Shown one piece after another: positions 1 through 64,000 of a stretch of 64,000 nt of DNA. The notes under the pieces were generated by a model. The model did no database searches. It worked only from the letters and a program-made list of their open reading frames with translations, and was not told the origin of the DNA. The DNA comes from Bryoerythrophyllum caledonicum (Eukaryota; Streptophyta; Bryopsida; Pottiales; Pottiaceae), in the NCBI GenBank assembly GCA_963971425.1, contig OZ020523.1:25091105-25155104 (forward strand). The letters run 5' to 3'. A program made the translations under genes and the position numbers. The number at the start of each line of letters is the position of its first letter. The stretch's first letter is position 1.

Positions 1-1500
1 GTCTGTAGGAGTTTGTAGTTTCAAATTATATTGGTTCCATAGCCATTGGACAAAGGTATCTTGTATAGGTATTTTGTATATTGTTGGTATCTATAAAATA
101 TAAATGTTCATGGTGTATGATGTTATTAATAGGATATATGTTGGGATTTTTGGGGATGTATGTTGAAAGGGGGTGGTATGGGTGTGATGGGTTGGGGGGA
201 TGGATTGGTGGTAGGGTAGTTCTTGGGAGGATGTTATTGTTGATGGTCACGAATGGGTCTTGGAGTATGTAGGAGTGTGGGTGTATATTGATCGGAGTAG
301 TGCATGTGGTGAGGCATGTTGGATGACAAAAAAACTTTTAGCAATATGTAAGGCATTTTTGATTAGATTGGATGGGGTGAAGTGGAAGGTTTTGAAGTCC
401 TCATTATTCATGATGTGTGTGCCGTTTGGTTAAGTAATTTGTTTTAGTTTGAAAATAAGAAATGAGAGGATTTTTTGTAAGAGTTTTTGGGAGAGTTGGG
501 CGTTGAGTGTGTTATGGTTTAGTGTTTCTTGATGCCATATTATTTCTAATGATGTTTGATCAAGGATCTACTTTTCTACATAAATCTTAGAGATCTTTTC
601 ATATTCAAATTTTCATTTTTTCCACAACAATATGTGGTGTAAGCCTTCCTATTTAACATTCGGATTATCTATTTACAACATATTTACTTCACAAAAAAAT
701 TAAAGCATGAATTGGCAAATTTTGAACCTCAATCCTTGCACAACTGTTTTGAATATGCTACACTCCTCTGCCTCTAAAAATTGGTGAATAAGGAACTAAT
801 ATCATGCTTAATATGATGGTAATGGATTTGGACCTTGAATAGTGAAAAAAGTTGACACCAAGTGAAGTCATCTGCATTGATCCACTAAACGTAGGGAAGA
901 AAATGAACCATTTGCTTGACTTCAAACACTATAATCTTTCAATCCATGCGGTCAAAGTTTATGAAATTTTGAGAGTATGTTGCTTAATAAGTCTTAATTG
1001 AGATCCTAAGGTCAAAACTAGTAATATTATTTCTTTTCACATCGTTACAAACTATTTGTCTTTAGTGGAAAATTGCATTTCATTCCTAGTCAAAAAATTT
1101 GCACATTGCCACACATTGTCTGGCAAGGAATCCCAAAAAACTCTTCTTTCCACCCATCCTCAATTCTTGTTCCAATGACAAGGACATGGAATCCCAGTGA
1201 CATGGACAATGAATTCCAATGACGAGGGAGGGGGAGAGGGAGAGTGAGGGAAATTAAATATTATGCTCTTTTAAACAAAAAACACAAATAAAGAAGAAGA
1301 GAAGGACGGATTTATTCTGAATATACAAAAGTACTTTTGCTATGTTGAATCTAATGAAGGTAGTTCTAGTTATGCACATGACAAACATTTCTTTGCAATA
1401 CAAATTAATGCACCTATGATATTAATGCACCAAAAGAAGCCTTTGAATCAATACCTTCTACACACCAAAGGACACATGATTTTACACAGAATATGACAGG
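1..1500. other. AT-rich DNA, no gene seen
   Basis: No open frame here has a recognisable domain, and the short frames near 26-272 are low-complexity on both strands. A purine-rich stretch lies at about 1222-1255. I see no RNA gene and no clear transposon end. Confidence 0.5.
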
Positions 1501-1741
1501 TAGATATATTCATTGCAACGTTGTACACCAAAAAAAAATCAGAAAATATCATTTAACATTTTTTCTAAATATTTAATCGATGTTGAGACTATAGGCGCTC
1601 TATTGTTCGCTATCCGCATTGAGATTCACTTCTACAGCATCTCAAGGCATGTCGTATTATTTATCTTAGTTGTGACGAGGATGCATCAGTACCGCGCGTT
1701 TGGTTTCCATGAGAAGCATGAGGCACTTCCATTCCTCGTCT

Positions 1742-3790
1742 CTATAGGTTTCTCTCACGTTCTAGCCAAGCCTTGACTTCTGGGGAAATATCGTTTAATA
1801 TAACGTCTAGTGCCGCGGCCCTTAGTCGTGCTTGATGGTATGTTCTTTCTTCAAGCAGATTCTCTTCTGCACTTCGAGCTTCTTGGATACCATCCAAACG
1901 CCGATATAATTGGTTGAATCCTGCAGTGGTGAGCGCCTCCTCTCCCGCTGAGTTGTAATGCGGTCCGTTTCCCATTCCCAGCAATAACATCATTCTCTCT
2001 CGATCGTAATGCCACCCCATTACGTTGTAGAAAAACATCTTCAAACCAAAATCCGGTGGTTGATTTGGATACATGCCCTCTGCCGCCTTCATTAAATTCT
2101 CTGGATCATTTAATGTGCCAGCTTCCTCATTTGCGGCAATAAGTTGTGCGGATGAGACGTTGTATCTCCAATTCCACGTGACAGGTTGTCCGACATCAGC
2201 ACCAATGTCAAAATCTGGGAAGTCTTCTTGGTGATACACCCAATGTCTTGGCATGAAATCCCGAAGGCCAAATTGAAGATACAAGCGGGCATGATAAGGC
2301 GATTTGCAAACCGTGCACGTACGCTTTGGTATCATATCCTCGATTAGACATTGAGGGTGGTACGAATGACCACATGATCCAAGCGTGAAGCACCCTTCTG
2401 GGCCACACAGATTTTGGCAAATGGCACACCGTGATCCATCATTGGTCTTCTCATCCACGTGGCCCCATATTTTATGGACATCTCCAATGCCACCAACCGT
2501 CTCGTGAATATTCCATCGGTGATCCTCTTCGACAATACGCTCCCAGTCAATGCTACCGTTGGCCTTAAACACTGGTGGATCTATGTCTTCCCAATTGCTT
2601 GGATACATATCATCTAACGTTGGCCAAGACGTGTGTAACAATGTTCTCAGCCTACCGTTGGTTGTCCACTCAGCAAAAATCTTTGCCGACTCTGCCTCGT
2701 ACTGCTTCGCCTTTGTCGAAGCTAACACCGTGCCTAGCATCATGGTGTCCTACTCGTTGTGGAGTTTGCTAACATCTCGTTGCAATTTAGTAACATCCAC
2801 CTCATATTTCGATTTTCGAATGTTTGCTTCTTGTAACTCGATGCGCAAATGGGCCATGTTGGCAACCAAATCGTTCTTCTCTGCTTCCACCGTCAATGTT
2901 TTCATCGCCGCTTCTCTTGCACGCTCCTCCATCAACGCCTTGTATGCAAAAAATTCCGCATTTAATTCTTAGTATCGTTGTGCCGTGCCATTTGTGATAT
3001 TGATGCGCTCGATACCATGTCCCACTACCTCGGTTTGTCCAAGCCCGGGAAGTTCACTTCCACCGCTAATTGGCGTGTTCGACTACACATCCATTGCATC
3101 GGTGTTGTGGATGCCAAGTTCATCATATAACTCGAATGGTAAAACCGCCACTTCTCGAGCTCTTGTTGCAGTAGCTCGTCTCTTTGGCAATTTTCGATCC
3201 GGTGGCAACGGTTGGTCCGGTGGATCAACCAAGCTACTGTTGGTGCGAAACAATTCTGGAACCGGGTTCCTCGGAATGTCAATGATGGGTTGCTTTGCGG
3301 AAAGTAGTGGGCCAAGAAACTTCCCAACATTGCCACCGGCGGTTATCGGTTGGTGAATTGTTGACCAATCAACCCGCCTGTGCAACACACACTCCGCATA
3401 TACCATGGCTCCTATCCTCCTCGGAATGCTATTTTTGGGCCAACGTCCTTGGTGAGAGATGGCTCGTAAAATCTCCAAGAACCTCCACTTCAAATCCACG
3501 TCGGTAATGGCATTCCACGAGAGTTGTCTGTTGCGGCAATGCTCTTCGTGAGATTCCTCCGGGTACCACCGATCGAGATGCGCAAAACCAACCAGGTTGA
3601 AGGCCTGCTGACATGTCCATGGCTCTGGCACATCTTCCCATCCATCGTACGCCAATAGTTTGGTGTTTCTAAAAATATCCATCTCCAAAGGCACCCCTTT
3701 CTTCGGTTTCTTTGACGAACCAGCTTCCGCGCTTGGCGCATTTGGCCTCCTTCGGCCCGCATCATCTCCACCACCTCCTTGCATTGCCAT
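1742..3790 (-). pseudogene. RING-H2 / coiled-coil protein gene, frame open except for UAR codons
   Basis: One minus-strand frame runs from an ATG at 3788-3790 to a TAG at 1742-1744 (about 683 codons). The N-terminal third is a basic GGGG/KKPKK leader followed by a Trp-rich globular stretch. The middle (about 2970-2700) is a strong coiled coil. The C-terminal third holds a RING-H2 finger near 2290-2430 (CAIC, then CGHSYH, then CTVC; C3H2C3 spacing), which suggests a ubiquitin E3 ligase. The frame is crossed by TAG 3083-3085, TAA 2969-2971 and TAG 2750-2752. No frameshift is needed, and the coiled coil reads through two of these if they are taken as Gln. Below 1742 UAR codons become dense, so 1742 is probably the true end. 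The family was not recognised. It is either a decayed gene or one needing stop readthrough. Confidence 0.65.
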
Positions 3791-4221
3791 TTTTTTCCTC
3801 TAAAATCTCCACCACCACGAAATGCTTCTAGTCGCTATCCTATACTGATTGACTAAGTCGGTAAACTAACTATTCTAATATGAAAATCCTAGCTGTAACT
3901 AAACTCCCATAAACACCCTAAAACTAATTGCACTTCAAAATAGTGCTAAAATAACCCCAAGCATGCACTTTAAAATAGTGTTGCGTAGGAGTGCATACAA
4001 ATGTTTCTAAAAAAACCGGCCTTCAACAGATCTCTGACGTCTTTGGTAGTTGTTCTGTTGCCTTTGAGGACAAATTCCCCCTTGAGGGAATCAATGTCCT
4101 CAAAAGGACCACTTTCCCACCTGGAAATCCCGCACACCCGCCGTCAACAAGGAGGCAAGTGCGTCAGAGCGCCCGAGAAAGTGGGAAAGAGTAACCTTGT
4201 TTTACTTCACCTTCCTTTTTA
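3791..4221. other. Intergenic, nothing recognised
   Basis: AT-rich upstream flank of the RING-H2 gene, containing a near-duplicate phrase (cactttaaaatagtg, with variants near 3930 and 3965). No gene or structured element was seen. Confidence 0.4.
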
Positions 4222-4780
4222 TACTGTAGCCGCGGCCCATCATCCGCGAGCTGTCCGCACCGGTCCATTCGGCCCATCCGCGGCCCATCCCAAACCGTAC
4301 GCGTCCCATCCCCGCCCCATCCGCGCCCGTTCGCTGCCCATCCGTTCCCCACCCACTCCCGTCCGCTGCCCATCCGCATCTCCCAGTCCGCTCCCCATCC
4401 GCGCCCGTCCGCTCCCCATCCGCTCCCCACCGGCTCCCGTCCGCTGCCCATCCGCATCTCGTCCGCATATCCCAGCCCGCTCCCCATTCGTGCCCGTCCG
4501 CTGCCCATCCGCGTCTCGTCCGCATCTCCCAGTCCGCTCCCCATCCGCGCCTTGTCCGCTTCCTAGTTCCCCTCATCTGCCCCCCATCCGCCCCTCGTTC
4601 GCGGCCCATCCGCGCCCATCCGCGCGCATCCGTGCCCCGTTTGCTTCCCCGTCCCCCTCCCATCCGTACCCATCCGCCGCCCATCTGCTGCCCATCCGCG
4701 CCACATTTGCTTTCGAGTGTGCAACCCAGTCCGCTCCTCATCCGCTCCCGTCTGATGCCCATCCGCTTCCACTTCTAAGT
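4222..4780 (-). repeat. GC-rich minisatellite, GCGGATGGG-type unit on minus strand
   Basis: A degenerate tandem array of roughly 11-17 bp units with core CCCATCCGC on plus (GCGGATGGG on minus). The Pro/Ser/Arg-rich and Gly/Trp-rich open frames here are artefacts of the repeat. The array at 10020-10600 has the same core in opposite orientation, so the two lie as inverted flanks of the hAT transposase gene. Confidence 0.85.
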
Positions 4781-4893
4781 ATTTGTGGGCAAGAATAGTT
4801 TTGTTTTGGTATGTGCTTGCATTGACAATGTGTCGCACTTTTGAAGATCTCCAAAAACAATTCCAAGCTCGGTGCTTCAAGATTATACGAGGA

Positions 4894-5125
4894 TGGAAAA
4901 TAAGAAATGAAGACTGAAAACCCGAATGGTAAAAAGACCGCTTATCCAGTACCTTAGTATGAATAGCATATTTAAAGTTTGAATTTTTAACATCTCCCTA
5001 AACATACGCAAATAAAGCTCTCCCATCATACAAAGATGGCAAATTAGGAAGTAACAAAGTCAACACCGAATGGTTGAGAACAAGACTAATTCATTAATCA
5101 ACAAATATTGTATAATCTTCTAGGC
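4894..5125 (+). repeat. Diverged direct repeat, copy 1
   Basis: About 230 bp matching 6144-6380 in the same orientation, with shared phrases such as ccgaatggt, aaataaagct, catacaaag and aggaagtaacaa. The spacing is about 1.25 kb. This is either an old tandem duplication or flanks of an old insertion. Confidence 0.6.
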
Positions 5126-5288
5126 AATGCACATAACATGAGAATTGCCGCCGAATACACGAAGGGGTAAATACCACCGCCAAGAGCTTGCCGACGAGCA
5201 CATGAAGTTCCTCACATCCCATCAAGGCACCTTAAACATTGTACTCCTCCCCAAACCACATGTGAAATTGCTAATCACTTCAAGAATC

Positions 5289-5291
<3 letters not shown>

Positions 5292-5342
<51 letters not shown>
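5292..5342. repeat. (TA)n microsatellite
   Basis: About 25 uninterrupted TA dinucleotides. Confidence 0.95.
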
Positions 5343-5346
<4 letters not shown>

Positions 5347-5665
5347 TAACAAGCAACCATTTCTAGGCAGTAATTTTGGCAAACTGATTCCAACTGACTA
5401 GGCGTGTGCTCAGTTTGCTGAGGTTCGTTTTGTGACCACCCCCTCTTGACTATCTCAATTGTTGAATGCACGAAGCATTTTTCATCTTCCAATATATTGC
5501 CATGTTTCAAGAGTCGTGCTCATGTGTGTAAAGGTCTCTAATGCTCTGACTTCCATAGCTTCTAGCTTTCTAGCTCCATTGTCGGAACATTCGGTTCCTG
5601 GTTCAATTATCACCACGTACGATGTATACTCTTAGAAAGTAGAGGGATGAGGTTGGATTGACAAT

Positions 5666-6145
5666 ATGGTGATTTCGGTGTTAATAAAACATGGACATGG
5701 AGGTTGCCATGTGGACTTGTTCCCATGCGAGATCCTTGAGCAAGTGCCTGCGTTTGTGACGGTCCCTCACACGTGCAAGGACCGCGTCGTATGCGAGGCC
5801 TGGAACCGCCTCATGAAGAAGTTCTTGTTTATTCTTGTAATGTTTAGCGCATTGAGGATAACATGTCATTACAGTAGTTCAAAACAATGGTGCATAAACT
5901 CGAGGTCCAAGAATAAAAATCCAAATGGCCAATACAAAGAAGAACTTGCACAATTTAGGAAAAACAAATTAAAAAAACACATGAAGATCTTGGAGTTTTA
6001 TATGGAAGTGGGGAGAGGTTTTGTTGTTATTGGCTGGATAGAGTATGTCAATTTGACAAATGTGTCAAACTATAACAATTATACAATTTTGAATACCTCC
6101 CCGAAAAAATTGAGCTCAAAGCTCATAGGGAATATGAATTCGTAA
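5666..6145 (+). pseudogene. F-box-like N-terminal fragment
   Basis: Residues about 15-55 of this 159-codon frame (about 5705-5825) resemble a plant F-box: FPCEILEQVPAFVT, then a short spacer, then VCEAWNRLM. F-box proteins of the TIR1/F-box-LRR type use this segment to bind SKP1 in SCF ubiquitin ligases. After about 5830 the sequence turns AT-rich and Lys/Asn-rich and overlaps the diverged repeat, so only the first exon or a gene scrap is present. No LRR or other substrate domain is visible. It rests on motif resemblance alone. Confidence 0.35.
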
Positions 6146-6380
6146 AAATAAGAAATTAAGAAGGATAATCCGAATGGTTAAAAAGACTAGTTAACCGACA
6201 TTTTGTATGATTTTCATTTTAAAAAAAAATGGGAATTACAAACGTCTCTAAAATCACACGTAGATAAAGCTTTGTAATCATACAAAGCTGAAAAACAGGA
6301 AGTAACAATGCAAATCCGAATGGTTAAAACATCTTTGAATCATTAAAATATACTACCACATAATCTAGCAACGTACACCT
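6144..6380 (+). repeat. Diverged direct repeat, copy 2
   Basis: Partner of 4894-5125. It lies just downstream (3' side) of the hAT transposase gene, so it may mark subterminal DNA of that element. Confidence 0.55.
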
Positions 6381-6501
6381 TAAACATCTATACTAATAAA
6401 TTGCTAAGAACCCTTTTGATATAAATTAAAAATATTATAAATAGACCTCGTCTTACGTGTATTGGGAAATTTAGACATCCCACTAGGACTTAAGTTCGCA
6501 C

Positions 6502-9500
6502 TCAAACTGTGGGGTCGTTTTCTTCTATGCATCGTGGATCCACATCGGACTCGTCTGTGCTCTCTTCGTCGTCGGATTGAGGAATACCACTTCTCAATTG
6601 TAAGTTGTCATCCCTAGTAATGACCAACCTCCTTGTTGGACGAGATCCCTCGGCGTCAAGTAACCCATCATCATCCAAATTGGGTCTTCCGTCTGATGGG
6701 TCGTAATCTTCACCAGTAAATGGAATTGTACTACCTTGATTCCTTCGACGTCTCTTTGTTCCTCGTGTAGTTCTCCGCTGTCTATTATTGCTTAGGATGC
6801 AAGTGGAAGCTGCTCCGCAATGTGGAAGAACTGTAGGTATGTGGACAACCACATTGAGGTCTACATCCGAGGAGGAAGCCATTCCTCTTAATACTATTCC
6901 AGACCCCCTCCCACCACTTTGCACGACATTGCCTTGTTGATTTTGACGAGCAAGAGGTTGCCTTTGCACGCTAGGAAGTTGAACGCTACTAAGCCTGTTG
7001 TCTTGACGACGATTTTGTCCCATTCCATTGCTGGGACGATCGTTATGAAGGGCTATCAATGAAGCACCAATCCCCCATGTAGTTATTGCACCGGTTCTAC
7101 CCGCAATTATATGACTACGGGTCACCGGCCGATGTGGTATTCCAACTTGGGAAGACGCTTCGATCTTTGTGGTTCTAGCATTCCCCATAACTTCATCAAG
7201 GGGCACGGTTACCCTTCCTATGATTGAAGTCGGATTACATTGTGGACTTGAATTGCAATTGCGAACCGACCTCGAGGGCGTTAAGGAGATACGACCAGCC
7301 GTTGTAGGGACCTCCACTTCTTGTTGATTCAAGATATGTTGCCCTTCATTACCAAATGATAGCCAATCACTTTGAGGTTGGGAAGGCAAGTCAACATTTG
7401 CTGGGATCGCCAAGTTCTGTAGCCCTCCTTCATGGTCACGCCAAAGTCCCTGACCAGCACAAAGTTGTCCAAACGACGGCCCATCATCATCTCCGCTCGG
7501 GTTCAATGGACCTTGAACATGTTGTTGTGCTGCCTCGACTTCGTTGAAATAAAAAATACCTATGTCTCCACCTCCACCATCACCATCAGAGTTTTGACCA
7601 TCCGAGTCCCACACGTCCTCGCCCACACGACGACCACCACCACCGCCATCATCAAAATCTCCACTAACCAAATCCAAATCCAAATTGTCTTCGTCTATGT
7701 CAAGATTACCTTCTTCGTCATTCTCGTTAGGATAACGTCCTTCCTCATTTGCATCGTCAGGATCTTCTCCGTTGCTTTCATCATCGGAATGCACACCATT
7801 TAACTCAAGCCATTGACCAACCCTTGTCCCCCTTTGATGCCTTAGGAGCCTAGAATTTGTGTAAATGTACACGAGGTCCTCCGCTCGACTATGTTTAAGG
7901 CAATTGCGGGACTTGTTGTGTACATAGGAGTACATGCTCCAATTGTGTTCGCATGCTGATGAGGAACACACTTGAGCAAGTATGCGTCTTGCAATTATCT
8001 GCAATGCCTTTGCGCCACCTCCCATTGCATCCCACCATTCATGGGGCAATACATTAAGCACATTTGGATCCATCGAATCTACAAATGATCCTCTATTTTC
8101 AATGAAGTCTTGGTATTGGTTGAGGACCCTTCCAAAATCTTACTCACTCGAAACTAACTTTCGAAGGACTTGATTTAAAATTGGTCTTGAATGCTCATTT
8201 TCATGCAAAGGGGCCCATCCTCGCAAAGAAGGATTTAACATAGCTCCCGCCCAATGAAGGTCAGTTACCATAAGCCCCCACCTCGCGTTAAAGGAATCTA
8301 GTGCCCGTGTTGCCAATTCTTGCCCCAATTGGAACGGGGCCCTGACAAACCCTTGAACATGGATTTCCAAATCATGCATAACCTTCCATGCAACGCCCAT
8401 AGCAGGAGCATTGCCGTCAAATACAGGAAGGGTACGTACCACAGGCAACACCATGTACTGAAAATTCACACATGTATCCCAAAACCCGTCGGAGCGTATC
8501 ACCTGCCGTGCAAACAAGCCTTTAATATGTGTAGCTGGGGCTTTTGTCCGCAACTCCGCCATGAAAGCATGCCATGCGTCATCAACCACCATTCTCTCTA
8601 GGGCTTGGCGAACTTAGAGGAGGCGTTCAATCATGATGAAATTGGTTGCAAATCGTGTCTCATTGGGCATACGAATAGCAAGATTTGGTGATAGCCTTTG
8701 GAAGATTGCTTGTGGAGCGTGGTGGTTCTTGATGAATAAACAAATAACCCTAGCCTTCCTCACAATCCTTTTCATCCAATTTTCTTTGCCCCAATCCTCC
8801 AGTAAAAGATCCAAGCAATGAGTAGCGCATCCTTGAACATAGAGATGGGGAATCGCTTGCATGATGTCACGGCAAGCAGACGCCATGACTAGAGCGTTAT
8901 CGGTGCATACTTGGACAATATTTTGGGGCCCAACTGTTTGCAAAAACGGTTGGATTTGAGAAGCAACGTAGAAGTGGTCCTTATAATTTCCCGATGTATC
9001 GATGGTGCCCAGGAAAACATCCCCTTTCGTGCCTTACTGAACAACATTTAGCAATGGCCGATTTTGAACGTTGTCCCAACCATCACTACATATTGTTACT
9101 CCATACTTTGATATAGAGTCACCCATTTTCTCTTTGATCCCCCTTTCTAGATCTGCTCTCTTGTTTGTCAACAACTTCGTACGAACGGCGTTGTAGGACG
9201 GTGGGTTGTATGCCAACATTCGTACGCGTGCAGTTTCACGAACCGCTTTTAAAAAAGCAGGGTGCCTAATGATATTAAATGGAATGTTTGCTTCCTAAAA
9301 ATCACTAGACCAAACCATATCCAAAAGTTGTTTTGCATAAGAGTTGAACCCCTCGGTCAAAGAAAGCTGTCGTAGCTCTCTAGGTTCAGTCTCTATCCGT
9401 GTCGGTTCCACGTCACCAGTGCTTTGCAAATTTTGAACTTGCTCCATGTCATTGTTATGAGACAATGATAATAAAGGTTCCACCCGAACTTCATCCTCGC

Positions 9501-9783
9501 CGGCTCTGTGAAAGGTTAAATTGTTGGCAACATCAAGACGATCCCGGACACCCCCATCACATTCTTAAAACAACACATGCACATGTGGAGGCACCATCCT
9601 ACACACTTGAACATCACCTCCTGCCTCGTTACGAGGACGGTACCCCATGTGGGACAACATCATGTCCGCTCTATAGGACATGGTGTGAGAACAAAACCGA
9701 CATTTTACTTGTCGTGCAGATCTTAAACAAGTGAGACCCATGTCATCGTACCATAGATCCCATACAGAATTCCGATGCGGCAT
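6502..9783 (-). pseudogene. hAT-family transposase (BED finger, DUF659, hAT dimerisation) with long acidic tail
   Basis: A single minus-strand frame of about 1094 codons runs from ATG 9781-9783 to TGA 6502-6504. Domain order: BED-type zinc finger (CRFC, then H and C residues, about 9690-9600); DUF659 core (PFNIIRHPAF near 9270, CSDGWDN near 9080); second catalytic Asp in CTDNAL (about 8900); hAT C-terminal dimerisation block with SSSACEHNWS (about 7960) carrying the catalytic Glu. All three RNase H-like acidic residues are present. An Asp/Glu/Gly-rich tail of about 400 residues follows, which is unusual for hAT. The frame is crossed by TAA 9565, TAG 9295, TAA 9034, TAA 8614 and TAA 8140 (low coordinate of each codon), with no UGA and no frameshift. 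In each case Gln would fit. It is either a young copy decayed only at Gln codons or a recoded gene. TIRs were not found with confidence. Confidence 0.85.
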
Positions 9784-10019
9784 GGCGTAGCAAGAATGAA
9801 AGTGCCACTAAGGGCTCCTCAAACCTTCCTCAGCAATGGCGTCTCATGCAATGCATTCTTGTACAAAGAATCCAAGGTCTTGAAACGCACTAAGCGAGAA
9901 TAAGTAAGGTCACCCTAGGAAGATAGGAATTTATACTAGACTTCGTACGGAGCATGCAGACGGCTGGGCGCTGATGAAGTAGGGTCGAGCGGACGTAGCC
10001 AGCGGACCGGCGAAGGACC
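9784..10019. other. 5' flank of hAT gene
   Basis: Upstream of the transposase ATG the frame stays open to TGA 9844-9846 apart from TAG 9811-9813. This is probably leader sequence. No promoter motif could be assigned. Confidence 0.4.
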
Positions 10020-10600
10020 TTGGGTGGATGGGGGCGGACAGGGCTTGATGGGAATTATGGATGGGGGCGGATGGGGAGCGGATGGGGGCGGATGGGGAGC
10101 GGATGGGGAGCGGATGGGGACTGCGGATGGGGGCGGATGAAGACTACGGATGAGGAGCGGAAGGGCGGATGGGTGCGGGTGGGGAGCGGATGGGGGCGGA
10201 TGGGGAGCGGATGGAGGCGGATGGGGACTGCGGATGGGGGCGGATGGAGACTACGGATGGGGGCAGATGGAGACTACGGATGGGGGCGGGTGGGGACTGC
10301 GGATGGCACGCGGATGGGGAGCGGAAGGGCAAATGGGTGCGGGTGGGGAGCGGAAGGGCAGATGGGTGCGGGTGGGGAGCGGATGGGGCGGGTGGGAACT
10401 ACGGATGGCACGCGGATGGCACGGATGTAGGCGCAGATGGGGAGCGGACGAAGATCGGACGGTTTACGGGGATGGAAAGTGGATACGGTGCAGATACGTG
10501 CGCGGATAAGCTGTGGATGCTGTGCGAATGGGGCCCAGATGGGGAGCGGATTGAGAGCAGAATGCTTGGACGGGGCGGACGGGGACTGCGGACAATGTGG
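10020..10600 (+). repeat. GC-rich minisatellite, GCGGATGGGGA unit
   Basis: Tandem 11-14 bp units such as GGGGAGCGGATG, GGGGGCGGATG and GGGACTGCGGATG. Long Gly/Trp/Arg frames here are repeat artefacts. It is the inverted counterpart of 4222-4780 and sits about 240 bp upstream of the transposase start. Confidence 0.9.
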
Positions 10601-10740
10601 TAAATTACCGCGCATGTAATTAATTTGGTTGATGACATGTCCGCACATGTGGCACACAAATTCCGATGTGTCTCTTTTGAGGTAAACGTAAATATTGATT
10701 ATTTGGAAGTAAAAATAGCTCCGTCAGGATAATGTCACGA

Positions 10741-10832
10741 ACCGTCATAATGACGGCATGACATTGTGTCGTGACATTGTGACATTGTGACGGATTTGGA
10801 CACCGTCACGACACAATAGACAACCCTGCCGC
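10741..10832. repeat. GTGACA-rich inverted repeat ending GACAACCCTG
   Basis: Perfect 13-bp arms ATTGTGTCGTGAC / GTCACGACACAAT surround a loop with further ATTGTGAC repeats, and CCGTCATAATGACGG is a second palindrome. It ends in ATAGACAACCCTG, which resembles a hAT-type terminus (CAGGGTT in reverse). A related copy is at 23766-23872. It could be the right end of the hAT element or a small MITE. Confidence 0.5.
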
Positions 10833-10839
10833 CAATTTT

Positions 10840-12234
10840 GGCGGTGTTGTCACAAAAGGTGACTTTTTAGTGATTCAAACCCCAGTAGGGGTTAATCGGA
10901 GTCACATCGGTAACGTTTGAGTGATTTTAAGTGTTTAAGGCCTAATTTACCCTTTTTAGTCTAATAAACCAAGAAACTAGTCAATTAAGCCATCTTAAGG
11001 TTTTGAGTTTTTGGTTAAATTGCCAATTGTGTTTCTAACACAAGTTAGTTTAGGTCCTCCGATTTCCGGAAAACCTGGAATTTTATGTTAAGTGGAATTA
11101 ATTTTAAAAAGAACTAAAATTTAACTCTCGCTTCTGCCACCCAATTTAATCACCGAACGGGTTTTCTCAACTGAGTTTTAAGTTAGGTGATTAATTTAAC
11201 TTAATTCACTTGTTGTCAATTAAAACCGGAGAAAAGAAAATGAATTAGCCCGGTGGCAATTTAAAATCAAAATTAAGGAACTCCGTCCCCAGAAAATTAA
11301 AAGCACAAAAAATTAAAAGATTGAGAAAAAATAATAAGAAGAAAATAGAGGAAAATAAGAAAAGAGAAAAAACGAAAGGAAAAGGAAAAGGGAAAAATGG
11401 GAAAAAAAAAAAAAAAAAGTTTTGGGGCGAGGAGGGGGTCCAGCGAGTTAGGTCGCAGCCCCTCACTTCCCACTGGCTCTTTTGAGAGCTCTCTCTCTCT
11501 CTCTCTTGTGAGCTTAGTGCTGCTGGGGCCCAATTTGGTTTTGTTTTGTTGATCTTCTCCTTCATTTTTGACTTAGCAAGCGGCAGCTGCTGCGAGGCAG
11601 TAGAGTCCCTGATTGTTTAGTTTTGAATCTTGATCGTTCCTCTTGGAGAACAGCGTCCGTGCATTAGAACCCCCCCACTTCAATTTTTGTTTAATCGATT
11701 CTTGATCCATCTGATCCGGAGGCAGCACTCTTGGTCGTTAGCCCCCCGGGGTTTTAAATCGTGTTGTTCAAACCTAGATCAAGCAGCGGCGTTGTGGAGG
11801 GGGAGACGCCGTGGAAATATTTAAATTTGATTATTTATTTTTTACCCCCCTCCGGCCTGGCAGCGGCTGAAGCTAAGGAGAACCGAAAGTTTTGATTTCC
11901 TCGCGTCTCCCTTGGAAGTAGCGGTGCTGCCAAGAACCCCCATGTTTTCAAAATTTTCAGCTAATTCTGCTTATCTCCTTGCTATAGCGACAGTGTGCCT
12001 GGAGGTCTCAATTTTGTTGCAGCCCATGTGCAACCGGCGAACCAGTGAGGCGTGGCAGTGACGTGAAGCGTGGCGCAGTGTTGTGAAGTGCGCGGAGTTG
12101 CATGAGGTGATTGTGGTTTCCATCGGCGTAATTGGATGTGCAATTCTTGTGTTAGTTAAATTTTCCCGGCGATTTTCCCGGCGCCGAAGCGCTGCCGGAA
12201 TTTGTACTCGTTAGGGTTAATTTGTAGCTTGGTT
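10840..12234. other. Non-coding, purine-rich leader-like DNA
   Basis: Contains a homopurine stretch (about 11296-11420), a CT dinucleotide run near 11490, then moderately GC-rich DNA without a domain-bearing frame. Its position before the LTR-like arm suggests it may belong to the same retroelement. This is inferred from position only. Confidence 0.35.
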
Positions 12235-13130
12235 TGTAAATCAAGTATTAGTAATGCAATTGATGTTGTGGATGTATCATATGATTGTTATGGTTCAAGT
12301 TGTGTGAGTGTATGAGCTATCATGTGAATTGTGTGAATTGAGGTGTTTGGAAGTCGTTTTGTGTCTCATGCATGACTTTTATTGATTGATTCAAGTTAGC
12401 ATTAAGATTCTAGTCAAGATAGGCGAAAAAATTAACCAATTCGGAGCTAAATTGCAAAAGTTATAAGCCTCAGAAGTTTTGCCTAGAACCTTATGCGGAT
12501 TTGGTTTGATGAAAATTCGTAATTAAAAGAAAAGAACTTTTGAAAAGTCAAAGAAAAGAAAAGTCGGTCAAGGGGAAAAGGTCAGCTGACCCAGGAGGGC
12601 GTCATTTTGGGTGATTAAGTGAAGTCCAACTCCTTTGATTATGGTTTCATAACAAAAATTCAGGGAAGAAGGCGAAATTTTAATAATAAGACAATTAAAC
12701 CAAAAATGAAAAGAAGTTGAAAAGAAAAAGAAAAAGAAAAAGAAATTAAAAAGGAAAAAGAAAAGAAAAGAGAAGGAAGAAAAGAAAAGAAAATTAATAA
12801 ATGAAAAGATAACAATTAACGAATTAATAGAAATTAATATAAAATATAATTAAATAATATCTTAATTACGGATTTTCTTAAGGGGCTGATTTTAAGTCCA
12901 CCACCTCAGTTAAAACTAACTAAGGCCTTTTGAGGCCGTTTAAGGAAGTTATGACCCTTTTAGTGCACCTAAACCACTTCAGCCAAGGTTTAGGGCACTA
13001 TTTGGTGTCTTTTAAGAGGAAACTCAACCCAATTCACCATTTTATTGCACAATACCATTGGAAAGCTTACAACAAGGGCTGAAATCCCCTAATTCAACCC
13101 TTGTGTCTAGAATGAACTCTTCCTTAGGGG
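12235..13130 (+). repeat. LTR-like arm, left copy (uninterrupted)
   Basis: About 0.9 kb that is the inverted counterpart of 13790-14089 plus 21640-22325. It includes a GA-rich stretch (about 12700-12800) and the uninterrupted equivalent of the Helitron insertion point at 12846|12847. Confidence 0.75.
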
Positions 13131-13780
13131 GGGTTAATTTTTGCTCACACGCGACAATGGACTTCATCACAAGCCTTCCAGAGTCGAAAGGGTATGATGC
13201 CATCTTGGTGATGGTGGATTGTTTTAGGAAGTTGGCGTATATGGTGTCAACTTGGGGAACTACAACTGCGCTTGAGACCGCCATAATCTTTCTCGATGCA
13301 TGGTGGAAGTATCATAGGTTGCCAAGAGTGATTATGTCAGATCGAGATCCAAAATTCACAAATGCATTTTGAAGATACTTCTTTAGGAAGGTGGGAACCA
13401 AGTTGACATTTAGCACTGCCTTTCATCCCCAAACAGATGGGCAAACTGAAAGGGTGAATGGAGTCTTGAGGAACTTTGTGAATGCACACCAACGACATTG
13501 GGTAGACTATATGGGGTTGGTGGAGTTCAGTTACAATGCGGTCACGCATTCGGCAACTAAGGAGTCACCTTTCAAAGTGGCCTATGGACTAGAACCACTC
13601 CATCCTGTTGACTTAGCTCTCAACACTAGAGTTCAACAAAGATGGTGAAGACTTGGCCAAGAAGCGGGAACACATGTTGGAAAAGACAAGGTTGTTGTTG
13701 GAGAAGGCACGAAGGCGCTATGAGAAGCAAGTCAATGCCGGAAGACGTGAAGTAGAGTTTGAGGTGGGACAAATGGTGTT
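13058..13780 (+). mobile_element. Ty3/gypsy integrase region, fossil
   Basis: Integrase-type motifs are visible: DFITSLPESKGYD, VMVDCFRKLAYM, a DRDPKFT segment, and HPQTDGQTERVN. These are typical of Ty3/gypsy pol. The fragment lies between two inverted LTR-like arms, so it is a rearranged, broken remnant and no complete gag-pol is present. The arms are clearly diverged, which points to considerable age. Confidence 0.8.
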
Positions 13781-13789
13781 GTTGAATTG

Positions 13790-14089
13790 TCAGCAATAAT
13801 TAACCCCCCCTAGAGAAGAGTTAATCCAAGCCACAAGGGTTTGATTAGAAGAGTTCAGCCCTTGTTGTGGGCTCCTCAATGGTATTGTGTAATAAAAAGG
13901 TGAATTGGGTTGAAATTTTCCTTAAAAGACCCCAATTAGTGCCCTAAACCTTGGTTGAAGTATTTAGGTGCACTAAAAGGGTTAAAAACTTACTAAAACA
14001 ATCTCAAGGGACCCTAATTAGTCTTAATTGAGGTGCTAGACCTTTAATCAGCCCCTTAAAAATCCATATTTAAAAATATTATTTAATCA
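13790..14089 (-). repeat. LTR-like arm, right copy, inner part
   Basis: Reverse complement of about 12850-13130 with moderate divergence. It stops exactly at the Helitron junction, and the match resumes at 21640. Confidence 0.8.
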
Positions 14090-14124
14090 CTAGTGGGATA
14101 CCCATGTCCTCCGGACACAACATT

Positions 14125-14220
14125 TTTTTGTGTTGAGTCCCCACCTCCCCGTCCCCTAGGCCTTTCCCTCCAATCCATCATCCCCCCGTCCCTGTCCCCG
14201 TCCCTATCCCCGCCCCGTAC
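14125..14220. repeat. GGGGAC-type short satellite next to Helitron 3' end
   Basis: On plus, repeats of CCCCGTCCCTGT type. Equivalent arrays lie just inside the 3' ends of Helitron B (16790-16885) and A (21300-21490), with different lengths in each. Confidence 0.7.
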
Positions 14221-14818
14221 TTTTTTGTGGTGGTTTTTCTTGTCATGCTAACATGGCAATATTTGTTTTTTCCAATCTGACGCAGGTTAGGAATTATTGA
14301 TCTCCAAGGTTTGAGATTAGGGTTTCAGGGGGTCGATGCTCTAGTTGGAGGTTTGGGGTTGAGTTTTTGGGGATTTCGGGTTACTATATTGTTGATGGGT
14401 GAGATGTGATTGCATTTACAAAGCACCAAAAGGTATTGAAGCTTACGCAACTCGCTGGCCTTGATATTAAAGAGGACACCTTTCTGATTGTGAGTTTGTA
14501 GTAGATCTGGAATTCTTTTGTTGTGTCCATTTCTTAGTTTATGTGGTTTAGGTTTCGACATTGTATGATGATTTTGTGCCCTTTGTCACCAAAGATGATG
14601 GATACGAAGGTTTCATTGTACGCTTGACACATATATGTTGTCTATTTAGCCGTCATGTCAGTGAGAATGCTTAGCTTACTTTCTTGCCTAGTAAAAACTT
14701 TAGGTTCAAAACACTTACAATTAATGTAAAAGTCTATCACGGCTTTTCCATGTCCAGTTTTGATTGAGTTTTGAGGTCAAGTACCGGCTTTCCAAATATC
14801 TTTGAGATTCGTCAATAT

Positions 14819-15130
14819 TTACCATGCATGTGCATGTCTCTTCCACTTCGGCATAAAACAATTCTTTTGTTTCCTGAAGGCTTCCCAGTACATGGTTGAA
14901 TCGTTGTACACAATTATCACCATTGGCCTCATCACAAAAGTTGACAAAAATACTTCAGCATTCAACACTTCATTGCCATTCCTCCACACCAAGAAAGCGT
15001 GTATACAACAGACCATGTTCAAGAAGCTTTTGCACAAATTCATGCCACCCTTCGGCCATCTTTTCATATGCTAGATGGCTTGGCAGTATAGGTGTCTTCT
15101 CTCGAGAGCATGGATGTAATAACCCTACAG
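14819..15130 (-). pseudogene. B3-domain-like gene fragment captured in Helitron C
   Basis: Minus-strand reading gives ILPSHLAYEKMAEGWHEFVQ followed, in a neighbouring frame, by HAFLVWRNGNEVLNAEVF. This follows the second half of a plant B3 DNA-binding domain (GW..F, hydrophobic GD-like turn, F/V strand). The frame change near 15010 and the missing N-terminal half show it is a broken fragment. REM-type B3 is the closest class by eye. The resemblance is modest. Confidence 0.4.
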
Positions 15131-15372
15131 TCAGGCAGCTGAAAAAACACACACATCCATCAGACTGATTCTCTCATCCTCTTCCATGATCCAACAAAAA
15201 GCATGTATCCAAAATCCTAAAAGCAGGTATTAACACTTTCCCAAGCACCTGGAAAAAAATCCATCCGACTAATCTCCTCTCCCTCTTCCAATAAAAAGCA
15301 TGGATGTAACAACTCGATTCAGACACCTAAAAAAATACTCATTCATGAGACTATTTTCCTCTTCTTCTTTCA

Positions 15373-16040
15373 TTTTTATTTTTTTTTGACACAAGTAAAG
15401 AGTACTTTACTGCTAGGAGATACAAGAACAAGGCAGGCCCCCGCTAGGGCCGGCGAGGCCGGGACATGTCCCGGGCTAGGTTAGTGGTTAGCAGAACAAG
15501 GGTTAGAGCGAGACCTAATTACTATCCCTACATCTAGCGCAGTGACTGGAGAAGGGCTTCCAATTAGGTCTCTTATCGGCCCAGGAGGCGAGAATCTCGT
15601 TGCAACACCACTGGTTCTTGAAGCGGTTAGCATAGAGATCGCTCTTCTTAGGAGCTTGCTTGCAGAGGTTGAGGGTATTAACCCATGCACTCCTTCCGTA
15701 ATCCACGAGCCCCAATCAAATCTTGGCTTGGACCTTTTGCCTCTGCCAGCGAGTATTGTTGTAAACCACGTCGTTTCTCTCGATCCACAAGGTCCAGATG
15801 ATAAGGCCCCTGAGCAGGATCCAGATTTTGTTGAGAGGCTTAAACCTGTTTTGGACGCGGTGTGCAAAGATGCCGCGCTTCCACGGCAAGGAAGGGTCAC
15901 CCTCACTGTCCGCGGTACCAGCCTCATTCCCGCCTGACGTGGAAGAGGGCGGCGTATGCTCCTCCTCTCCCAGGCCGGGCCTTCCACAGACCAACCTACC
16001 GCATCTCTTCTTCTTATATTCAATCAAGAGCGTGGAAATT
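15373..16040 (-). mobile_element. 5'-truncated LINE, C-terminal tail of ORF2
   Basis: The minus frame from about 16027 to TAG 15515-15517 carries the WTLWIERNDVVYNN type motif found at the C-terminus of plant non-LTR reverse transcriptase proteins. An in-frame TGA at 15716-15718 sits where Trp fits (AKI-W-LGLVDYG). The poly(A) tail appears as a T-run at about 15373-15388. The rest of ORF2 and all of ORF1 are missing, as in normal 5' truncation. Confidence 0.65.
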
Positions 16041-16119
16041 ACGGCCAGAATACTTTACCAGGCACCTGAAAGAGTACGATCATCGCACCAATTCTCTCGT
16101 TCATGATGCTCTATGGCAC

Positions 16120-16600
16120 CGTGCAGGAGGCCAGCTTCTTCGCCACCTCCCTCTCGGTTGCATCATGCGTCTCCTCATCGTCACCATTCAGCGCAACAGA
16201 GCGCTCGTAACCCTCAAACCTCTGTGAAGCTCAAGGATGTTTTCCATAATCAAGGGGCTACTCAGCTTTAACGTCAGAGTGCAGACACCATTTACGTCTG
16301 GTAATCTGCAAGCAGGCCTCGTGATAAAAAAAAACCAGCGAGATGTTCACCTGTGCCATTGCCGTAAGGCCAGTCGTCGCCGACAATGGCCCACGGGCCG
16401 CAGTCCAACGCATCGTCGGGCTTGCCGCCCTCGAAGATGACCCACTCGCCGCGCTCGTCCTGCTCCTCCCCGCAGCGATGGTTCACCACGATGCAGCGCA
16501 CGTCGACGCGGTGGTATGTGTCAACGGTCTCGCGCAGCTTCTCTTCGCCGTCGGCTATTGGCCCTCCTCGCACTCCCGCTCGTGCTCGTGCTCGTGCTCG
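16120..16600 (-). pseudogene. Two-exon fragment of an unknown gene captured in Helitron C
   Basis: GC-rich coding-like DNA in AT-richer surroundings. Exon 1 (about 16600-16346) contains CIVVNHRCGEEQ and GEWVIFEGGKPDDALDCGPW and ends at a GTGAAC donor. Exon 2 (about 16236-16130) contains QRFEGYERSVALNGDDEE and ends near a TAG at about 16133. A phase-compatible acceptor (CTTGAG|CT) joins them. The His/Glu-rich start near 16600 is low complexity. No family was recognised. Retained intron signals mean it was captured from genomic DNA, not cDNA. Confidence 0.5.
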
Positions 16601-17264
16601 AGGAGAAAACCCTAACTGCGACCAAAAGCTTGTTTATCATCCAAAAGTTTTGTTTTCATCCACGGAGCTCAATTTTCATCTATGCGTTCATCCATCGGCG
16701 CGCTCATTTCTCATCCTATATTCTTTTATAGATATAGACTAGTGGGGTACCCATGTCCTGCGGACACAATATTTTTTTCCCCACCTCCCCGTCCCCTAGC
16801 CGTCTCCCTCCAATCCATCATCCCCCCATCCTTGTCCCCTTGTCCCCCGTCCCTGTCCCCGTTCCCATCCCCGCCCCATCCTTTTTGAAAATGTAATTGT
16901 AGAATCTTCTAATTCTTTATTATAATTGTGCAAATATCGGTATATATTTGGATAATGACCTAATTCCATTAAGATTATGTATGAAGAAAAATCATACATA
17001 AAAACCAATGTACCTCATGTAATTCACAGATCACAGCACCTTCCACTCGCACACATGGACAATCAGAGGCTCATTCTCATCCATGAAAACATCTTCAAGT
17101 CCAAAGTATTCTTATGCGAGGCAGCCAAGCACCTCAAAAACCAAACCCTAGCTTCCTCTTGCTGCTACTTTCAATATAGGGACGTACGGAAAGAGTGTTG
17201 ATAGGCTTCTTCTTGACGCTCTCTTTCCCCCCCTTTCACACACTCTCTCACTATATACATGCCC

Positions 17265-17507
17265 CTACTTCTTCAAGCTCCCGTGGACGCCGGGCTTCGG
17301 CTTCTCTTCGGACGTCGTAGACTCATGCAGCTTGATGAACTTATCCTCCTCCCACGGCAGCTTTGGGTGTTGGGCCTCGTGGTGGATCTGCATGCTCTTA
17401 AGGTCAGGCGCCATTGCCTTGCACACGGTACACGCCAGCTTCGCGTGGCCGCCCTTGTCCAGGCCCTTGCGGTCCACCACGCCCGCCTTCCCACCGCCGT
17501 TGTTCAT
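17265..17507 (-). CDS. Small C2H2 zinc-finger protein (ZNF706/zf-met2-like), main exon
   Basis: 80 codons from ATG 17505-17507 to TAG 17265-17267. Features: Gly-rich start (GGGKAGVVDRKG), one zinc finger (CTVCKAMAPDLK, then HHEAQH), and the C-terminus KPGVHGSLKK. From memory, plant homologues have the same order and a PGVRGSLKK ending, so the finger, the tail and the TAG stop all look genuine. Homologues have about 20 more basic residues at the N-terminus from an upstream exon. The reading NEAATM just before this ATG fits part of that, but no convincing first exon was found. It lies inside Helitron B on the same strand as the element, so it is probably a captured gene or gene fragment. Note that UAG is a normal stop here. 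Confidence 0.65.
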   Translation of the reverse strand: MNNGGGKAGVVDRKGLDKGGHAKLACTVCKAMAPDLKSMQIHHEAQHPKLPWEEDKFIKLHESTTSEEKPKPGVHGSLKK

Positions 17508-18184
17508 GGTGGCGGCCTCATTGGCATGGCGTCCACCAAGCAGCTGGGAGACGACACCGCCACGGCGAAGCTACGGGGCAACTTGGGCACCGCATTAGCG
17601 AGGAGAAAAATTGTTGCTTTCACTATGTGCGCTGCCAATGATTTAAGATGTGAGAAGCATTCCTACATAGAAATTCACAACATTGTTTTCTTTCTCCCTA
17701 AAGAATTGGTATCAGTAAACTAAAAAATCACATTTACTGTATCCACACTACATGAGATCATTATAGACATAGATCAAATAGGGAGATCATTATAGATGTA
17801 ACTGGTAAAGATATTCATCATGAATTAAAACTTATAGCATTTATGAATCAATAAACTAAATGAGATTTTTAATGTAGCATAGTTGACTACCACTTGTGTA
17901 TCACCTAGATATTACCGGAGAATCTCACATCGTTCAACTGCCATGAACTCATTGAAAATAGCTAGCATTCTAAGCAAACAATCTAAGCATTCTATGCAAG
18001 TGTTTTTAGCAAGCTCCATATGCAATGATCTTGCCTATGTGTCGGACGCAACAGAAGTTAAACTTAACTTATATAGATACGTGCATTACAGATATTTCTC
18101 AGCGAGTCGGAGGACTTGATCAAAGCAAACCGAGCGGACTATACTGCTCAGGGGCAAGAGAAGACAAACCGAAGAGATGACGAT

Positions 18185-18495
18185 CTACTCGAACTCGGTG
18201 GAGTGCTCCTTGGCGTACGCGACCATAGCGTGGTTGGAGGCCTCCGCCATGCCCTTGAACTGCTCGGGCGGCGGCAAGGCGGGGTCGACCGGCATGTACT
18301 TCACAGTTCAGCCAATCGAGGTCGAGTCCCCCGCTGCGGCGAATATGGTAGTGAACTTCATGTCAGTGTAGCGCAGGTCGCCGCCCTCGACGATGGAGGA
18401 GCTAATTGTGTGCGTCGCGTCGTCCACCGCGTCCACGCGCTCCTTCACCTGCTGCCCTACGCTCGGACCGGCTCCTACGTGTTCAAGACATCCTC
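18185..18495 (-). pseudogene. Bet v 1 / PR-10-like protein exon captured in Helitron B
   Basis: The minus frame gives VKERVDAVDDATHTISSS, EGGDLRYTDMKF and EQFKGMAEASNHAMVAYAK, then TAG at 18185-18187. This matches the second half of Bet v 1-fold proteins (VKERVDxxD, long C-terminal helix). An in-frame TGA at 18308-18310 stands where Trp is expected (SIG-W-TVKY), so this copy is broken. The first exon was not found. These proteins bind hydrophobic ligands in the cytosol. Here it is a transposon passenger. Confidence 0.6.
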
Positions 18496-19370
18496 TCTCT
18501 CATCAGTGATCACCAAAGATGATAGTCCCAGATACAGAAGCAAGAAACTGACATTACATCATGGAGGAAATCGTGATGAGCAAAGATCAATTTCACATAC
18601 AAATGTTCACAAAGCAAGCGGATCATTCGACTCTCTACCAGATCGTGACCACGGACTCAATTTCAGAAACCACCAATTTCAGATACAATTCAAGTATCAA
18701 GACACTCCATCAAGATCATGGCCATGGACATGATTGTGATAAAGAAAGATAAGTTTCAGATACAATCCACAAAGCAAAGCAAGGAGATAATCAGAAACTC
18801 CATCAGACCATAGACACATGCAATTCTAAAAGCAAGAAACTCCATCCAGATCATGTCTGTTGACAAAGCCGTGATGAAGAACCAACACTTTCAGACAGGA
18901 AAATTAGAGCCTCTATCAAGACCGTGTCCCTAGCCTGCTCCGTCCATGGCTGCTGCGTCGCGGCTTTCCTTCCTCCACAGCCCAGGGTTGTCTACATAGA
19001 CGGACAGGGGCCCAAAGACAACGGACGGACGGACAGTCGGACAGATGGACAGGACAGACAACACCCTTACCGGACATATGCTTAGAATATTCCAAAGAAT
19101 ATGCTCCAAATCTATAGGAATATACCCAAATATATCTGTAAAGTAGTATTTTTGACCAATTGAAAATTAATCCAATGTGGCCTGATTCGTTCGCTAGGGA
19201 GGTATGTAATTAAAGAGTTGGGATTATGACTTCAACACCCATGGGATGGTTCAATTCAGACTTAACTCAAGTACCCATGCTTCCATAACACCTCATTGGT
19301 AACAATACCAATCTCTCAATTTTCATATGTAAAACCAAAAGCTAACCTCTTATTGGTGCAAGATGTATCT

Positions 19371-19727
19371 TCAATAATCTTCTACTCCATCGTCCTCATA
19401 ATATTCTCCAAGTTGCCAGAACATCACCGCTTTGATGCTGCAAGGCTCTCGTATGACTCCCGTCCACTTGTGCTCAGGTTCAAATTTGATCAACCATTGG
19501 TAATCTTCTTCTCTCAACACCGCTCCAATCGGTGTGTCTTTGTTGGTCTTCAACAATATGTGAATCTCTTCACAGATCTTCTTCTTTGTCTCCAAACTTA
19601 CTGATTTCACTATTCCTCCCAAATAATGCGCTCTTCCATATTTTTGTTTTAACAATTCTCTCAACTTGTCTATTAATTCTCTATTGGTTAATTTCACACC
19701 CGGCATAGGTGTTAATAACCACCTCAC
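19371..19727 (-). CDS. Conserved unknown protein, copy 1
   Basis: 118 codons ending at TGA 19371-19373. About 85 residues (KYGRAHYLGGIVK through EPCSIKAVMFWQLGEYYED) match the open frame at 23198-23626 at roughly 75% identity by eye. The many conservative replacements suggest past protein-level constraint. It is Lys/Glu-rich and probably soluble, with no motif I can name. It may be a structural protein or domain of the element it sits in. The start is uncertain and may lie on another exon. Confidence 0.5.
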   Translation of the reverse strand: MRWLLTPMPGVKLTNRELIDKLRELLKQKYGRAHYLGGIVKSVSLETKKKICEEIHILLKTNKDTPIGAVLREEDYQWLIKFEPEHKWTGVIREPCSIKAVMFWQLGEYYEDDGVEDY

Positions 19728-19924
19728 GACATTGCTCCCATCTCGGCAATCAATGCTTCATTATTTTCATGACATCTTTTTCTCCATTTTCCAATTATTC
19801 TTCTTCTTTAATTTTCTTCATTTCATTTTCCACTTCTTCTTATTTTTTTTAATCCACACTTCTCTTTTTATTTATTTTTCTATTTATTATTTTTATTATT
19901 TTATTTATTTTATTTTTCTCTTAT

Positions 19925-20525
19925 CAGACGCAGGTCTAATTACTCTCCAATTATTAATTTCTCTCCACTGGTCTCCAGAGCCAATGGGGTAACACTTCCC
20001 AATCTGGCCTCAATCAACTCCAGCACACAAAGTACCAATTGGTAACATGGCCATGGCATGCACCCATGCCTGTTCAACTTCTCCAATTAGTTTCAGTCTA
20101 CTCCTCCTCTAACACAGTCAACTCCAATCAGTTTAATTACCAATAGGGAACACAACTTCCCATTGATAATAAATCACTCACACATCCACATTCACTCAAC
20201 AAGGCTTCCTCATTGGTTTCTCCAATTTGTCTACAATGACACTCCCTCAACAGTCCTCCAATCACTATTCTCCAGACTCCAATAGTCTCAATCACATTCT
20301 CTTCACTCACCCTTTTTATTGATTTTCATAATTTTATAAATCAGACACAAGTCTGATAATGCTCCATTCAGCTTATCCCTCAATCAGCTCTTCTCCCAAT
20401 GGGTAATTCAGATCCCCAGGGGTATTACTCACATCCAGCATACTTTACCAATTGGAAACCAGCCCATGGCATGCACCCATGCTGGTTCGTGAATTCCAAT
20501 CAGTTTCAAATCTTCTCCATTCACC
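19925..20525. repeat. Tandem duplication of about 415 bp unit, partial
   Basis: Segments near 19925-20110 and 20340-20525 share phrases in the same order (tcagacgcaggtct / tcagacacaagtct, then CCATGGCATGCACCCATGC), so the stretch is an old tandem duplication inside the inserted element. Confidence 0.5.
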
Positions 20526-21255
20526 ACTTAACTCCACATCGACATCACACTCCAATCACACAGATTTCCAAAATCATATTTCCATTCCTCCAATAGTTCC
20601 ACACATCATAGTCACAGTCACCAAAGAAAGCTAAAAACTCAACTAATACTTCCCTATCTCCAGGAAGGAGTTCCTGCACTGCACACAAAGAGACTGTCTT
20701 TCCAATCGGGTTTGTCCTGACTTATACTACCCGATTGGTTTGGTTGGTTACCACCAACCACCTAACTGCATTGTTTCCAACCTATTGGGAAACTAACTGC
20801 TACTAGCCGCCAGTTACACTACCAGAATCCTACCTATTGGTAACACCACCACTATAACCACAAAAAGTCACCAATAGAGAAAAAAGAAATAAATCTAACT
20901 ACCACAATATCCGAATATTCTAGAATATTCTCTATTGGACGGACAACGGCCTCTATCGGACAGACAGCCGGATGGACGGACACTACTGGACGGACGGACA
21001 CCGGAACAACCCTGCCAGCGCCTCTGATGCGAATCATTGAAAAACAAGAAAACAAAAACCAACACTAAACCCAACTCTGCCTGTCTCTCACCTCCTCCTA
21101 CTCCTTAGCTTTTACAAAAGACTATCAACGAACCCTATCAAAGACATCGTTTATCATCCAAAAGTTTTGTTTTCATCCATGGAGCTCGATTTTCATCTAC
21201 GCGTTCATCCATCGGCGCGCTCATTTCTCATCCTGTATTCTTTTATAGATATAGA

Positions 21256-21639
21256 CTAGAGTGTTACCCGTGTCCTCCGGACACAACATTTTTTGTGTTG
21301 AGTCCCCACCTCTCCGTCCCCTAGCTCTTTCCCTCCAATCCATCGTCCTCCCGTCCCCCATCCTTTGTCCCCCGTCCTTTGTCCCCCATCCCCCGTCCAC
21401 CGTCCCCCGTCCCCCGTCCCCGTCCACGTCCCCATCCCCGCCCCCGCCCCTGTCCCCGTCCTCGTTCCCGTCCCCGTCCCTGTCCCCACTCCGTCCATTT
21501 ATCCAAAACCCTAACTTTTAGCTTTTCATTTTATCCAAAACCCTAACTTTTATCTTTTCATCCAAAAGGATCATTCATCCAAAAGGATCGTTCATCCATT
21601 CGACGTGTTAGTCATCCTGAATTCTTTTATAATAAGAGA
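21256..21639 (-). mobile_element. Helitron A (384 bp)
   Basis: On minus it starts A|TCTCTTATTATAAAAG at 21639 (host A at 21640) and ends with the TGTCC-GGA-GGACA hairpin and CTAG at 21256, abutting the TC of Helitron B. Most of the inside is a GGGGAC-type satellite (21300-21490). It is non-coding and non-autonomous. Confidence 0.75.
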
Positions 21640-22325
21640 TATTTTATCTTAATTTTTGTTAATTTGTTAATTGTTTTCTTTTTATTTATTAATTTTCTTT
21701 TCTTTTCTTTCTTTTCTTTTCTTTTTATCTTTCTTTTATTATATATTTTTTTCTTCTTTTATTTTAGTTTTATTTTATTTTTATTTTATTTTCTTTCGTT
21801 TTTATTTTATTTTTATTTTTGGTTTAATTTCCTTTTTGTTAAAATTTCGCCCTCCTTTCCAGAATTCCTTGGAGCCTTGATCAAAAGAATTCAAACCACA
21901 ACCAATCATCGAAATTGACGTCCCTTGGGTCAACCCAAGGTTGACCAGATGAATTCCCTTCTTTTGACCGACCTCGTCCTGTCTTTATCTTTTTTTAAAT
22001 TCCTTTCTGTTACTTACGAACTTTCATTAACCCAAAACCGCATGGAACTTTTTAGACAAACTTCAGAGGCTTATATCTTTTCCAATTCCACTCCGAATTG
22101 GTTAATTTTTTCGCCTATCTTGACTAAATTTTAATGCCAACTTGAATCAATCATAAAATTCCATGCATCAGACACCAAACGACCCTGACTCACTGCTGAT
22201 CAGCAGCTCCAGCACTTCACCTCACTTCACAACATGCACATAATGATTCATGCACTCACCCAAATTGAACCACAATAAATGTATGGTAACTTCACATCAT
22301 AACTTGCATTACTGTAGTCAGATAA
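21640..22325 (-). repeat. LTR-like arm, right copy, outer part
   Basis: Reverse complement of about 12235-12846, including the GA-rich tract (here CT-rich, 21690-21840) and the phrase around AACCAATTCGGAG. It continues the arm interrupted at 14089. Confidence 0.8.
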
Positions 22326-23197
22326 ATAGTTAGTTTTGAACCAATTGGTGTTTTTTTTGGTTAAGTCATGAATAGTTGCCAATAGGTTCTGAACTTGACT
22401 TGTAATTAGCCATGTTTAGTTAGTAGAAGTCGAATCGGTTAATTAGTAGTAGTTTATCCTGATAGGTAGATGAAAGGGCAGATCATCGAAAGGTCAATTA
22501 CTGATAGGGAAAGGTATGTGGTGGTTTGTGACCGATGGGAAGTTTAGTCTTCATGCTAGGGATGCAGGAGCTCCTTCCCGTGTGTGGAAGTTTTGACGCA
22601 TTGTAGTGCTATGTGATAAATTGGAGACTTTGATTACTTTGTGGAGAACTTTTGGAAAATTATAAAAACTTATAAATATTAATAAAAGTAGTATATTGTG
22701 AAAGTCGTGAAATTTGAGTAAATGTGTGGATTGAAATAAATTGAATTGTGTGTATCTGTTGGAGAAATTCGAGACTGTGAGTTTATGTGTGGTGAAAACT
22801 AAGAACCAAATTGGAAGAGTCACTTATGTGGATGGCATGGCGGACATGTGATGAAATAACCAATGGTGAAAACTGAATATGATGAGAAGAAAGACCGATT
22901 AGTGATATTGAGAGTTGGAGAAAGAACCGATCAGAGAAAGTTGCAAATAGGTGGAGAATCTAACGCGAGATTGAGAACTGTTGAATCAATGTGATGGGCA
23001 TTAATGGTACCAATGGGATGATATTTCAATTGTGAACTTTATTGGTGTGTGAGAATTGAAGTATTGTTGGATAATTTACCGAATGGTGTGGCTGAACTGA
23101 AAACCAAAAAGAGAGACTCCAATCAGATAGACATATGGCGTTGGCCACTGTGCCTTGCATGATACATGACCGTGATTGAATTAGTGGAATCACTCCA

Positions 23198-23626
23198 TTG
23201 GTGGTAATAAAATTAGATACTGTAAGATTGGAAATTGATGTGATTGGAGAATGTTTGGTGAATATGCCAGGAAGGCGATTATTTGACAGGCAGCTATTGG
23301 AGAAATTAAGAACCCTATTGAAGTTAAAATGTGGCAGAGCACATTGTTTAGGAGGGATTGTAAAGTATGTCACTTTAGAAACTAAAAAAAAAATTTGTGA
23401 AGAGATTTACATCTTATTGAAAACCAATCGGGAGACTCAAATCGGTGTTGTGTTAAGAGAAGAAGATTATCAATGGCTGATTAAGTTTGAGCCCGAGTAT
23501 ACTTGGACTAGAATTATTCGGGAACCCTGTAGTGTTGAGGCTGCTATGTATTGGCAGCTTGGTGAATATCATGAGAAAGAAGAACTCAATTTGGAGCTTG
23601 ATGAGCTATCAATTATTGAAGATTAA
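23198..23626 (+). CDS. Conserved unknown protein, copy 2
   Basis: 142 codons ending TAA at 23624-23626, paralogous to 19371-19727 but on the opposite strand. It extends further at the C-terminus (an acidic ELNLELDELSIIED tail). The flanks of the two copies are largely unalignable by eye, so the coding part is better conserved than its surroundings. The function is unknown. Confidence 0.5.
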   Translation: MVVIKLDTVRLEIDVIGECLVNMPGRRLFDRQLLEKLRTLLKLKCGRAHCLGGIVKYVTLETKKKICEEIYILLKTNRETQIGVVLREEDYQWLIKFEPEYTWTRIIREPCSVEAAMYWQLGEYHEKEELNLELDELSIIED

Positions 23627-23765
23627 TTGCTTGTAAGTTAGTTAATTGCAGTTTTTGTATATGCTATGATGTTGTAAATAAGGCCATTAATCCATGGGAA
23701 ATATGAAACGGGAATTAAAAGACTAAATTGTGACATTCTAAAGTATTTAAGAATTCCCTATTTCC

Positions 23766-23872
23766 TCGAGAACCAAGGTTGTCTATCGTGACATTGTGAC
23801 AGTGACATGCTGTCATGACGTGACATGTCGTGATGGACCCTCTCGTCACGACACAATAGAGTCAACCTAGGG
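23766..23872. repeat. GTGACA-rich short inverted-repeat element
   Basis: Begins AAGGTTGTCTATCGTGACA and ends GTCACGACACAATAGAGTC, with imperfect inverted termini and internal TGTCATGACGTGACA palindromes. It is related to 10741-10832. Probably a small MITE or an isolated transposon end. Confidence 0.45.
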
Positions 23873-24044
23873 TCAAAGATGAACTTTACCCCTATGTATG
23901 GTACATATGTTACCTCGGCGTCGACGTGGCCGTCCTATGTGGCTTTGACATCCTACGTGTATCTCACCACTTTTACCCTTTGCTGTGTTGTAGTAACCTT
24001 TGAGTGAAAATCAATTAAGTTGGGGGGTTTTTCAAGGGGAGCGG

Positions 24045-24575
24045 TTTAGGAGCGGACTGCACGCGGACATGCGATGATCGTCCGCAGACATGGCGCGGAC
24101 TGCGTGCGGACCCTGCCGCGGACTGAACTTGGACCCGCGGACTCGTTGAGGATACACAGCGGACTAGATGTGTACCCGCGGATTGGCTGCAAACGTTGTT
24201 GCGGACTGATCGCGGACAGGCTGCGGACACCGCCGCGGATATGTAGCGGACTGGATATGGACCCGCGGACTGGCTGCGGATATGCAGCGGACTAGATCGG
24301 AACCCGCGGACAGGCTGCGGATGCTGCTGCGGACTGATCGCGGACTGGCCGCGAATACGTAGCGGACTGGATGTGGACCCGCGGACTGAGTGCAGACCGG
24401 CAGACAGGCTGCGGATGCCGCTGCGGACTGGGCACGGACACTGCCGCGGACTGGCTGCGGACTGGGCGCGGACACTGCCGCGGATACACCGCGGACTGGC
24501 TGCGGACACTTCTGCGGACTGATCGTGGACACTGCCGCGGACTGCGTGCGAACTGATCGCGGACTCGCACCGGCC
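24045..24575 (+). repeat. GC-rich minisatellite, GCGGACTGG-type unit
   Basis: Tandem units such as GCGGACTGGCTGCGGA and GCGGACACTGCC. Ala/Pro/Ser/Gln-rich minus frames over it are artefacts. It has the same GCGGA core as the other two arrays, and it lies just downstream of the kinase-like gene. Confidence 0.9.
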
Positions 24576-24874
24576 TAGGTGTGGGGGCACCAATGCAACG
24601 CGGATTGGGAGTGGGGGAGCGCGGATAGGTAGTTAGGATATTTTTTAATTTCGTTATTCCATTTTTATTTCTGAAGATACAAAGGGCGGGATTGGGAGAC
24701 CAAATCAAAACAATTTGTATAAAGTTGTTCTTCATTCAAAATTACAGGGAAGTCCAAAAAGGCATTCTCTTCTTACAAATAACGGAATACAAATTAGACA
24801 ACACTTTACAACATAGAGAAGATGCTACATACCCTACAGTATCTAAGGACTATGAAATCACAATATACTATATA

Positions 24875-26392
24875 CTACTCATTGCGGAAGAAATCCCATG
24901 GTGTAGCTAGGTTGTAGGGCGGTCCTTTCAACAAGTCTACTACGTACGTGACGGTTGATCTCTCTAGTAGATCAGATTTCAACAACTCGTCCATGGCTTA
25001 CTCAAATCGCTTGGACAATGAACTCGGATCTTTGTTCTTTTGGAACAAGCTTGAAGATAAATCGCGGTTGTACATCCTCCTTGCCAAGTACCCCACTGCA
25101 TACGCCTCAGATCTATGGTTGTGCTTATGCTTTATTCCTATTCTCCTCGGTGACGTTGATGTTCCGGGCTTCCCATATACATGGAATAGCTCGGGGGCAG
25201 CATGACGATACCTAACTCGGTAAGCACCTAGCTCTGTACTAGAGGGTCGGCCGTAGTTTGACATCTTGTCTTCGCCGTCCCATGATGCCATTCCCCAATC
25301 ACACCCCGATGTATACTACATCTTTTTTCTCTTGTGGAAAATGAAGCATAACATTGTTGGGGCTCAAGTCGTTGTGCAATAGGCGCTCGGAATGTATCAC
25401 ATCCATGATGCACAGTAGTGCCCATGCTAAATAGGCCCGATTTTTACGATATACGCCTAGTTCCATACGAGCCTCAAGGTCGATTCCAGCTGTTTTAAGA
25501 ATATCATCTTCGTGTTCCTCGTCATATTTTGAATCGATCCTCCAAATGGATGCTAGTGAGCCACCGTTCCACCATAGAGTATACGACTCGTATGTTCTTC
25601 TATCTAGGTACTGGATTTTGATAACCCCTGCATGGTCCACCGGACACGCTAGCGCCTCAATTAAACGTTTCTCCCGGTTTTTCTCACAACTACCCTCCTT
25701 CATTGTTTTCCCCGCAAAGTCCATGTGTGCTGGAATGCAACTTACACCGTCAATACTCACACGACGGACAACTCCAAAGCCTCCTTCATAATTTCTAGTA
25801 TCCAACACCTTTACCTCCGCATGCATTGGAAGCCACACTACACCTTCACGACCTCTACTCGCAACCCACGCAACCAAATCTTGATCAATCCAAGCAATAG
25901 CGAGGTTAGATCTCCCTTTCGGCTTGATTGCTTCTACCCCCTCTTTGAGTCTCTTAAACAATAACTTCACATCCATTGCCTGTTCGCTTACATCTTCCTT
26001 GTGATAGACATCCCAAATAGTCTTCACGGGGTTGTGAATAGCTTGTTTGGCAAAGTTTATGGGCCATGTGTCCATTGAATGTCTCATTTTATCTTCGCAA
26101 AAATTTTCTTCATTGGCAATATTTTGGATAATGAGTACCAATCTTGCCTCCATAGCTTCTAGTCCTGTAGCGTCGTTACACAAGTACCGTTTCTCCAACC
26201 TGATAGATCTTTCTCTATCATCCAAAATAATATATCTGCTACAACTCTGAACTTAAATTCCTTATTCATTGCATCCAAATGGCTTGTCCTTGCTCTTTTT
26301 TTGTAGAGCTCTGAGTCCTCTGAAAAAGCTGGCCGTTTACCCCGCCCTCGTCCCGCTCCAACTGAAGGTTCGCTTGGAACCAAGAACACCAT
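24875..26392 (-). pseudogene. Protein-kinase-like gene
   Basis: The N-terminal segment (26392 to about 26180) has a basic, possibly nuclear-targeting stretch (GRGRGKRP, KKRAR). The main segment (to 25299) ends in the kinase domain: Gly-rich loop EGGFGVVRRV, Lys in FAGKTM, and catalytic loop LLHNDLSPNNV with the HxD and Asn residues. The next segment (25291 down) gives the DFG position as DWGMAS, then RHAAPELF as the APE motif. The roughly 180 residues before the kinase domain are not recognised. Two frame changes occur, near 26200-26225 and near 25295. TAA 24998-25000 is crossed with the frame staying coding-like (RFE-x-AMDELLK), and the end is TAG 24875-24877. It is a decayed or poorly sequenced copy of a divergent Ser/Thr-kinase-like family. 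Confidence 0.7.
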
Positions 26393-26675
26393 ATTCGTTA
26401 TAATGGGAGATTTCCATGATTTTGAAGATATATGATCTTTAAAGTATCAATATATATAGACAATTGTAGGTGCAAAGCATATCAACAATGCACCAAGAAT
26501 ACTATATTTCATTACATGGATGGACCAAATTAGCCGAGTGTGCCAAAAAATGGTAATGCTAAAAGAAGCATGTACCATTATTCCAAGCTTTATTTAAAAC
26601 TTCATGAAAAAAATCACAAACAACACTCATTCACCCCGAGGCAAAACACAATCGTCCTATGACTAATCAAATGGT

Positions 26676-27524
26676 CTACGGAGTTCTACCATAAGCCTCT
26701 ATACGCGTCTTCAAAAAATCCCTCTGACGTTGCCTTGTCCATGTTGCGCCATTCTCTTGCATTAATGGACTCTCTAGAAGACGCTGCAAACCCCGCCTAC
26801 GCACCTCGTCACTGTTTGATTTGAGCAGCGAGTGCCGGCGGGTGGGGGAAGGAGAGCATTTGCCTCTAGCAGCATCTCCTGACAAAGTTCGGGGACGGAG
26901 ACATTTACCGAATGGTTCCTGCACAATAGGTGCCACACACAATTCAAAGAAATACACTTTAGGTCGAATACTGCTACACAACACACATGAAAATTTAATC
27001 ATTGAGATCCATCCTAGCGCACATTAGGTCGGATGGAGCTAAAACGCAGAAGGAAAGATCCACGGAGCACATTTAACCCCCAACAAAAAAACAAGCTCAA
27101 ATGAACCAAAACTACATTAGTGCAATGTAGCTCAACAACAAACCAAAATTGTCTAGGCCAAAACATCGCAATAGTGCAATAAATTGGAGGTCATCATAAC
27201 ACGCACCGCAAGCGAGCGTTGGGAAGTACCATCCCTTAAACCGTCGTAGAGAATACGCTTTGCTGGAGTACAATTATCCGGATTTAAAAGCGGGGACCCA
27301 GGAACTAAACGAGGCCACTGCGGCGAAGGCGAGTTGTTCCTATCATGAATTGGCTCCCGCGCAATAGGGCTTTCAACAACTCCGTCGTCCACTGCCATGG
27401 TCGAATAATCCATGGTTGATTGCGCAGTTGCAGCAGAGTGCAACAAAAGCCGTTTACTCCGAAGAGAAAGGACGAACTCCTCTGGCCTTAGCAAGGAATC
27501 CACGGACGCCCGACAGTCACAGTC
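26676..27524 (-). CDS. Unknown gene, last two exons
   Basis: Exon 1 (27524-27207) starts after a CTACAG acceptor, codes 106 residues, and ends at a strong GTGCGT donor. Exon 2 (26918-26676) starts after TGTGCAG, codes 80 residues and ends at TAG. Both junctions are phase 0. The product is basic and Ser/Pro/Arg-rich (RDGTSQRSLA joins EPFGKCLRPRTL; later RRRGLQRLLE and TRQRQRDFLKTR). No family was recognised. Two codons after the TAG comes an in-frame TGA (26667-26669). It lies between the kinase-like and phosphatase-like genes on the same strand, and upstream exons were not located. Confidence 0.55.
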
Positions 27525-27792
27525 CTGTAGAAATTTCAACCACAACGACACTCACATATCTTAGAACAATAGATGAAAATTCCAATCATTCAAAATAGCA
27601 CGACATCCCATCAGCAGTAGATATCCAATTCCCACAACAAACAAAGCGGTGAAACATCTCAGTTCCATATATAAAAAATATATACACAAAAAATGGTCCA
27701 ACAAAATTTACAACATCGAGCTGCAGCCAATCGATACAGTTTAGCTCTATGCGACCTAAAGTGTAAAAGGCATCTAAGATTTCCCAACGGCA

Positions 27793-28620
27793 TTAAAAGC
27801 GGAGATTCTGAAACGCTTGGATTGCGTTCCAGATACTCGCAGGTTGACCACACGTCTTCTGATCAGTATAAAACATCTCCCGGCTAGAGGGATGTTCGGC
27901 CCGGTACTGCGCTAGACCACCCGGAAACTGATGAAGGTCAGAGAGATATGGCAGCAATTCCTCCAACAATACAGAGTCGTCTCTCGCGCCACCATGTTTG
28001 TGCGACCATGATGGAAGAAGAAGGACGTTCTCCGGCAAATTGAGCATGTGCTTAATCGGGCTGTCGTCAATGACAAGCGTATTTGCCGGAGTATACTCAC
28101 AACCCAACCTATTGAAGAGATGGCTCGATAAGGTCTTCAAGAAGATGTCCTTCTGAGTGCCAGATTCCTTCATGTAGAATGTTCTGCTACCGACTCTACG
28201 CTCGGGAACCCTATCGCAACTCTCCTGACCAAAGATCCTGAGAGGGTACGAAGAACTATGCTGAAAAAGATAATTACATATCTGACGCGTTGTAGATTCC
28301 ATCATCGAACTCCAGATCGTGATGGTGGCAATCTTCGACAACTTCGTAAGGAATTCAGCACAACCAGGGCGCACTCGAACTAGTTTAGGGCCTACTTCGG
28401 CCGGCAGCGAAGCCGAGTGAATGGACGGGATAGAGTCCCTGGATCCTCTGGCCTGCCACGACGGCTCACACGTGCATAGAATCCCATTGAGGTCCAGCAC
28501 AATGTTCAACCACCTGCCCTCGATATCTTATTGGACTCTAGGTATTTCTTCTAGATTATTGGCATCACTTATTGATGCCTTGCCGACTTGGTTCGGAAAC
28601 GCCAAGAGAACGACCAATAT
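27793..28620 (-). CDS. FCP1/NLI-interacting-factor-type HAD phosphatase-like protein
   Basis: The frame carries HAD motif I as IVLDLNGIL (28500-28475), a Trp/Ser motif II region (TIWSSM) and motif III as LVIDDSPIK (about 28065). FCP1/SCP-type enzymes dephosphorylate Ser, for example on the RNA polymerase II tail, using DxDx(T/V). Here the second Asp is Asn (DLNG), as in a plant subgroup I recall, so catalysis is doubtful. There is no ATG just before motif I. The frame runs upstream in coding-like fashion (NQVGKASISDANNLEEI) through TAA 28528-28530, and the real start may be on an upstream exon. It ends at TAA 27793-27795. It lies directly downstream of the ParB/methyltransferase-like gene, and fusion to it cannot be excluded. 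Confidence 0.7.
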
Positions 28621-28719
28621 TACTACAGATTCATTAACAACGACGAATCAACAATACGTAGAACAAAAGAGATAAATGGGGGGAGGAGTGATAGGGAAAT
28701 GAGTGGAGTTCGAAAAGAG

Positions 28720-29003
28720 TTAGAAGAAAACCTCGAGAACTTCATCGTCCTGCAGCATTTCATCTCGGGCACCAATCGATCCCAACGAACCCTGCATGTT
28801 GTCAAGGGGCCCGGAGTGCCCGACATTCATTTGGGGGCACGGTTCTGGGACAAGAAGAGGTGGCTCCAGGACAGCAGAATCATGATTGATCTCGTCTACG
28901 AGCACGGCTGAAACTTGGACGATCTCTTCTACGACTCGGACTGCAGTTTGGACGACCTCTTCTATGACTGGTTGAGCAATCGCGTCATCACCGAAACTTA
29001 GAT
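28720..29003 (-). CDS. ParB/methyltransferase-like gene, exon 7 (probable last)
   Basis: Starts after a TTTTCCAG acceptor at 29004-29006. The first two bases complete a Gly/Asp codon with the single G left by exon 6, so the phases agree. It encodes about 93 acidic, hydrophobic-patterned residues (VIEEVVQTAVRVVEEIVQ; DEMLQDDEVLE) and ends at TAA 28720-28722. No domain was recognised; it is probably an amphipathic tail. An alternative is splicing at a weak GTTTTC donor just before the stop. Confidence 0.5.
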
Positions 29004-29214
29004 CTGGAAAAATTCAACAACTTCACCCTATCAGCGGATGGGCACAGAGGACACGGATACAAGTCACAGCGGTTAGATGTCAAGCAGTTTAGCTCGAGTC
29101 GAGCTGAAGAGCTCGCCGTGCACTGTAATATTAACATCAAAAAATACTGGAGTACAAAATTGGACATTTACAAAATGTTCTGCCTCTATACACTCGCAAC
29201 TACGTTACACTAAC

Positions 29215-30172
29215 CTGACAATGACCTGGGGACATCTGCGATAGATTCGTCCCGATCGGGCGACTTCGGAGGGGAAGAGGGGCGGGCTGATGCGGAAGGG
29301 AGAACAGGAAGCAATTGAGCCCCACTGGAGACGGGGGAGGTACCCGACGGATATGGTAGCTGCAAATCGCGAGACGGTCTCGCAGACCCGCCGTCCGATG
29401 ATGCGGGAGGCTGGGGGATTGCAGCAATAACTACGGGCGGTGCTGTGGCGGCAGTAGGCAAATTAGCCGACATGAATCTCTGCATCATAAGCATCATCTT
29501 GGCATGCCTCTGATCTTGGTCTCTCTTCATTTCATCGTCACGCCTCCGCTACAGATCCCTGAGCTCCTCGTCGCGCTCCGCAAGCCGCTGCTCCATCAAC
29601 CTCATCCGGGTGGCCTCCTCTTCGAGCTTCTTCTCAACAAAGATCAACCTACTATCATCCTGAGCGCTGCTCGCGATAGCCAACGGAGAGCGCGTGCTCG
29701 CGCTAGCAACCTTCCTCTTCTTGGCCGCCGGGCGAGCAGTTGAACCGCCCAAGGTGGGAGCTGAATGAGGCCTGTCGGAAATCTCCAACGAATCCAACTC
29801 CGGGAAGTCGAGTCGGTGTTGCGTGGATGCGATTGTGTCTCCTGCTACAGATTGAGAGGCACTCTGAAACTCAGGCGGAGTAGCGTCAATGAAGTCGTCC
29901 CGGGACTCGTTATCCGGAGTGACCCTGCTCGAGATCGGGCACGCAACCACAGCACTCGGCTCCGCATCTTCATCCTCATCGCCGAGGTCAATAATGGCTT
30001 TCCCCTTCCCCTTTCCAACGGCATCTCCAAGCTCGGGGAAGATCTCCGAGTTGACGTGATACGCAGAAATATCGAAATCGGCCCGATCCAACGTCAAGGC
30101 GACCTCAAAGGCGTCGTCGAGATCCTGCTCATCGATGTCGTGAGAAATACAGAATGCCTCCAAGTCCAGCAT
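29215..30172 (-). CDS. ParB/methyltransferase-like gene, exon 6: MTase end plus coiled coil
   Basis: Begins after a GTGTGCAG acceptor (30173-30175) in phase 0. The first about 30 residues (MLDLEAFCISHDIDEQ) look like the segment after motif I of amino-methyltransferases (hydrophobic strand then acidic SAM-contacting residues). Then come an acidic linker (GDEDEDAE), a nuclear-signal-like AAKKRKVA and a long charged coiled coil (about 29640-29450), followed by a Pro/Ser-rich tail. It ends at a strong CAG|GTTAGT donor. TAG 29549-29551 falls inside the coiled coil (ELRDL-x-RRRDDEM), where Gln fits. LTR element A is inserted 57 bp upstream of this exon. Confidence 0.6.
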
Positions 30173-30202
30173 CTGCACACGAATGGATTGAACAAGATTC
30201 AA

Positions 30203-30228
30203 CTTAGGTCGAGTCGAGCTAAACTCAC
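30203..30228. repeat. Palindrome copy plus TSD of element A
   Basis: A degenerate TTAGCTCGA-S-TCGAGCTAA palindrome (30203-30222) followed by CTCAC (30224-30228), which is repeated at 51754-51758 on the other side of element A. Confidence 0.85.
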
Positions 30229-33147
30229 TGTGAGCCAAATAAACCGCCCCCTAATGGGGTGGCTTATCTTGAACACAAGATCCTACATATGGGATGCAGC
30301 CCCTTGTGCAAACATACTTTAACCATTCATACAAGCATGATGACCCAAGGCGTGGTCACTTAAGAGGGTTCGTTAATAATTAGTGATGTGATGGCTGAAT
30401 TGAGCCTTAGGTTGAATCCAACCTTTAGACAAGCGTAAATTCCGCCTCAAAGCTTTGTTTCCAATGTTTTAAAGCTCCATTCGGTTCAATTTTGCCTTGT
30501 GAACTTGATTAGCACCTTAACCACCAATTCCAGGCCCAAGTGCGACCCTAACAGCAGCAACCAGCAGACAGGCTCCTCTTTTTAGGTTAAAAGTTTAATT
30601 CTTCATTATCTTCGTGATTATGACTCCGTTTTTCACGTTTGTTTTTTGTATTCTTATTAGTTTCTCTTGCTTAACACGATGGCAGCCTTCAATTGATCAT
30701 TTGACTCGACCCTGGACCTCCCAGCCAGCGACCAGCAGTGCACCTTCAACATATGACTTTATTCAAGATCATGCACCACATTCCTATGCATGTATCACAT
30801 TCATTCACACAAGAATCCACCCCAGCCTTACTAAGAGTGAGCCTCCAGCTGTGTTCACTTACTAATGGCGCTCTAATCGGTTATTTAGTTGAATATATAG
30901 CAAACCCTAATTCTACCAAAAAATTGGCAGCGCTTCCGCGTGGTTTTTGTATTTAGAAAATTAGGGTTCAAGTCATACACATGGAATTGAAGAGGTTCGA
31001 GGGAGAAAAGAAAAGGGCTCCCTGAGTTAATTCGGTTCAACCTCCATCCATAGCCTTCGACTAGCTTGGTCAGCTCGTGATCTTGCTCCTCTTGTTCAAC
31101 TCGTGATCTTGATCCTCTTGTTCAACTCGTGATCTTGCTCCTCTTGTTGGTGCTCTTCACTCCGCAGCCTGTATCTTCGTCGTCACAGCTCCGATCCACG
31201 CGTTCTTGAACTTGTTGGAAAGCCAACGTTCTAATCTATCTACTCCTAAAATCTTAGCCCGATTGGACAAGAACTCCGCTACGGACGAGGGAAAACCTGA
31301 GGCCGTATGAGATCCGCCACCGATCCTCCAGCTGGTCGTCCTCACTCCGCCGCCCGTATCTTCGTTGTCACAGCTCCGATCCGCACGTTCTTGAGCTTGT
31401 TAGAAAGCCAACGTCCTAATCTATCTACTCCTTAAAATCTTAGCCGGATTGGACAAGAACTCCGCTACAGACAAGGGAAAACCTGAGGCCGTATGAGATC
31501 CGCCACCGATCCTCCAGCTGGTTGTCCTCACTCTGCCGCCCGTATCTTCGTCGTCACAGCTCCGATCCGCACGTGTTTGAGCTTGTTTGAGCTTGTTTGA
31601 AAGCCAATGTTTTAATCTATCTACTCCTAAAATCTTAGCCTGATTGGACAAGAACTCCGCTACTGACGAGGGAAAACCTGAGGCCGTATGAGATCCGCCA
31701 CCGATCCTCCAGCTAGTCGTCCTCACTCCGCCGCCCGTATCTTCGTCGTTACAGCTCCGATCCGCACGTTCTTGAGCTTGTTGGAAAGCCAACGTTCTAA
31801 TCTATCTACTACTAAAATCTTAGCCCGATTAGACAAGAACTCCGCTACGGACGAGGGAAAACCTGAGGCCGTATGAGATCCGCCACCGATCCTCCAGCTG
31901 GTCGTCCTCACTCTGCCGCCCGTATCTTCGTCGTCACAGCTCTGATCCGCACGTGTTTGAGCTTGTTCGAAAGCCAACGTTCTAATCTATCTACTCCCCA
32001 AATCTTAGCCGGATTGGACAAGAACTCCGCTACTGACAAGGGAAAACCTGAGGCCGTATGAGATCCGCCACCGATCCTTCAGCTGGTCGTCCTCACTCCA
32101 CCGCCCGTATCTTCGTCGTCACAGCTCCGATCCGCGTATTCTTGAGCTTGTTGGAAAGCCAACTTTCTAATCTATCTACTCTTCTATTTTCGCAACGATT
32201 GAATCACATTCCAACCCACAGGAGGGGGAAATCTAAACCCTACCTCTCTCTCTCCTTCCACACACCTCTCTCGGTTTCTTAGCTCCTACCACACACCTCT
32301 CTCACTCCTACCTCTCACACTTCCAAATATGCGCCTCCAAGGGGGTAACCCCAAGGCCCTTGCTCCCTTCTTTGTTCCCAAGGTCGTTCCCTTCGTCGTT
32401 CACAGCCGCCAATTTGGGTGGGCACATTAATGGTCACACTAAACAACTAGTAACTAAAAAACAATAATTCACTAGCCACCCTTGCATTTAACACAAGTGG
32501 GTGTCCCACTAACCAAGGAATATCTAAATCTAAACTTTGACTCCATGCCACATGTGTGTGCATGATCTCAATAAGTGAGCTATTAGGTAATTTTCAAAGG
32601 TGCAAAAATCTAATTTAACCTATCTAAATTGAATTCCCCTTGCTTGGGGTAATTCCTAATTTACTTAGTGATTGATGAGGATTCTTTTCCACTTCTTTTG
32701 GACCCTTTTGACTATTTTTTTAAGGGCTTTTAACGCCCCATTCTTTTTTCTTTTCTCCTCACCATCCTCCTTCTTCTTGTCCAATTCTTTTGGTTTCGTG
32801 ATTTCTTCATCGTGACCGAATATGGTCTACAACTCGATTTGAGGTAAATTCTTCTTCACCACTACTCATTTTAATTCTTTTCTAATTTTCTTGTGTCTTT
32901 TTTCCCTTCTCTCTTTGCTTTTCTTTTCTGGTTTATTCCCTTTTTTTTTTTTCTTTTTTGGCTAACTAAATAAATTCCGCGATTGCCCAAAAATGGCTCC
33001 TCTTTTAGTGAGGGGAAAGGCCACTTGGCCATTTTAATCAAAAAACCACGAGCTAGTCCATGGGATAACCCATTTTCACCACTCATTAGCCTTAATGGAC
33101 CCGACGTGAGGTCCATTCATCACCGTGAGCCGTTTTTGCGGCTCACA
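30229..33147 (-). repeat. LTR of element A, 3' copy (about 2.9 kb)
   Basis: TGTGAGCC to GGCTCACA. It contains about six copies of a roughly 185-bp tandem repeat (31170-32180) and a short 25-bp repeat (GATCTTG-CTCCTCTTGTT type, 31076-31150). Confidence 0.9.
31170..32180. repeat. About 185-bp tandem repeat, about 6 units, inside LTR
   Basis: Each unit contains CGTATCTTCGTCGTCACAG, a TTGGACAAGAACTCCGCTAC phrase and GAGATCCGCCACCGATCC. The other LTRs hold about 4 (36965-37600), 3 (45610-46055) and 3 (50330-50780) units. Confidence 0.9.
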
Positions 33148-36012
33148 CATGGCGGCCATCTGGGACTACTCGAAGAGGCAGAGAACCCACTCTTGTTCAT
33201 GGGCACACGGTCAATATCTACCTTTTTTGTGTTCGAATGACCCATGGCAGTACCAAAATGTGGAGGTCCACTTGTGAAGGTCGTGAATAAATCACACTTT
33301 ATACTCTTTGCATCGGTTGCCCGATGTTCGCGTGGGGAAATCCTCGCCGTTTAGGGTTTGAAGTTGAACGGAGTTGTTGGGGAAGACCTCCTTCACGAGA
33401 TAGGGTCCCAACCACAAAGCATCGAACTTCCCTAGAAAATCCAATCTCCTCGCGTCTTGAAGGAGGACTAGCATTCCCGGTCTCAATGATCGGACCTTGT
33501 TCTGTTTGTCGAAGGCAATCTTCCTCATTCGTTGGATGGCTTCCATGTTTTGGGCGCTCCACGGGCGCATCTCGTCGAGCTCCTCCAATCGTTCTAACCG
33601 ATCGGCTAAGGACGTGGCCATGGACCATCGTTCGGTCACGGCCACTCGCAGAGAGGGGATCTCGAACTCGATGGGTAAAATGGCTTCAATGCCATACACC
33701 AATGAGAAGGGAGTAGCATGGGTGGTCACTTTGAACGTGGTTCGGTAAGCCCATAACGCGGCGGGGAGTTTCGTGTCCCAATCCCTCTTGGAATCGGTGA
33801 CCGTTTTCCTCAAGATGTTTACGAGGGTTTGGTTGACCCGTTCGGTGTGTCCATTGGTTTGAGGGTGATGAGGGGTGGTCTTGTGATAGTCCTCTGGGGC
33901 AATGGAGATTTGATTGTAGCCCGAGTAGCCATCCATAAACGTATAAAGATCATGACCACCTACCTCCTCCAAGATGGTTTTGATAAATGGCAAGGGGAAG
34001 TGGTCTTTTTGGATGTGATGGTTGAGTTTCCTATAGTCAATGCACACACGTAGCTTCTCGTTTTTCTTTTTAACCAACACCATGGGGGATACCCAATCGG
34101 ATATCTCTACGGGTTTAATGAACCCCGCTTGGAGGAGCTTCTCCAATTCGGCCTTGACAATGAGCTGTAGGTTAGGATTCATACGCCGCTCCTTTTGTCT
34201 AATGGGAGTAGTGCCTGGGAGAAGGGGGATGTGATGTTGTGTTACCGCCGAGGGAATGCCCTTGAGGTCTTTGTACGACCACGCAAAAATGTCCTCAAAC
34301 TCGACCACTAGTGCTTTGTAATTCACCATCTCCTCCTCGGTCAACCCAACGCCCACCTTAATACTACGGACCTCATCCTGCTCATGAGAAACCACCATCA
34401 ACTTCCAATCATCATGATGAACGTGTGGTTGTTGGGTAGGTCCCTTGTACCAATCATTCGGAACTTGGGGGTATGTTGCCCCCGAACCACTAGCTAGGAT
34501 ACCGGTGGATGTCCTGCGAAAGTGGAGAGATGGGTTGAGAGGGCCTTCGTCTCCCAAAACCTCCAATTCGTCCCCTTGCGTGCCCTCCACATCCATTCCA
34601 AACACCGCCGAGGGTTCTAGGTCATCGAGGAGGGGAACTAGGCTAAGTTCTAACCCGGTTTCCCTTCCAATGAGCTCACTCTCCATGAAATGCACGGACA
34701 TGGCTTCATCCGTGCTCGAGGTAGGGTGCTCCCTCAACCAGTCTACAAATTCCCCGGTGGAAACCCACTCATAAAGGCCCGGTCCCATGCTTTTAAATGG
34801 CATTACGTGGGCCTTCAAGGGTTGGGCTCGATCCACCGCCTTGTGGGGCGCAAACCTCACCCATTTGGGAGGCTCCTTTGATAGTACCTCTTGTGATTCA
34901 TCCTCCGACGAGCCCATGCAACCACGGCATATTCCTAGCCTACTTGGTTGGATATGGACTGTAGTAGGGTTCTCCGGTGGACCATATGTGATGTTTGGTT
35001 TTGGCCCCCCCCATTCTACGGTGGCATTGGCAATCCCCAACCAAGGCCTACCTAGTAGCAAGGGGTATGCCTCCTTGTTGGAGTGCATTCGGATGACTTG
35101 GAAGGTGAGGGAATACTCTATCCCCCCCGTGGTCACTTTACAACCACTAATTTGGCCTAACGGGGCCTCCGAGCTTTGATTTGCCATGTTGATGATGTAC
35201 GGTGAAGGTTCTGTGATGTCAAGGCCTAGTTTCTCCATGGTTGAGAGGGGCATGATGTTCAACCCACTACCACCGTCTACTAGTACATTAGGTACGATCT
35301 TGTCCACAATCGAAACCTCGATTTGTACCGCCTTGTCTGCTTTGAGGCGACTCAAGTCCGCCCATAAATCGTAAGGCCCCTCTTCCCCTTGCTTCTCGAT
35401 ACGCGGGAACGTGTTTACCTCAAGACTAGGGATTGGTGGACCTTCCTATGGCTCTTGGGGGGTGGACAAGGGTGCTCGAGACCTGGGTATCCCACGGGGG
35501 GACTCGAAGTTGGCTCGTTTAGTGCCTTCTACCGCCTCCTTGGTGGTATCGATTAGGTCAGAGAAGTGAGGTGAATCCTCTTCTGAGGTCTCACCTTCCT
35601 CAGGTATAGGTGGAGGGGGGCTTGAGTACCTAGGCTCTCGTCGGCTAGACCGAGTCTCGACTGCCAATGCCGGTAACTGACAAGTTTTTGCTTCCTTGGT
35701 TGTGCTCACCTCGTGGAAAACTACATCGAGCTCAGTGAGGGACGGGCTGTAGGTGGACACGATCTCACTTGACATGGTTGCATAGCGCACATCTTGTGGA
35801 CCTTGGTTTTGTTGGCCCCCGTGGTTCTGCTCTAGGTTTTGTTGGCCCCCGTGGTTCTGCCCTAGGTTTTGTTGGCCCCCGTGGTTCTGCCCTTGATTAA
35901 TAGGGATGTACCCGGCCTTGGTATTCACCCCCATTGGAGGAGTCAGATTTTGGCGATGATTGTTGTAGTCGTAGTAGAGACTAGGAGCCTGTGAGCCGCA
36001 AAAACGGCTCAC
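33148..36012 (-). mobile_element. Element A pol region and end of gag, fossil
   Basis: Motifs visible on minus: a Pro/Gln-rich gag end (NHGGQQN repeats), aspartic protease VDGGSGLNIMP, reverse transcriptase segments KLRVCIDYRKLN and LYTFMDGYSGYNQ, and integrase-type HPQTNGHTERVNQTL with a following chromatin-side tail. This order (PR-RT-IN) is Ty3/gypsy. It is nearly identical to the pol of element B. The coding capacity looks incomplete. Confidence 0.85.
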
Positions 36013-38554
36013 GGTGATGAATGGACCTCACGTCGGGTCCATTAAGGCTAATGAGTGGTGAAAATGGGTTATCCCATGGACTAGCTCGTGGTTTTTTGAT
36101 TAAAATGGCCAAGTGGCCTTTCCCCTCACTAAAAGAGGAGCCATTTTTGGGCAATCGCGGAATTTATATAGTTAGCCAAAAAAGAAAAAAAAAAAAGGGG
36201 AATAAACCAGAAAAGAAAAGCAAAGAGAGAAGGGAAAAAAGACACAAGAAAATTAGAAAAGAATTAAAATGAGTAGTGGTGAAGAAGAATTTACCTCCTA
36301 TCGAGTTGTAGACCATATTCGGTCACGATGAAGAAATCACGAAATCAAAAAAATTGGAGAAGAAGAAGGAGGATGGTGAGGAGAAAAGAAAAAAGAATGG
36401 GGCGTTAAAAGCCCTTAAAAAATAGTCAAAAGGGTCCAAAAGAAGTGGAAAAGAATCCTCATCAATCACTAAGTAAATTAGGAATTACCCCAAGCAAGGG
36501 GAATTCAATTTAGGTAGGTTAAATTAGATTTTTGCACCTTTGAAAATTACCTAATAGCTCACTTATTGAGATCATGCACACACATGTGGCATGGAGTCAA
36601 AGTTTAGATTTAGATATTCCTTGGTTAGTGGGACACCCACTTGTGTTAAATGCAAGGGTGGCTAGTGAATTATTGCTTTTTAGTTACTAGTTGTTTAGTG
36701 TGACCATTAATGAGCCCACCCAAATTGGCGGCTGTGAACGACAAAGGGAACGACCTTGGGAACAAAGAAGGGAGCAAGGGCCTTGGGGTTACCCCCTTGG
36801 AGGCGCTCATTTGGAAGTGTGGGAGGTAGGAGTGAGAGAGGTGTGTGGTAGGAGCTAAGAAACCGTGAGAGGTGTGTGGAAGGAGAGAGAGAGGTAGGGT
36901 TCACATTTCCCCCTCCTGTGGGCTGGAATGTGATTCAATCGTTGCGAAAATAGAAGAGAAGATAGATTAGAAAGTTGGCTTTCCAACAAGCTCAAGAACA
37001 CGCGGATCGGAGCTGTGACGACGAAGATACGAGCGGTGGAGTGAGGACGACCAGCTGGAGGATCGGTGGCGGATCTCATACAGCCTCAGGTTTTCCCTTG
37101 TCAGTAGCGGAGTTCTTGTCCAATCAGGCTAAGATTTTAAGGAGTAGATAGATTAGATCGTTGGCTTTTCAACAAGCTCAAACACGTGCGGAGCGGAGCT
37201 GTGACGACGAAGATACGGGCGGTGGAGTGAGGACGACCAGCTGGAGGATCGGTGGCGGATCTCATACGGCCTCAGGTTTTCCCTTGTCAGTAGCGGAGTT
37301 CTTGTCCAATCCGGCTAAGATTTTAAGGAGTAGATAGATTAGAACGTTGGCTTTCCAACAAGCTCAAACACGTGCGGATCGGAGCTGTTACAACGAAGAT
37401 ACGGGCGGCAGAGTGAGGACGACCAGCTGGAGGATCGGTGGCGGATCTCATACGGCCTCAGGTTTTCCCTCGTCAGTAGCGGAGTTCTTGTCCAATCGGG
37501 CTAAGATTTTAGGAGTAGATAGATTAGAACGTTGGCTTTCTAACAAGCTCAAGAACGCGCGGATCAGAGCTGAGACGACGAAGATACGGGCTGCGGAGTG
37601 AAGAGCACCAACAAGAGGAGCAAGATCACGAGCTGAACAAGAGGAGCAAGATCACGAGCTGAACAAGAGGAGCAAAATCACGAGCTGAACAAGAGGAGCA
37701 AGATCACGAGCTGACCAAGCAAGTCGAAGGCTAAGGATGGAGGGTGAACCGAATTAACTCAGGGAGCCCTTTTCTTTTCTCCCTCGAACCTCTTCAATTC
37801 CATGTGTATGACTTGAACCCTAATTTTCTAAATACAAAAACCACGCGGAAGCGCTGCCAATTTTTCGGTAGAATTAGGGTTTGCTATATATTCAACTAAA
37901 TAACCGATTAGAGCGCCATTAGTAAGTGAACACAGCTGGACGCTTACTCTTAGTAAGGCTGGGGTGGATTCTTCTGTGAATGAATGTGATATATGCATAG
38001 GAATGTGGTGCATGATCTTGAATAAAGTCATATGTTGAAGGTGCACTGCTGGTCGCTGGCTGGGAGGTCCAGGGTCGAGTCAAATGATCAATTGAAGGCT
38101 GCCATCGTGTTAAGCAAGAAAAACTAATAAGAGTACAAAAAACAAACGTAAAAAACGGAGTCATAATCACGAAGATAATGAAGAATTAAACTTTTAACAT
38201 AAAAAGAGGAGCCTGTCTGCTGGTTGCTGCTGTTAGGGTTGCACTTGGGCCTGGAATTGGTGGTTAAGGTGCTAATCAAGTTCACAAGGCAAAATTGAAC
38301 CTAATGGAGCTTTAAAACATTGGAAACAAAGCTTTGAGGCGGAATTTACGCTTGTCTAAAGGTTGGATTCAACCTAAGGCTCAATTCAGCCATCACATCA
38401 CTAATTATTAACGAACCCTCTTAAGTGACCACGCCTTGGGTCATCATGCTTGTATGAATGGTTAAAGTATGTTTGCACAAGGGGCTGCATCCCATATGTA
38501 GGATCTTGTGTTCAAGATAAGCCACCCCATTAGGGGGCGGTTTATTTGGCTCAC
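35990..38554 (+). repeat. LTR of element B, 5' copy (about 2.57 kb)
   Basis: TGTGAGCC to GGCTCACA, inverted relative to the LTRs of A, with about four units of the 185-bp tandem repeat and four of the 25-bp repeat. Confidence 0.9.
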
Positions 38555-40045
38555 ATTTTGGTGCGTCTGCCAGGAGGAGGCGTGCTCATTGTTTGATTGT
38601 GTTAATTATTCTACCGTTGGATGTAGGGGTACAAACGCTAAGAGACTCATGGTGTAAGGAGCGGCATCGGGTGGCTTAAAGGTAAGTGCCCAACCTTGCT
38701 CATGAATGGTTGATTGAGTGCCAATTGTGTGCATGTTTGAAAGTCTTGTGAATGAATGAACGTGCCAAGTTGTGTTTTAAGGTGGGGGTCTAGAAGGGAG
38801 TGTGGTTTCCCGACCTTCCAACCACAAAACACCTTGTGTTGGAAGGATCCCCTTCTAGTCTTGTGGCTTTGAGTCGAGCAAGGGGCCTAGGAGTGAAAGA
38901 TTGAGGCCCTCCCACGGTGTTCGTAAGAATTCCAGTGAGCTCCTAGGCCGAAGGGGAAGGGTGCAAGTGCCCGGGTATGGGACAAGGGCGCCCCTTTCTT
39001 CCCCCCGCGCTTGACTAACCACCAAGGTAAGAACAACTTGGTGTAATTGGAATGGTTGAATCAAAAGTTGCAAGTTAAGGCAATGTATGTGTGAATGAGC
39101 CACTTGGAGGGGAGTTGGAGTCGCGGACGCATCCAAGACGTAGGGGTGCTGTTTGGAAGGAGCGCTGCGTACGGTATGTGCACTACACCCTCTTTGTAGG
39201 ACCACGAGTAGTAAATAGGACCAACTTGGATGTGGTGACCACACTAGGGTTAGAAAACCCTGATTTCCTACTTGAGCCGTGTGGAACACTTGCCTTAGAA
39301 CCGCTAGGTTTGGCCAACCACGAAATTGCATGCAACAAATCTTGTGCTAACAAGTGGATTGGCTGGAGTTGCTTCAAGGTAAGTTATCCCCCTCTATAAC
39401 ATTGTATGTGACTTATTGGTTGGCCTTAGCATCGATAGAGTGCGATTAGGTCCACGGTCGACTTCAACTAATGGTGACAGGGTGGCTGGAGATGCATCGA
39501 GGTATGTCTTCTTCACAGTGATAACATTGTATACACACCTTGTTGCATGCCGTCCCGTGATTGAGTCGTTTTCCTCCTAGTGGGTAATGCCTAGTTCAAG
39601 GTGGTAAAAGGTGGAAGGGGGGATACCAAAGATACTAAGGAACCCCACCTTTTATCAAATTGAGGTCTGGGTCAGCCCCACAGTAAGGATCTGTACCGTG
39701 TGGCGCCAGTTGGGGGACAGCTTTCCAACGGGGTGATGCTCGTGGAGACATCCCTCAATTCGGTTAGCTTTTTGTCGTTTGCCCTTGGAGGGTAGTCCTT
39801 AATAGGATTCTTCGGCGGCTTCATCGAGCTAAAACTCCACCACTAAAAATTGGGTCTTGGTCTTGGGTCAGTCCATCCTCGTGATAGAATCGGGAGTAGG
39901 AGTGTTGGAAACATCCACTCACCGATCGAATTAGGCCGTGCTTCGTGTAGTTTCACCCACGACCCTTAAACCTTGGATGGAAAATCTTTCGGGGGAACAT
40001 GACCATCATCAACACACAACAAGATTCTCTTAGACTTTAGAGTAG
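38555..40045 (+). other. Element B leader (PBS to gag)
   Basis: Untranslated leader beginning with TGGTGCGTCTGCCAGG, a plausible tRNA primer site (tRNA not assigned). Short open frames here have no recognisable domains. The matching leader of A lies at 47883-49372. Confidence 0.6.
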
Positions 40046-42232
40046 ATGTCCCGTGCCACAAGGTCCCAAAAACCTTCCCTCACACCACCGTGGGAACCGG
40101 CGAGTGAAAGGACTAGGTCTAGGGAACTCACTGAGGACACGGCGGAAGGATTCTTTGAGGTTCAGCTAGAGGCTATCCCAGCTCCTCCCCTTCTTTTTCC
40201 CCCATCTTTCCTTATCCCTGCATTTGATCCAGTGAACACCACCAACACCACTAGTCCACGAGGCAACACCTCAACCCCTACCATGGCCTCTGGAGGGCCA
40301 CCCCCGGTTCGGCCTCCCATCAACCCCTTGGTTCAGCCAAGGGGTTTACCAATTGTAGTACCCGAAGGCTTACAGGCGGCGCCTATGCCACCCAATTTGC
40401 CCACGTTTAGAGGAACTAGGGATGAAGACCCCTCCGCACATGTGGAACGGTTTCTAGAGCTCCTCACTACTTGTCTCATCACCAACACCGGGTATTTCCT
40501 AGTGTGGTTCTCGTGTACCTTAAAGGATGCCGCTTACGAGTGGTATAGGAACCACCCCCCCAACACCTTCCAGGACTGGGATAGCCTCATAAGGGCCTTT
40601 TTGGAGCACTTTAGACCCGAAGTAGGTCAAAGTAATGCCCTCACAGCCCTAGCCGCGCTACGCCAAGGTCCAGGGGAGGATATCACGACATACATTAGGA
40701 GATTCGACCTGGTGGTTACAAGGTTCGTGGGAAACCTCCTCACCAATGACACCTTAACCCAGTTCTTTATCCAAGGGTTCAACAATGAGGGAACCATTAG
40801 GGAGATTTTGAAGGTCCGCCCCGCATCGTTAGATGAGGCCAAGGCACAAGCTAGGCTAATAGAGCAGGTGGATCGAGACCAAGAGCGCATGTGGAGGAAG
40901 GAGGATCACCATATTCCTAGTTTCATACCCATCCATGCCAAGGGTAAGGGACCAGTCTTAGAACGTAACCAAGGATCCACAGGCGCACAAGTTCCTACGT
41001 GGAACTACTACGCCCCACCCTTGAACGTTAGGCCACCAGTAGCCCTTCCTGAGCTCACCTATCATGAGGAGCGGGGCACATAGAAGGAGGAAATGAAGAA
41101 CGAAATCCTTCAAGGCCAACAGGGCTTCCAGGATCAATTAGCTCAACAAATCAAGGCCATGCAAGACCAAATGGCCTTATTGATTAAGAACCAAGTCCCT
41201 AACCCCACGCCTCCACCCATAGAATCCGGTAGACATGCTTCGGGCTTATGGTGCACTCAATGTGGTCAACCAGGCCACACCAGCCCTTTTTGTACCACTC
41301 CGGTGGCAGCACCCCAACACCAAGCTTCTCAACCTCCGTATGTGCCTCCTCATAGGAACCAACCACCGACAGTAACTAGCTACGTGCCTCAAGGCTATGC
41401 ATCTCCAAGCCAAGGTTATGGGGGACCTCCGAGACCACGGTATGAAATCCATCAACCGTGTGGCAAGAGACACGCACCAGGGCAATGTTGGGTCGAAAGT
41501 GGGGTGGTATGCGATAACTGCGGGGGTAATCACCCTACCCAAGTATGTCGTAGACCGGACAAGATAATTCCCATGCCCTTTCCACCAGGGAACTATCCTC
41601 AACAAGCCCAAGATCATTTGACAGGTGCGCGTAACCCCACCTCCGATAATACACTTAGGCCTCCTAGTCTCTACTACGACTACAACAATCATCGCCAAAA
41701 TCAGACTCCTCCTATGGGGGTGAATACCAAGGCCGGGTACATCCCTATTAACCAAGGGCAGAACCACGGGGGCCAACAAAACCTAGGGCAAAACTACGGG
41801 GGCCAACAAAACCTAGGGCAGAACCACGAGGGCCAACAAAACCTAGAGCAGAACCACGCGGGCCAACAAAACCAAGGCCCACAAGATGTGCGCTATGCCA
41901 CCATGTCAAGTGAGATCGTGTCCACCCACAGCCCCTCCCTCACTGAGCTCAATGTAGTTTTCCACGAGGTGAGCACAACCAAGGAAGCAAAAACTTGTGA
42001 GTTACCGGCATTGGCAGTCCAGACTCGGTCTAGCCGACGAGAGCCTAGGTACTCAAGCCCCCCTCCACCTATACCAGAGGAAGGTGAGACCTCAGAAGAG
42101 GATTCACCTCACTTCTCTGACCTAAACGATACCACCAAGGAGGCGGTAGAAGGCACTAAACGAGCCAACTTCGAGTCCCCCCGTGGGATACCTAGGTCTC
42201 GAACACCCTTGTCCACCCCCCAAGAGCCATAG
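40046..42232 (+). mobile_element. Element B gag region
   Basis: Retrotransposon gag motif around 40560-40760 (AYEWYRNHPPNTFQDWDSLI; LRQGPGEDITTYIRRFD) followed by two zinc knuckles (CTQCGQPGHTSPFC near 41270 and CDNCGGNHPTQVC near 41520). A tandem NHGGQQNLGQ-type repeat (about 41760-41870) comes next. The gag packages the element RNA in a cytoplasmic particle. Confidence 0.88.
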
Positions 42233-42322
42233 GAAGGTCCACCAATCCCTAGTCCCGAGGTAAACACGTTCCCGCGTGTCGAGAAGCTAGGGGGAGAGGG
42301 GCATTACGATTTATGGGCGGAC

Positions 42323-44491
42323 TTGAGTCGCCTCAAAGCGGACATCACCATAGCCCAACTATTAGAGGTGTCACCACCCATAAGGAAGTCCCTTAGGTCG
42401 GGTACCCCGGTGAAGCGAAGGCCTAGGGCAAGGGTCCGGGTGGCGATTCGGGTTAAATCCGCACACCCCAATATCGAGGTCAAGGCGGTACAAATCGAGG
42501 TTTCGATTGTGGACAAGATCGTACCTAATGTACTAGTAGACGGTGGTAGTTAGTTGAACATCATGCCCCTCTCAACCATGGAGAAACTAGGCCTTGACAT
42601 CACAGAACCTTCACCGTGCATCATCAACATGGCAAATCAAAGCTCGGAGGCCCCGTTAGGCCAAATTAGTGGTTGTAAAGTGACCACGGGGGGGATAGAG
42701 TATTCCCTCACCTTCCAAGTCATCCGAATGCACTCCAACAAGGAGGCATACCCCTTGCTACTAGGTAGGCCTTGGTTGCGGATTGCCAATGCCACCGTAG
42801 AATGGGGGGGGCCAAAACCAAACATCACATATGGTCCACCGGAGAACCCTACTACAGTCCATATCCAACCAAGTAGGCTAGGAATATGCCGTGGTTGCAT
42901 GGGCTCGTCGGAGGATGAATCACAAGAGGTACTATCAAAGGAGCCTCCCAAATGGGTGAGGTTTGCGCCCCACAAGGCGGTGGATCGAGCCCAACCCTCG
43001 AAGGCCCACGTAATGCCATTTAAAAGCATGGGACCGGGCCTTTATGAGTGGGTTCCCACCGGGGAATTTGTAGACTCGTTGAGGGAGCACCCTACCTCGA
43101 GTGCGGATGAAGCCATGTCCGTGCATTTCATGGAGAGTGAGCTCATTGGAAGGGAAACCGGGTTGGAACTTAGCCTAGTTCCCCTCCTCGATGACCTAGA
43201 ACCCTCGGCGGTGTTTGGAATGGATGTGGAGGGCACGCAAGGGGACGAATTGGAGGTTTTGGGAGACGAAGGCCCTCTCAACCCATCTCTCCACTTCCGC
43301 AGGACATCCACCGGTATCCTAGCTAGTCGTTCGGGGGCAACATACCCCAAAGTTCCGAATGATTGGTACAAGGGACCTACCCAACAACCACACGTTCATC
43401 ATGATGATTGGAAGTTGATGGTGGTTTCTCATGAGCAGGATGAGGTCCGTAGTATTAAGGTGGGCGTTGGGTTGACCGAGGAGGAGATGGTGAAATACAA
43501 AGCACTAGTGGTCGAGTTTGAGGACATTCCCCCGGCGGTAACACAACATCACATCCCCCTTCTCCCAGGCACTACTCCCATTAGACAAAAGGAGCGGCGT
43601 ATGAATCCTAACCTACAGCTCATTGTCAAGGCCGAATTGGAGAAGCTCCTCCAAGCGGGGTTCATTAAACCCGTAGAGATATCCGATTGGGTATCCCCCA
43701 TGGTATTGGTTAAAAAGAAAAACGAGAAGCTACGGGTGTGCATTGACTATAGGAAACTCAACCATCACACCCAAAAAGACCACTTCCCCTTGCCATTTAT
43801 CAAAACCATCTTGGAGGAGGTAGGTGGTCATGATCTTTATACGTTTATGGATGGCTACTCGGGCTACAATCAAATCTCCATTGCCCCAGAGGACTATCAC
43901 AAGACCACCCCTCATCACCCTCAAACCAATGGACACACCGAACGGGTCAACCAAACCCTCGTAAACATCTTGAGGAAAACGGTCACCGATTCCAAGAGGG
44001 ATTGGGACACGAAACTCCCCGCCGCGTTATGGGCTTACCGAACCACGTTCAAAGTGACCACCCATGCTACTCCCTTCTCATTGGTGTATGGCATTGAAGC
44101 CATTTTACCCATCGAGTTCGAGATCCCCTCTCTGCGAGTGGCCGTGACCGAACGATGGTCCATGGCCACGTCCTTAGCCGATCGGTTAGAACGATTGGAG
44201 GAGCTCGACGAGATGCGCCCGTGGAGCGCCCAAAACATGGAAGCCATCCAACGAATGAGGAAGATTGCCTTCGACAAACAGAACAAGGTCCGATCATTGA
44301 GACCGGGAATGCTAGTCCTCCTTCAAGACGCGAGGAGATTGGATTTTCTAGGGAAGTTCGATGCTTTGTGGTTGGGACCCTATCTCGTGAAGGAGGTCTT
44401 CCCCAACAACTCCGTTCAACTTCAAACCCTAAACGGCGAGGATTTCCCCACGCGAACATCGGGCAACCGATGCAAAGAGTATAAAGTGTGA
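42323..44491 (+). mobile_element. Element B pol region, fossil
   Basis: Protease (VDGGS near 42540), reverse transcriptase segments (KKKNEKLRVCIDYRKLN near 43730; FMDGYSGYNQIS near 43850) and integrase-type HPQTNGHTERVN (43920), then a C-terminal GPYLVKEVFPNNSVQL segment. It is Ty3/gypsy by order and motif. The product looks incomplete, in the same way as in A, so both copies probably came from an already defective source. Confidence 0.85.
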
Positions 44492-44635
44492 TTTATTCAC
44501 GACCTTCACAAGTGGACCTCCACATTTTGGTACTGCCATGGGTCATTCGAACACAAAAAAGGTAGATATTGACCGTGTGCCCATGAACAAGAGTGGGTTC
44601 TCTGCCTCTTCGAGTAGTCCCAGATGGCCGCCATG

Positions 44636-46276
44636 TGTGAGCCGCAAAAACGGCTCACGGTGATGAATGGACCTCACGTCGGGTCCATTAAGGCTAATGA
44701 GTGGTGAAAATGGGTTATCCCATGGACTAGCTCGTGGTTTTTTGATTAAAATGGCCAAGTGGCCTTTCCCCTCACTAAAAGAGGAGCCATTTATGGGCAA
44801 TCGCGGAATTTATTTAGTTAGCCAAAAAAGAAAAAAAAAAAAGGGGAATAAACCAGAAAAGAAAAGCAAAGAGAGAAGGGAAAAAAGACACAAGAAAATT
44901 AGAAAAGAATTAAAATGAGTAGTGGTGAAGAAGAATTTACCTCCTATCGAGTTGTAGACCATATTCGGTCACGATGAAGAAATCACGAAACCAAAAAAAT
45001 TGGGAGAAGAAGAAGGAGGATGGTGTGGAGAAAAGAAAAAAGAATGGGGCGTTAAAAGCCCTTAAAATAATAGTCAAAAGGGTCCAAAAGAAGTGGAAAA
45101 GAATCCTCATCAATCACTAAGTAAATTAGGAATTACCCCAAGCAAGGGGAATTCAATTTAGGTAGGTTAAATTAGATTTTTGCACCTTTGAAAATTACCT
45201 AATAGCTCACTTCTTGAGATCATGCACACACATGTGGCATGGAGTCAAAGTTTAGATTTAGATATTCCTTGGTTAGTGGGACACCCACTTGTGTTAAATG
45301 CAAGGGTGGCTAGTGAATTATTGCTTTTTAGTTACTAGTTGTTTAGTGTGACCATTAATGTGCCCACCCAAATTGGCGGCTGTGAACGACGAAGGGAACG
45401 ACCTTGGGAACAAAGAAGGGAGCAAGGGCCTTGGGGTTACCCCCTTGGAGGCGCTCATTTGGAAGTGTGAGAGGTAGGAGTGAGAGAGGTGTGTGGTAGG
45501 AGCTAAGAAACCGAGAGAGGTGTGGAAGGAGAGAGAGAGGTAGGGTTTAGATTTCCCCCTCCTGTGGGCTGGAATGTGATTCAATCGTTGCGAAAATAGA
45601 AGAGTAGATAGATTAGAAAGTTGGCTTTCCAACAAGCTCAAGAACACGCCGATCAGAGCTGTGACGACGAAGATACGAGCGGTGGAGTGAGGACAACCAG
45701 CTGGAGGATCGGTGGCGGATCTCATACGGCCTCACGTTTTCCCTCGTCAGTAGCGAAGTTCTTGTCCAATCGAGCTAAGATTTTAGAAGTAGATAGATTA
45801 GAACGTTGGCTTTTCAACAAGCTCAAACACGTGTGGATCGAAGCTGTGACGACGAAGAGACGGGCGGCAGAGTGAGGACGACCAGCTGGAGGATCGGTGG
45901 CGGATCTCATACGGCCTCAGGTTTTCCCTTGTCAGTAGCGGAGTTCTTGTCTAATCATGCTGATATTTTAGGAGTAGATAGATTAGAACGTTGGCTTTCG
46001 AACAAGCTCAAGAACGCGCGGATCGGAGCTGTGACGACGAAGATACAGGCTGCGGAGTGAAGAGCACCAACAAGAGGAGCAAGATCACGAGCTGAACAAG
46101 AGGAGCAAGATCACGAGCTGACCAAGCAAGTCGAAGGCTAAGGATGGAGGGTGAACCGAATTAACTCAGGGAGCCCCTTTTCATTTTTCCCACGAACCTC
46201 TTCAATTCCATGTGTATGACTTGAACCCTAATTTTCTAAATACAAAAACCACGCGGAAGCGCTGCCAACTTTTCGG
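44636..46276 (+). repeat. LTR of element B, 3' copy, partial
   Basis: Matches the first about 1.64 kb of the 5' LTR, with about three units of the 185-bp repeat. It joins directly to element A gag. Confidence 0.88.
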
Positions 46277-47882
46277 TATTATCGGAGGTGGGGTTACGCG
46301 CACCTGTCAAATGATCTTGGGCTTGTTGAGGATAGTTCCCTGGTGGAAAGGGCATGGGAATTATCTTGTCCGGTCTACGACATACTTGGGTAGGGTGATT
46401 ACCCCCGCAGTTATCGCATACCACCCCACTTTCGACCCAACATTGCCCTGGTGCGTGTCTCTTGCCACACGGTTGATGGATTTCATACCGTGGTCTCGGA
46501 GGTCCCCCATAACCTTGGCTTGGAGATGCATAGCCTTGAGGCACGTAGCTAGTTACTGTCGGTGGTTGGTTCCTATGAGGAGGCACATACGGAGGTTGAG
46601 AAGCTTGGTGTTGGGGTGCTGCCACCGGAGTGGTACAAAAAGGGCTGGTGTGGCCTGGTTGACCACATTGAGTGCACCATAAGCCCGAAGCATGTCTACC
46701 GGATTCTATGGGTGGAGGCGTGGGGTTAGGGACTTGGTTCTTAATCAATAAGGCCATTTGGTCTTGCATGGCCTTGATTTGTTGAGCTAATTGATCCTGG
46801 AAGCCCTGTTGGCCTTGAAGGATTTCGTTCTTCATTTCCTCCTTCTATGTGCCCCGCTCCTCATGATAGGTGAGCTCAGGAAGGGCTACTGGTGGCCTAA
46901 CGTTCAAGGGTGGGGCGTAGTAGTTCCACGTAGGAACTTGTGCGCCTGTGGATCCTTGGTTACGTTCTAAGACTGGTCCCTTACCCTTGGCATGGATGGG
47001 TATGAAACTAGGAATATGGTGATCCTCCTTCCTCCACATGCGCTCTTGGTCTCGATCCACCTGCTCTATTAGCCTAGCTTGTGCCTTGGCCTCATCTAAC
47101 GATGCGGGGCGGACCTTCAAAATCTCCCTAATGGTTCCCTCATTGTTGAACCCTTGGATAAAGAACTGGGTTAAGGTGTCATTGGTGAGGAGGTTTCCCA
47201 CGAACCTTGTAACCACCAGGTCGAATCTCCTAATGTATGTCGTGATATCCTCCCCTGGACCTTGGCGTAGCGCGGCTAGGGCTGTGAGGGCATTACTTTG
47301 ACCTACTTCGGGTCTAAAGTGCTCCAAAAAGGCCCTTATGAGGCTATCCCAGTCCTGGAAGGTGTTGGGGGGGTGGTTCCTATACCACTCGTAAGCGGCA
47401 TCCTTTAAGGTACACGAGAACCACACTAGGAAATACCCGGTGTTGGTGATGAGACAAGTAGTGAGGAGCTCTAGAAACCGTTCCACATGTGCGGAGGGGT
47501 CTTCATCCCTAGTTCCTCTAAACGTGGGCAAATTGGGTGGCATAGGCGCCGCCTGTAAGCCTTCGGGTACTACAATTGGTAAACCCCTTGGCTGAACCAA
47601 GGGGTTGATGGGAGGCCGAACCGGGGGTGGCCCTCCAGAGGCCATGGTAGGGGTTGAGGTGTTGCCTCGTGGACTAGTGGTGTTGGTGGTGTTCACTGGA
47701 TCAAATGCAGGGATAAGGAAAGATGGGGGAAAAAGAAGGGGAGGAGCTGGGATAGCCTCTAGCTGAACCTCAAAGAATCCTTCCGCCGTGTCCTCAGTGA
47801 GTTCCCTAGACCTAGTCCTTTCACTCGCCGGTTCCCACGGTGGTGTGAGGGAAGGTTTTTGGGACCTTGTGGCACGGGACAT
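46277..47882 (-). mobile_element. Element A gag region
   Basis: Mirror of the gag of element B, with the same retrotransposon gag motif and both zinc knuckles. It is near-identical to 40046-41650. Confidence 0.88.
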
Positions 47883-49372
47883 CTACTCTAAAGTCTAAGA
47901 GAATCTTGTTGTGTGTTGATGATGGTCATGTTCCCCCGAAAGATTTTCCATCCAAGGTTTAAGGGTCGTGGGTGAAACTACACGAAGCACGGCCTAATTC
48001 GATCGGTGAGTGGATGTTTCCAACACTCCTACTCCCGATTCTATCACGAGGATGGACTGACCCAAGACCAAGACCCAATTTTTAGTGGTGGAGTTTTAGC
48101 TCGATGAAGCCGCCGAAGAATCCTATTAAGGACTACCCTCCAAGGGCAAACGACAAAAAGCTAACCGAATTGAGGGATGTCTCCACGAGCATCACCCCGT
48201 TGGAAAGCTGTCCCCCAACTGGCGCCACACGGTACAGATCCTTACTGTGGGGCTGACCCAGACCTCAATTTGATAAAAGGTGGGGTTCCTTAGTATCTTT
48301 GGTATCCCCCCTTCCACCTTTTACCACCTTGAACTAGGCATTACCCACTAGGAGGAAAACGACTCAATCACGGGACGGCATGCAACAAGGTGTGTATACA
48401 ATGTTATCACTGTGAAGAAGACATACCTCGATGCATCTCCAGCCACCCTGTCACCATTAGTTGAAGTCGACCGTGGACCTAATCGCACTCTATCGATGCT
48501 AAGGCCAACCAATAAGTCACATACAATGTTATAGAGGGGGATAACTTACCTTGAAGCAACTCCAGCCAATCCACTTGTTAGCACAAGATTTGTTGCATGC
48601 AATTTCGTGGTTGGCCAAACCTAGCGGTTCTAAGGCAAGTGTTCCACACGGCTCAAGTAGGAAATCAGGGTTTTCTAACCCTAGTGTGGTCACCACATCC
48701 AAGTTGGTCCTATTTACTACTCGTGGTCCTACAAAGAGGGTGTAGTGCACATACCGTACGCAGCGCTCCTTCCAAACAGCACCCCTACGTCTTGGATGCG
48801 TCCGCGACTCCAACTCCCCTCCAAGTGGCTCATTCACACATACATTGCCTTAACTTGCAACTTTTGATTCAACCATTCCAATTACACCAAGTTGTTCTTA
48901 CCTTGGTGGTTAGTCAAGCGCGGGGGGAAGAAAGGGGCGCCCTTGTCCCATACCCGGGCACTTGCACCCTTCCCCTTCGGCCTAGGAGCTCACTGGAATT
49001 CTTACGAACACCGTGGGAGGGCCTCAATCTTTCACTCCTAGGCCCCTTGCTCGACTCAAAGCCACAAGACTAGAAGGGGATCCTTCCAACACAAGGTGTT
49101 TTGTGGTTGGAAGGTCGGGAAACCACACTCCCTTCTAGACCCCCACCTTAAAACACAACTTGGCACGTTCATTCATTCACAAGACTTTCAAACATGCACA
49201 CAATTGGCACTCAATCAACCATTCATGAGCAAGGTTGGGCACTTACCTTTAAGCCACCCGATGCCGCTCCTTACACCATGAGTCTCTTAGCGTTTGTACC
49301 CCTACATCCAACGGTAGAATAATTAACACAATCAAACAATGAGCACGCCTCCTCCTGGCAGACGCACCAAAA
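47883..49372 (-). other. Element A leader (PBS to gag)
   Basis: Reverse complement of the leader of element B. It holds no independent gene. Confidence 0.6.
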
Positions 49373-51753
49373 TGTGAGCCAAATAAACCGCCCCCTAATG
49401 GGGTGGCTTATCTTGAACACAAGATCCTACATATGGGATGCAGCCCCTTGTGCAAACATACTTTAACCATTCATACAAGCATGATGACCCAAGGCGTGGT
49501 CACTTAAGAGGGTTCGTTAATAATTAGTGATGTGATGGCTGAATTGAGCCTTAGGTTGAATCCAACCTTTAGACAAGCGTAAATTCCGCCTCAAAGCTTT
49601 GTTTCCAATGTTTTAAAGCTCCATTAGGTTCAATTTTGCCTTGTGAACTTGATTAGCACCTTAACCACCAATTCCAGGCCCAAGTGCAACCCTAACAGCA
49701 GCAACCAGCAGACAGGCTCCTCTTTTTATGTTAAAAGTTTAATTCTTCATTATCTTCGTGATTATGACTCCGTTTTTTACGTTTGTTTTTTGTACTCTTA
49801 TTAGTTTTTCTTGCTTAACACGATGGCAGCCTTCAATTGATCATTTGACTCGACCCTGGACCTCCCAGCCAGCGACCAGCAGTGCACCTTCAACATATGA
49901 CTTTATTCAAGATCATGCACCACATTCCTATGCATATATCACATTCATTCACAGAAGAATCCACCCCAGCCTTACTAAGAGTAAGCGTCCAGCTGTGTTC
50001 ACTTACTAATGGCGCTCTAATCGGTTATTTAGTTGAATATATAGCAAACCCTAATTCTACCGAAAAATTGGCAGCGCTTCCGCGTGGTTTTTGTATTTAG
50101 AAAATTAGGGTTCAAGTCATACACATGGAATTGAAGAGGTTCGAGGGAGAAAAGAAAAGGGCTCCCTGAGTTAATTCGGTTCACCCTCCATCCTTAGCCT
50201 TCGACTTGCTTGGTCAGCTCGTGATCTTGCTCCTCTTGTTCAGCTCGTGATTTTGCTCCTCTTGTTCAGCTCGTGATCTTGCTCCTCTTGTTCAGCTCGT
50301 GATCTTGCTCCTCTTGTTGGTGCTCTTCACTCCGCAGCCCGTATCTTCGTTGTCACAGCTCCGATCCGCGCGTTCTTGAGCTTGTTAGAAAGCCAACGTT
50401 CTAATCTATCTATTCCTAAAATCTTAGCCCGATTGGACAAGAACTCCGCTACTGACGAGGGAAAACCTGAGGCCGTATGAGATCCGCCACCGATCCTCCA
50501 GCTGGTCGTCCTCACTCTGCCGCCCGTATCTTCGTTGTAACAGCTCCGATCCGCACGTGTTTGAGCTTGTTCGAAAGCCAACGTTCTAATCTATCTACTC
50601 CTTAAAATCTTAGCCGGATTGGACAAGAACTCCGCTACTGACAAGGGAAAACCTGAGGCCGTATGAGATCCGCCACCGATCCTCCAGCTAGTCGTCCTCA
50701 CTCTGCCGCCCGTATCTTCGTTGTCACAGCTTCGATCGGCGTGTTCTTGAGCTTGTTGGAAAGCCAACTTTCTAATCTATCTACTCTTCTATTTTCGCAA
50801 CGATTGAATCACATTCCAGCCCTCAGGAGGGGGAAATCTGAACCCTACCTCTCTCTCTCCTTCCACACACCTCTCACGGTTTCTTAGCTCCTACCACACA
50901 CCTCTCTCACTCCTACCTCCCACACTTCCAAATGAGCGCCTCCAAGGGGGTAACCCCAAGGCCCTTGCTCCCTTCTTTGTTCCCAAGGTCGTTCCCTTCG
51001 TCGTTCACAGCCGCCAATTTGGGTGGGCACATTAATGGTCACACTAAACAACTAGTAACTAAAAAGCAATAATTCACTAGCCACCCTTGCATTTAACACA
51101 AGTGGGTGTCCCACTAACCAAGGAATATCTAAATCTAAACTTTGACTCCATGCCACATGTGTGTGCATGATCTCAAGAAGTGAGCTATTAGGTAATTTTC
51201 AAAGGTGCAAAAATCTAATTTAACCTACCTAAATTGAATTCCCCTTGCTTGGGGTAATTCCTAATTTACTTAGTGATTGATGAGGATTCTTTTCCACTTC
51301 TTTTGGACCCTTTTGACTATTATTTTAAGGGCTTTTAACGCCCCATTCTTTTTCTTTTCTCCTCACCATCCTCCTTCTTCTTCTCCCATTTTTTTTGGTT
51401 TCGTGATTTCTTCATCGTGACCGAATATGGTCTACAACTCGATAGGAGGTAAATTCTTCTTCACCACTACTCATTTTAATTCTTTTCTAATTTTCTTTTG
51501 TCTTTTTTTCCTTCTCTCTTTGCTTTTCTTTTCAGGTTTATTCCCCTTTTTTTTTCTTCCTTTTTGGCTAACTACATATATTCCACGATTGCCCATAAAT
51601 GGCTCCTCTTTTAGTGAGGGGAAAGGCCACTTGGCCATTTTAATCAAAAAACCACGAGCTAGTCCATGGGATAACCCATTTTCACCACTCATTAGCCTTA
51701 ATGGACCCGACGTGAGGTCCATTCATCACCGTGAGCCGTTTTTGCGGCTCACA
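49373..51753 (-). repeat. LTR of element A, 5' copy (about 2.38 kb)
   Basis: Same ends as the 3' copy, with about three units of the 185-bp repeat against six in the other LTR. It is followed by the target duplication CTCAC (51754-51758). Confidence 0.9.
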
Positions 51754-51855
51754 CTCACTACAAACAATTGCTGGTACGAAAACTCAGCTATTATAACTTC
51801 AAATCATACGAACGAAGTAAATGACATCCATAAAATCGTACTAGTAAAAACCGAT

Positions 51856-52045
51856 ACTTTAGCTCGAGTCGAGCTAAAGTGACATCAAAAGAGCATAGGC
51901 AAGACCTCTTTGAAACCAAGCAGTCAGAAAGGGAAGAAACAGTTTAGCTCGAGTCGAGCTAAAGTGACACCAAAAGAGCATAGGCAAGACTCCTTTGAAA
52001 CTAAGCAGTCAGGAAGGGAATAAACAGTTTAGCTCGACTCGAGCT
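51856..52045. repeat. 84-bp tandem repeat, each unit carrying the palindrome
   Basis: Units begin at about 51856, 51941 and 52025 with TTAGCTCGA-S-TCGAGCTAA, followed in the first two by a shared gacaccaaaagagcatagg-type tail. They lie in an intron just beyond exon 5 of the ParB/methyltransferase-like gene. Confidence 0.85.
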
Positions 52046-52064
52046 AAACTGCAGGGATGCTTAC

Positions 52065-53431
52065 CACACTCGTTGTCAGTAATTTCGTCCCGCCAAACGG
52101 CTGGACAACAGAATCCCCCTCTTGCAGAATAGCTCCAGGACCTTGATGAAGAACTCCATCCTCAGCTCGTTCAAATTCATGGAGTACGCCAACTCGTTGT
52201 ACTTGCGCAGCTTCGTGTACATCAAATGCTCTGGAGCTGCGTAGATCTTCTTTACGGCCGGGATCACCGTAAGCTCCTTCTTGAAAAGAAAGAGGAGCCG
52301 AACCGGGTCTAGAGCGTTGTTGGTCTTCCGCGCGAATCCTCCGAGGCGCTCGTTCTCGGAGGGAAGATACTTCAACTGCAGCACATCGTATGCATGGCAC
52401 AACGACGGGCCCTCAGCAAACGCTGTCACTTGAAGGTGTGACTGCTCGTTGCCGCAAATGAAGAGCCAGGCTGGAAGATCGGTGAGGGGAGGCTGCCCTT
52501 TCGATGCGAACATCGTCATGAACTCGTCGAAGAAGGGCCTCTCCAACGACGACGATGACGTCCCAGAGAACCCAGGGATGTTCCGGAAGTCGATGATGCC
52601 GAGCTTCACATTGCAGCCCAGGTTGCGCCACGAATCCGAAGGCAACGTCTCGAGCGAATTCGTTGCCGCCTTGTAAGAACGGAAGTGCAGGGCTCCTACT
52701 GGTGAAACGAACCGCGACCGCACATCGATGAAGACTCTGAAGAACTCCTTCGCGTACGGAGAGAGATCTTCACATTTGCAGTTGCGAAACTGCGTCTGCC
52801 TCGAGTTAGCGTAGTATGAATCCGGTGGACCCCAATCCAAGAGGGTCCGCTTGGAGGCCTTGCTGACGTTGTAGTTCTTCTTGAACGTTCGCCGGTTTGA
52901 ACGTCTGTACGCTCCAGTGCTGTTGAAGAAGGCCAGCTCCGGCCTGATCGATTGAAGCTCCATCCGAGCGACCTCCTTCCTCTTCCTCTGATCCACCCAG
53001 TCCCGGGCTGTATAGCAATCCTCCAGCGCAGAATTTGGCAGCTTGATGACCACCTTAGGGTAGAACAGTTTTCGGGATGGCCCTGACCGATTGAGAATGT
53101 GCTTGCACATTTTTGCGTGATCGGCTTCGGTCATGTTGCCGAGAAACTTGAAGAACTCGCGCGTCAGGACCCCATCCTTCTCAGGAACCCAAGACTTAGC
53201 GTCCTTGAACTTTGCCAAGGGCGTCGAAGTTGAATCGACGTTGATGAGGTCGCCATGCGCCGCAGAAGAGATGACATCGGACCAGAGCTCGAAGGTCTCA
53301 TCTGTCGCGGTAATGATCTTCACCTTGTTCGTAATTGAAAGCTCCTTCGTCTTCCCGGCTTTCTTGAGCGCCGCCCGGCTCTTGGCAACGTCGATCATTG
53401 CGAAGCGCTCACGAACCGCGTTAAGAAATGG
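52065..53431 (-). CDS. ParB/methyltransferase-like gene, exon 5: amino-methyltransferase-like domain
   Basis: The acceptor CTGCGCAG is at 53432-53434 and the donor GTG|GTAAGC ends the exon at 52065. It encodes about 455 residues. A catalytic-motif-like TLLDWGPPDSYY lies near 52850. The C-terminus (ELAYSMNLNEL, then VLELFCKRG, then DSVVQPFGGTK) resembles the GDxVxDxFxGxGT SAM-binding motif of N4/N6 amino-methyltransferases, in catalytic-then-SAM order (beta-type). The last about 20 residues need a frame change at a G-run near 52115: the exon length is 1 nt short of phase 0, and without it the frame meets TGA 52076-52078. The DPPY motif is divergent, so activity is uncertain. Confidence 0.6.
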
Positions 53432-53509
53432 CTGCGCAGAACATAAAAGGGTCGTTTGAGTATACAATAAAGCAGGAATACAAACATGTCCAGTAGGGTC
53501 CAAATACTG

Positions 53510-53635
53510 CAAGTTAGCTCGAGTCGAGCTAACTTGCGACCCATGAGCAGACAATGACGATTTCTTATCTATACCTATGATTGTACAGATACATAGCGAA
53601 TTTGCACTTTAGCTCGAGTCGAGCTAAAGTGCATG
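53510..53635. repeat. Two palindrome copies in intron 4
   Basis: TTAGCTCGA-S-TCGAGCTAA copies at about 53515 and 53609, about 95 bp apart, in the short intron between exons 4 and 5. Confidence 0.85.
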
Positions 53636-53656
53636 ACATTAGTTAAGATATATTAC

Positions 53657-54743
53657 CTCAAACCTCTTGTCATTTGCAATCTCCGCTACCGTTCTCCGAC
53701 CTGACTTGTGAGAACCGCGAACGCCTGTGGCGGAGTGCTTTGGCATTGGTCTCCCAGCTTGGATCCACAAAGCACGGGAGCCAAGGATATTTGTTGCCCA
53801 CGTCAGCTTGAACTGGACCAAGTGATTCACACGATTATAATACGCGGAAATCTTCCTCACCTTCTCCGGATCTTGCGTCCAGACAATGTAACATTGCCAT
53901 GTTCGGAAGTGCCTTCTCATCACCTCCGGAATGTTGCCGTTAATCATCTTCTTTGAGGCAGTAATGCAGTGCTGGCCGTTGATGATGTAGAAGTCGCAGT
54001 CGCTGAGCTCCTCCACAGTCGTCGGCATAGTGTCGAGCTTCGGCATGACGCAGAGAGTCTGCTTCTGCGTCTTGTCTGGCATTTGGAGGTAGTAATGCTT
54101 CAACTCCTCCATGCCCTGAGGCTCGAACGCACGGATCGTCTACTCCGGCGGTGCATTATACAACCTCATCACGTCAAGCTCGATCTTCATCTCTCTGTCG
54201 CCTTTGAAAAAGCAGCTCTGACACTTCGTCTAGAATTTCTGGTAAATCTGTTGGACGTTGTTGTAGTCGATTGTCTCTCCGTATCCGAGCGCCTTAGGGA
54301 GCTCCGAGAGTGCAGAGGCCATCGAATTGGCTAGCTCCTCCTCCGATACGAGCTTTGACTTCTTTCTTGAAGAGGTTTCCGGCTTTTTGGCAGCTGAGCG
54401 CTTCTTGACGGGGGAAGCAGACAGCGTGTTGCGCAGAGTGCTTCGACTTATTCTCGCACCTGGAGTTCTAACCGGTACCGACGCTTGACTCATGCCCTGG
54501 CTACCGGTCACGGCCCCCGAAACCGTTGAAAGTTCTATCGGGCATCTTGCCGCGATATTCTTCGCCTTATCTAGAGCGGCAAAGGTACTCATTCTAGATA
54601 AAATGACGCACAGTTTATTAGCTATAGCCTTTGCTTTCAGTGGCTGTCCGCTACTAGTCTCCCATTTCTTAAGGGAGATCTCATGCTCGACCTGAGTCAC
54701 TATTTCCTCAAATTTGGAAGACCTAAGAGAATCGACTAAATCC
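53657..54743 (-). CDS. ParB/methyltransferase-like gene, exon 4: ParB/Srx-like domain
   Basis: Ends at a TTTGAG|GTAATA donor (53657) in phase 0. The first half is Ser/Lys-rich with a nuclear-signal-like KKRSAAKKPE and RKKSKL. Then comes a ParB-type segment: APPE-x-TIRAFEPQGM, a helix (MEELKHYYLQM), LCVMPKL, and the hallmark YIINGQHCITASKKMI (about 53985-53940), equivalent to the ING.HR..A motif of ParB. A basic C-terminus (GSHKSGRRTVAEI) follows. TAG codons lie at 54230-54232 and 54140-54142 with no frame change, and Gln fits both. ParB domains bind CTP/DNA or act as nucleases. In phages and mobile elements they are often fused to DNA methyltransferases, as seems to be the case here. Confidence 0.6.
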
Positions 54744-54767
54744 AGGATACAGAAGGGAGATGAACTA

Positions 54768-55537
54768 TCATACTACTAAAATCATAATCCACGCAGTGAA
54801 CCACGTAGTCAACCGTGCGGTGAACTACATAAACAGTGCAGTCAAACGCGCAGTTAATTGCGTAGTCAACCGTGCAATGAACCATGTTACCTTTTTTATT
54901 ATTTATAGTTTGTATTATAAAAACTACATTATAATGGTTGGACATATGCGTTGCAAAGCAAGCGCCAATTGCAAGGAACGGTGCAGCCAACCGCACAGTG
55001 AATCATGTTACCTTTTCTTTAATATAGTTTGTAATATAAAACCACGCAATGAAGTTGGAGTTGTGATCTTGGAGGTTGGCATACAAAGTTGGAGTTGCAA
55101 AATTGCATATTCGAGTTGTGGAGATTGAAATTACAAGTTTTGAGGTGAGATTGCAAGTTTTGAGATTGTAATTGCAAATTGAGTTTGTGGGTGTATAAAA
55201 TTGAGATTGTAATTGCAAGTTGAGTTTGTGGGTGTGTGAAATTTGCATTTGTGTGTTGCAATTTGTGCTTACCCAAAATAAATTTGAAACTCTTAATTAC
55301 AAATTTGACGTTCATAACCTTTTTGAAATTCCATGTTAAAATGCAAAAAAATCTAAAACGTAATTAATTTTTTTCTATTCTATTCTATTACATTATTAAA
55401 ATTCATGCGTAGGTTTCAAAGATATATTTATATTTTATGTAGATTGTTGTTACCTTTCTTTTTTTAATATTTTGTGATTTAAAAACTACATGAAAATGGT
55501 TGAACTAATGCGTTGCAACGCAAGCGCCAATTGCTAG
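54768..55537 (+). mobile_element. Helitron D (770 bp) in an intron
   Basis: Starts A|TCATACTACTAAAATC at 54768. It ends with a GCGTTGCAACGC hairpin, then AAGCGCCAATTG, then CTAG at 55537, followed by T. The 3'-end sequence also occurs internally at about 54908-54972 (GCGTTGCAAAGC variant), so the element may be a composite. It is AT-rich, non-coding and non-autonomous. Confidence 0.7.
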
Positions 55538-55545
55538 TTGTTTAC

Positions 55546-55873
55546 TATTATAGTAAAGAAATACGGATCTAAGGACTCGGTGGTCGTCTCACACGACAAC
55601 TTAACGTGATCGTTATCTTCGTGGACTACATCAGGAACTTTGGTCTTGAAGTCGATGTGCTGGGGATCGACGATAGCACCAGCGAAGGTCTGACCAAACA
55701 CTAAATGATCCGTATAGGTCGCCCACAGAAGCGTCTACTTCAGTGTCATCGATGGGTCCTTCAGCTCCCAGCAATCTAAGTGGTTGTTGTCGTCCCCATC
55801 GTCATCGTCAACGTCGACAGGCTTTGGCTGGAAGAAGTCCTGCAGCTGCGACACCATCCTGTCCCTCTCAGAT
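55546..55873 (-). CDS. ParB/methyltransferase-like gene, exon 3
   Basis: Starts after a TTTGTGCAG acceptor (55874-55876). It encodes about 109 residues: MVSQLQDFFQPKPVDVDDDD, WELKDPSMTLK, then TLLWATYTDHLVFGQ and an FAGAIVDPQHIDFKTK stretch. TAG 55735-55737 interrupts it between SMTLK and TLLWA, where Gln fits. It is too broken for a simple open-frame scan but clearly coding-like. The donor at ATA|GTAAAC is tentative, and phases to its neighbours are not fully resolved. No domain was recognised. Confidence 0.5.
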
Positions 55874-55943
55874 CTGCACAAACACGAAACAGAGCAAAGA
55901 TATTAGATTGCTCTAATGATCATCCGATTAGGACGGCGAGGTC

Positions 55944-55972
55944 ACACATTAGCTCGACTCGAGCTAAAGTGT
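55944..55972. repeat. Palindrome copy
   Basis: TTAGCTCGA-C-TCGAGCTAA in the intron upstream of exon 3. Confidence 0.85.
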
Positions 55973-56048
55973 ACCATTATTCAAGTATGTGAATAATACT
56001 TTGCAACAGAATTTAGACATTTAGAACGTTCTCTTAGATGCTTACAAT

Positions 56049-56210
56049 CAACTCACGTCTACTTTCCGTTCACTTCTCAGAAATGTGGGAGAGCTTCAGT
56101 TCCCCTTAAATCACTCACGAACCTCACTGTTAGAGGTTCTCAAGTGGTTGAAGCGGGACTGAAGCTCTTGCTCGATTTATGAGAGGTGAACGGAAAGTAG
56201 ACGTGAGTTG
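56049..56210. ncRNA. Long foldback hairpin 1 (MIRNA-like or MITE-like)
   Basis: Arms of about 77 nt pair at roughly 80%, starting CAACTCACGTCTACTTTCCG on the left and ending in its complement on the right, with a loop of fewer than 10 nt. It contains GAGAGCTTCAGTTC / GACTGAAGCTCTTG. Transcription is not shown. Confidence 0.5.
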
Positions 56211-56273
56211 AGTTAGGAGACTGCAATTACACCAATGTATCAATGTTATATTCAAGTTTTAGCTTCATCTTTT

Positions 56274-56790
56274 GCTCAACTCGAGCTAAAGTGCTCATGC
56301 ATGGAATGCATAGCTGAACAGTTCTGACACTTGCAGTATTCATTCAAACGACTTTCCTATACATTTCTATTCAAATCATGGCTACTTCTCGTTCAACTCT
56401 CAGAGCTGCGAAAGAGCTTCAGTTCACGCTTCAATCACTCACGAACATCACTCTTTGAGGTTCTCAAGTGGTGGAAGCGAGAGTGAAGCTCTTGCACACA
56501 TTTGAAAATATAACGAGAAGTGGACATGAGTTGGGTCGTTGGTATCATTGGATTACTATACATTTGGACTGTGTAAAGTCCGAATGTTGTTGTGTTTGAG
56601 TTGTTCTTTATGTTTATTGTCTCACTCTTTAGCTCGATTCGAGGTAAAGTGTATAGGCTTTACAGAGAGGCCATGTTTTATTTCAAACCCAGTGTTTAAG
56701 AGTTTATATTAAGATTTTATTTCGAGGAGTCGCTTTTAGCGCAACCAAAGACGTACTCAGTCGTACATTTTAGCTCGAGTCAAGCTATTA
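56274..56790. repeat. Three degenerate palindrome copies
   Basis: Copies near 56274, 56628 and 56770, each with one or more mismatches in one arm. They flank hairpin 2. Confidence 0.7.
56374..56532. ncRNA. Long foldback hairpin 2, paralogue of hairpin 1
   Basis: Same architecture and loop region. The best-conserved parts between the two hairpins are GAGGTTCTCAAGTGGT and TGAAGCTCTTGC on the right arm and AGAGCTTCAGTTC with AATCACTCACGAAC on the left. The outer stem is more diverged. Confidence 0.5.
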
Positions 56791-56820
56791 TGTGACCTCG
56801 ATAGTGTATTACAGTCTACA

Positions 56821-57053
56821 CTTTAGCTCGACTCGAGCTAAAGTGGGACTTTTCTGTCCACATTTGGCCGACTTTAGCTCGACTCGAGCTAAAGTGTGCC
56901 TCCACTGTGCACTAATATCCACACTTTAGCTCGAGTCGAGTTAAAGTGTGGCCAAAGGTGCACAGAAAAGGCCCACTTTAGCTCGACTCGAGCTAAAGTG
57001 TGGACAATAGTGCAATATGGATTTCCGACATTAGCTCGACTCGAGCTAAACTG
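56821..57053. repeat. Palindrome array, 5 copies at 51-53 bp spacing
   Basis: TTAGCTCGA-S-TCGAGCTAA starts at about 56822, 56873, 56925, 56977 and 57031. The outer bases extend the palindrome (CACT...AGTG). Intervening DNA is partly shared (GTGTGG, TGCAC). Confidence 0.92.
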
Positions 57054-57159
57054 TGTTCAATGAATAGCGTATTTATCGCAGATTGTACAGATTCGTCATT
57101 CGTTACATGATACTGAAGGCGTAGGGTTTAGGGCTCCTAGGTGAGAGTATGGATTTTAC

Positions 57160-57217
57160 CTTTCAGCCATTGCTTATGAACCTTAATCCCAGACAAATTC
57201 TGCTGGAACTAGACTTC
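57160..57217 (-). CDS. ParB/methyltransferase-like gene, exon 2 (58 nt)
   Basis: Acceptor TTGTTGTTGCAG, donor AAAG|GTAAAA. In phase 0 it reads EV-x-FQQNLSGIKVHKQWLK with x = TAG 57209-57211. The phase matches the preceding exon. The alternative frame has two TAA codons. It is a small exon supported by splice signals only. Confidence 0.45.
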
Positions 57218-57231
57218 CTGCAACAACAATT

Positions 57232-57560
57232 ACAAACCCACACACAAAATCAATCAAAGTAGCACATGGAAACCAAAACATTGAAATCTTTCACATTGAA
57301 ATCAACACTTTGAAATGGGCACATTGAAATTCAGCACTTTGAAATAAACACATTGAATTCAGCACATTGAAACAATGACATTGAAACCAGCACATTCAAA
57401 CTAGCAAAAAGTAGCACATTTACACCAGCACAAACCAGCACATTTAAACTAGCACAGACCACCACAAATATCCACAAACCAGCACAAAACCACCACATTC
57501 AAATCACCATTCAAATCATCACATTCAAACCAGCACATTGAAACCAATACACACTCTCAT
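57232..57560. repeat. Degenerate tandem repeat, ACCAGCACATTGAAA-type
   Basis: Loose 10-20 bp units (CAGCACATTGAAA, CCAGCACATTCAAA) in the intron between exons 1 and 2. Confidence 0.8.
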
Positions 57561-57680
57561 CTACGTGGTGACACATACATCAAAAGTAATGCTACACATA
57601 TATTATGTTTCGACACATCATATCAAAAGCAAAACTACACAAATATCAAAAGAAATGCAAGACTGAATGAGTGCACTTAC

Positions 57681-57758
57681 CTTTAAAACTGAGAAATCCG
57701 ACTGGAAAAGCTGGAAGTCTTGTTACTTGTTCACGTCAATCCTCCACGCACGGCCGTT
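57681..57758 (-). CDS. ParB/methyltransferase-like gene, exon 1 (first one seen)
   Basis: Ends at a perfect AAAG|GTAAGT donor (57681). The frame in phase 0 to exon 2 reads AWRIDVNK-x-QDFQLFQSDF with x = TAA 57723-57725, and it is limited upstream by TGA 57759-57761. No ATG is visible, so the true first exon or start is unknown. Confidence 0.4.
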
Positions 57759-57772
57759 TCAGACTCTACGTG

Positions 57773-58010
57773 CTCACAGAAACTCACAGAAACTCACACA
57801 CATTCACAGAAAATCACACACGCTCACAGAAACTCACACACACTTACAGAAATTCACACACACACACACAAACTCACACACGCACAGAAACTCACACAAA
57901 CTCACACACGCTCACAGAAACTCACACACACTCGCAGAAACTCACACAAACTCTCACAAACTCTCACAAACTCACACAAACTCTCACAAATCTTACACAA
58001 TCTCACGCAA
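57773..58010. repeat. CTCACAGAAACTCACACA-type minisatellite
   Basis: About a dozen 10-20 bp units, on minus GTGAGTTTCTGTGAG. It lies immediately upstream of the first seen exon, so it may be in the leader or promoter. The Thr/His/Ser-rich frames over it are artefacts. Confidence 0.85.
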
Positions 58011-58990
58011 ACAGCCCTAAACTCTGGCGCTACAGTGTACACGAAGTCACACAACAACAAATCGCACGTCCTATAAACCCTATGCGCAGGAAACCCTAGA
58101 CTCCAGAAATTGCACGCGGAACCTATACGCAGCGCTACAGTGTAAAAACATAACAATCCCTGTAGATAACGAAACTAACAGAAACCAACGCATAAACTCA
58201 CAAAACTCACAAAACATCAACGCCTGGAAGTACACGGAAAACCTGGACTGCAACGAAAAGAGTAGAAAAATGGCTCGCGCCACGACTTCGTGGGGAAGTT
58301 TTTGGGCCACCTAAAGCCGTGAGGGTCGAAACCCTGTGGCCGTTTGGTGGTCCCGAGATACCCTCGGGATACCCTTGGCGATATTGGGGTGTAACTCCCG
58401 GGTATTATGCCGGATGCTCCACAAATCATTCACCTTTGTTACTCATACCCGGACTTTTAAGAAGCCAATTTAATTTTACCAGAATAAGTTCAAGATATTA
58501 CGCGCCTGTAGTATTTGTGTACTCGTAAATTTCCAACACAATTTTTCAGAGCCATTAACACTACAATTTTGCATATTTTGGGGCAACGAACAGGTAGCAA
58601 AAGGAAAGTGATTATTTCCAATTTCATTTGTATGATCTCAATTAAAACTTCTAAATTGACATTTTCTCAATAATACACAAACTTAAATTGGACGAAAGTG
58701 AACGTTAATAGTATTTAGTGTTTAGTTTTCTTTCATGGTTTTAGTGGATCAGCTGGCTTTCACTTCACTCGATTTCAATTTTTGCATTACACAAGGAGTA
58801 AATTCATTACCATCGATATATATAAGTTCCTCCTACACCAATTATTAGGTGAAGCACACTTAAGGGAGTTTTAAAGCTACGATTTTAAGATTCTATTACT
58901 TTGAATTCAAGTTTTGTTTTTTTATGAGTTTGATATTATTTTCTATGACAATCGAACAGACAATAAGTATGTTAAGACCACATCTTGCAA
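58011..58990. other. Intergenic, nothing recognised
   Basis: Includes a short duplication (GCGCTACAGTGTA at about 58028 and 58131) and a GC-richer patch near 58330-58400. The latter was checked for a tRNA and none was seen. Confidence 0.4.
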
Positions 58991-58994
58991 TTGT

Positions 58995-59118
58995 ATAATT
59001 ATAAAATAAATGCCGGTGCACACTTTAGCTCTAATGGAGCTAAAGTGTGCGTATTTGCTTTATAGTTCCCTACATTTACTGATGGTGTACACTTTAGCTC
59101 TGATAGAGCTAAATTGTG
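58995..59118. repeat. 65-bp tandem repeat with variant palindrome, 2 units
   Basis: Units carry TTAGCTCTAATGGAGCTAA and TTAGCTCTGATAGAGCTAA followed by GTGTG/TGTG and a TTTACTGATGGTG-type spacer. It is the same unit type as 60735-60915. Confidence 0.75.
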
Positions 59119-59180
59119 AATTTTTTCTGTTCTTTTCACTTCATTTTGCTTTTACTGTAACGGTACAAATACAGTTGTTA

Positions 59181-59565
59181 GAGCATCTCCACCCCTGACG
59201 GAGAATTTTCCACGCCAGCGGGAAGGTGCCCAACTTTGAGATGAAGTGAGGGGCGTCACCCTTTTCCCCCCACACCGTCCCCGAATTGGCCACTGTGAGG
59301 GAACACCAGCGCCCAGCACTAACGCCATAGTAGGCTAATTTTTTTGGAGGTTTTTATTGATTTCTTTTAATTCCCTCGTGTAATTTCATGCTTGAACACA
59401 TGCTCTCGGGGAATTTTGGTATCCCCTGTACTTTTTGTAAATTTACTATTTAGAGGAACCGGCGCCGCCACTCCAGTGGGCCGGGACACCGGCCTAGGCC
59501 TCACGGAGTCGGCTTTACCGTGTTTATTCTTGCATTCCGGTCACTCGGCCCCGGTGGAGATTATC
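59181..59565. mobile_element. MITE-like element, PIF/Harbinger-type ends
   Basis: Left end GAGCATCTCCACC preceded by TTA; right end GGTGGAGATTATC (11 of 13 in inverted match) followed by TTT. The inside is GC-rich and non-coding. GAGCATCTCCA is a common plant Harbinger/Tourist terminus. Confidence 0.45.
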
Positions 59566-59859
59566 TTTTTCTAGTACACTATTTGTCAACAAGTTGGCAA
59601 CTAGTTTTAGCCACCATTGTCCTGAATATTATCCCTCATTCGTTCACCTACTACAGTTCATTTCGTAATAGCCCTCTATCAAAACTCTTCCCTAGCACAC
59701 AATTTTGATACTTGATAAATAGTATAAGCTGAAAGTCTTCATCCTACCGGTCGCCATGCATTTATTCTTCGTCTCATCTTCAACCTCAATTTCTTATCCT
59801 CTTATCCACAACTATTCTCATTCCCATCTCTTGCATTTTTTTTACATTATTTAATATTA

Positions 59860-60235
59860 TCTAATGAATATTTAATGTGTAATCAAATATTTAGCCAATA
59901 ACTAATGACTTTGTAATGATTTTTTAGAGGATAGTTCATGTATATTGGTATATCTGTAACTTTTATGCACAATTAAAGAATATTGGAATTTTATTTATTG
60001 AATATTGGAAGTTTTAAAAGTATATTTATGATAGTTTATTAATTTTTATATATTTCATGATTATTTAAAGAGTATTTAATGCACTGTTAATGAATAGTTA
60101 ATGAATAGTGCATAAATTTCTAATGTAAAATGAATGTGTATTTGAATATTTAATGAGTATTTAATTAATATTTACTGAATATGTAATGCACATTGAATGC
60201 GTATTATGTGATGGATATCTAATGAGTATTTTACT
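59860..60235. repeat. AT-rich low-complexity repeat, TTTAATGAATATT-type
   Basis: Loose tandem runs of TAATGAATATTTAATG. No coding potential. Confidence 0.7.
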
Positions 60236-60734
60236 TGTATTCCTATATTTATTGTATGTTTAAGTTTTTTCCTTTTCCAATATTCCTTTCTTTTCTCATT
60301 TTCGTTTCCAGAAGAATGTTCTTATATTTCCAGTCTTCTACTTGTAGTTTCATTTTCCCTCCATATTTTACATTCTACTTTGTCCAATTTTTTATATTTT
60401 CCTTTTGCTCCATACCTACGTACGCTTATTCCCAAGCTCTTTCTTGCAAATTCTTCCTTTTCTACATGCACTCAACCCTTCTTTACTATGATGCTCAAGA
60501 TGTAATCAAATCATGATTAAGGTTCCCTACAGTAATTGTCCACAAGTAAAAAACTTTATGTTCCACTATTTACTAGGATTGACATTTAGTGTAGTAGTTG
60601 GCATTTAGTGTAATATAGTTTTGTCACTACACTTATTGTAAATTTTACAATTACTGTGTGCATTCCTATTTAGTTTCCACTTCTCTAGAAGCCATCTTCT
60701 GTATACTGGAGCTACATAGTGCATTTTTGCTTTC

Positions 60735-60915
60735 TAATCCACTCCATTTAGTGATGGTGCACAATTTAGCTCTAGTAGAGCTAATCTGTGCATATTATCT
60801 TTTTAGTTCACTGCACCTAGTGATGAGGCACACGTTAGCACGAGTGGAGCTAAAGTGTGTGCACACACTCCTTTTAGTTCACTGCATGTAGTGATGGTGC
60901 ACACCTCTGCTAAAA
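60735..60915. repeat. 65-bp tandem repeat with variant palindrome, about 3 units
   Basis: The repeated frame is TAGTTCACTGCA, TAGTGATGGTGCACAC, then TTAGCTCTAGTAGAGCTAA or TTAGCACGAGTGGAGCTAA. The third unit lacks the palindrome. Confidence 0.75.
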
Positions 60916-62333
60916 ACCGATGTGATGTATGTGCAATGTGTATTTCCACTTCTACAAACAATCATTTTGAACTCCGTACTTCTCTTTATGGATAAGTATT
61001 TCACAAGTGGAATAGTAATCTTTTGAATTTTAAAAGGATTTTCATAATATGTGGATCTAAATCTCCAATAGTAATATTAAAAAACAAAAAAATATGACAA
61101 TCCCCTAGTTTTTAGTGGATATGAAGTCTAAGTATTCTTGGTACCCTAAATCAATAATATGTGACAATGTGAAAAATAGATGAATGAATATGTAATCTTA
61201 TTTTTCACTAGAAAAATAACATATTTTTTCACAATATCATTTGTTCTAATATTACTTCTATGTATTGAAAATACCACATTCCATATTGTGTCATAGCAAA
61301 AGGTTTTTTAGGTTGCTCGATGTGCCCGCAATCGAGAAGTTTCTCTTTTGGCTCGCATAACTTTTAATGAAGACGTTCATTGAGAAAATAAATTACTTAT
61401 AAATATGCCTCTCATTGAGAAAATACATTACTTATAAATATGCCTCATTACTTTTATCATCCTTCTACAAAATTTTGAGAATTTAAAATATAATTTGCGA
61501 CCACTAGAACGTGCTCAAAAACTAATTATTCCATTTTTGCATGTATAAATAAATTCAAAATTACTTACATTACGAACATTAAATTATGCTTGATGCACTA
61601 AGTGATACACTTTGTATTAGTTATATTTTATATTTTGATTATCCTTTTTTTGTCATGAGGAGCTAAATCCGTTTCTTGTTTAAATCTTTTAATATTGTTC
61701 CACTCTCTATGTTTTACAAATGACAAAGTCTTCAATTTCACGTCAAAACATGAAATAAGTTGTATATGGTCAAGAATTCTTCCATCTTTTATGTCATGCT
61801 TAGATTGCCACACCCTAAAGTCATGAAAATACAATGTGAACTCAAGAATAAGATATTTTAATTGAAATATTAGTTTGCGCACATTTCAAGTCTTTGAGTA
61901 CCTCTAAGTGGAAAGTAACCAATTTCAATTGCAAATCCAGACCATGGGGACATTGGGATTCTTGCCAAAGAATGCACATTCTAAATTGATGACGAAATAG
62001 TTACATGACGCACATTTTTAAAACCCCAAAGAAATGATGTCCAAAGCATGTTTGAATACATTTGTTTTGGCTAAAAATACACGTGCACATATAATATGTT
62101 TTTTTGTTTTTTTAAATGCTACTCGTCTGTTAAGGTCTTTGATTTCAATATAATAGATAAGTCCTATTTGGATTGTAATAAAAACTATTTCTAATCATCT
62201 CAATATCTTCTCTACATTTCCCTATACCTTAGTTGAATTGTCAATATCATGAATCTTCAAAGTATTATTATATTGAAATGAATTGACATCAGAAGATATC
62301 ACCTAAACCAAGGATCCTAAACCGTGAACCCTA
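60916..62333. other. AT-rich intergenic, no gene seen
   Basis: Contains a 38-bp near-exact tandem duplication (cattgagaaaatacattac, 61380-61450). The short open frame at 61628-61882 minus has no recognisable features. Confidence 0.45.
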
Positions 62334-62415
62334 AACCTAAACGTAAATTCCAAACCCTAAACCCGAAACTCCAAACCCTAAACCCTAACCCTAAACCCTA
62401 AACCTAAACCTATCC
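62334..62415 (+). repeat. Interstitial telomere-like repeat, CCCTAAA
   Basis: About ten CCCTAAA, CCTAAA or CCCGAAA units, some degenerate, in the plant-type telomere register. Confidence 0.85.
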
Positions 62416-63051
62416 AAAACCCTGAGCGTTACCCTAAAACCGTGTATATAACTCGCATGTGCGAGTATATTCGAGGTATTGACCTTTCCTTATTTTAGTC
62501 AACCGGGAAATAGTTGATTCAGTTTCCCGCTAAGATTTCGAATTTGCACTTTTTAGGGGCTGTGAAAAAGTCCCCCCCCCCTGCCAATTCTGAAGTTTCC
62601 TCCCGCCAATTCTCAAAACGTTCGTGTGTCCGTGAGTGACCTCGCCGATACTCGAAAACTTTCTTCATTTGTTTCCTTCTCACTTTGGTTGTTGTACAAG
62701 GTTGTTGTGGAGAGGCTTGGAGGTAGTACGACTGTCGGAGCTTGAAGAGGGCAACACCTATAGGTTGCGCACGGTTGAGCAGGTGAGGCAACAACATACC
62801 GGTTGTCTTCTTCATAAGATACACAATGTATACTTCTTGCATTCTCCGTGCACAGTCTCTAGCAATTAGGATGTGACAGTGTGTAGGGTTATTGCGCTGG
62901 TTCCAGCTGCTACTGTGATTTTGAAGCATCAGTGAGAGTTTCTTGACGACTAACGGAAAGATTTGGGTTGTAGTATACAGAGAGTCAGATTCATAGGCGG
63001 AAGAGTTTTCCCATACGAATCCCGACAAAGGCGCCGAGAATTACGGAAGGA

Positions 63052-63310
63052 CAGTTTAGCTCGACTCGAGCTAGTATGTCTTACGTTCTTTCGAAAGATA
63101 GTTTAGCTCGACTCGAGCTAAACTGTCAGTCAATATCATTATTGTCAGTTTAGCTCGAGTCGAGCTAAACTGTCATTCGATCGAAGGTAAGACAGTTTAG
63201 CTCGAGTCGAGCTAAACTGTCGATTCAATATTGTAGGACAATGCAGCTCGTATGTAGCTAAACTGTCCTACTATAATGTTTCGACAGTTTAGCTCGACTC
63301 GAGCTAAACT
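63052..63310. repeat. Palindrome array, 5 good copies plus 1 broken, 46-47 bp spacing
   Basis: Starts at about 63055, 63102, 63149, 63195, (63243 degenerate) and 63288. Flanks extend the palindrome as ACAGTT...AACTGT. Looser copies follow at about 63337 and 63490. The array ends about 0.4 kb before the start codon at 63670. Confidence 0.92.
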
Positions 63311-63669
63311 GATCTACCTTATTTTCTATGTCTTTTTAACTCGACTCGGGAAAAAATTACATTGCATCTTATAGTCATTAAATCAGGTCGGATCGGGCCA
63401 AATTGTCACTGTCGAGGGTGAGATTATTTCATATTCGGATTAAAACTAATCGCATTAAATTTTCTATTTGTCATATAATACCGCATCAGTTTACCTCGAG
63501 TCGAGCTAAATTTGCCTGTTCTTCAATGTCAATTCACTTGTATCAAATGTATTTTCAAGCGCCAGACTTTACCTCTTCATATGCTTCATCATTGATGTCT
63601 ATTCCTACAAGGTATTCACCTTTTCTTATTTGGCAGGGTTATTTAATATTTACTTCATTGGAATGCAGA

Positions 63670-64000
63670 ATGTCGTCTTCGGAGGACGACGATGTTCATG
63701 TTGACGCTCCCCTGAACCCTCACCTCCCTGAGTTTGATGTTATTCCTTGCCGTCTCTGGGTCAGGATGACTGTTTCGCTGCACAATGGTTCGGGTGTTCG
63801 CGTTGCAGAGGGGTTGGTTCGCAATGTCCGGTCTAGTGCAATTCTAGGTTTCTCTGGTCCTCTTGGGGATTTGAATGTTGTAGTACAGGTGTCCAGTACT
63901 TTTGTTCTGGAGGAAGCTCCTGATGAGTGGAGGTACTCGTTTAAGTCCTGGCCTATTCAACAAGTCTTCTTAAACGGTGTGAGTCTCTTCCATCATTGCC
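63670..64000 (+). CDS. Unknown gene, first exon, runs off the window
   Basis: ATG at 63670-63672, preceded by a TGCAGA context, opens an acidic start (MSSSEDDDVHVDAPLNPHLP) and a mixed alpha/beta-looking stretch (CRLWVRMTVSLHNGSG; GLVRNVRSSAILGFSG). The frame is open to the window end. A GGTGTGAGT sequence at 63976-63984 offers a splice donor about 305 nt after the ATG. No domain was recognised. Codon use resembles that of the ParB/methyltransferase-like gene. Confidence 0.5.
   Translation, partial: MSSSEDDDVHVDAPLNPHLPEFDVIPCRLWVRMTVSLHNGSGVRVAEGLVRNVRSSAILGFSGPLGDLNVVVQVSSTFVLEEAPDEWRYSFKSWPIQQVFLNGVSLFHHC

Follow-up and report, generated by a model that had tools for sequence, protein, structure and literature searches.

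Extra in-frame stop codons in mobile-element genes of Bryoerythrophyllum caledonicum as probable inactivating mutations under the standard code

A nuclear code in which UAA and UAG specify glutamine is used by ciliates and some green algae (NCBI table 6). For plant transposons, a wheat study reports that transitions are overrepresented at CG, CHG and CHH sites and ascribes this to the deamination of methylated cytosine (PMC2996936). The locus described here, a stretch of 64,000 nucleotides of Bryoerythrophyllum caledonicum DNA (hereafter the window), resembles the ciliate and green algal codes in having in-frame UAA and UAG codons (together UAR) with UGA as a possible gene end. It differs from them in that related copies carry mixed residues at these codons, UGA also occurs inside genes and UAR stands at real gene ends. 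With a probability of about 0.95, we consider the extra stops to be inactivating mutations of an ordinary kind, gathered by old copies of mobile DNA under the standard code and largely produced by what looks like methyl-cytosine deamination. A recoded plant-type genome would be a major surprise, and the evidence here is contrary to it.

The first-pass annotation had listed sixteen UAR codons and no UGA inside otherwise open genes, and had held that glutamine fits nearly all of them. All sixteen are indeed TAA (8) or TAG (8), on the minus strand, on which the window's hAT, RING-H2-like, kinase-like, FCP1-like, coil, MTase-like and ParB-like genes and frames described below also lie. Fourteen fall inside otherwise open genes; the remaining two, the UAG at 57209..57211 and the UAA at 57723..57725, are apparently non-coding, being unchanged in a 93% identical copy (the C10 copy), outside any gene found and surrounded by stops in all three frames. 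Other copies of the same families within the same genome were used for comparison, and in these relatives the 14 coding stops correspond to Gln in 5 cases, Trp in 3, Glu in 2, Ser in 2 and Tyr and Arg in 1 each. Two further premature stops, a UAG at 1742 and a UGA at 6502, bring the set to 16, of which 6 are Gln in the relatives; thus neither the fit of glutamine nor the lack of UGA was borne out. Codon-by-codon scans returned only the stops already listed and 6502, while 1742 came from a separate comparison. The scans covered 682 codons of the RING gene, 105 of the first exon and 872 of the combined ParB-like and MTase-like frames, 311 of the coil, 438 of the kinase and 1090 of the hAT gene (against L023); beyond their range were position 53639, the 5′ portion of the kinase gene and the frame of FCP1.

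The decayed hAT transposase gene spans 6490..9807, the stretch that is open in the majority of 24 relatives. Its window copy matches the hAT dimerisation domain (PF05699, Dimer_Tnp_hAT) with 43 bits against a cut-off of 21.4, and a C9 relative matches DUF659 with 123.5 bits (cut-off 34.7). hAT transposons typically have short inverted repeats at their termini and duplicate 8 bp of the target; inverted repeats were detected here but not tied to element ends. The family is dispersed and multicopy, with at least 79 rows over many contigs. Five premature UAR codons (9565, 9295, 9034, 8614, 8140) interrupt the window copy, as does the UGA at 6502, which had been taken as the natural end of the gene. 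The codon at 6502 is CGA in 16 relatives, CAA in 3, AGA in 1 and TGA in 2 (no data for 2), and all 22 copies with data share the TAA at 6490 as their end, so the UGA is premature. Downstream of the hAT gene is a decayed RING-H2-like gene (1661..3799; matches to RING models all below cut-off) with premature UAR codons at 3083, 2969, 2750 and 1742. The last of these had also been read as a natural end, but it is Gln in the C9 relative, and the end common to both copies is the TAA at 1661. The kinase-like gene (24875..26252) has a Pfam match below cut-off in the window and above it in the C9 relative; it carries a premature UAA at 24998 and ends at a TAG (24875) that all three relatives compared also have. 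Near 25300 the kinase copy in the window shifts frame.

The other family comprises ParB-like, MTase-like, coiled-coil-like and FCP1-like frames, and the state of the ParB-like, coil and FCP1 stops was read from one relative. It may be noted that the ParB and MTase labels come from the first-pass annotation and find no Pfam support: the MTase-like frame (52076..53608) has no match and the ParB-like frame (53639..54772) only a sub-threshold match to a Tc3 HTH model. Premature UAG codons are present in the first exon (55542..55902, stop at 55735) and in the ParB-like frame (54230 and 54140), all three Trp in the relative, and in the coil frame (29210..30250, stop at 29549), where the relative has Gln. 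The frame for an FCP1/NIF-like phosphatase (27793..28530; PF03031, 68.3 bits, cut-off 21.8) contains a putatively exonic UAA at 28528, which is Ser in the C10 relative. The UGA at 52076 was not counted as premature because the MTase-like frame departs from that of the C10 copy towards the end. Also excluded from the counts is the UAA at 53639, which corresponds to Gln in the relative and lies 5 codons ahead of a common UAG. A block with LTR-retroelement-like frames, named by eye (30228..51752), splits the ParB-like element; the C10 copy has an empty site there and a 5-base repeat flanks the block in the window. Another 773 bases (54769..55541) are missing from the C10 copy, by insertion in the window or loss in C10.

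That UAA and UAG have been reassigned to glutamine, or are read through by suppressor tRNAs, would agree with all sixteen listed codons being UAR and with a strong UAG bias in 3 of 6 families, where UAG makes up most of the stops in other copies. Against this, Gln was found at only 5 of the 14 sites, and UGA is both inside the same hAT gene and common in other copies of the six families (200 of 644 internal stops, leaving out the window row). Familywise, the UGA/UAG/UAA counts are 56/53/25 for hAT (78 rows), 48/27/30 for RING (65 rows), 15/66/9 for ParB-like (108 rows), 24/46/29 for MTase-like (83 rows), 47/49/38 for kinase (125 rows) and 10/66/6 for coil (125 rows). UAR also stands at real gene ends: besides the shared hAT and kinase ends described above, 7 of 8 histone H3 genes, counted from 12 of the 29 histone-model matches, end in UAR directly after the conserved last residues. 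A search of the genome with a tRNA-Gln pattern gave 11 matches, 10 with Gln-type anticodon letters, but ARAGORN accepts only 7 of the 11 as tRNA-Gln, each with a CTG anticodon. A TTTAA match at C15 was not accepted by ARAGORN. A second tRNA-Gln pattern, for YTA anticodons, gave 8 matches, 7 with CTG and 1 with CTA, and neither of the two patterns found a tRNA with a UUA anticodon. The CTA gene (C7:22382197-22382269) is tRNA-Gln-like, is accepted by ARAGORN and would favour a reading of UAG as Gln. Yet it looks decayed because of five differences, counted by eye, from the CTG gene, of which 3 are C-to-T or G-to-A and 1 places a pyrimidine at a T-loop position where a purine is usual. Moreover, of the 8 premature UAG codons no more than 2 (29549 and 1742) replace Gln. 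The mixed residues in the relatives, the UGA codons in other copies and the UAR codons that end conserved genes together refute glutamine recoding or readthrough, to which we give almost no credence.

The nature of the changes points instead to decay at methylated sites. Ten of the 16 premature stops require a single C-to-T or G-to-A change, 1 requires two such changes and 5 require transversions. Per site, C-to-T rates among the 24 hAT relatives are 0.0527 at CG, 0.0445 at CHG and 0.0161 at CHH, as against 0.0043 for A/T transitions, which the CG and CHG rates exceed ten to twelve times. The window hAT copy has the same excess at CG and CHG (0.061 and 0.080) over CHH (0.0155) and A/T transitions (0.0016). 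C-to-T changes have created a stop in at least one hAT copy at 9 of 14 CGA and 8 of 12 CAG codons but at 9 of 44 CAA codons, these counts not being independent since the copies share history. The cytosines of these copies are presumably methylated. Decay by C-to-T change at such sites, one of the options offered earlier, is therefore the likely main cause and not the sole one: the transversions, which in the window hAT copy are raised at C/G sites (19 of 1637, compared with 5 of 1848 A/T sites), fall outside the deamination account. The five transversions among the premature stops, and those at all sites in the relatives, would fit random point mutation in dead copies with no role for methylation, but the rates and the codon counts speak against such mutation, and we hold it to be very improbable. 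A local mutator, or selection avoiding UGA, could be proposed from the scarcity of UGA in the window (1 of 16 against 5.6 expected; P 0.008 if family rates are used and 0.021 with the pooled rate, for a set that had been picked for looking odd). However, the window hAT copy shares the CG and CHG excess of its relatives and itself contains a CGA-to-UGA change, a kind that had been described as not seen. On pooling the window hAT copy with its 24 relatives, 25 copies in all, we counted 58 distinct stop events (UGA 22, UAG 20, UAA 16), where CGA to UGA is joint commonest (9, equal to CAA to UAA, with 8 CAG to UAG and 11 from TGG). A mutator or selection acting at the window is hardly believable, and we put the scarcity down to small-sample chance, the way examples were picked and the misreading of 6502 as a natural end; chance as an explanation is kept for this scarcity only.

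Inactivating mutation under the standard code would then proceed as follows. Two high-copy mobile families, the hAT element with its RING and kinase genes and the ParB-like/MTase-like/coil/FCP1 family, would have inserted in a genome that uses the standard code, and that the sequence and exon structure of its H3 genes suggest to be a streptophyte's, and been silenced after insertion. Stops would subsequently have been gained, mostly through deamination of methylated cytosines at CG and CHG and also by ordinary mutation, in copies that are presumably not translated. A few decayed transposon copies, when read singly, can thus mimic codon reassignment, and a comparison of the corresponding codons across further copies decides the matter.

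The analysis also bears on the make-up of the hAT element. Of the 79 hAT rows, 50 are followed on their own strand by a RING row at most 15 kb downstream, and none has such a row on the opposite strand only. Likewise, 35 of 66 RING rows are followed on their own strand by a kinase row at most 30 kb downstream, and 28 hAT rows belong to full hAT-RING-kinase triples. From this recurrence in one order, the three genes apparently form one large multigene hAT element. In one pair compared across two subfamilies, dN/dS is 0.20 for the kinase and about 0.25 for RING, the latter being rough because dS is 1.3. Whether this is an undescribed large hAT transposon, in which RING-H2-like and kinase genes are permanent components under joint selection with the transposase and possibly control the element's own transposase or host silencing, we judge to be about evenly balanced. 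Since hAT-superfamily DNA transposons are usually thought to be single-gene, a multigene element of this kind, with genes for a ubiquitin-ligase-like protein and a kinase, would be important if it is borne out. In titles and abstract openings of the literature we recognised no multigene or giant hAT element of plants; an Ectocarpus paper (PMC12477816) contains the terms "hAT" and "giant transposon". As for the decay, the context-dependent transition excess is the same as in wheat transposons (PMC2996936), except that our counts come from one hAT family in one genome and methylation is presumed from the substitutions. As for the element, the giant eukaryotic transposons reviewed in PMC6431247 are likewise large mobile units with several genes; the whole words "hAT" and "kinase" are absent from the main text of that review, whereas a hAT transposase, a RING gene and a kinase gene appear to be united in the element found here.

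The in-frame stops of this window reflect transposon copies that decay in the ordinary way in a genome with the standard code. Each of the 16 codons listed in the first-pass annotation was found as a minus-strand TAA or TAG (8 each), and they were compared with other copies in the same assembly (437 Mb, 894 contigs), where the window is C11:25091105-25155104. For the hAT gene (6490-9807) the 30 best matches were fetched, and exclusion of the window's own copy and of 5 copies below 90% identity left 24 relatives. The five UAA/UAG (UAR) sites read Gln, Tyr, Ser, Gln and Glu there (22 to 24 copies concordant per site), the stop at 8614 being also present in 1 of the 24. Four relatives carry Glu, Gln and Arg at the three RING sites (with Pro for Arg in one copy), and a fifth carries Glu, Gln and Arg as well. 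Gln occupies the kinase site in all three relatives compared. In a single relative, Trp stands at each of the three ParB-like coding sites, Gln at that of the coil and Ser at that of FCP1. The sites had been placed inside open genes, which holds for 14 that are sense in relatives; 57723 and 57209 are identical stops in the relative, in a region stop-ridden in all frames. Gln had been said to fit nearly all sites, yet the 14 give Gln 5, Trp 3, Glu 2, Ser 2, Tyr 1 and Arg 1.

It may be noted that two premature stops had been taken for gene ends. At the UGA at 6502 in the hAT gene, the 22 relatives with data show CGA (16), CAA (3), AGA (1) and TGA (2), and all of them share the TAA at 6490; the window, earlier described as free of UGA and of the CGA-to-UGA change, has both. 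Also, the UAG at 1742 in the RING gene is Gln in the relative on contig C9, and the TAA at 1661 is present in both. Codon-by-codon scans of the RING, hAT, coil, ParB-like and MTase-like frames, and of the kinase gene downstream of about 26194, gave no further premature stop. Position 53639, outside the scanned stretches and perhaps coding, is UAA in the window and Gln in the relative on contig C10, 5 codons upstream of a UAG common to both, and was kept out of the counts (Gln would be 7 of 17 if included). This leaves 15 premature UAR and 1 premature UGA. Ten of them need just one C-to-T or G-to-A step (six from Gln, three from Trp, one from CGA); one other requires two such changes and five are transversions.

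UAR read as Gln, or readthrough, had also been proposed. On reading 12 loci from 29 histone-model matches, five H3 genes were found to end in TAG, TAA, TGA, TAA and TAG and three H3.3-type last exons (two of them near-duplicates, 96% identical) all in TAG, directly after conserved last residues, so that 7 of 8 ends are UAR. Outside this count are a divergent H3-like locus (L055; internal TGA, end TAA) and three loci ending in TGA, namely a near-identical pair of H2A type and one of NF-Y type. In the kinase family, TAG is the end both of the window copy and of each of three relatives. A suppressor was sought with tRNA-Gln patterns only. An anticodon-arm pattern gave 11 matches, 10 with Gln-type anticodon letters, and ARAGORN accepted 7 of the 11 loci as tRNA-Gln, all CTG; a TTTAA match was rejected. 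A longer pattern (up to 3 mismatches) gave the same seven places and one gene with a CTA anticodon (L076:198-270, C7:22382197-22382269), which is tRNA-Gln-like, was accepted under the label Pyl and has five differences from a CTG gene by eye. It is more likely a decayed copy than an amber suppressor, and it is unable to rescue the UAR pattern because just 2 of the 8 premature UAG codons replace Gln.

Other copies of the families were the measure for chance. With the window's row omitted, internal UGA/UAG/UAA counts are 56/53/25 for hAT (78 rows listed of at least 79 in a protein search of the genome), 48/27/30 for RING (65; at least 66), 47/49/38 for the kinase (125; at least 126), 15/66/9 for ParB-like (108; at least 109), 24/46/29 for MTase-like (83; at least 84) and 10/66/6 for the coil (125; at least 126), the rows sharing history and being non-independent. 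UGA makes up 200 of these 644 stops; a comparable UGA frequency, named earlier as refuting, is seen in hAT, RING and kinase, but the other three lean to UAG. This lean may largely follow from the available codons, since ParB-like, MTase-like and coil frames (one relative each) have few CGA (2, 2, 3) and many CAG (10, 7, 9) or TGG (7, 8, 0). At family-specific rates 5.6 UGA are expected in 16, and at most one has P 0.008 (0.021 at the pooled rate; 0.0024 for 0 in 14, as first viewed). By these values plain chance is disfavoured, though the codons had been selected for their appearance; among the rows listed with at least 3 stops, 4 of 23 hAT and 1 of 14 RING relatives also have no UGA.

The ParB-like family (27793-30250 and 52076-55902) is represented by no fewer than 108 other ParB-like copies, 89-94% identical, and also comes with an FCP1-like phosphatase; 3 of its 4 frames tested had no Pfam match over cut-off. 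In the C10 copy, ParB-like, MTase-like and coil frames sit side by side on a single strand, and that copy is continuous (an empty site) where the window has a block of about 21.5 kb (30228-51752) separating the first two from the coil. With TG...CA ends and identical 5 bases on either flank, the block looks as after an LTR retroelement insertion. Frames of equal translation (345 and 163 aa, by eye) lie at 38855-41083 and 46845-49073 in opposite orientation, which suggests an inverted arrangement of LTR-retroelement copies about 44 kb. By eye, 56000-57060 holds numerous repeats, in either orientation, of a short motif (ARVELK or SSSRAK when translated).

The part deserving a second look is the multigene hAT unit. 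Among the matches listed, hAT, RING and kinase occur at many places in the same order and strand: 50 of 79 hAT rows are followed by a RING row no more than 15 kb downstream, 35 of 66 RING rows keep order and strand with a kinase, and 28 triples are full. For the remaining hAT and RING rows, the reason may be truncation, interruption by an insert, or a partner outside the matches listed. This is apparently a large multigene hAT element, with the hAT and RING genes at 1661-9807 here and all three at C9:606001-634000 (L071-L073); its ends were not found. In one pair across two subfamilies, RING has a dN/dS (NG86) of about 0.25 and the kinase one of 0.20, and both genes look to be under selection. 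The closest listed copies of the window kinase have 84-93% identity, several lying downstream of a second hAT subfamily (76% identity), whose nearest listed hAT and RING rows are outside the window (C11:25170111 and 25165955). The C9 relative also has, on the other (minus) strand, a second divergent hAT (L071:1371-4526, 39% identity) and RING (L072:7340-9418, 40%). Minisatellites of the GGATGGGGAGC type lie on both sides of the hAT gene (4270-4800 and 10060-10400), and similar DNA is in the C9 copy.

When the ancestral base is set by majority over 25 hAT copies, the 24 relatives show C-to-T rates of 0.0527 (CG), 0.0445 (CHG) and 0.0161 (CHH), compared with an A/T transition rate of 0.0043; the corresponding values for the window copy are 0.061, 0.080, 0.0155 and 0.0016. 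Codons made stop by C-to-T in at least one of the 25 are 9 of 14 CGA, 8 of 12 CAG and 9 of 44 CAA. The CG and CHG excess and the ten single transitions speak for the C-to-T decay suggested earlier, the five transversions against it as the sole source; transversions in the window copy are raised at C or G sites (19 of 1637 vs 5 of 1848 at A/T). From these rates we infer 5-methylcytosine at the hAT sites, and the same pattern is described in methylated wheat transposons (PMC2996936).
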